Shown: in pieces, positions 1 through 34,644 of the stretch | How positions within the stretch are numbered: the first letter of the stretch is position 1 | Layout of the letters: each line of letters opens with the position of its first letter | Source of the DNA: Candidatus Zhuqueibacterota bacterium | GTDB taxonomy: Bacteria > BS750m-G25 | Assembly (NCBI GenBank): GCA_016783505.1 | Contig: JADHWK010000022.1 | Location: forward strand, 1-34,644 | Length of the DNA: 34,644 nt | Direction: 5' to 3' | Notes under the pieces: generated by a model | What the model was told of the DNA's origin: nothing | What the model saw: only the letters and a program-made list of their open reading frames with translations | Database searches by the model: none | Position numbers and translations under genes: made by a program

Positions 1-1
1 G

Positions 2-1904
<1,903 letters not shown>

Positions 1905-1942
1905 TCAAAGAGAAAAAAGGATATTTTCATGAGAAAGAAAAG

Positions 1943-2147
1943 ATGAGTAAAATATGCCATTTTAAGTCTGAGGAAGAGGAAGCCCAATTTTGGGCTATAC
2001 ACGATTTTGCTGACTTTATGGTTGATAGCGAGGAAGTAAATATGGAAATTTCCTCTATCAAAATTACGAAATGTTCTACCTACCGATTTGATCAGTGAAT
2101 GGATTAAGCATGGGATTAAACAGGGTAAAAAATTGCTCTTAAAGTAA
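1943..2147 (+). pseudogene. CopG-type antitoxin remnant with one frameshift
   Basis: The first frame (ATG 1943 to TGA 2098) encodes CHFKSEEEEAQFWAIHDFAD, which matches the N-terminal FKSEEEEAEFW-type motif of the CopG-like antitoxins (the family sometimes paired with BrnT-like or HicA-like toxins). The frame then ends early in non-family residues. Shifting by one base near 2070 restores LPTDLISEWIKHGIKQGKK, ending at the TAA at 2145-2147; this resembles the ribbon-helix-helix part, normally RLPxxLIxxxK. So a single indel seems to split the gene. No toxin gene lies beside it: guaB is upstream and rpsT is convergent downstream. The stretch is more AT-rich than guaB. It could be a decayed antitoxin or a sequencing or assembly indel in an orphan antitoxin. 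Confidence 0.6.
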
Positions 2148-2203
2148 AATAATCCTAGATCCGATATCAGATTGAAATGAAGATGCCAAGCTATGGGTAA
2201 AAA

Positions 2204-2272
2204 AACCGAGCGACAGACCACATATCGGGACGTTATCGGGGGAAATACCGCCCCAGCGGTTATCGCTCGGTT
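2204..2272. terminator. Bidirectional terminator between the antitoxin remnant and rpsT
   Basis: Ten-base perfect inverted arms AACCGAGCGA (2204-2213) and TCGCTCGGTT (2263-2272) enclose a loop with its own smaller G/C-rich hairpin. Read on the minus strand, the hairpin is followed by seven T residues (the A run at 2198-2205), as expected for a rho-independent terminator of rpsT. On the plus strand it is followed by a T-rich stretch. The long loop is unusual, so the inner hairpin may be part of the active structure. Confidence 0.65.
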
Positions 2273-2295
2273 ATTTTCGGTTGTTTATAGGGAAA

Positions 2296-2550
2296 CTACG
2301 TTAGGCTATTGACAAGTTGGGTTAACTTTGACTTATGGGTGGCGGCCCTATTACGATGTATGATACCCTTGCTCGCTAATCTATCGAGCAGGGAGATCGC
2401 CTTTTTCAGTTCGACCTGTGCGGTTTCTTTGTCCGAGGATGCCCTCACCTTCTTCAGGGCGGAGCGGAGTCGGGACCTGTATTGGCGATTGCGCTGATTG
2501 GCCTTGAGGTTGGTGCGCATCCTTTTTTTTGCTGATCGGTGTTGGGGCAT
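2296..2550 (-). CDS. rpsT: 30S ribosomal protein S20
   Basis: The 84-residue, highly basic product begins MPQHRSAKKRMRTNLKANQR and shows the alternating Lys/Arg-rich helices and the ending HRNRAATHKSKLTQLVNSL typical of bS20, which binds the 5' domain of 16S rRNA early in 30S assembly. Length is normal for the family. The start is supported by an AAAGGGA ribosome site directly upstream on the minus strand. The gene is monocistronic: a strong promoter lies at 2575-2603 and a terminator beyond the stop. It diverges from the sirtuin gene. Confidence 0.97.
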   Translation of the reverse strand: MPQHRSAKKRMRTNLKANQRNRQYRSRLRSALKKVRASSDKETAQVELKKAISLLDRLASKGIIHRNRAATHKSKLTQLVNSLT

Positions 2551-2574
2551 AATTCCCTTTAATTTGTGGGTGAT

Positions 2575-2603
2575 AATATACGAAAAAAAATCGTCATTGT
2601 CAA
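2575..2603 (-). promoter_or_regulatory. rpsT promoter
   Basis: On the minus strand a perfect TTGACA (-35, plus-strand 2598-2603) is followed after exactly 17 bases by TATATT (-10, plus-strand 2575-2580), extended as TATATTAT. It lies about 25 bases upstream of the rpsT start codon. The -35 box overlaps a TTGTCA on the plus strand (2597-2602) that could serve the divergent sirtuin gene with a weak TTTATC at 2620-2625. Confidence 0.75.
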
Positions 2604-2637
2604 TAAGAAATTGTAAGGGTTTATCTTAAGGAAAGGA

Positions 2638-3366
2638 TTGTTCAGTCAGGGTTTGATAGACCGGCTAGAAGGGGCCCGCAGGGTTGTCGTCCTGACCGGG
2701 GCGGGTGTCTCGGCCGAGAGCGGAGTGCCTACCTTTCGGGGTAAAGGCGGGCTATGGAAGAGGTATAAGCCGGAGGAGCTGGCCAACCCTTCTGCCTTCA
2801 TTCGCAACCCCGAGTTGGTCTGGGAATGGTATTCCTATCGCAGGAAGCTTATTGTGGGGATAAAACCCAATTCGGGGCATTACGCCTTGGCCGAGTTGGA
2901 GGGGATGTTCCCCCATTTTGCCCTGATCACCCAGAACATTGATGGACTTCATAAAGCGGCTGGTTCGCGGGTTATCCTTGAATTGCACGGCAATATTATG
3001 AGGAATCGATGCTTCGAATGCAATCGGACCTTCAGGTCCATTGACCCCGGGGACGAGCCCAGGGTTCCCCGATGTTCCTGCGGGGGCTTTATTCGGCCCG
3101 ATGTGGTCTGGTTCGGGGAATCATTGCCCGCCGATCAGTTAAGTCGAGCAATGGAAGCTGCCGAGGGGGCAGAGGTATTCCTTTCCGTGGGGACATCGGC
3201 CCAGGTTCAACCCGCCGCCTCCCTGCCGCTGGTGGCTAAGAGAAACGGAGCCCATGTGGTTGAGATCAACCCCGAGCGGACACCAATTTCCCATCTGGTG
3301 GATGAATTTATTCAAGGGGAATCCGGGGAAGTGTTACCTCAATTGGTTCAAGCAATAAAGGCCTGA
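2638..3366 (+). CDS. cobB: NAD-dependent protein deacylase, sirtuin family (SIRT5-like)
   Basis: Sirtuins remove acyl groups from lysines using NAD+, releasing nicotinamide and O-acyl-ADP-ribose. Visible motifs: GAGVSAESGVPTFRG (residues 21-35) and TQNIDGLH (98-105) for NAD+ binding, catalytic His117 in ELHGN, and a zinc site Cys125, Cys128, Cys146 and Cys148. Tyr65 and Arg68 in WYSYRR align with the Tyr-x-x-Arg pair that in SIRT5 and E. coli CobB accepts negatively charged succinyl or malonyl groups, so desuccinylation is a likely activity. Length (242 aa) is typical. The start is the TTG at 2638, after AAGGAAAGG; no ATG or GTG lies suitably placed before the Rossmann motif. It is divergent from rpsT and followed by the TPR lipoprotein gene. 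Confidence 0.92.
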   Translation: MFSQGLIDRLEGARRVVVLTGAGVSAESGVPTFRGKGGLWKRYKPEELANPSAFIRNPELVWEWYSYRRKLIVGIKPNSGHYALAELEGMFPHFALITQNIDGLHKAAGSRVILELHGNIMRNRCFECNRTFRSIDPGDEPRVPRCSCGGFIRPDVVWFGESLPADQLSRAMEAAEGAEVFLSVGTSAQVQPAASLPLVAKRNGAHVVEINPERTPISHLVDEFIQGESGEVLPQLVQAIKA

Positions 3367-3370
3367 AGAA

Positions 3371-3400
3371 TTAACTTTTTATCAATTAGAAGACTATTAT
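3371..3400 (+). promoter_or_regulatory. Possible promoter of the TPR lipoprotein-pyrK operon
   Basis: TTAACT (3371-3376) and TATTAT (3395-3400) are separated by 18 bases and lie about 40 bases before the ATG at 3437, just after the sirtuin stop. Each box departs from consensus by one or two bases. The short AT-rich gap makes chance matches likely. Confidence 0.35.
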
Positions 3401-3436
3401 TTTTGAATATTGTGAGTTCAGGGCGTGTACGGCATA

Positions 3437-5395
3437 ATGACTAAGAAAATGTTTATAGAAAAATTTTATCGTTTCTTTTCCTTTGAAAAAAGAGATCACC
3501 TGAATATCTCTCATTATTTTATCGTTTTGCTCACGGCTGTGGTTGTGATATTTTTGGGATGGTCCTGTGCCTATTACAACATTTTTTATAATGCCCAGAA
3601 ATATTATCAAGCGGGTTTAAAGAAAAGTGTTGCCAATCCAACCGGCACTGTTCAGACCCAAGATTACAATAAGGCTATCAAAACCGCCTCCAAGGTTCTG
3701 GAGCTTTATCCCGAGAGCAAATGGGTGGACGACGCCCTGTTGTTGATCGGGAAATCTTATTACCAGATCGAACAGTATCGGAAGTCTATGCGGAAGTTTG
3801 AAGAGCTGTTGGCCAATTTTCCTCAGAGCGAGCTTACGACCGAGGCCCGGCTCTGGCTGGGGAAATCCATGATCGCCATCGGGGAGGTGGATGAAGCCAG
3901 ACAGATTCTCGGGGAACTGGCTGAGGGGGAAAAAAATCCGGAAATTGCCGTAGAGAGCAGGTCCGTCCTGAGCGGACTTATGTTCAGCGAGGGCGAGTAC
4001 TCCCAGGCTATGGAACAATATCAGGAAATCCTGGCCCGGGCTAAGGATAAGAAACTTCTGGCTGAGGTTCAGTATAAGATTGCAGAATGCCTATGGATCC
4101 AGGGGGATTTTAGGGGGGCGGCGAAGGGTTTCAAGGCGGTTTCGAAGTTTAATCCGATCAAAAGCCTGGAATTTGAGGCCCGATTGCGGTATGCCCAGAG
4201 CCTTAAGAAGGCTGAGGAATTTCCGACTGCCCTCAAGGTGTTGAGTCGTCTGATCAAAGATGAGGCATTTGAATCCTATCTTCCCCAGGTAAATCTCGAA
4301 ATAGCTGATTGTCTCCTTCAGGCAGAAAGGCGAGAGGAAGCTATCCAGGAGTATCAGAAAATTATCGAGAATTACCCCAACGACAAGGATGTGTCGGCAC
4401 AGGCTCACTATGAGTTGGGATTGATTTATTGGGAAATCAAGGATTTTCAATCGGCACGCACCCATTTTGATGCCGTTCAGGGGGCAAAGCCCCAGTCAGA
4501 GTGGGCCACCGATTCTAAGGAAAAAATAACCAGCATTGACCGGCTGTTTACGCTTAAGAACGACATCACCGCCCTGAACGATACTCTCGATGCGTTGCAG
4601 ACAGCCCTGAAAGCTTCGCAGGATTCGGTGGTCATTTTGGTCTTAGCTAAACCGGTTGTGTCTGATAGTCTAACTGTTGATTCCGTTGCCGTGACCGATT
4701 CTGTTCGAGGGGAGAGAGTTGATAGGGAAACCGTCCTTGATGATGTTAATGAAAAACAAAAAGTCCTGTTTGAGAAGCGGTTTTTGTTGGCTGAGCATTA
4801 CCTTCATCAGCTATCCGATCCTGATTTAGCTATTGGTCAGCTCAGGCTAATAGGGGGGGCTGATTCGGCCGAATTGGGGATAAAATCACTCTACCTTATG
4901 GGCTACATTTATCGGGAAAAACTTAAACAACAGGCGGTGGCTGACTCTCTTTATCGGCTGATCCTGAAGAGAAGCCCTGATTCGGCCTACGGTCGGGCGG
5001 TCAAAAAGTGGCTGGGTCTTCCCGGGCCAAAGGAGCCCATTGATTCGGCCCTGGTGGCTTTTCTGGATGCGGAACATACGTTCTTTAATACTGATAGCTT
5101 CCAATCAGCCATTATTAAATACCTTCAAGTGGCGGAAAGTTATCCGGGTTCTCCGTATGCGGCGAAAGCCCAGTATTCGGTGGCCTGGACATATGAGAAG
5201 AAACTGGCGGATTATGATAGTGCCGTATCTGCCTATCGCCAGTTGCTGAAGGAATATCCCCACTCCCCCTATGCGGAGGTGGCCCAGCTTAAGATAGCTA
5301 GGGTCATGGAGACCCTGCCGGCGGTCACCGATAGTCTAAGGGTGGGGGAAGGGACTGATCCTGTCCAACAATCTGATCATTCAGGTGAGGAATAA
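3437..5395 (+). CDS. Large tetratricopeptide-repeat lipoprotein
   Basis: The product (652 aa from ATG 3437) has a long basic N-terminus, a hydrophobic segment (about residues 27-41) and a possible lipobox GWSC with Cys44, so it is probably a lipoprotein. The mature start, CAYYNIFYNAQKYYQAG, is followed by repeated helical pairs of TPR type (for example YPESKWVDDALLLIGKSYYQ, NYPNDKDVSAQAHYELGLIY and SYPGSPYAAKAQYSVAWTYE), resembling BamD/YbgF-like envelope scaffolds. A low-complexity segment rich in Asp, Ser and Val (about 395-440) divides two repeat blocks. No catalytic motif is seen; a role in envelope assembly is inference. The start is uncertain: GTG 3425, ATG 3437 and ATG 3449 are in frame and none has a good ribosome site. 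pyrK follows after 3 bases, so the two are almost certainly cotranscribed. Confidence 0.85.
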   Translation: MTKKMFIEKFYRFFSFEKRDHLNISHYFIVLLTAVVVIFLGWSCAYYNIFYNAQKYYQAGLKKSVANPTGTVQTQDYNKAIKTASKVLELYPESKWVDDALLLIGKSYYQIEQYRKSMRKFEELLANFPQSELTTEARLWLGKSMIAIGEVDEARQILGELAEGEKNPEIAVESRSVLSGLMFSEGEYSQAMEQYQEILARAKDKKLLAEVQYKIAECLWIQGDFRGAAKGFKAVSKFNPIKSLEFEARLRYAQSLKKAEEFPTALKVLSRLIKDEAFESYLPQVNLEIADCLLQAERREEAIQEYQKIIENYPNDKDVSAQAHYELGLIYWEIKDFQSARTHFDAVQGAKPQSEWATDSKEKITSIDRLFTLKNDITALNDTLDALQTALKASQDSVVILVLAKPVVSDSLTVDSVAVTDSVRGERVDRETVLDDVNEKQKVLFEKRFLLAEHYLHQLSDPDLAIGQLRLIGGADSAELGIKSLYLMGYIYREKLKQQAVADSLYRLILKRSPDSAYGRAVKKWLGLPGPKEPIDSALVAFLDAEHTFFNTDSFQSAIIKYLQVAESYPGSPYAAKAQYSVAWTYEKKLADYDSAVSAYRQLLKEYPHSPYAEVAQLKIARVMETLPAVTDSLRVGEGTDPVQQSDHSGEE

Positions 5396-5398
5396 GCA

Positions 5399-6208
5399 AT
5401 GGACCCCCGGGTTGTCCAGGAGAAGGTTGAACTGGTAAGGGTTAGCGGCGTTGGGCGGGGGATTTATTTGTTTCGGTTTCGATCCACCCTCATCGCCCGC
5501 TCGGCCTGGCCCGGTCAGTTCGTTCACCTCAGGGTTGACGATGGGAGTTCCCTGACCCTGCGACGGCCTTTCAGTCTCTGTCAGGTAGGGCGAAGTTGGT
5601 TTGAAATATTGTTTAAAGTGGTGGGTCGGGGTACCGAAATCATGGCCAGGAAAAAACCGGGGGATTCCTTGGACATCCTCGGCCCCCTGGGCCGAGGGTT
5701 TTCAGTGGGGGAGAGCTTTTCAGGGGCGGCCATGGTGGCCGGGGGTATGGGAGTAGCCCCGTTTCCCTTTCTGATTCGGGCCTTACGTCGTCAGGGGAAA
5801 CGGGTTTTTCTTTTTCTGGGGGCCAAGAATCAAGATGAACTTTATCTGCCGGATCAGTTAACCAAGGATGTGACCCTGTCCTTAGCCACTGAGGACGGCA
5901 GCAGGGGGTTCAAAGGGCTGATTACCCAATTGGTAGAAAAAAAATTACGGGATCAAAAAGAGTTATTGGGTGGAAAATGGCAATTTTTCGGCTGTGGGCC
6001 CCGGGCCATGCTGGCAAGGCTGAAGGAATTAGCCCTGACCTATAAATTTTCCTGTCAGGTCTCGGTGGAGACCCAACTGGGGTGCGGGATGGGGGTCTGT
6101 CAGGGGTGCGCAGTCCCCGCCGCCCCCAGGGATGAAACTTCATCCCCAAAGTACCATCTGGTCTGCCAGGACGGTCCGGTATTCGATGTTTCGGAAATAG
6201 ATCTTTAA
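5399..6208 (+). CDS. pyrK: Dihydroorotate dehydrogenase B, electron-transfer subunit
   Basis: PyrK carries FAD and a [2Fe-2S] cluster and passes electrons from PyrD-bound FMN to NAD+ in pyrimidine synthesis. Visible: the FAD-binding RPFSLC motif (Arg-x-x-Ser type, about residue 60), GAAMVAGGMGVAPFPFLIRAL for the nucleotide-binding fold (about 115-135), GCGPRAML, and cluster ligands Cys229, Cys234, Cys237 and Cys256 near the C-terminus. The gap before the last Cys is 18 residues, longer than the spacing I recall for characterised PyrK, with a Pro/Ala-rich insert. Length (269 aa) is normal. GGTGAGG upstream supports the ATG at 5399. It sits 3 bases after the TPR gene and 262 bases before pyrD. 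Confidence 0.93.
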   Translation: MDPRVVQEKVELVRVSGVGRGIYLFRFRSTLIARSAWPGQFVHLRVDDGSSLTLRRPFSLCQVGRSWFEILFKVVGRGTEIMARKKPGDSLDILGPLGRGFSVGESFSGAAMVAGGMGVAPFPFLIRALRRQGKRVFLFLGAKNQDELYLPDQLTKDVTLSLATEDGSRGFKGLITQLVEKKLRDQKELLGGKWQFFGCGPRAMLARLKELALTYKFSCQVSVETQLGCGMGVCQGCAVPAAPRDETSSPKYHLVCQDGPVFDVSEIDL

Positions 6209-6350
6209 AGGGAAATAATTTACTGGTAATTATGGGAATGATGGTAACAGAGACCTACGAGTTATACCCATGATATCCATCATTTTCAGTGAATCTATTT
6301 AACACACCCGGCTATCACTGCTATATGTTACTATTCATCCTATATCGTTT

Positions 6351-6403
6351 CCCCTCTTTTTAAAGGGGGGAATAAGGGGGGATTTAAAAGGGGGATTTTG
6401 AGA
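6351..6403. repeat. G-run dispersed-type repeat between pyrK and pyrD
   Basis: A stretch of C4, T5, then three G runs (GGGGGG, GGGGGG, GGGGG) separated by short A/T spacers. It has a weak hairpin (CCCC with GGGG) and resembles short dispersed repeats seen in many bacterial genomes. Only one copy is in the window. The rest of the 262-bp gap shows no gene or clear promoter. Confidence 0.4.
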
Positions 6404-6470
6404 AAGGCCGAAGGATTCAGAAATAGGATTTAGTGGTAAACTGTTACAAAATGGATTGGGATTTTTCAGA

Positions 6471-7388
6471 ATGAACATTGACCTTTCTGTTGAAATCGGT
6501 TCTTTGAAATTAAAAAATCCGGTTATGGTGGCTTCAGGGACATTTGGGTATGGTGAAGAATATAGGTCCCTGTTGAACCTCAATGGCTTAGCGGCGGTGG
6601 TAACCAAGACAATCACCCTGGAGCCCAGGCCGGGTAATCCGCCCCCTCGGATCGCCGAGACCGAGTGCGGGATGCTGAATTCTATCGGTCTGGCCAACGT
6701 GGGGGTGGAGGCTTTCATCAGGGATAAGCTCCCTTTTTTAAAAACCCTGAAGACCCGGGTTTTGGTTAGCGTCGGGGGAAGCCGCGTAGAGGAGTTTGCC
6801 GAAGTGGTGGCCCGCATTGAAGATGCAGGGGGGGTGGATGGGTATGAGTTGAACGTCTCCTGTCCCAATGTGGCCGGGGAGGGAGTGGCCTTCGGAACCG
6901 ATGCTGACTTAACCCTGGCTATTGTCAAGAGGGTTCGAACGACAACCAAGCGTTCCATAATGGTCAAATTAACCCCGAATGTAACTGTCATCGCCGGGAT
7001 CGCCCGAGCCGCCCAGGAAGGGGGTGCTGACGGTTTGGTGGTGGGCAACACCGTCTTCGGAATGGCTGTGGCTTTGTCCACCAGAAAGCCAAAGCTGGCC
7101 CGCATCATTGGGGGCTATTCGGGGAGGGGCATCAAACCCATCGCCTTGGCCAAGGTGTATGAAGTGGTGCAAGCGGTGGACATCCCGGTAGTGGGCTGCG
7201 GTGGCATCCTGAACGCCCAGGACGTCCTGGAGTTCCTGATCACCGGGGCCAGGGCGATCCAGATAGGGACGGCCACTTTCCTGGATCCAAAAAGCGCTCC
7301 CTCCGTCATCGAAGGGTTGAAGGATTATTGCCGTCAGCATAATATCAACCGAATTACTGACCTGATCGGGACATTGAATACAGAATGA
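6471..7388 (+). CDS. pyrD: Dihydroorotate dehydrogenase, catalytic subunit (class 1B)
   Basis: The enzyme oxidises dihydroorotate to orotate using FMN, with PyrK as electron partner. The 305-residue product starts MNIDLSVEIGSLKLKNPVMV and shows the family order: ASGTFGYG, NSIGLANVGVE, ELNVSCPN with the class 1 catalytic base Cys131, MVKLTPNV, VVGNT, GGYSGRGIKPIAL, VGCGGILNAQDVLEFLITGA and IQIGTATF for FMN phosphate binding. The adjacent pyrK confirms the 1B type. I chose ATG 6471 over the in-frame TTG at 6456, because it gives the family N-terminus; neither has a strong ribosome site. Confidence 0.95.
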   Translation: MNIDLSVEIGSLKLKNPVMVASGTFGYGEEYRSLLNLNGLAAVVTKTITLEPRPGNPPPRIAETECGMLNSIGLANVGVEAFIRDKLPFLKTLKTRVLVSVGGSRVEEFAEVVARIEDAGGVDGYELNVSCPNVAGEGVAFGTDADLTLAIVKRVRTTTKRSIMVKLTPNVTVIAGIARAAQEGGADGLVVGNTVFGMAVALSTRKPKLARIIGGYSGRGIKPIALAKVYEVVQAVDIPVVGCGGILNAQDVLEFLITGARAIQIGTATFLDPKSAPSVIEGLKDYCRQHNINRITDLIGTLNTE

Positions 7389-7408
7389 CTTCAAGCCCTT
7401 GGAAATTT

Positions 7409-7434
7409 TCCCGATGAATATCGGGATTGGTTTT
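7409..7434 (+). terminator. Possible terminator after pyrD
   Basis: A short perfect hairpin (CCCGAT at 7410-7415, loop GAAT, ATCGGG at 7420-7425, plus one flanking T-A pair) is followed by ATTGGTTTT. The stem is short and the T run is interrupted, so termination may be partial. Confidence 0.35.
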
Positions 7435-7458
7435 GTAAGCAAAGAAAATAATTAAGTA

Positions 7459-7548
7459 ATGGATGGAGGAAGGGATGGAGTGATGGAATATTGAAGTGTT
7501 GAGGGGTTGGGAAAGAAGGTGTAATGACCTAATCCTTTCCTTCTCAAC
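7459..7548. repeat. ATGGA-rich repeat plus imperfect hairpin upstream of the secreted deacetylase-like gene
   Basis: Positions 7459-7500 are built from GGATGGAGGAA-like words and contain TGATGGAATATTG (7481-7493), which recurs exactly at 34286-34298 near the right end of the window. Next to it, arms at 7506-7520 and 7534-7548 (GTTGGGAAAGAAGG against CCTTTCCTTCTCAAC) can form an imperfect hairpin. No coding potential is seen. Confidence 0.4.
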
Positions 7549-7622
7549 AATAAAAGGCCATTTTCAAATGTGTTTATCACTAAGGACAGTTGTAAGTCGG
7601 TGTTCGAAATTGTAAGGATAAT

Positions 7623-10340
7623 ATGAATTATTTCCGGACATTCTTCCTATTAATTATTGTCGCCTGTTTTCACAGGACCCTGGCAACAACCCCGGGAAAT
7701 GTATATCTAGTACTGGGGTCAGACACTGCCATCTGGAATGGAATGAATGTAAACCAATATCATTGTTATTATAACATTGATTTATATACCGATCCCCTCC
7801 AAAATGCTTACCAAGTAATGAGCCCGGATTTTAGAGCTCAATTTGTGGATTCTTACGGACAACCACTGAAAATGACCTGGTGGATGATGGCAGGGAATAT
7901 TTTTCGATACGCATCCAATAAAAACGTCCCCTTAGCCAATATCATGACCCTTTATCTAATGCAGAAATACCACGGGAATGCAATTCAACAGAACGGCGAT
8001 GAACTCTCCTTACATTACCATACCTTTAACTGGACCGATTACAACTCCGATGGGGTATACTGGTGGAATCAGGCTCTAGAATTTTCCGAATGCCGCAATG
8101 ATTTTGACCTAACATTGGCCCAATTTCTATTAGAAGAAAATATATTTCCAGTTTCCTTTCGTAGTGGCTGGCACTACATGGACAATGGGTGGCAGAATTA
8201 TCTAAACGAACTTCTCCCTTATAGCATGCACAACGACTGGCCAAATGTCAATACTGATACCACTGAACCATTGGACAACACCTATGACTGGTCCCAGGCT
8301 CCAGCAGAGTTTGTTCCTTACCATCCTTCCCCACAGGACTACCAACTCCCCGGGGATGGCCCCGGATGGAACGTCCGCTCAGCCTACATGTATACTGTGC
8401 GTTACCAAGATTTGATGGACACAATTTTCGCCCAGGCCAATCAGGGAATTGACCAAGTTGCTTGTATCTGGGCTCATTTACCCGAAACTGATTTCCTAGA
8501 GAATATTGCCATTATTGATAGCTTAGCTCACACTGCTGCTGACAACTATCCCGAAGTCGAATTCCAATACTGTACCGCTGTGGAAGCTATGCAGTTTTGG
8601 CGCCAAACATCCGATACGGAAGGACCTGTCCTGACCCTCTCGGAACACCAGACCGGAACCGAAGTATATTTTACAATTACATCTGATGAGCCTTTTTTTC
8701 AGCCTCAACCCTTTGTTGCAGTAAAGAATATTTATGAGCAGTATTCCATTCTTCCCTGTACTTTCCTTGGTCCTAATGAGTGGCAGACAGTTGGGACCTT
8801 GCAAATAGATAGATTGGCTAAAGTAGGCGTGGCCGCCTGTGATACGGTAGGAAATTTGACAACTACCTTTATCCATTTTCTTCCCGATGATATTTACATA
8901 GACAACCAAGACTCCGGGTATGAAGAGGTAAGCGGAAGCTGGACTACCTCGACTCAAGCCGCCTGGGGCGTGGATTCCCGGGTTGCACCGGTATCCCAAA
9001 ATGATACGGCAAAGGTGAGGTGGATTCCTGATATTCAACAGGCGGGTTATTACAATATTTTTATTCAAGTGCCTGGGGTTGATGGTGCTTCCAATCAGGT
9101 TACCTACACTATCAGGCATGCCCAAGGTGCTGATACCACCTACTTCACATCTGAGCTACCTACAATGGACTGGGTTTATATTGGCACTGCATATTTTACG
9201 GATCAATTAGATCATTACCTGGAAATAATGGTCGTTGGGGAATCACCATCCAATCCGGTGGCTGTGGCTGATGTGGCAAAATTTTCGGCATTAGTGCGTG
9301 ACAGGGATATCTACGTAACCCAAAATTTCCTTAACTTTGGTGAAATTAGCGAGGGAGATACTGTTACCGTCAATGTAAATGTAACCAATCGCGGACTCGA
9401 AACTCTGACCCTCTCTGAAGTTTCATCGGTTCATCAGACAATAACCCCTGGACTTAACTTGCCGGTGGAGATCCCAGGAATGGGGCGGCTCACATTACCA
9501 TTACACTTCACCCCACCCAACATTGGGATAATCACCGACACAGTTTTATTTGTCAGTGATGATCCAGTGAAACCTGTTTATAAAGTACCATTAACAGCTA
9601 ACGTTCAGTCCTATTTTGAAATTGTTGACAACGAGGATTCTTTGAATTATAGCGAAGAAGGCACATGGTATTACAGCAACGCCCAAGCCTATGGTCCTAC
9701 GAGTCGTTATGCTTGGTTATTGACTGGTGCCAGCGCCAGCTTTTCTATCACCTTGGAAAGAAGCGGTTTGTATGACCTTTTTGAAATTGTACCCACTACC
9801 CAGAACGCAACTAACTACGCCCTCTATGTAGTTAGTATTTCTAACGTGGCGTTGGACTCAGTTATTATAGATCAGAACGAAGGCAGTGGCTATTGGGTTC
9901 TTCTTGGTCGCTATTACCTACCCGCAGATGTCCTCGTTGAAGTGAAAGTATTGGATACGGGCCAAAGTACGGCGGGCGATGTTCTCCGGGCGGATGCAGT
10001 AAAGTTCCAACTAATCGAGGAAATTACCGCTGCAGACGAAAGATATGATAAAATCATCCCTAAGGAATTCAAATTAAAGCCAAATTACCCCAATCCATTC
10101 AACGCGGTCACCACCATCACTTATGACTTACCACTAAGATCCCCAGTTTCATTAGTCATTTATGATATCCTAGGTCGCCAGGTGAAGGTCCTGATCAATA
10201 AAACACAAGAGGCTGGCCACCAATCTGTGCTATGGGACGGAACCAATGACCACGGGGTACAAGTAAGCTCAGGAATATATTTTTACCGTATCCAAGCCGG
10301 AAATTTCGCTAAGACTCACAGGATGGTCTTGTTGAATTAA
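7623..10340 (+). CDS. Secreted multidomain protein: NodB-like deacetylase, two golvesin-like domains, HYDIN-like domain, T9SS signal
   Basis: The 905-residue product has a signal peptide (about 1-21). Residues 22-330 look like a NodB-type polysaccharide deacetylase fold, judged from VLGSDTAIW near the N-terminus, LHYHTFNW (about 128-135, possible metal-binding His-x-His) and FRSGWHYMDN (about 178-187); the activity is unproven. Residues about 425-560 and 667-800 are two related golvesin/xanthan-lyase-like beta domains (YIDNQDSGYEEVSGSW, FEIVDNEDSLNYSEEGTW). Between them, about 565-665, is a HYDIN/ASPM-type Ig-like domain (LNFGEISEGDTVTVNVNVTN). The C-terminus (about 815-905) is a type A T9SS sorting domain with NYPNPFN, ILGRQVKVL and SSGIYFYRIQAGN. 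It is thus probably exported through T9SS and attached to the surface. GTAAGGATAAT precedes the ATG. It interrupts the housekeeping genes and is visibly more AT-rich than them. Confidence 0.85.
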   Translation: MNYFRTFFLLIIVACFHRTLATTPGNVYLVLGSDTAIWNGMNVNQYHCYYNIDLYTDPLQNAYQVMSPDFRAQFVDSYGQPLKMTWWMMAGNIFRYASNKNVPLANIMTLYLMQKYHGNAIQQNGDELSLHYHTFNWTDYNSDGVYWWNQALEFSECRNDFDLTLAQFLLEENIFPVSFRSGWHYMDNGWQNYLNELLPYSMHNDWPNVNTDTTEPLDNTYDWSQAPAEFVPYHPSPQDYQLPGDGPGWNVRSAYMYTVRYQDLMDTIFAQANQGIDQVACIWAHLPETDFLENIAIIDSLAHTAADNYPEVEFQYCTAVEAMQFWRQTSDTEGPVLTLSEHQTGTEVYFTITSDEPFFQPQPFVAVKNIYEQYSILPCTFLGPNEWQTVGTLQIDRLAKVGVAACDTVGNLTTTFIHFLPDDIYIDNQDSGYEEVSGSWTTSTQAAWGVDSRVAPVSQNDTAKVRWIPDIQQAGYYNIFIQVPGVDGASNQVTYTIRHAQGADTTYFTSELPTMDWVYIGTAYFTDQLDHYLEIMVVGESPSNPVAVADVAKFSALVRDRDIYVTQNFLNFGEISEGDTVTVNVNVTNRGLETLTLSEVSSVHQTITPGLNLPVEIPGMGRLTLPLHFTPPNIGIITDTVLFVSDDPVKPVYKVPLTANVQSYFEIVDNEDSLNYSEEGTWYYSNAQAYGPTSRYAWLLTGASASFSITLERSGLYDLFEIVPTTQNATNYALYVVSISNVALDSVIIDQNEGSGYWVLLGRYYLPADVLVEVKVLDTGQSTAGDVLRADAVKFQLIEEITAADERYDKIIPKEFKLKPNYPNPFNAVTTITYDLPLRSPVSLVIYDILGRQVKVLINKTQEAGHQSVLWDGTNDHGVQVSSGIYFYRIQAGNFAKTHRMVLLN

Positions 10341-10431
10341 CCTATCTTATTTATTATGTAGAAAACAGGAATATGTTTTTCACCAGTTCTCCAACGTTCC
10401 ATCACTCAAGGTTTTTAGTTCTTCAAAAGGC

Positions 10432-10872
10432 ATGAAAACCCTGTTTATTTGCATTGCAATCTTGATCATCTTAATCAGTTGCACCCCCTCCCCTAAGTTT
10501 AAGCGGGGTGGGAAGGCGAAGCCCCCCCCTAAAAAAGAGGAAGTTTTAGCGAATAGACCGGGGGTGTCTGACGTTCAGGTGGGGATAGCCTCCTATTACG
10601 GTGAGGAGTTTCACGGCAAGCCCACCGCCAGCGGTGAGATTTTTGATATGCATAAGCAGTCGGCTGCCCACCGCACCTATCCCCTGGGCACCCGTGCCAG
10701 GGTTACCAATTTACAAAACGGAAAGTCAGTAGTGGTGAAGATAAATGACCGGGGACCGTTCGTCAGTGGGCGTATCATGGACCTTTCCTACGGGGCGGCC
10801 CAGGCGTTAGGGTTCGTTGATCAGGGGACGGCCCGGGTGAAGATCGAGGTGTTAGAATGGGGGAAAAAGTGA
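10432..10872 (+). CDS. rlpA: RlpA-like septal ring lytic transglycosylase (lipoprotein)
   Basis: RlpA proteins are outer-membrane lipoproteins with a double-psi beta-barrel that cleaves denuded peptidoglycan glycans. The 146-residue product has a short signal peptide with lipobox LISC (Cys17), a Lys/Pro-rich linker, then the barrel: VGIASYYGEEFHGKPTASGE, AAHRTYPLGTRARVTN and VVVKINDRGPFVSGRIMDLS, ending in AAQALGF. There is no C-terminal SPOR domain, as in many short members. Its last 16 bases overlap cdsA, so the two are translationally coupled. The upstream ribosome site is weak (AAAAGG). Confidence 0.92.
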   Translation: MKTLFICIAILIILISCTPSPKFKRGGKAKPPPKKEEVLANRPGVSDVQVGIASYYGEEFHGKPTASGEIFDMHKQSAAHRTYPLGTRARVTNLQNGKSVVVKINDRGPFVSGRIMDLSYGAAQALGFVDQGTARVKIEVLEWGKK

Positions 10873-11693
10873 AACTGTCCCAACACGCATCCCGGATTCT
10901 GGTGGCGGTGGTAGGGATTCCGGCCCTGGTGGTTTCTGCCTGGTTGGGCGGGATTTTCTTTCTGGTGGTGGTTGAAGTCATCCTACTACTCTGCTTGTGG
11001 GAGTTCTACCGATTGGCCCAGAAGGGTGGGGTCTATCCCATTAAAATCCCCGGTTTTCTCTTCGCTGGTCTGGGGGGGTATTTGTTTTTCTGTGGGGTCT
11101 TGGGGATGTTTATCCCCCTCCTTTTAATCTATCTGATCATGATAGTACTGTGGGGGCTTTGGCAAAAGAAGGGGTCGGTTCTGGCTAACCTAACAGTATC
11201 GGGGTTCGGGGCCATCTACCTGACCCTTTTTCTGGGGTCGTTATTGCTGATCCGGGAGAACTTTAAGGGAGACTACTGGCTGGGGGGAATGGTGGTCATC
11301 TTTACCTTCGCCTCCATCTGGATCTGCGACACTTTTGCCTTCTACGGGGGGAAGGCTATGGGAAAGAAGTTGTTGGCCCCCTCCATCAGTCCCAAGAAGA
11401 CGGTCGAGGGGGCTGTTCTGGGAATGCTCGGGGCCCTGCTCACCTCCCTGGGGGGATGGTTTGTCCTTAAAGGGCAGCTTTCCCCCTTGGATTGCTTGGT
11501 CGTTGGGCTGGTGGTGGGCAGCATCGGTCAACTGGGGGACCTGGTGGAGTCTAAGTTCAAACGAGCGGTGGGGGTCAAGGACACCTCGGATATCCTGGCC
11601 GGACACGGGGGCTTTCTGGACCGGTTTGACTCCCTGGCCTTGACGGCCCCAACCTTGTACCTCTACTTCTGGGCGGTGGGGAGGGTGTGGTGA
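10857..11693 (+). CDS. cdsA: Phosphatidate cytidylyltransferase (CDP-diglyceride synthase)
   Basis: CdsA converts phosphatidic acid and CTP to CDP-diacylglycerol, the precursor of most membrane phospholipids, in the inner membrane. The 278-residue product has several hydrophobic helices and the family signature at about residues 232-258, SKFKRAVGVKDTSDILAGHG followed by GFLDRFDSL, plus the conserved SPKKTVEGAVLG. GAGGT at 10846-10850 supports ATG 10857, inside the end of rlpA. Its last codons (YFWAVGRVW-stop) are copied about 6.7 kb downstream, in the scar at 18215-18383. Confidence 0.96.
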   Translation: MGEKVKLSQHASRILVAVVGIPALVVSAWLGGIFFLVVVEVILLLCLWEFYRLAQKGGVYPIKIPGFLFAGLGGYLFFCGVLGMFIPLLLIYLIMIVLWGLWQKKGSVLANLTVSGFGAIYLTLFLGSLLLIRENFKGDYWLGGMVVIFTFASIWICDTFAFYGGKAMGKKLLAPSISPKKTVEGAVLGMLGALLTSLGGWFVLKGQLSPLDCLVVGLVVGSIGQLGDLVESKFKRAVGVKDTSDILAGHGGFLDRFDSLALTAPTLYLYFWAVGRVW

Positions 11694-11745
11694 TCCGAGA
11701 AATTCTCTTAATTTGAATTAGTGTTATTTTTTGGTTATTTTATCC

Positions 11746-11774
11746 TTGACTTTATGAAATAAATTAATTAATTT
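11746..11774 (+). promoter_or_regulatory. Promoter of receptor locus 1
   Basis: TTGACT (11746-11751) is followed after 17 bases by TAATTTAT (from 11769), in the 132-bp gap between cdsA and the first receptor. The same layout recurs before receptor 2 (18442) and before the last propeller gene (32640), which makes it credible. The layout also fits the Bacteroidota TTG-N20-TAnnTT type. Confidence 0.6.
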
Positions 11775-11825
11775 ATAACAAAATTTAATCTAATCAAACC
11801 CTTTATTAAAAGGGGGAGTCAGAAG

Positions 11826-14800
11826 ATGAAAGCAACAAAAGTTCTCACTATTTTTTTCTTTCTGTTCTCAGCTTATTTTGTGTTTGCTGGGACTACGGGG
11901 AAAATTGTAGGAATCATCACAGATTCTGAGAGTGGAGATCCCCTTATTGGTGTCAATGTGATCATTGAGGGGACTACCTTGGGTGCGGCCACCGATATGG
12001 ATGGATATTATGTAATCCTGAATGTTCCCCCTGGAAGGCACCACCTCAAGGCCAGCATGATGGGCTATAGGGCGGTTACCGTTACCGGCGTTCGGGTGAA
12101 TATTGATCTGACCACCTCGCAAGACATCAAGATGGCACCAATAGCTGTGGATTTGGGCGAAGTGGTGGTTGTAGCCGAGCGTCCGGTTGTTCAACCGGAT
12201 ATTTCAGCCAGTCAGGTAAATCTGAATATCAAAGACGTTGAAGCCCTTCCCGTTGTTAGTGTGGCGAGTGTTGTAGGATTAGAAGCTGGTGTTATTGACG
12301 ACTTAACGATCCGTGGTGGTGCTAGGGATCAGACAGCATTCGTGGTTGACGGTTTCACATTACGTGATGAGCGGGACAACACACCATATACTGGTATTAG
12401 CTATACGGCGGTTGATGAGATTCAAATTCAAACGGGTGGCTTTAACGCAGAATTTGGTAATATCCGCTCAGGTCTCATCAACGTTGTTACGAAAGAAGGA
12501 AGGCGAGATGGTTATCATCTGGGCTTAATAACGCGGTATAGACAGCCAGCACCAAAGCATTTCGGTCATTCAGCCGACTCACCGGAGTCCTATTGGATTC
12601 GTCCCTATGTGGATGATGCGGTTTGTTGGATGGGGACAACAAATGGCGCTTGGGACGAATACACACAAAAACAGTACGTTGAATTTGAGGGTTGGAATGC
12701 TGTATCTGAAAAGTTGCTTTTAGATGACGATCCGAATAATGATCTGACACCGGAAGCAGCCCAACGCCTTTTCATGTGGGAGCATCGAAGGGAATTGGAT
12801 ATTGTAAAACCGGATTATGATTTCGATATGAGTTTCGGCGGACCCGTTCCGTTTATTAGTGAGCCGCTTGGAAACCTTCGATTTATGGCATCTTACCGGA
12901 GGTCACAAGATATGTATATTATTCCACTTTCCGATGATGCCTATCGAGATTATAATGCACAACTAAAACTCACATCCAATCTTGCACCGGGAATGAAGCT
13001 GATGATTGAAGGAATTTTGGGGCAGGCAGCTGGCACGAATGATAACAATTCGGGCTATCCTGGGATATTCAGTGATTCTTGGAGCATTGGCAGTGCGTTG
13101 AGCAATGGTCCTAAATATATTGATGGCAGAATGTTTGGAACTGATTATTGGTGCCCCTCCAAAATTTCAAGAAATAGTATCGGCGCAAGATTTTCCCATG
13201 TGCTAAGCCCGACCACATTCTACAACGTAACCCTGCATCGGTTTGCATCCAGCTACGATACAAGTCCTGATCGTCTTCGTGATACATCCAGAGTGTATCT
13301 ATTCGGCAATAACTATTATGTGGATGAAGCGCCGTTTGGCTTTCAACCAAGCCCAAGTACTGGCATCGTTGGTTTAAGAATGGGTGTCGGGATGAGTAAT
13401 TCCCGGGATAGTAGCGAGGTTACATGGTGGTCCAGTAAATTCGATATTCATAGTCAGATTGATCGTCATAATTATATAAAGGCAGGGGTTGAGTTTATAT
13501 ATACCGATAACGCAGTCAACTACGCCTCCGTTGATGAATTCTTACCAAGCGGTCGAACAAAATCTAAATGGGAGACATATCCGGTACGGGGAGCCGTATA
13601 TGTTCAGGACAAGTTGGAGTTTGAGGGGATGATTGCGAACGTGGGCTTGCGTCTGGATTATTCGCACCCAGGTGGAGAGTGGTATGTATATGATCCCTAT
13701 GACAAGGCATTCTCAGCAAAATATTCGTTAGGGATTGACACTCTGCTCGCCAAAGAGCCGACAAAACGTATCTTTAATCTCAGTCCCCGGTTAGGAATTG
13801 CCTTTCCGATTACAGTGAATAGCAAGCTCTTTTTCAACTATGGGCATTTTAGACAAATGCCAACCCCGGAGAACCTCTATCTCCTAAGAAGAGAAACTTT
13901 AACTAATCATGTAACTCGGCTGGCAAATCCGAATAATCCACTTCCCAAAACGATCTCCTACGAATCGGGGTATGAGCATAATCTCTTTAATCAGTTCCAT
14001 GTTCGACTCATGGGCTATTATAAAGATTCGTCTCTGCAATCAAGGCTTGTGAGATATGTCAGCAGTGATAATAAGGTAAATTATAGTTTAACTGAGCCCA
14101 ACTCGTATCGGGACACCCGTGGTTTTGAACTTACAATTAGAAAGAATAGGGGGGAATGGGTTCGAGGGTTTATCAATTACACATACGAGGTGACCACATA
14201 TGGTAACTTCGGATTTTACTATTACTATGAAAATCCTGTTGAGCAGCGTAGGTATGAAAGTGAAACCCGATCCCATTACCAGGAGAAACCTATTCCCCGA
14301 CCGTATGCTCGTGCAAACATCGATTTCTTTACTCCAAAACCTTTTGGTCCTAAGTTCTTTGGAATCCATCCATTAGAAGATTGGCGATTGAACGTATTGG
14401 GAACCTGGCGATCTGGTTATCATCTTACCTGGACGGGTGGTGGAACTATTCCCGGAATAGTTAATAATGTTCAATGGAGGGACCACTATAATGTTGACCT
14501 TCGTTTGAGTAAAAGCTACCAAATAGGGGGCGCCGGTATTCAGTTTTTTATGGATGTAACGAATGTTTTCAATTTTAAATATATGACAAGATATGGTTTT
14601 GTTGATCCCATAGATTACAACGGCTATATGAAGTCTCTCCATTTACCGGCTGAAATTGGCGATGAGCTGGGTTATGGTAATATTCCTGGGGATGATCGCC
14701 CCGGGGATTATCGTACTGTTCCATATGAGCCGTACGATCCCGATGATCCAGATGAGGAGAGAAAGAAAAGGATTTTAGAAACGAAGGCTTATATAGATAT

Positions 14801-14879
14801 GCCCAATCAGCAATATCTCACCTTTCTTGACCCACGGAATATATTCTGGGGTTTGAAAGTATCTTTCGATATTAAATGA
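11826..14879 (+). CDS. TonB-dependent outer-membrane receptor 1
   Basis: The 1017-residue product has a signal peptide (1-21, ending VFA), a carboxypeptidase-regulatory-like beta-sandwich (about 22-110: GKIVGIITDSESGDPLIGVN, DMDGYYVILNVPPG, MMGYRAV), a plug domain (about 125-230, with VDGFTLRDERDNTPY and IQIQTGGFNAEFGNIRSGLI) and a long beta-barrel. Such receptors bind ligands outside and import them with energy from TonB-ExbBD, or help deliver surface proteins; no ligand can be inferred. Barrel landmarks shared with receptors 2 and 3 are DDDPNNDLTPEAAQR, YGHFRQMPT and KAYIDMPNQQY. A GGGGGAG site precedes the ATG. It is first of three genes with short gaps (38 and 32 bases), followed by its secreted partner and a PorV-like protein. 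It is not a typical SusC: no SusD neighbour is found. Confidence 0.93.
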   Translation: MKATKVLTIFFFLFSAYFVFAGTTGKIVGIITDSESGDPLIGVNVIIEGTTLGAATDMDGYYVILNVPPGRHHLKASMMGYRAVTVTGVRVNIDLTTSQDIKMAPIAVDLGEVVVVAERPVVQPDISASQVNLNIKDVEALPVVSVASVVGLEAGVIDDLTIRGGARDQTAFVVDGFTLRDERDNTPYTGISYTAVDEIQIQTGGFNAEFGNIRSGLINVVTKEGRRDGYHLGLITRYRQPAPKHFGHSADSPESYWIRPYVDDAVCWMGTTNGAWDEYTQKQYVEFEGWNAVSEKLLLDDDPNNDLTPEAAQRLFMWEHRRELDIVKPDYDFDMSFGGPVPFISEPLGNLRFMASYRRSQDMYIIPLSDDAYRDYNAQLKLTSNLAPGMKLMIEGILGQAAGTNDNNSGYPGIFSDSWSIGSALSNGPKYIDGRMFGTDYWCPSKISRNSIGARFSHVLSPTTFYNVTLHRFASSYDTSPDRLRDTSRVYLFGNNYYVDEAPFGFQPSPSTGIVGLRMGVGMSNSRDSSEVTWWSSKFDIHSQIDRHNYIKAGVEFIYTDNAVNYASVDEFLPSGRTKSKWETYPVRGAVYVQDKLEFEGMIANVGLRLDYSHPGGEWYVYDPYDKAFSAKYSLGIDTLLAKEPTKRIFNLSPRLGIAFPITVNSKLFFNYGHFRQMPTPENLYLLRRETLTNHVTRLANPNNPLPKTISYESGYEHNLFNQFHVRLMGYYKDSSLQSRLVRYVSSDNKVNYSLTEPNSYRDTRGFELTIRKNRGEWVRGFINYTYEVTTYGNFGFYYYYENPVEQRRYESETRSHYQEKPIPRPYARANIDFFTPKPFGPKFFGIHPLEDWRLNVLGTWRSGYHLTWTGGGTIPGIVNNVQWRDHYNVDLRLSKSYQIGGAGIQFFMDVTNVFNFKYMTRYGFVDPIDYNGYMKSLHLPAEIGDELGYGNIPGDDRPGDYRTVPYEPYDPDDPDEERKKRILETKAYIDMPNQQYLTFLDPRNIFWGLKVSFDIK

Positions 14880-14917
14880 GTAATGTTAATTATAGCTAAT
14901 ATAAAATTGAGGTAATT

Positions 14918-17110
14918 ATGAAAATGGTTTTTTATGAAAAACGAATTTTAGTATTGCTTTGTTTGCTTTGTATTGTAACTTTTTTGGCAGGTCCAAATGA
15001 TTCCTATGCTCAATTCGATGTTAAATGGATGTCTGTCGGCTCACTTCATAATTGGTATTCCGAAATTGGCAGTGAGATAGAACATGGGTTTCAGCCAGTT
15101 CAACAATATGGGATGCAGTGGCCGGCTATCTATGAATATCAGGATATGCAAGCAGCTAAAGCGCTTTGGATCGGTTGCCGAGATTTTACAGATGAACGGG
15201 GTGATCTTTATCCTTTCAAGGTCGCACATGTCGGTCCGCGTGTGACAGGTGCCGGGGAGTTTTTTCCTATGAGGTTTGAAATAGTAAGTCGTTTTGAACC
15301 GCCATTGGTCTATGTGGACGGCGTTCAATCATATGAAAAGACCATTGACAATGATGATGTTGATCCATTAATGAAAGCCGATCGCATGATTATTAATGTG
15401 ACAAATTGTCAGGTTGGAATTACAATGACCCGTAAGATCATACAATTTAGCCAGCAGTACCATGATAACTACATTATTTCCGATTATAATTTTACTAACA
15501 CAGGTAATGTAGATGATGACCCAGAAATAGAATTACACGATCAGACGCTAGATAGTGTTTACTTCTTCTTCCAATACCGATGGGCTGTTAGCCGAGAAAC
15601 CCGTTATTTGATCGGTAATGCGACCGGATGGGGTATAAATTTTATGCTCGATGCCCGCGGAGACGGGGTAAAGGATGATCCACAGGATGAAGATTTCCGA
15701 GCTCAATATGGCTGGCATGGGAATTATCCACCATTTACAGAATACGATAATATTGGTGCGCCTATTTGCGACCCGAGTGGCTCCGCTGGTTATATCGGTG
15801 TGGCAGATACGGTGGGACGGCTTGGTTCGGCCCAATTCGTAGGCGCAGTAACCCTCCACGCTGATACATCCCCAACCGATCCATCAGATGATCCCTCTCA
15901 ACCTTCAACAACCATCTATGAATCTTCTGATGATCCTGAAACATCACAAAATGACCCCTATAATATTGTAAAGATGGAGTCTGAGTATGGTTGGATGTCA
16001 AAGGGGCATATGTCTCCCCGCCATGCAGATGTGGTCGAACCTGAGGGAAATTTTATCGAACCAACGGGCGATCCTGCTCTTGGTACTCCCGGTGGTTTCT
16101 CAGCTTGCAATGGCTATGGGCCTTATACATTGGGGCCGGGTGACAGCATTCGTATTGTGGTGGCTGAAGGAGCTTCGGGATTAAGCCGCCAGAAATGCAT
16201 AGAAATAGGTAGAATATGGAAAAAGGCATATGATGATCCGAATGAATCATACATCTTCGAATTGCCAGATGGGTCGACTATTACTGGGAGTTATAATGAA
16301 AAAAAAGCCAATCAGTTCAAAAATACATGGGTTTATACAGGAAGAGATTCTTTGTTTCAGACATTCCGACGAGCAATAGCAAATTACGAATCAGATTATG
16401 ATATTTCGCAGCCACCACAGCAACCACTCCCGCCGAGCATATTCAATGTAAATTCCGGGGGTGATAGGATCTCACTGACTTGGGAAGTCTATAATGGTGG
16501 CCAAAACCTGAACGGATTCCAGATCTACCGGGCTAAAGGCCAATATGATAGTACCTACCACCTCATATATGAAGCAGGTCCCGATGAACGAAGTTTTGAT
16601 GATACGCAATTAGAACGGGGAGTTTCATATTATTATTACATGGTGTCAGTCGGCGATGATATTCCAGCCGACCCAGATTTAAATATTCCAGCGGGCAGGC
16701 TACGTAGCAACCGGTATTACACGCAGACATACGACCCGGCATATCTGCAACGACCGGCAGGGAAAAAATTAAGTGGCATAAGTGTCGTACCAAATCCATA
16801 TAACATCTCGGCAGATACCGATAGATTGCTATTCCCGGGCGAACCCAATAAGATTGCTTTTTTCAATATACCCGGCTATTGTACTATTAAAATCTACACT
16901 GAAATTGGTGAATTGATAAAAACGATTGAACACACTAATGGAAGGGGGGATGAATATTGGCGTTGTACGACTTCTTCCGATCAAATCGTGGTGAGCGGTA
17001 TTTATATTGCGGCTTTTACAGTAACTAAAGATTATTATGATCCAGAGACCAATGAATTATTATACAAGAAGGGGGATACCGAAATTGTAAAATTTGTAAT
17101 AATTCGGTAA
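14918..17110 (+). CDS. Secreted receptor-partner protein 1 (FnIII-like domain, VPNPYNI C-terminal module)
   Basis: This 730-residue protein has a signal peptide (about 1-32, ending SYAQ) and a large N-terminal region with no family I recognise, holding GSLHNWYSEIGSEIEHG, YNFTNTGNVDDD, YFFFQYRWAVSRE and GPYTLGPGDSIRIVVAEGAS. A fibronectin-III-like domain follows (about 504-590: GGDRISLTWEVYNG, GFQIYRAKG, YYYYMVSVGD). The last 110 residues start VVPNPYNI and end KFVIIR, resembling a T9SS sorting or FlgD-like Ig fold but lacking NYPNPFN. Two paralogues, at 21825 and 30459, share this layout and also follow a receptor. GAGGT precedes ATG 14918. Copy 1 differs by a longer loop just before the final strand. 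A surface-exposed role with the receptor is inferred from conserved pairing. Confidence 0.85.
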   Translation: MKMVFYEKRILVLLCLLCIVTFLAGPNDSYAQFDVKWMSVGSLHNWYSEIGSEIEHGFQPVQQYGMQWPAIYEYQDMQAAKALWIGCRDFTDERGDLYPFKVAHVGPRVTGAGEFFPMRFEIVSRFEPPLVYVDGVQSYEKTIDNDDVDPLMKADRMIINVTNCQVGITMTRKIIQFSQQYHDNYIISDYNFTNTGNVDDDPEIELHDQTLDSVYFFFQYRWAVSRETRYLIGNATGWGINFMLDARGDGVKDDPQDEDFRAQYGWHGNYPPFTEYDNIGAPICDPSGSAGYIGVADTVGRLGSAQFVGAVTLHADTSPTDPSDDPSQPSTTIYESSDDPETSQNDPYNIVKMESEYGWMSKGHMSPRHADVVEPEGNFIEPTGDPALGTPGGFSACNGYGPYTLGPGDSIRIVVAEGASGLSRQKCIEIGRIWKKAYDDPNESYIFELPDGSTITGSYNEKKANQFKNTWVYTGRDSLFQTFRRAIANYESDYDISQPPQQPLPPSIFNVNSGGDRISLTWEVYNGGQNLNGFQIYRAKGQYDSTYHLIYEAGPDERSFDDTQLERGVSYYYYMVSVGDDIPADPDLNIPAGRLRSNRYYTQTYDPAYLQRPAGKKLSGISVVPNPYNISADTDRLLFPGEPNKIAFFNIPGYCTIKIYTEIGELIKTIEHTNGRGDEYWRCTTSSDQIVVSGIYIAAFTVTKDYYDPETNELLYKKGDTEIVKFVIIR

Positions 17111-17142
17111 TATGAAACAAATTTAAATAAATGGGTGGTCTT

Positions 17143-18159
17143 ATGAAAAAGTATATTACTTCAACTGTAGTTGGCTGTGCGTTTTTTATGCTTCTGTCAA
17201 CGGCAGGGTTAGGTCAATTACAGAAACTAGCTCAGACTGGGATGAAATTTCTAAGCGTTTCAACCGATGCTCGTGCAAGTGCCATGGGTGATGCCGTAAC
17301 CGCGCTTGAGGGTCATTCGTCTTCAATGTTCTTCAATCCATCAGGAATGGCACGCTTGAACAGCTTTGCGAATGTCTCGCTCGGTCAAGTCAGTTGGATT
17401 GCCGATATATACTATTCTTACGGCAGTGCCGCATTTAGCCCGGCAAAAGGACATTATGGGGTCTTTGGTATTACGTTCCTGTCAGTAGATTATGGAATTT
17501 TTAAGGGAACAATAAGAGATCCCGGTGAGCAAGGGTTCAAGGACACAGGTGACTTTAGTCCCAGTGCCACGGCTATTGGATTTGGCTATGCAAAAGCACT
17601 GTCCGACAAATTCTCAGTTGGTGGTAATATCAAATATGTTACACAGAACCTCGGAAATAGCATTATTGGATTTGACTTAGATGACAACTACCTGGAAAAG
17701 AGTTATTCCGAAGATGTTTATGCCTACGATTTTGGTCTTCTTTACCGCACCGGTTTTGAGAGTCTGACTTTTGGTATGTGTATACGAAATTTCTCAGAAG
17801 AAGTAAAATATGAAGATGAAGGTTTTCAACTGCCTTTGAGTTTCAAAATTGGTCTCAGTATGAATGTTTTGGATATTTATCAGGCTTTAGACAAGAAAAC
17901 GCAATCTCTCTTGCTTTCGGTAGATGCTGTTCACCCACGTGACTACCCAGAGCAATTGAATATTGGTGCAGAATATCTGTTTATGCGGAATTTTGCCTTG
18001 CGTCTGGGATATTCGTCGCCTAATGATGAACATGGCCTCTCTGCCGGATTTGGTTTCCAGCAGACATTTCGTAATTACATGTTGGCCTTTGATTATGCAT
18101 ACACTCCGTTCGAATTGTTCAATGATGTTCATAGATTTTCTGTACATTTCTCTTTGTGA
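17143..18159 (+). CDS. PorV/PorQ-family outer-membrane protein 1
   Basis: The 338-residue product has a signal peptide (about 1-25), then the family hallmark LAQTGMKFLSVSTDARASAM, followed by FFNPSGMARL and repeated amphipathic strands ending in an aromatic-rich C-terminus (FSVHFSL), as in the PorV/PorQ (UPF0164-like) 14-strand beta-barrels. PorV carries T9SS cargo from the translocon to the attachment complex. Here it follows a partner protein with a sorting-like C-terminus, which suggests a dedicated shuttle; that is inference. I chose ATG 17143, with GGGTGG upstream, rather than ATG 17131. A paralogue lies at 24608 and a broken one at 18215. Confidence 0.88.
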   Translation: MKKYITSTVVGCAFFMLLSTAGLGQLQKLAQTGMKFLSVSTDARASAMGDAVTALEGHSSSMFFNPSGMARLNSFANVSLGQVSWIADIYYSYGSAAFSPAKGHYGVFGITFLSVDYGIFKGTIRDPGEQGFKDTGDFSPSATAIGFGYAKALSDKFSVGGNIKYVTQNLGNSIIGFDLDDNYLEKSYSEDVYAYDFGLLYRTGFESLTFGMCIRNFSEEVKYEDEGFQLPLSFKIGLSMNVLDIYQALDKKTQSLLLSVDAVHPRDYPEQLNIGAEYLFMRNFALRLGYSSPNDEHGLSAGFGFQQTFRNYMLAFDYAYTPFELFNDVHRFSVHFSL

Positions 18160-18214
18160 TCGACCGGTTTAGAGTAGTCAATCTATATAATATTAGAATA
18201 AAAACGTGGTATTA

Positions 18215-18383
18215 TGACGAAAAAATTCTATCTTGATCCGCTATGGTTTGAATATTGACAGTTAGTCTGTTCGATTCGGCTGTATTCTCCAAGAAGAAAC
18301 GTGCTCAACCCGGATTTCAGGTCATAAGCATGGAATTCGGCTACTTCTTCCAATACTTCTGGGCGGTGGGTAAGGTGTGGTGA
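18215..18383 (+). pseudogene. Chimeric scar: start of a porV-like gene joined to the end of cdsA
   Basis: An ATG at 18215 opens MTKKF..., broken by a frameshift near 18250. From 18252 the frame reads ILTVSLFDSAVFSKKKRAQP then GFQVISME, which aligns with the PorV protein at 24608 (ILAITLVISNGYSQKKLAQT then GFQFLSIG). The same open frame then runs into QYFWAVGKVW-stop, matching the CdsA C-terminus YFWAVGRVW-stop. DNA agrees: bases 18354-18384 differ from 11664-11694 at only two positions. So a porV-like 5' fragment has been fused in frame to a copied cdsA tail. It lies in the 401-bp gap after PorV 1, which otherwise holds only the receptor 2 promoter. Confidence 0.75.
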
Positions 18384-18441
18384 TGGAAAAGTTGATCTTT
18401 GAGAAATTTCCAGAAGAACAACAAAAAACAGAGTTTTTCTC

Positions 18442-18470
18442 TTGACATTATAGAATAAATTATTTAATTT
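18442..18470 (+). promoter_or_regulatory. Promoter of receptor locus 2
   Basis: A perfect TTGACA (18442-18447) precedes TAATTTAT (from 18465) by 17 bases. The surrounding bases, TTATAGAATAAATTATTTAA, closely match those of the locus 1 promoter at 11752 onward, so the two were copied from one ancestor along with the cdsA tail. Confidence 0.65.
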
Positions 18471-18560
18471 ATTAATAAAATATAACAATGAAAATTACAA
18501 TTAGTGTAACTAAAATTTGACCCTTCAAAGTGGGCCTTTGTCAAAAGGGAGAGTTAGAAA

Positions 18561-21500
18561 ATGAGAATAACAAAAGTTTTAGCCATTTTTTTCTTTCTGT
18601 TCTCAGCTTATTTTGTGTTTGCTGGGACTACGGGGAAAATTGCCGGCAGGGTATTTGATGAAGACACCGGGGATCCTCTGCCCGGGGCTAATATTATCGT
18701 AGTGGGGACTACCATGGGGGCTATGGGGGACATGAACGGGGAATATTTTATTATCAATATCCCCCCGGGTAAGTATACGGTTAAGGTGACCATGATGGGA
18801 TATAAGGCCATGGTAGTGGAGAATGTGCGGGTCAGCATTGATATTACCACCTCCCAGGATTTTGCACTGCCGGCGACCATTGTGGACATCGGTGAAGAGG
18901 TGACCATTATAGCCGACCGTCCGGTTATTCAACCGGACGTTGCCGCAAGCCTGAGGAATATTAGTTCCAGTCAAATAGAAGCGCTGCCAGTAACGACGGT
19001 TACAGAAGTCATTGGTCTTCAAGCTGGTATTACTTCTGCTCTTGGAATTCGCGGGGGCAGTTCAGACGAGGCGCTTTTTATGGTTGATGGAATTGCTCTA
19101 AGGGACGAAAGAAATAATCAGCCCATTACCAAAATCCCTTTAAGTGCCGTAAAGGAAATTTCAGTTCAGACGGGGGGGTTTAACGCTGAATATCATAATG
19201 TTCGTTCCGGTGTTGTCAATATTGTTGCCAAAGAAGGAGACCCCAAGTATTATAGTGGAACGATCACAATCAAATACGGTCCTCCGGCGTCAAAACATTT
19301 TGGGATTTCCCCATATGATCCCAATTCCTTTTGGCTCCGTCCCTATCTGGACCCCGATGTCTCCTGGACTGGAACCTCAGGCGAAACCTACGATGACCTG
19401 AATTCGAACGGTGACTGGGATGAGGAAGAACCCTTTGTTGATTACAACGGAGACGGTGAGTGGACAGGATGGGACAAATATACACAGAGACAATATCCCC
19501 CGTTCGATGGTTGGAATGCCGTCTCTAACCGCACCTTACAAGATGATGATCCCACCAATGATCTTACCCCGGAAGCAGCTCAACGAATCTATCTCTGGGA
19601 GAAACGCAAAGAGGGGCATATTACAAAACCGGATTATAATGTAGACTTAGGATTTGGCGGTCCGGTACCCGTTATTAGCGAAAGGTTGGGGAATCTCCGG
19701 TTTTATACCTCATTTCGGAAAGAGCAAAATATGTATCTTATCCCCCTTTCCCGGGATGCCCTTACAGATCGTAGCTGGATGACTAAATTAACATCTGACA
19801 TTACCCCGTCTATGAAATTAACAGTATTGGGACTTTATGGAGAAACGTATGCCGCCGCATTTTCCAGATCCGGGGGGACCTCCTACATGGAAGATACCTG
19901 GGATGTAGCCAGCACAATTGACCGAGCAGGTCATACTATCACCTGGAGATTATTTACCAATGATTATTGGTGTCCCACATCCCGTTATTATAATGCGGTA
20001 TCAGCTAAGCTTACGCACGTGCTCAATCCCAGCACTTTTTATGAGGTTCTTCTAAAACGCGTTGGGAAAAAATATCATACTTTACCAGGTCGCCACCGTG
20101 ATCGGACAAAAAAATACGAGATTTTTGAAGGGTACTTTGTTGATGAGGCCCCTTTTGGGTTCGATGAAGACCCTGTTTGGGGCATTGATGGCATGGGGAT
20201 GGGGGGGTCGGTCAGTACATCACGGGATACTAGCGAAATTATCACCACCACAGCCAAATTTGATTTCGTAAGTCAAATAAATCACAATAATCAGATAAAA
20301 ACCGGCCTTGAATTTGTTTACGATGATTTCGACATGAAGTTTGGGATGGTAAATTTGGTTTTACCCGAAGGCAACACCTGGACATCAATCGAAAGAAAAC
20401 CATATAGAGGAAGCATCTATCTACAGGATAAAATCGAGTATAAGGGATTCATTTCTACCATTGGATTGAATATGGAATACAGTAATCCAAATGGGAATTG
20501 GTATGTTGTAGATATTTATGACCGCGGTCTCTATTCATCGGATTATAAATCTGAAGATGAACCAAATATTAACATGAAAAAAGCTAAATCAACCATTACC
20601 CTAAGTCCACGTCTGGCCGTATCCCATCCAATTACCCAAAACTCAAAGCTCTATTTTAATTATGGACATTTCAGACAAATGCCAACTTCTGAACGTCTTT
20701 ACAGGGTTCAAAGGGATGTAACTAATAAAATAGACTATATTGGCGATCCCACCCTGCCGCTTGCTAAAACAGTAGCCTATGAACTGGGATACGATCAAGC
20801 CCTTTTTAATATTTATCTGTTGCACCTGGCAGCATATTATAAAGACATTTCCGACCAGGAAGACTGGACCCGATATATTAGCTGGGATGGTAAGGTAAAT
20901 TATCGAACATTGACCAGTAATAGCTATGAAGATATTCGTGGCTTCGAAATTGATCTCACAAAGATGAGGGGAAGATGGATGACAGGAAATGTTAACTATG
21001 AATACAGGGTGGGGACGTCCGGCTATTTTGGCTTGAAAGAATACAATGAAAATCCGGTAGATCAACGAAATTATTTGCGGCAAAATCCTTATCAGGAAAA
21101 GCCTCTACCAAGGCCCAGAATTAAATCTAATATAGATTTTCACACCCCGCCTGATTTCGGTCCAAAATTGGCCGGACAAAGACCCTTAGGTGGCTGGCAT
21201 TTGAACTTTATAGCGAGATGGACTGCTGGTTCGTGGTTTACGTGGAATCCAAATAATATAGCGGGAATCGAATATAATGTTCAGTGGAAAGACTATCATA
21301 ATGTTGATCTTAAAATGTCAAAAACATTTCCCTACGGAAATGTTAAATTAACATTCTTTATGGATGTTAATAATCTGTTTAACGTAAAAGATTTTTCCGG
21401 AGAATCTTTTTATGATTCCCATGATTATGATTACTACATGGAGTCGTTGCATCTGCCCGCCAGCATTGGGGATGAACTGGGATACGGTAACATTCCCGGT

Positions 21501-21794
21501 GATGATCGTCCCGGTGATGGGCGCAAAACAGGGGTTGATTATGTCCCGGTGGAATGGAAACCAAGCATTTCAAATGTAACCAATCCTAATTCCAGGGTAA
21601 TTTATTATGATGCCAGTACAGAAAAGTATATGCAATATGTAGGTGACGTATGGGTTGAGGTGGAAAGTAAGCGGATTGATGAAATTCTTGATAATAAGGC
21701 ATATATTGACATGCCCAATCAAACCTATTTCACTTTTCTAAACCCAAGGGATTTCTTTTTCGGAATAAATGTAACCTTTGACCTGAAATTTTAA
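18561..21794 (+). CDS. TonB-dependent outer-membrane receptor 2
   Basis: This 1077-residue paralogue of receptor 1 has the same signal peptide (58 bases identical in DNA), a carboxypeptidase-regulatory-like domain (GKIAGRVFDEDTGDPLPGAN, INIPPGKYTVKVTMMGYKAM), a plug (MVDGIALRDERNN, ISVQTGGFNAEYHNVRSGVV) and a barrel ending TFDLKF. It carries two extra segments: about residues 279-305, an acidic DLNSNGDWDEEE ... DYNGDGEW insert resembling calcium-binding loops and absent from receptors 1 and 3, and a longer stretch near the C-terminus (about 1000-1045). Its first 350 bases look more G-rich than the rest. A GGGAGAG site precedes the ATG. The partner gene follows, its GTG 30 bases after the stop. 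Confidence 0.93.
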   Translation: MRITKVLAIFFFLFSAYFVFAGTTGKIAGRVFDEDTGDPLPGANIIVVGTTMGAMGDMNGEYFIINIPPGKYTVKVTMMGYKAMVVENVRVSIDITTSQDFALPATIVDIGEEVTIIADRPVIQPDVAASLRNISSSQIEALPVTTVTEVIGLQAGITSALGIRGGSSDEALFMVDGIALRDERNNQPITKIPLSAVKEISVQTGGFNAEYHNVRSGVVNIVAKEGDPKYYSGTITIKYGPPASKHFGISPYDPNSFWLRPYLDPDVSWTGTSGETYDDLNSNGDWDEEEPFVDYNGDGEWTGWDKYTQRQYPPFDGWNAVSNRTLQDDDPTNDLTPEAAQRIYLWEKRKEGHITKPDYNVDLGFGGPVPVISERLGNLRFYTSFRKEQNMYLIPLSRDALTDRSWMTKLTSDITPSMKLTVLGLYGETYAAAFSRSGGTSYMEDTWDVASTIDRAGHTITWRLFTNDYWCPTSRYYNAVSAKLTHVLNPSTFYEVLLKRVGKKYHTLPGRHRDRTKKYEIFEGYFVDEAPFGFDEDPVWGIDGMGMGGSVSTSRDTSEIITTTAKFDFVSQINHNNQIKTGLEFVYDDFDMKFGMVNLVLPEGNTWTSIERKPYRGSIYLQDKIEYKGFISTIGLNMEYSNPNGNWYVVDIYDRGLYSSDYKSEDEPNINMKKAKSTITLSPRLAVSHPITQNSKLYFNYGHFRQMPTSERLYRVQRDVTNKIDYIGDPTLPLAKTVAYELGYDQALFNIYLLHLAAYYKDISDQEDWTRYISWDGKVNYRTLTSNSYEDIRGFEIDLTKMRGRWMTGNVNYEYRVGTSGYFGLKEYNENPVDQRNYLRQNPYQEKPLPRPRIKSNIDFHTPPDFGPKLAGQRPLGGWHLNFIARWTAGSWFTWNPNNIAGIEYNVQWKDYHNVDLKMSKTFPYGNVKLTFFMDVNNLFNVKDFSGESFYDSHDYDYYMESLHLPASIGDELGYGNIPGDDRPGDGRKTGVDYVPVEWKPSISNVTNPNSRVIYYDASTEKYMQYVGDVWVEVESKRIDEILDNKAYIDMPNQTYFTFLNPRDFFFGINVTFDLKF

Positions 21795-21824
21795 GTGAGT
21801 CAATATCCAAGCAAAGGAGGTATC

Positions 21825-23915
21825 GTGAAACTAAAAACACGGGATAACAGATTACATCATATAATACTTATCGTATGCTTGATCCTACTGATTGGTTCCA
21901 TAAATATTGCGACTGGCGATGAAACAAAGTGGATTGCGGTAGGAATGTTGCATGACTGGTATTCGAGCCTTGGTTGTGAAATAGAAGTAGGTCGTCGGCA
22001 TCTAGTACCGGATCAACAAGATGGATTAATATGGCCGGCGCAATTTAGATATCAGGATTCTAAAGCTGCTAAGGCGCTGTGGATCGGTGCTACAAACTAC
22101 AATGATCCTTTAGTAGATAGAACCTTTAATTATAAAGTTGTTCATATAGGACCCAGGGTCTGGGATGAACAAAGTGAATCCATGCCGGTAGAATTTAAGA
22201 TGATCGGGAGATTTGATCACCCTAATGTTTTGGTGGACGGAGTCCCCGCCTCCAATATGGTTCAAATGGACGTTGTGGATGAAATAGACGAGACGCTCCC
22301 AGCGGATAGAATGATTTATAACGTGGTAAATACTTCCATCGGCATTACGCTAACCCGTAGAATCTATGCGTTTAGCCAGCAGAATCACGATAATTACTTT
22401 ATCTATGATTATATCTTTAAAAATACCGGAATATGCAATAAGGACGGTAGCATCACACATGAACAGACTCTAGAAGGCGTTTATTTCTTTTTTCAATACC
22501 GATATGCCCCTTCCCGGGAGGGCGGCCCCTACGGTGATGATTATTGGTTGCCCCAGTCAACGTCATGGGGTCATAATACAATGAACGACGCCCGTAATGA
22601 ATCTCCACCATATTCTGAGGATGCCCCCCCCCGTTGTCTTTTTTCCTGGCATGGACTTCATTCCAAAGCTGCTTTTGACAATATAGGGGGACCCTATGGT
22701 GGGGAGGGGGGAGACGGACATCTGGGCGCTGCCCAATATGTGGGGGTGGTGACCATACATGCGGATAAATCGGCAACGGACAACTCCGATGACCCATACC
22801 AACCCACTACTACCCAATACTTAGGATCGGATGAGCCAATTACGTCGGGTAATGATCAGTTTAACGATGCTAAGATGACGGTAGAGTATGAGGCAATGAC
22901 TGCAGGTCATCCTGAAGAAAGACATGCTGATGCCGTAGGTGACGGCTATGCTGATGAATGGGGCGGCACCCCGGGCGGCTATTCCCATGGCCAGGGTTTC
23001 GGTCCCTATACTATCGCCCCCGGTGATAGTATTCATATCGTCATTGCAGAAGGGGTGGCCGGACTTTGTCGCGATTCCTGTTACACCATTGGTGCTAGAT
23101 GGTTAGAAGGAACTGGACCATTTATATTGCCTGATGGCTCCACCACGAACGATAAGGATGAGTATAAAAAAGCCTGGGTGTATACCGGTCAGGATTCGTT
23201 ATTTCAAACTCTTGAAAGGGCTATTGCAACCTACGATACCAATTTTATAATTCCCCAACCACCATCGCCTCCCGACTATTTTGAGGTAAACTCGGGTGGG
23301 GATCGCATTACTCTCACCTGGTCCAATAGTGCAGAATCATGGCCCAACTTCGGAGGCTATAAAATTTATCGTGCTATTCACGTACCGGATACTACTTATG
23401 AGGAGATTTTCGCCTGTGGAGTAGGCACGAATCATCCAGAAATCGTTTATGAATTTCTTGACACCTCACCGGTACGCGGTTTTGATTACTATTATTATAT
23501 CGTATCTTTTGAAGATGATATAACGAATGATGTTGACCCTGGAGTTCGGCTGGAAAGCAGTATGTTTTACACAATGACCAATGAGCCCGCCTATCTTCGT
23601 CGTCCTCCTGGCGAAAAATTTGCAGATATCAGAATCGTTCCCAATCCTTATAATATAAGAGCCCGTGAATTGCAATATGGTGCGAGTGGTCCTGATAGAA
23701 TTATGTTCCTGAACATACCCCCGGTTTGTACGATTAAAATTTTTACTGAACGGGGCGATCTCATTCAAACTATTGAACATACGGATGGCACCGGGGATGA
23801 AGCATGGAATTCGGTAACTTCCTCCAGGCAGGTTGTGGTCAGCGGTGTATATATTGCTGTTTTCGAAACGCCCGATGGGAAGAAAGCGATTAAAAAATTT
23901 ATAATTATACGCTAG
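21825..23915 (+). CDS. Secreted receptor-partner protein 2
   Basis: The 696-residue product has a signal peptide (about 1-30) and the paralogue layout: GMLHDWYSSLGCEIEVGRRH, YIFKNTGICNKDGS, YFFFQYRYAPSREGG, AAQYVGVVTIHADKSATDNS, GPYTIAPGDSIHIVIAEGVA, a fibronectin-III-like domain (about 485-575) and the C-terminal module from VPNPYNI to KKFIIIR. I chose the GTG at 21825 because a perfect AAAGGAGG lies at 21813-21820 and the hydrophobic signal then sits close to the N-terminus; the in-frame GTG at 21795 overlaps no ribosome site. The C-terminal 90 residues are nearly the same as in partner 3, more so than in partner 1. Function unknown. Confidence 0.85.
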   Translation: MKLKTRDNRLHHIILIVCLILLIGSINIATGDETKWIAVGMLHDWYSSLGCEIEVGRRHLVPDQQDGLIWPAQFRYQDSKAAKALWIGATNYNDPLVDRTFNYKVVHIGPRVWDEQSESMPVEFKMIGRFDHPNVLVDGVPASNMVQMDVVDEIDETLPADRMIYNVVNTSIGITLTRRIYAFSQQNHDNYFIYDYIFKNTGICNKDGSITHEQTLEGVYFFFQYRYAPSREGGPYGDDYWLPQSTSWGHNTMNDARNESPPYSEDAPPRCLFSWHGLHSKAAFDNIGGPYGGEGGDGHLGAAQYVGVVTIHADKSATDNSDDPYQPTTTQYLGSDEPITSGNDQFNDAKMTVEYEAMTAGHPEERHADAVGDGYADEWGGTPGGYSHGQGFGPYTIAPGDSIHIVIAEGVAGLCRDSCYTIGARWLEGTGPFILPDGSTTNDKDEYKKAWVYTGQDSLFQTLERAIATYDTNFIIPQPPSPPDYFEVNSGGDRITLTWSNSAESWPNFGGYKIYRAIHVPDTTYEEIFACGVGTNHPEIVYEFLDTSPVRGFDYYYYIVSFEDDITNDVDPGVRLESSMFYTMTNEPAYLRRPPGEKFADIRIVPNPYNIRARELQYGASGPDRIMFLNIPPVCTIKIFTERGDLIQTIEHTDGTGDEAWNSVTSSRQVVVSGVYIAVFETPDGKKAIKKFIIIR

Positions 23916-23961
23916 TTATGCAAAAATATACTACTTAAGAAAAGTAAATATAAGGAGAAAA

Positions 23962-24549
23962 ATGATGTCTACCAATTTTATTAAAAAACTTGTCGCCTTG
24001 GTTGTCTGTATCCCGCTTATTGTTTTGCTTATTAGTTGTGAGGAATATCAAGAGGAAGATTTTACCATCGCAGACATGGATGCTAGAGCCTGTGAGCTTT
24101 TTGAGGATACTGTGAGCGTTAAAATCCCTAGATTTCCATTGGTTAGTTTCGACTCAACCTGGGTGGACTCTGCGGTTTATGAAAATGTACTCGAAATATT
24201 AGATTCTTTAGAAGCAAATGAAATAATAGTAACGGATAGCGACACGAGCTTTACAATCACCACGGCGGAAAACGTTGAGATGTATTATATTTGTTTCTTT
24301 ACGGAACTGAACGAAGTGGTAATTTTCTCCAATTATTTTACGGACATGAATATTATAGATGCAGATGGAACTGTTATTAATAAAGAAAGTAGTGTAATTT
24401 CGCTGGAAACAGTCGCTGGTTGCTCTGAAATAAGAACTCGTAATGTTTATAATCTTTCAGAACGGAAGAATTTGCTGCAAATTGTAAAGATTGAGTCGGA
24501 TCAGACGGGGGGAAAACCTTTTCTACTGGTGATTTTACCGAGTCATTAA
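23962..24549 (+). CDS. Small secreted lipoprotein of receptor locus 2
   Basis: The 195-residue product has a signal peptide with lipobox LISC (Cys26), then a mostly acidic beta-rich domain (FTIADMDARACELFEDTVSV, MYYICFFTELNEVVIFSNYF) with two further cysteines. I recognise no family. AAGGAG precedes tandem ATGs at 23962 and 23965. It lies between partner 2 and PorV 2 with short gaps, so it is probably in the same operon; loci 1 and 3 have no counterpart. Confidence 0.75.
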   Translation: MMSTNFIKKLVALVVCIPLIVLLISCEEYQEEDFTIADMDARACELFEDTVSVKIPRFPLVSFDSTWVDSAVYENVLEILDSLEANEIIVTDSDTSFTITTAENVEMYYICFFTELNEVVIFSNYFTDMNIIDADGTVINKESSVISLETVAGCSEIRTRNVYNLSERKNLLQIVKIESDQTGGKPFLLVILPSH

Positions 24550-24607
24550 AATATCAATTGATCCGTCTCCGATTATATCTATAGGTTGTAATATTGGAGG
24601 GCTTATC

Positions 24608-25591
24608 ATGAGAAAGAAAATCTTAAGCTTTATTGTGATAATTTTGGCTATTACCCTGGTTATATCAAATGGTTACTCACAAAAAAAATTGGCACAGACC
24701 GGATTTCAGTTTTTGAGCATAGGGCAAGATGCTCGGGCATCCGCCATGGGTGAAGCGTTCACAACCGTCGAAGGGGTTTCCAGCGCCCTTTTTCACAACC
24801 CTGCGGGGATGGCAAGGCTTTCCTCTTTCGTGGATGTGGCTGCCAGCCAAAACAATTGGATTGCAGATATTAAACACAACTCTCTCAGCATCGCATTGAA
24901 TCCCTTGCAGGGAAGATATGGTGTGTTTGGCATCAGTGCGATGTGGGTGGACTATGGGGAAATCCAGGGGACTATGGTTTGGGAAAACGTAGATGGTTAT
25001 ATAGATACGGAGGTATTTGAACCTAAAGCAATTGCTGTTGGGATAGGTTATGCCAAGTATTTAACCGATAGATTTGCAGTAGGAGGACAAATTAAGGAAG
25101 TCGCCCAGTCTTTGGGAAAAAGTGTTATACCTGAAGAAGGGGCTAAAAAGAATATCGCCTCGGCTTTGGCATTTGATTTTGGCACCATATATCGAACGGG
25201 CTTTAAGAGTTTATCTTTTGGTATGTCAGTCCGCAATTTTTCAGAAGAACTGAAATTTGAAAAAGAGGGTTTTCAGCTCCCCCTCACTTTTAAAATTGGT
25301 GTTTCAATGGATGTATTTGATTTTTACATGAAAATGCCTGAGGGACATTCTCTTCTGATGGTCATGGATGCAGTTCATCCGCGGTCATATCCGGAATATA
25401 TTAATTGGGGCGCTGAATATTTATTTATGGACATGTTTGCCTTAAGGGCAGGATATGTGTCCAATCAAGATGAATACGGTTTGACCTATGGTTTTGGCAT
25501 GCAGAAATTTGGGTTGGCAATCAATTATGCATACACCTCGTTTGGCGTTTTTGATCCTGTTCAAAGATTCACCATTCGATTTTCGATATAG
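24608..25591 (+). CDS. PorV/PorQ-family outer-membrane protein 2
   Basis: The 327-residue product has a signal peptide (about 1-24) followed by QKKLAQTGFQFLSIGQDARA, FHNPAGMARLSSFVDVAASQ and a barrel-type alternation ending FTIRFSI. It is a clear paralogue of PorV 1 (17143) and is closer to the broken copy at 18215, which shares the GFQ-x-x-S residues. TTGGAGGG precedes the ATG. It could act as the T9SS shuttle for partner 2 or as an outer-membrane porin-like component; only membership of the family is firm. Confidence 0.88.
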   Translation: MRKKILSFIVIILAITLVISNGYSQKKLAQTGFQFLSIGQDARASAMGEAFTTVEGVSSALFHNPAGMARLSSFVDVAASQNNWIADIKHNSLSIALNPLQGRYGVFGISAMWVDYGEIQGTMVWENVDGYIDTEVFEPKAIAVGIGYAKYLTDRFAVGGQIKEVAQSLGKSVIPEEGAKKNIASALAFDFGTIYRTGFKSLSFGMSVRNFSEELKFEKEGFQLPLTFKIGVSMDVFDFYMKMPEGHSLLMVMDAVHPRSYPEYINWGAEYLFMDMFALRAGYVSNQDEYGLTYGFGMQKFGLAINYAYTSFGVFDPVQRFTIRFSI

Positions 25592-25616
25592 GTTAAAAAT
25601 CATAAGGAGATATCCA

Positions 25617-26819
25617 ATGAAGAAAGTTATTGTGGTTATCGTTATGTTGTCCCTTGCCATATTCTTTGTTGCAGGGTGTGAGCCTGATTATCCCGACAGC
25701 GTTTGGGATCCAGATTATCAGGGTAAACCAGATCCCATCATAACCGGTGTTGAGCCCGATAGTGCCCTAGCTGGAATTGATACTGTTAGAATAATAGGTG
25801 AAAACTTTTCCCCGGAAGTAGGGGAAAATCATGTCTCTTTTGATGGTAACAAAGCGACCACTTTATCAGCTACTGATACTGTAGTCACTGTGCTCACACC
25901 TAATGTAGTTGGGGACTCCTTGAGAATCCAACTGCGTGTGGATGACGCTATTTTATTTGATTATTATTATCCTTACAAGCTTGAACCAGCGGTAATTGAA
26001 TATGGTGGCTTTGGCGATTTCGATTATGTTTCGGGTTTAGCCTGTGATCTCTCAGAAAATATCTATGTTTTGAGTCAGACTGAGGATGTTATTAAGGTTA
26101 CCCCTGAGGGAGAGCAAATCGTACATGGTACCAATATCTTCATTACTACTCCTGGTATGAAAATTGGACTAGGGGGGTATTTGTACATATTAAGGGGTAA
26201 TAAGAAGGTTTATCGAATTCTCCCAGAGGGTGGTTCTGAAAGTAGTTGGGTAACCCTTTCAGGCAAAGTTTCTGATATTGATTTTGATTCAAACGGAATT
26301 CTTTATGCTGCTGGAAAGGGGGACTCCATTTATAGTATCAAGTCCGATGGTTCATTTTTTGGAGCAGCGGCTTATATTGACTATAATATAATCAGTGTAC
26401 GGGTATACGAGCCTTATGTATACGTGGCAGGAAAATATGAGGGTACTGATACGACCGAAGGTATTTGGCGTAATCGTATAATCTCCTCCGAAGGTGAGCT
26501 TGATGATAACGAACTTGTGTTTGATTGGGGCAATTATGTAGGGGAAGATGGTCCTTCAATACTATCAATTACTTTTTCAGAGACAGGTGAACTGTATATA
26601 GGTCAAGATAAAGAAGATGCTATTACCATATACTCGCTCGCAACTGAAACTACCAGAATACTGTATCCAGGCATATTGTACCCACCTGCTACTTATATGT
26701 GCTGGGGTAATGGAGATTACCTGTATGTGAATCGGCATGATGAGGAAGTCGTTTCCAAAAGGCGTATTATGAGGATAAACATGAAATTAAAAGGAGCACC
26801 CTATTTCGGTCGGCAGTAG
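25617..26819 (+). CDS. Lipoprotein with IPT/TIG domain and beta-propeller-like repeats
   Basis: The 400-residue product has a lipobox VAGC (Cys21). Residues about 37-120 form an IPT/TIG Ig-like domain (PIITGVEPDSALAGIDTVRI, ENFSPEVGENHVSFDG). From about 125 onward, repeated blades such as VSGLACDLSENIYVLSQTED, DIDFDSNGILYAAGKGDSIY and ITFSETGELYIGQDKEDAIT resemble an NHL/SMP-30-type beta-propeller. Such surface lipoproteins often bind glycans or proteins; the ligand is unknown. The start at 25617 follows AAGGAGA and gives a proper signal peptide; the longer frame from 25488 overlaps the PorV 2 coding region and is rejected. It closes locus 2, and a 559-bp noncoding gap follows. Confidence 0.85.
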   Translation: MKKVIVVIVMLSLAIFFVAGCEPDYPDSVWDPDYQGKPDPIITGVEPDSALAGIDTVRIIGENFSPEVGENHVSFDGNKATTLSATDTVVTVLTPNVVGDSLRIQLRVDDAILFDYYYPYKLEPAVIEYGGFGDFDYVSGLACDLSENIYVLSQTEDVIKVTPEGEQIVHGTNIFITTPGMKIGLGGYLYILRGNKKVYRILPEGGSESSWVTLSGKVSDIDFDSNGILYAAGKGDSIYSIKSDGSFFGAAAYIDYNIISVRVYEPYVYVAGKYEGTDTTEGIWRNRIISSEGELDDNELVFDWGNYVGEDGPSILSITFSETGELYIGQDKEDAITIYSLATETTRILYPGILYPPATYMCWGNGDYLYVNRHDEEVVSKRRIMRINMKLKGAPYFGRQ

Positions 26820-27005
26820 AGTTCGTTAAATTATTGGTAACATTTCACCCCCCATCAAACAAAACCTAATTTATAGCAGCTAAAAAGATAGTAGAGAAGC
26901 AAAAGTTTGGAAATCCTGCCGTTCTCGTTCCGATGTATCGGGACTAATTCGGAAGGTCGGTCAGATGCCCGGGCCTGTGGCACAACTAGTAAACGTTGCT
27001 AATGT

Positions 27006-27087
27006 CCAGAACCTATCTAAAGATAAGGTTCTGGTTAATGTTTTGTTTAGCAATTAGTTAACCAGAACCGCTCTTTAGAGCGGTTCT
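27006..27087 (+). other. Chain of mutually exclusive hairpins downstream of locus 2
   Basis: Four segments can pair in sequence. Segment 1 (27006-27018, CCAGAACCTATCT) pairs with segment 2 (27021-27034, AGATAAGGTTCTGG) with one bulge. Segment 2 extended (27027-27038, GGTTCTGGTTAA) pairs perfectly over 12 bases with segment 3 (27058-27069). Segment 3 extended (27064-27074, AGAACCGCTCT) pairs perfectly with segment 4 (27077-27087). So 1:2, 2:3 and 3:4 compete, the topology of attenuators and riboswitch platforms. No T run follows segment 4. Confidence 0.5.
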
Positions 27088-27148
27088 AAACATAACCCCT
27101 AAATTATCAATTACGATAGTTCTGCAACAGACCCGCCCGACTAAATGG

Positions 27149-27330
27149 ATTCCTGCTTTAAAAACTGTCGGCCCCAAAGGTCTTGGGACCCGAAGGGTCT
27201 TGCCTGCCCGTAGGCGGATCACTCAGACGAGCCGTATGGCCGACCGGTCCGCCGTGCCCGGTCCCAAGATCGCTTTGCGACTAGGGTAGGAGGCTACGCT
27301 CCCAGGGGGAAACGATCTGGGGACAGGAAT
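27149..27330. repeat. GC-rich structured block before receptor locus 3
   Basis: This stretch is distinctly richer in G and C than its neighbours. ATTCCTG (27149-27155) and CAGGAAT (27324-27330) are inverted ends. Inside, TCTTGGGACC (27181-27190) is a perfect inverted match to GGTCCCAAGA (27260-27269), extended by CAAAG (27175-27179) and CTTTG (27273-27277); inside that, GGCGGA (27213-27218) pairs with TCCGCC (27248-27253). It may be a small nonautonomous repeat or a structured RNA. The remainder of the 26820-27378 gap shows no credible reading frame or promoter. Confidence 0.45.
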
Positions 27331-27378
27331 GACAAGGGGTCAACTGTTACAATAATTGGATATTAACCTTCCGCGATA

Positions 27379-30300
27379 ATGGAAATTTATTCTACAAAGA
27401 GATCCCTCCTGTTGGGGATCTTTGTCCTTCTGTTTTTGCCTTATTCTGCATTTGCCGGGATTACCGGAAAGATTGCCGGTCGAATTACCGATGCTGACAA
27501 TGGTGAAGGGCTTCCAGGTGTAAATGTAATCATCGAAGGACTGGCGATAGGGGCGGCAACGGGTATTAATGGCTACTACGTAATCCTGAATGTCCCCCCC
27601 GGGACTTATACGCTCAAGGCTTTAATGATGGGTTATACGACTGTAACCACAACGCACGTCCGTGTCGTTATGGATCTTACCACAACCATTGACTTTCAGA
27701 TGCATTCAGAAGTATTGGACATTGGTGAAGTAACAGTCGTCGCCGAACGCCCAGTGGTTGCCCCCGATATTTCAGCCAGCCAGATGAATGTGGAAGCCAA
27801 GACGATAGAAAACCTGCCCGTTGTAAGTATTTCCGAGGTCGTTGAGCTTCAAGCTGGTATTGAAGCCGGCACTCAAGGACCGGTTATTCGTAGTGGTGGC
27901 CCTCATCAGACAGCATTTATTGTGGACGGATTCAAACTTAACGATGAGCGGTCCAACATCCCCTACACTGCTGTCAGCTTGAGTTCGGTTAAGGAAGTGC
28001 AGATACAGACCGGAGGATTTAACGCAGAATATGGTAACATGCGTTCAGGTGTCATCAATGTTGTCACTAAAGAAGGGGAACGCAATCGTTACGGTGGACG
28101 TGTTACCCTTCGTTATCGCCCCCCCGCCCCAAAACATTTCGGCCCTTCAGTCTATGATCCTGATACATATTTCACCCGTCCCTATATGGACCCTGCTGTC
28201 TGTTGGACTGGTACTGCAAATAGTGCTTGGGATTCATATACTCAACGTCAGTATCCGAGCTTTGAAGGCTGGAATGCGATCTCGGTGGCCACCTTGCAAG
28301 ACGCTGATCCAACAAATGACCTTACACCCGAAGGGGCAAAGCGCTTGTGGGAGTGGCAGCATCGTCGGCAGGGTGATATTGTAGACCCTGATTACACCGT
28401 TGATGTCGGTTTTGGGGGGCCAATCCCCTTTATCAGTGAAAAGCTTGGGAACCTACGATTCTACGCTTCCCATCGCACCGAACGGGATATGTTCATTTTC
28501 CCCCTTTCTCGTGATAGTTATAATGATAGTTTTACGCAGCTTAAACTTACTGCTAACATAAGTCCTATGATGAAATTGATTTTCACCGGGATGTATGGTG
28601 AAACCCATTCTGTTTCCCCGTATCAATGGAAAACTACTCCAACCGAACGAGTTCTAAGAACTCCCTATGAAGTTGCTGATTATGTAAGCAGCAGTTCCGG
28701 GAATAGTAACATATATATGCCCGGATGGTTTAGTCCTACCTTAATTAACCGGAATATTATCGGGCTAAAATTTAACCATGTGTTGAGTTCGAGAACATTT
28801 TATGAAATAATTGTTCAAAATAATATAAATAGATACAATACATTTAAAATGGCGGATCGTGATACGACAAAGAATAATGAGATTATTCCCGGCTATTATG
28901 TTGATGAGGCACCTTACGGTTATTGGGGATATGGTGTCACCGGTATTGATGGTATGAGGATAGGGGGATGGATGAATTTAGGTCGGGATTCAAGTGTGAT
29001 TAAAACAACTACTCTCCGCTTTGATTTCACAAGTCAATTAAATAATACTAATCAGTTCAAAACTGGTTTAGAAATTGTCTATAATGATTACGACATCAAG
29101 TCATCTACAGAAAATCCTTCCATGAGTACCTGGCGTCGAAAACAGGTCTATGAGATTTTTCCTTATAGAATTGGTGCCTATGTTCAGGATAAACTGGAAT
29201 TTCAAGGATTTATTGCCAACGTCGGCGTACGACTAGATTATTCCGATGCCAACTCCATGCGCTATCAATTGGACCCCTATGATGAATATTTCAGTCAGGG
29301 TTTTGGAGACTTAATAGAGCCAGAGGCACCCACCGAAGATGCGAAACCCAGTTTGAGTTTGAGTCCACGCCTCGGGGTTGCCCACCCCATTACCGTAAAT
29401 TCCAAGTTGTATTTCAACTACGGCCATTTTCGTCAAGAACCCGCTTCCTCTTACAGATTTCGGCTTCAGAGAGAAGCCAATGGCCTGGTAACGTCAATAG
29501 GAGACCCCAACCTTGAAACGGAAAAAACGGTGTCTTATGAATTAGGATACGAGCATGCGCTTTTCAATGATTATTTGCTCCACTTGGCAGCATATTATAA
29601 AGACGTTACAAATCAGCCTGGCTGGGTTTATTATCAAGACATCAAGAATGCGGTGCAGTATGATAGGGCTGCTAATAATAACTACGAAGACATCCGCGGA
29701 TTTGAGGTAACTTTGACTAAACGTGTTGGAAGCTGGATTGGCGGTTTTATCAATTATACGTATGATGTTCGGACATCCGGATATTTCGGTTTGACAAAAT
29801 ACTATGAGGATCCCCAGGAGCAGCGGGACTATTTGAGATTAAATCCCTATCAGGAAAAACCACATCCACAACCTTATGCTCGAGCAAATTTAGACTTGCA
29901 TACCCCCGACAATTTTGGTCCTGGGTGGTTAGGTTTTAAACCATTAGGTGATTGGAATTTGAATATTTTAACAAACTGGTCAGCCGGGACTTATACAACT
30001 TACAATCCGAATCAAATACCTGGATTGGTTGATAATGTTCAGTGGAAAGATAGACACAATATTGACTTGCGATTTTCAAAAAATATTAAGGTAAGTAAAT
30101 ACAATTTTCAATTCTTTTTGGATGTTACGAACGCTCTCAATAATAAATTCCTTAGCTATGCCGGTTTCTCAGATAACTATGATTATCTTGATTATATGGA
30201 ATCATTGCATTTCTCTTGGGAAGATGGAGTTGAACACGGTAACGATAGGGTGGGTGAATACCGTAAAGAGGGTGTTGATTATGAACCGTATGATCCCACC

Positions 30301-30432
30301 GATCCGACAAAAACCCGAGAAGATTTACAGAGGATATTAGATACCAAAGCCTATATTGATATGCCCAATTTAACCTATTTCACCTTTCTCAATCCGCGGG
30401 ATATTACATTCGGCATTAAAATATATTTCTAA
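27379..30432 (+). CDS. TonB-dependent outer-membrane receptor 3
   Basis: The 1017-residue product has its own distinct signal peptide (1-26, ending AFA), a carboxypeptidase-regulatory-like domain (GKIAGRITDADNGEGLPGVN, YYVILNVPPGTYTLKALMMG), a plug (FIVDGFKLNDERSNIPY, VQIQTGGFNAEYGNMRSGVI) and a barrel that ends in the terminal Phe of KIYF. It shares with receptors 1 and 2 the WNAIS..LQDADPTNDLTPE, FGGPIPFISEKLGNLRF, DEAPYGY and KAYIDMPNLTYFTFLNPRD blocks. Unlike the other two, its upstream region has neither the cdsA tail nor the conserved promoter, and no good ribosome site precedes the ATG. The partner gene starts 26 bases after the stop. Confidence 0.92.
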   Translation: MEIYSTKRSLLLGIFVLLFLPYSAFAGITGKIAGRITDADNGEGLPGVNVIIEGLAIGAATGINGYYVILNVPPGTYTLKALMMGYTTVTTTHVRVVMDLTTTIDFQMHSEVLDIGEVTVVAERPVVAPDISASQMNVEAKTIENLPVVSISEVVELQAGIEAGTQGPVIRSGGPHQTAFIVDGFKLNDERSNIPYTAVSLSSVKEVQIQTGGFNAEYGNMRSGVINVVTKEGERNRYGGRVTLRYRPPAPKHFGPSVYDPDTYFTRPYMDPAVCWTGTANSAWDSYTQRQYPSFEGWNAISVATLQDADPTNDLTPEGAKRLWEWQHRRQGDIVDPDYTVDVGFGGPIPFISEKLGNLRFYASHRTERDMFIFPLSRDSYNDSFTQLKLTANISPMMKLIFTGMYGETHSVSPYQWKTTPTERVLRTPYEVADYVSSSSGNSNIYMPGWFSPTLINRNIIGLKFNHVLSSRTFYEIIVQNNINRYNTFKMADRDTTKNNEIIPGYYVDEAPYGYWGYGVTGIDGMRIGGWMNLGRDSSVIKTTTLRFDFTSQLNNTNQFKTGLEIVYNDYDIKSSTENPSMSTWRRKQVYEIFPYRIGAYVQDKLEFQGFIANVGVRLDYSDANSMRYQLDPYDEYFSQGFGDLIEPEAPTEDAKPSLSLSPRLGVAHPITVNSKLYFNYGHFRQEPASSYRFRLQREANGLVTSIGDPNLETEKTVSYELGYEHALFNDYLLHLAAYYKDVTNQPGWVYYQDIKNAVQYDRAANNNYEDIRGFEVTLTKRVGSWIGGFINYTYDVRTSGYFGLTKYYEDPQEQRDYLRLNPYQEKPHPQPYARANLDLHTPDNFGPGWLGFKPLGDWNLNILTNWSAGTYTTYNPNQIPGLVDNVQWKDRHNIDLRFSKNIKVSKYNFQFFLDVTNALNNKFLSYAGFSDNYDYLDYMESLHFSWEDGVEHGNDRVGEYRKEGVDYEPYDPTDPTKTREDLQRILDTKAYIDMPNLTYFTFLNPRDITFGIKIYF

Positions 30433-30458
30433 TTTGCCTTAACCCTGGTAAAATATAA

Positions 30459-32579
30459 ATGATAGATAACCTAAAAAAGAATTTTGTATTGAAAGTTTTT
30501 TTTTGGCTCGGCATTGGGTTTTTGGTTTTTGGTCAATTTGTTCCGGTTTCTGCCCAGGTCGGCGAGACTGAAAAGAGATATATTCGAATCGGGTCTCTGC
30601 AGAGCCATTTTTCGGCTTATGGCTCAGAACGGGCCTGGAACAATGTGTATTATGAAGGGTTGAGATGGCCGGCTGATTATCCTTATCAGGATAATTCCGT
30701 TATTAAGCGCTCCTGGATAGCTGCCCAGGATTTCACCGATGCAGATGGACAGGACTGGAGTGTGTATGGAATCTATTTCGCCATGGGTTATGTTGGTCTA
30801 TCCTTATTTCCCATGGAGCTAAAACAGACGGCCAAATTTGAGCCGCCCACCGTCTATGTTGACGGTAAGAATTTAACCGCACCCTATGCCGACGACGTTG
30901 ATGAAATCAATCCGGATCAGATACCCGATCGGATCGTTACCAATGTGGTGAATACCTCGCTCGGTCTTACCATGACCCGGCGCATCTTAGCTTTCAGTCA
31001 GCAGTACCACGATAATTATTTTATTAAGGAATTTACGTTTACCAATACGGGTAATGTAGATTCTGACACATTAATCGAACTGAATGCACCGTTAACAGGG
31101 GTACGAATAGGCTGGGGTACTCGCTACAGCGTATCTCGCGAGGGCTCATTTAAAATAGGTGATGGACAATCCTGGGGTAAACATTCATGGGTTACCAGGC
31201 GTGGCGAGGATTACCCTGCCCATGCATCTGATATAATAACTGAACAAAATCCGATTGTGGAATGGCTTCGCTGCGGTTTTAGCTGGGCCGGACAGTCGGA
31301 AATCAATGCATTTGACAACATCGGTGCTCCTGATATTTCCGGCACTGGACGACTATGTGCGCCGCAGCATGTCGGCACCGTTTGTTTGCATATTGACAAG
31401 AGCGCAACCGATACGACCGATGACCCCTACCAGCCTGTTTTTTTGGGTTGGCATGCAGGCGACACCTATCCAAGTGTAGGTAATTTGCAAACGTCAGACG
31501 AAATTAATATGATTAAGTTATACGACATGTTAAGCGGATTTCCACATATGGGTTTAGGCGGTACCGATCGGATGGATGAAACGTATTTAGAATCCATAAC
31601 ACATAGATTAGATCCTTATACTATTCACAATGATGGTGGCGGAACAAATGTAATGATTTGTTACGGGCCTTTTGATTTGCAGCCGGGTGAAAGTATCACC
31701 ATCGTTGAAGCCGAAGGGATTTCCGGTATTTGTCGTGATTCCTGTTATTCAATTGGCGCAAAATGGCTTGCTGGTGTAGGACCCTTCCATTTACCAAAAG
31801 GCTATGACCCTTCAACAACTAATGATGCCGATTATTATAAAAATGCCTGGGTATATACAGGTAAAGATTCCATATTATTGACGTTTGGGAGGGCCAAACG
31901 CAATTTCGACATGGGCTACGATATTCCACAACCACCATTGCCTCCGCCCTTGTTCGATGTGAAATCAGGGGGTGATCGAATTAGTCTTTCATGGAGCCCA
32001 TCCGAAAGTGAAGATTACCCAGGTTTTGCAGGATATAAAATTTATCGGGCTCTCAGCAAACCAGATACTACACATGATGAAATAGCCACCTTAGGACCGG
32101 GTATTACCTCTTTCGATGATATGACAGCGGATCGCGGCAAAGCCTATTATTACTATATTGTTTCTTTTAACGATGGCTCTAACAACACTGCGGAGGAAGC
32201 AAATCCTGTTGGGCCTCTGTACAGTAGCCGATTTTATACCAAAACCACCGAACCCGCCTATTTGCGTCGTCAAGCTGGGGAATCGCTGTCAGATATTCGT
32301 GTGGTTCCGAACCCTTATAACATTAAAGCCCGTGATTTGCAGTATCCTGGCGAGCCGGACAAAATTATGTTTTTAGACATCCCTGCCTATTGTACTATTA
32401 AAATATTTACAGAACGGGGTGATTTAATTCAAACCATCGAACATACTGATGGCAGCGGAGATGAGGAATGGAATTCGATCACTTCATCCCGACAGGTGGT
32501 TGTCAGTGGTATTTATATCGCACATTTCGAAACGCCTGATGGCCAAAGCATCTATAGGAAATTTGTTATCATTCGATAA
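30459..32579 (+). CDS. Secreted receptor-partner protein 3
   Basis: The 706-residue product has a signal peptide (about 1-32, ending VSAQ) and the layout of partners 1 and 2: GSLQSHFSAYGSE, EFTFTNTGNVDSD, FGPFDL-type GPFDLQPGESITIVEAEGIS, WVYTGKDSILLTFGRAKRNF, a fibronectin-III-like domain (about 500-590) and the C-terminal module from VVPNPYNIKARDLQYPGEPD to RKFVIIR. The FFFQYR block of partners 1 and 2 is replaced here by VRIGWGTRYSVSREG. No PorV gene follows in this copy. No strong ribosome site is seen before ATG 30459, so its translation may depend on the receptor gene. Confidence 0.85.
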   Translation: MIDNLKKNFVLKVFFWLGIGFLVFGQFVPVSAQVGETEKRYIRIGSLQSHFSAYGSERAWNNVYYEGLRWPADYPYQDNSVIKRSWIAAQDFTDADGQDWSVYGIYFAMGYVGLSLFPMELKQTAKFEPPTVYVDGKNLTAPYADDVDEINPDQIPDRIVTNVVNTSLGLTMTRRILAFSQQYHDNYFIKEFTFTNTGNVDSDTLIELNAPLTGVRIGWGTRYSVSREGSFKIGDGQSWGKHSWVTRRGEDYPAHASDIITEQNPIVEWLRCGFSWAGQSEINAFDNIGAPDISGTGRLCAPQHVGTVCLHIDKSATDTTDDPYQPVFLGWHAGDTYPSVGNLQTSDEINMIKLYDMLSGFPHMGLGGTDRMDETYLESITHRLDPYTIHNDGGGTNVMICYGPFDLQPGESITIVEAEGISGICRDSCYSIGAKWLAGVGPFHLPKGYDPSTTNDADYYKNAWVYTGKDSILLTFGRAKRNFDMGYDIPQPPLPPPLFDVKSGGDRISLSWSPSESEDYPGFAGYKIYRALSKPDTTHDEIATLGPGITSFDDMTADRGKAYYYYIVSFNDGSNNTAEEANPVGPLYSSRFYTKTTEPAYLRRQAGESLSDIRVVPNPYNIKARDLQYPGEPDKIMFLDIPAYCTIKIFTERGDLIQTIEHTDGSGDEEWNSITSSRQVVVSGIYIAHFETPDGQSIYRKFVIIR

Positions 32580-32639
32580 TTTAAATTTAAGTTTTATACC
32601 GTTAACTCATTCAGTATTAGGATTTTTTTAATTTTTTAC

Positions 32640-32668
32640 TTGCATTTTAATTTTTTATTTATTAATTT
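32640..32668 (+). promoter_or_regulatory. Promoter of the final beta-propeller gene
   Basis: TTGCAT (32640-32645) is followed after exactly 17 bases by TAATTTAT (from 32663), the same downstream box and spacing as at 11769 and 18465. It lies about 180 bases before the ATG at 32852, leaving a leader that holds the ribosome-site repeats. Confidence 0.5.
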
Positions 32669-32672
32669 ATAT

Positions 32673-32860
32673 AAAAGGGGATGATATTGGAAGAACAAAA
32701 ATTATAGGTAATAAAAATGTCAAGAAAGGAGGTGATATTGGAATAATAGAAATTACTAGATAGTAGAATTATCAAGAAAGGAGGTGATATTGGAAGAACA
32801 AAAATTTCCGATTTTTATCCAACTAAAAGATTAAACAAAATGGAGGTAATAATGAAGAAA
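32673..32860 (+). repeat. Tandem copies of a ribosome-binding module
   Basis: Three direct copies of an approximately 51-52-base unit are seen: 32673-32706 (AAAAGGGGATGATATTGGAA), 32720-32755 and 32771-32805 (both AAGAAAGGAGGTGATATTGG). A fourth, diverged copy is the gene's own ribosome site and start region (TGGAGGTAATAATGAAGAA, 32841-32859). Copies 2 and 3 contain AAAGGAGGTGAT, the full complement of the usual 3' end of 16S rRNA. Each is followed by a TTG five bases downstream that could start a tiny peptide: MEEQKL (32687-32707), ME, and a 14-residue frame (32790-32834) ending six bases before the ATG at 32840. In copy 3 the frame starting at ATT is open into the downstream gene. Confidence 0.7.
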
Positions 32861-34162
32861 TTATTATTGGTTTTATTGGTTGCTGCCCTATTATCGGGTT
32901 CAGCAATGTCCCAGTGGACCTATGTGGAAGATTTTAAAACAGGTCCTAGCCCACATGGTCTTGTTGTTGATGGAAATGGTCGCATTTGGATAGGCTTCTA
33001 TGCTTATACAGATACGCTCGGTATGCCAGCAGACACCATTCCAGTAGCCCCTATCTACGTGTATGAACCAGATGGATCAGCCGCATCATTTTCGCCCATT
33101 ACATTTTTAACAGTTGGTGGTGTAACCGATACAATTGATACCTATTGCCGCGGGCTTTCGCTCGATAATAATGGCAATATCCTGTTTGTTGGTAATCAAG
33201 TCCTGTATCGGATAAACTATCAGACTGGTGAAGGGATGACTAAATATCTGTATCCTTATGCTTCTGGTTCACTCACCAGTGCGGGGTGTGATGACGAGGG
33301 TTATATCTACCTGACAAAGGTAGTTCCTGGTGGTGATCCTCTTGTCATTTTAGATGAGGATTTTGTGTTATACGGTTTCGTACTGGATAGTTGTTTTACT
33401 ATTCAGAGAGCTGTTGTCGTCACATCTACGGGGAATGATGTTTACGTGGGTAGGATTTATGGCGCAGGAGGTTTAGATGGTGTTCTACACTATCACAGCG
33501 ACAATGGGGCAGATGGTCCTTATGTAGCAGTTGATACATTATGGACAAGTATCTGGGGTCAGTGTGTAGACTGGGACAACAATGGTCTTTTGTGGGTAGG
33601 TTCTTACTGGGATGCTGGTGCTAATGACCTAAAAGGTTGGTACGCATTAGACCCCACACAGGATTATGCGATCATTGACACCATTGGGCATAGTGCAGGA
33701 GCTTTTGTTGCTGGAGAGGTGCCTGCAGGAGGTACATATTATTCGCCACGTCATGTAGCATGGAGCGCCGATGGCCTAACAATGTACACCAACGATTTTG
33801 ATGGTGGTGTCGTTAAGAAATGGACCAATTCTAGCCCGGCGCAACCAGGAGACCCTGCAATCATGTCAGTGGATGAACAAATTCTAAGGACTTTACCATT
33901 AGAATTCTCTCTCTGGCAGAACTATCCCAATCCCTTCAACCCGACGACGGCGATCCCATTTGACCTTTTAAAGAAAGGGTATGTCGAACTGAAGGTGTAT
34001 GACGTGATGGGTCGTGAGGTGATAACCCTTATCGGCAGACCAATGGTCGCCGGCCGCCATGAAGTCGTCTTTGATGGTTCTGACCGTTCATCAGGGGTGT
34101 ATTATTACCAGTTGAGAATGGGGAGATCTCAGGAAACGAAGAAAATGCTCCTCATTAAGTAG
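32852..34162 (+). CDS. Secreted beta-propeller protein with T9SS type A sorting domain
   Basis: The 436-residue product has a signal peptide (1-20, ending AMS), then propeller-like repeats (PHGLVVDGNGRIWIGFYAYT, CRGLSLDNNGNILFVGNQVL, SAGCDDEGYIYLTKV, CVDWDNNGLLWVGSYWDAG, RHVAWSADGLTMYTNDFDGG) like two-component-regulator or SMP-30 propellers. Residues about 350-436 are a T9SS type A domain with NYPNPFNPTT, VMGREVITLIG and SSGVYYYQLRMG, so the protein should be exported and anchored. The ATG at 32852 has GGAGG five bases upstream; the in-frame ATG at 32840 sits within that site. It occupies the place where loci 1 and 2 have PorV genes, but has its own promoter and leader, and a terminator follows. 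Confidence 0.87.
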   Translation: MKKLLLVLLVAALLSGSAMSQWTYVEDFKTGPSPHGLVVDGNGRIWIGFYAYTDTLGMPADTIPVAPIYVYEPDGSAASFSPITFLTVGGVTDTIDTYCRGLSLDNNGNILFVGNQVLYRINYQTGEGMTKYLYPYASGSLTSAGCDDEGYIYLTKVVPGGDPLVILDEDFVLYGFVLDSCFTIQRAVVVTSTGNDVYVGRIYGAGGLDGVLHYHSDNGADGPYVAVDTLWTSIWGQCVDWDNNGLLWVGSYWDAGANDLKGWYALDPTQDYAIIDTIGHSAGAFVAGEVPAGGTYYSPRHVAWSADGLTMYTNDFDGGVVKKWTNSSPAQPGDPAIMSVDEQILRTLPLEFSLWQNYPNPFNPTTAIPFDLLKKGYVELKVYDVMGREVITLIGRPMVAGRHEVVFDGSDRSSGVYYYQLRMGRSQETKKMLLIK

Positions 34163-34186
34163 CGGCCTGGTGAGCTCAGGGTTACG

Positions 34187-34224
34187 AAAAGCCTCGGTAG
34201 AAAAATTACCGGGGCTTTTTTATT
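34187..34224 (+). terminator. Rho-independent terminator closing the receptor cluster
   Basis: Arms AAAAGCCTCGGTA (34187-34199) and TACCGGGGCTTTT (34207-34219) pair with one mismatch around a GAAAAAT loop and continue into a T run. It is 25 bases beyond the stop of the propeller gene. Confidence 0.88.
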
Positions 34225-34284
34225 TTAACATCTCGGAATTTCTAAAACTTAATGAAATTATTAGTATTATTTAAACATTTCCAA

Positions 34285-34370
34285 ATGATGGAATATTGGA
34301 AGGTTGGGTGTACTCATTCATCCATTCTTCCACTCTTCCATTTATCCATCATTCCATTATTCCATTGGGG
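34285..34370. repeat. ATGGAATATTGGA / ATTCCATT inverted repeat region
   Basis: The left part (TGATGGAATATTGGAAGG) matches 7481-7493, and the right part is a run of CCATC/ATTCCA words that is roughly its reverse complement, so the region can fold on itself. A 64-codon frame across it is low-complexity and not credible as a gene. The rest of 34225-34516 holds only the promoter below. Confidence 0.45.
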
Positions 34371-34442
34371 CATAGCCCTTAAGTTCAAACAGGCTGTTGA
34401 TAAACAAAGGCCGGTCTTGGGGTCGCTTTTTTGTAAAAACAC

Positions 34443-34471
34443 TTGATTTAATCCAAAAGAATTGTTAATAT
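34443..34471 (+). promoter_or_regulatory. Probable promoter of the NhaC-family gene
   Basis: TTGATT (34443-34448) and TAATAT (34466-34471) are 17 bases apart, about 45 bases before the ATG at 34517. Confidence 0.5.
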
Positions 34472-34516
34472 TAAGAGAATTTTTTCTGTCACCAATATTT
34501 TTTGGTGTCCCTTCCT

Positions 34517-34644
34517 ATGAACGATGTTGGTTGGCTGTCGGTTCTCCCGCCCCTGTTGGCCATTGTCCTGGCCATCTGGAGTAAGCAGGTTTTCCTGTCC
34601 CTGTTTTTTGGCATCTGGATGGGATGGACCATCCTGGTGGGCTG
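34517..34644 (+). CDS. Na+/H+ antiporter NhaC family protein, N-terminal fragment
   Basis: Only 42 complete codons are in the window. They read MNDVGWLSVLPPLLAIVLAI followed by WSKQVFLSLFFGIWMGWTI, the typical start of NhaC-superfamily antiporters, which open with a WL-x-LLPPLLAIVLA-like helix and a second helix with LFLGIW. The family exchanges Na+ or organic ions for protons across the inner membrane. The ribosome site before the ATG is poor (CCCTTCCT). Substrate cannot be judged. Confidence 0.7.
   Translation, partial: MNDVGWLSVLPPLLAIVLAIWSKQVFLSLFFGIWMGWTILVG

Follow-up and report, generated by a model that had tools for sequence, protein, structure and literature searches.

A TonB-dependent receptor, a partner with a divergent type IX sorting domain and a PorV/PorQ-family barrel belong to an undescribed gene set of several bacterial phyla

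In this study, we analysed a window of 34,644 nucleotides, the whole stretch examined of contig JADHWK010000022.1 from Candidatus Zhuqueibacterota bacterium (assembly GCA_016783505.1). Our findings reveal that a TonB-dependent receptor (TBDR), a partner protein, a PorV/PorQ-family barrel and a lipoprotein constitute an undescribed gene set of several phyla; no published description was found in the open-access literature searched. Because it is conserved across these phyla, the set looks like a widespread surface system in the role of SusD-type lids, and the pairing of TBDR and partner is far beyond chance. Judging from sequence, we lean, a little beyond even confidence, toward an operon for a cell-surface receptor unit, in which a barrel-held partner exported by the type IX secretion system (T9SS) would work with the TBDR, probably for uptake.

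Organization of the locus

The initial annotation described three TBDRs, each followed in the same order and on the same strand by a partner of about 700 aa, and this arrangement holds, with gaps of 38, 30 and 26 bases. As a definition of the unit, however, the receptor/partner pairs were too narrow, since the operon also contains two PorV/PorQ-family barrels, two lipoproteins and an NHL-propeller T9SS protein:

11826-14879, + strand: TBDR type I, 1017 aa, with an N-terminal CarboxypepD_reg-like extension, plug and 22-strand barrel (Pfam, AF2, tree)
14918-17110, + strand: partner type I, 730 aa, with signal peptide, predicted supersandwich and helical linker, Fn3 domain and divergent T9SS C-terminal sorting domain (CTD)
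15008-16417, + strand: N-terminal module of partner I, residues ~31-500, predicted beta-supersandwich and helical linker (VIA-align)
16418-16750, + strand: Fn3 domain of partner I, residues ~501-611 (hmmsearch against PDB 3mpc)
16751-17107, + strand: VPNPY-class T9SS CTD of partner I, residues ~612-730 (hhalign; PorZ CTD matches)
17131-18159, + strand: PorV/PorQ-family outer-membrane barrel, likely shuttle or anchor (NF033709)
18561-21794, + strand: TBDR type II, 1077 aa (Pfam, tree)
21825-23915, + strand: partner type II, GTG start behind AAAGGAGGT
23962-24549, + strand: small lipoprotein, 195 aa, LLISC lipobox (sequence; homologues in type II loci)
24608-25591, + strand: second PorV/PorQ-family outer-membrane barrel (NF033709)
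25617-26819, + strand: IPT/TIG and NHL-propeller-like lipoprotein, FFVAGC lipobox (PF01833, 35.3 bits)
27379-30432, + strand: TBDR type III, 1017 aa (Pfam, tree)
30459-32579, + strand: partner type III, 706 aa (sequence, tree)
32840-34162, + strand: NHL/SBBP-propeller-like protein with a type A T9SS sorting domain (PF18962, 29 bits against 27)

An Rfam scan of the window found no RNA family, and promoter and terminator scans gave a signal no better than chance. The proteins had been described as strongly diverged, yet partners II and III share 50 and 44% identity with partner I, and receptors II and III 51 and 51% with receptor I, so that we call their divergence moderate. Likewise, the three tandem copies are indeed three pairs, but a recent tandem duplication is rejected, as the trees resolve three old subfamilies.

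Conservation and co-divergence

We compared the locus with 78 public loci of Ignavibacteriota, Balneolota, Calditrichota, KSB1 and Marinimicrobia. A TBDR lies immediately upstream, on the same strand, of 88 of the 91 partner relatives with enough upstream DNA, in five phyla (median gap 22.5 nt); the pair is thus widely conserved beyond the present genome, and confinement to it, the outcome that the initial annotation had named as telling against its proposal, is not what we observe. Partner types I, II and III form three clades, each spanning phyla, and the same types reappear as clades in the receptor tree (support 100, 99 and 100%), with no swap of type among 74 typed pairs, which bears out the earlier suggestion that the partners are co-selected. 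TBDR-partner distances correlate at 0.90, or 0.76 once the barrel's share is removed, against a partial correlation of 0.12 between partner and PorV-like barrel, and paralogue matching of receptors to partners succeeded in 91/91 cases. Conserved linkage of this kind could also fit operon co-inheritance without a physical complex.

The distribution is near that of a single-copy core, a genome having about one old locus and between one and three divergent types of receptor; the partner family also occurs in cultured organisms, Stygiobacter and Melioribacter among them. Glycan-specific loci typically show fast turnover; an old locus present about once in each genome, its subtypes spread over phyla, fits a core function better.

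Fold and sorting signal of the partner

A Pfam search of the three partners yielded no family match, SusD included, and SusD_RagB had no match in this genome, whose assembly is just 59.9% complete. Among 96 partner homologues, 4 have a lipobox-like motif, about the background level of the receptors (5/85). In the AF2 model of partner I (pLDDT 93.7) residues 31-420 are mainly beta strands, not the alpha-helical, TPR-type fold of SusD, a comparison that concerns the fold content of the model and does not count SusD's absence from the structure hit list. Thus, on family, lipobox and fold content, a SusD-like lid is rejected, and the earlier view of the partners as neither lipoproteins nor SusD stands.

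The N-terminal region had been considered unrecognised, which is true of Pfam but not of its fold: the first ~470 residues are predicted to form a beta-supersandwich and helical linker, as precedes the catalytic barrel in GH94/GH116-type enzymes (VIA-align Z 17-18.7 over 250-290 residues, rmsd 3.0-4.4, 7-11% identity). At such identity, this modelled likeness is no proof of sugar binding. Matches to GH enzyme structures lie mainly over the N-terminal domain, and the partner I model has no catalytic (alpha/alpha)6 barrel, the linker helix running into Fn3 and then the CTD; a catalytic glycosidase is rejected for this reason. The Fn3-like domain noted before was recovered (3mpc, E 5.4e-5, hmmsearch against PDB).

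The VPNPYNI module at the C-terminus had also been seen, although its identity as a sorting domain was missed. Against 29 type A CTD proteins of this genome it aligns to the last residue (hhalign probability 97.3%, E 2.3e-11), whereas Fn3 and the N-module, run as controls, reach just 0.3-0.4%. By this profile comparison we assign it as a divergent T9SS CTD, homologous to type A, which under curated cut-offs has no PF18962 match and scores 16 bits against 23 for TIGR04183. The CTD of PorZ is among its nearest solved relatives, the Foldseek match to PorZ stemming from a whole-chain partner search.

SprA is encoded in this genome (672 bits, cut-off 200) and the SprA/Sov translocon was found in 30/30 related genomes, SusD in just 11 of the 30 tested; since these 11 possess both SusD and the T9SS partner, replacement of the former everywhere is rejected. 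A search for GldM gave no match here, and none in the controls either. Partners with a VPNPY CTD adjoin a TBDR in 83/83 decidable cases, whereas none adjoins the two decidable partners whose CTD is type A, nor the C29 protein of this genome. A PorV-family gene follows 3/4 non-partner genes with a VPNPY CTD, versus 3/94 type A genes.

Receptors, barrels and lipoproteins

The three receptors carry CarbopepD_reg_2 and Plug domains in Pfam, the latter at 22-35 bits, with two of the three above the cut-off of 23.9. Receptor I, modelled with AF2 at pLDDT 88.8, has 22 assigned strands and, with its plug, the build of a TBDR; its Foldseek matches are TBDRs, SusC among them (PhuR, E 1.8e-22). Against TIGR04056 (SusC/RagA) the receptors score 44-59 bits, short of the curated 368. 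Receptor loop 1 (residues 240-329) is better conserved than the barrel strands.

Both outer-membrane barrels exceed the cut-off of 90 bits for NF033709, with 202 (17131-18159) and 196 bits (24608-25591). They reach 90/101 and 81/94 bits with NF033710/NF033711 (cut-offs 250/220), and are not PorV or PorQ proper, the PorQ score lying above the PorV score; the family profile matches the PorV structure 6h3i (E 4.5e-17). Such a barrel is encoded at most 2 kb downstream of 66/81 partners. Type III pairs often use the same barrel as type II, so a strict rule of one barrel per partner is rejected.

The IPT/NHL-propeller lipoprotein is close by in 37/41 loci, and its homologues are mostly lipoprotein-like (60/65); in relatives, the next gene is often the NHL/SBBP-propeller T9SS protein. 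The small 195-aa lipoprotein is typical of type II loci. Its homologues are all lipoprotein-like (9/9), and in several loci the gene is flanked by those of the partner and the PorV-like barrel.

Known systems and proposed function

The unit resembles several known systems, each in part. As in SusC-SusD of Bacteroidota, a TBDR with a carboxypeptidase-like N-terminal extension has a dedicated, co-encoded surface partner and further surface lipoproteins downstream; yet the partner here is a beta-rich, T9SS-type protein, while SusD is an alpha-helical lipoprotein, the receptors fall far under the SusC/RagA cut-off, and a PorV/PorQ-family barrel belongs to the unit. The vitamin B12 complexes BtuB-BtuG (PMC10404256) also combine a TBDR with a non-SusD surface lid, and a propeller-type lipoprotein is present in the operon described here, but BtuG is a lipoprotein and neither T9SS cargo nor PorV-like barrel takes part. 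In P. gingivalis, PorQ-PorZ, part of the attachment complex, is a case in which a PorV/PorQ-family barrel keeps a surface protein with a T9SS CTD at the outer membrane (PMC5562754), and partner CTD and barrels here score toward PorZ and PorQ; PorZ, on the other hand, contains two beta-propellers and functions in A-LPS attachment, the N-terminal fold of our partner is another, and its constant neighbour is a TBDR. Type B CTD cargos are similarly linked to the genes of their own PorP/SprF-like barrels, the cognate barrel setting the final location of the cargo (PMC12618676, PMC9143113), but here the CTD is type A-related, the barrel belongs to the PorV/PorQ family and the set includes a TBDR as well. 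Finally, GH94/GH116/GH65-type enzymes share the N-terminal beta-supersandwich and helical linker (Z about 18), with the (alpha/alpha)6 barrel missing here and Fn3 and T9SS CTD instead.

We propose that the partner, made with a signal peptide, would be routed by its VPNPY-class CTD through the SprA/Sov translocon. The operon's own PorV/PorQ-family barrel, to judge from gene linkage and CTD class, would then collect it by the CTD and retain it at the outer membrane, as PorQ does with PorZ or cognate barrels do with type B cargo. Held over or beside the TBDR of its own type, the partner may use its non-catalytic supersandwich to capture a substrate that is probably carbohydrate or glycoconjugate in nature. 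The TBDR would import this substrate using TonB energy, and the IPT/NHL-propeller lipoprotein could help as an accessory binder. Each of the three types would have its own putative ligand. The alternatives raised by the initial annotation, a lid for import or a machine for display, merge in part: T9SS and barrel most likely display the partner, and the TBDR would use the displayed protein.

Other functions can nonetheless be envisaged. The partner might be a surface adhesin or coat protein held by the barrel, with the adjoining TBDR merely co-regulated, given the partner's Fn3 and beta-sandwich build, the missing catalytic domain, the single old locus per genome and the fact that type B barrel-held cargos of F. 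johnsoniae are adhesins (PMC12618676). We consider this unlikely, as the perfect match of types in 74 pairs and their tight co-divergence exceed what co-regulation would give, and two TonB pairs stay together even where the PorV-like gene moves. The TBDR could instead serve not nutrient import but the export or positioning of the partner, delivering a surface protein with a structural or adhesive role; in Myxococcus the TBDR Oar is needed for secretion of PopC (PMC6434023), and the partner co-diverges more tightly with its receptor than with the barrel. However, a T9SS-type CTD and SprA in the genomes provide another export route, and there are orphan relatives of the partner, with type A CTDs, that have no TBDR at all, which makes this reading quite improbable.

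The relationship to PorZ, the PorQ-leaning barrels and the core-like distribution could also point to an outer-membrane export, assembly or quality-control module (PorQ-PorZ-like or BAM-accessory-like) that serves other T9SS cargo and is not an uptake receptor. This seems improbable for a unit with no PorU-like gene, whose TBDR retains two features typical of importers, the plug and the carboxypeptidase-like extension. The occurrence of between one and three divergent types of receptor in a genome also suggests that there are several ligands. Extending the receptor-unit reading, we tentatively suggest, as a possibility we would not yet favour, an ancient class of importers within the wider FCB group, an outer-membrane complex composed of a TBDR, a T9SS-cargo lid (a glycosidase-derived, catalytically empty supersandwich) and a dedicated PorQ-like barrel to which the lid docks as its tether, with three receptor/lid types, which would do the work of SusCD where SusD is often missing.

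Implications

If the proposed receptor unit is correct, TonB-dependent uptake and type IX secretion, so far treated apart, would become joined, and the partner of a surface receptor could be other than a lipoprotein. A protein family unmatched in Pfam would gain a function and an address code, a VPNPY CTD with its own barrel. The unit would also account for the additional PorV-like genes and TBDRs kept in genomes of Ignavibacteriota, Calditrichota, KSB1 and Marinimicrobia, where SusD is scarce or absent.

Receptor-Partner Units and Their Conservation

The window, one entire contig of a 2.51 Mb genome that is 59.9% complete, carries three TonB-dependent receptors (TBDRs), each followed directly by a partner protein of ~700 aa, and gene coordinates bear out the positions at which the initial annotation had placed the three pairs. 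Its unit of receptor plus partner holds for the pairs themselves; its extent was drawn too narrowly, since barrels, lipoproteins and a propeller-like protein also belong to it.

Genes of the receptor-partner region
11826-14879, TBDR of pair 1
14918-17110, partner of pair 1
17131-18159, PorV/PorQ-family barrel after pair 1
18561-21794, TBDR of pair 2
21825-23915, partner of pair 2 (GTG start at 21825, preceded by AAAGGAGGT)
First gene after pair 2, small lipoprotein
24608-25591, second PorV/PorQ-family barrel, after the small lipoprotein of pair 2
From 25617, IPT/TIG and NHL-propeller-like lipoprotein, pair 2 region
27379-30432, TBDR of pair 3
30459-32579, partner of pair 3
After pair 3, propeller-like protein with a type A sorting domain of the type IX secretion system (T9SS)

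Receptor and partner lie 38, 30 and 26 bases apart in pairs 1, 2 and 3, with identities to the first copy of 44-50% for partners and 51% for receptors. Unrelated to the pairs, a 905-aa protein (7623-10340) combines Golvesin_C, ASH/HYDIN-like Ig domains and a type A sorting domain. The gene set recurs in 78 public loci from Ignavibacteriota, Balneolota, Calditrichota, KSB1 and Marinimicrobia, in the order TBDR, partner, (small lipoprotein), PorV-like barrel, IPT/NHL lipoprotein, NHL/CTD protein. Adjacency outside this genome, a check named in the initial annotation, is thus kept: among the closest 80 of 205 relatives, and so for close relatives only, 88 of 91 partners have a TBDR directly upstream (median gap 22.5 nt), 66/81 are followed by a PorV-like gene no more than 2 kb downstream (75/81 if a PorV-like gene just ahead of the TBDR is also accepted), and 37/41 loci have the IPT/NHL lipoprotein close by, with none elsewhere in the flanks of the examined loci.

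The pairs were also described as three tandem copies with co-selected partners. The copies instead represent three old clades (I, II and III). In the tree, built from 76 partners, the members of each clade come from several phyla, and each clade has one partner in the window. The co-adaptation pattern stands: the receptor tree recovers the same three groups (support 99-100%), and comparison of both trees reveals no type swap among 74 typed pairs. Receptor and partner distance matrices correlate at 0.90 (0.76 after removal of the barrel's contribution); paralogues matched across loci with two pairs agree in 91/91 comparisons. The barrel tracks type I strictly; types II and III have a barrel in common. 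At the sequence level, such congruence and correlated distances are the pattern given by co-inherited, co-adapted partners, by itself no proof of contact. Across the receptor family, the first extracellular loop (residues 240-329, 90 residues, of the receptor at 11826-14879) is more conserved than the strands (0.69 vs 0.62 within this one family), as would be expected of a docking surface. This ranking is seemingly unusual for a TBDR.

Partner Architecture and Sorting Class

The N-terminus, initially unrecognised, can now be placed. In an AlphaFold2 model with 90 homologues (pLDDT 93.7), the stretch from residue 31 to about residue 500 superposes on a beta-supersandwich with its helical linker, as seen in GH94, GH116 and related enzymes (Z 17-18.7 over 250-290 residues, rmsd 3.0-4.4, identity 7-11%). 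The catalytic (alpha/alpha)6 barrel is absent from the model, its place taken by the initially noted Fn3 domain (E 5.4e-5) and the VPNPYNI module. From this modelled fold, a carbohydrate or glycoconjugate ligand is plausible. The C-terminal module (VPNPY CTD) aligns, right through to its final residue, with type A sorting domains from this genome (probability 97.3%, E 2.3e-11; Fn3 and N-terminal control profiles, only 0.3-0.4%); scoring under curated cut-offs, it is assigned to a divergent class of T9SS sorting domain. Most of the 30 related genomes also encode partner-like proteins of a more remote family (roughly 150-400 bits, ~690-760 aa), as well as many frames of 1000-1250 aa with a VPNPY-class CTD at their end.

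SprA/Sov, the T9SS translocon, is found in this genome, and SprA in 30/30 related genomes; SusD occurs in 11/30. A PorV_fam scan of the genome gave 18 matches, about a dozen genes being above cut-off. Together with 68 type A matches, and at 60% completeness, this is heavy T9SS investment. Partner-family proteins with a VPNPY CTD adjoin a TBDR in 83/83 decidable cases, those with a type A CTD in 0/2. On contig C29 (L120:5793-10397), a 1534-aa protein joins the partner's N-terminal module and Fn3 to a pectate-lyase/PMP-like region and ends in a canonical type A CTD (43.5 bits); no TBDR lies beside it, and its neighbors are on the other strand. A PorV-like gene comes next in 3/4 non-partner VPNPY genes, the remaining case being a cut fragment, and in 3/94 type A genes. 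Contig C44 (L122:1-5209) carries another triad: TBDR, a 785-aa Fn3 and VPNPY CTD protein whose N-terminus is unrelated to the partner's, and a PorV-like barrel.

Proposed Mechanism

Most likely, the partner would be exported by T9SS, retained by a barrel and placed at the service of its TBDR. Export is supported by CTD homology and genome content; an Oar-like route, with the TBDR itself exporting the partner (PMC6434023), seems quite improbable. After T9SS export, the operon's PorV/PorQ-like barrel would take up the partner via its CTD and retain it at the surface, as supported by gene linkage and by two precedents: PorZ is held by PorQ (PMC5562754), and cognate barrels determine the destination of type B CTDs (PMC12618676, PMC9143113). 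The PorZ CTD was among the module's matches in three separate searches, and the unit might be a PorQ/PorZ-like accessory for secretion or the envelope, which we consider unlikely. Nor do we favor, at similarly low probability, an adhesin whose TBDR is merely co-regulated. Under the preferred scheme of export and barrel retention, we infer that the surface-held partner would serve its own TBDR in substrate capture and uptake, a step likened to SusCD and modelled on BtuB-BtuG (PMC10404256).

Every single element has precedent. The combination as proposed, a TBDR with a partner that T9SS delivers and a barrel tethers, did not turn up in the open-access literature searched; it is widespread and testable.
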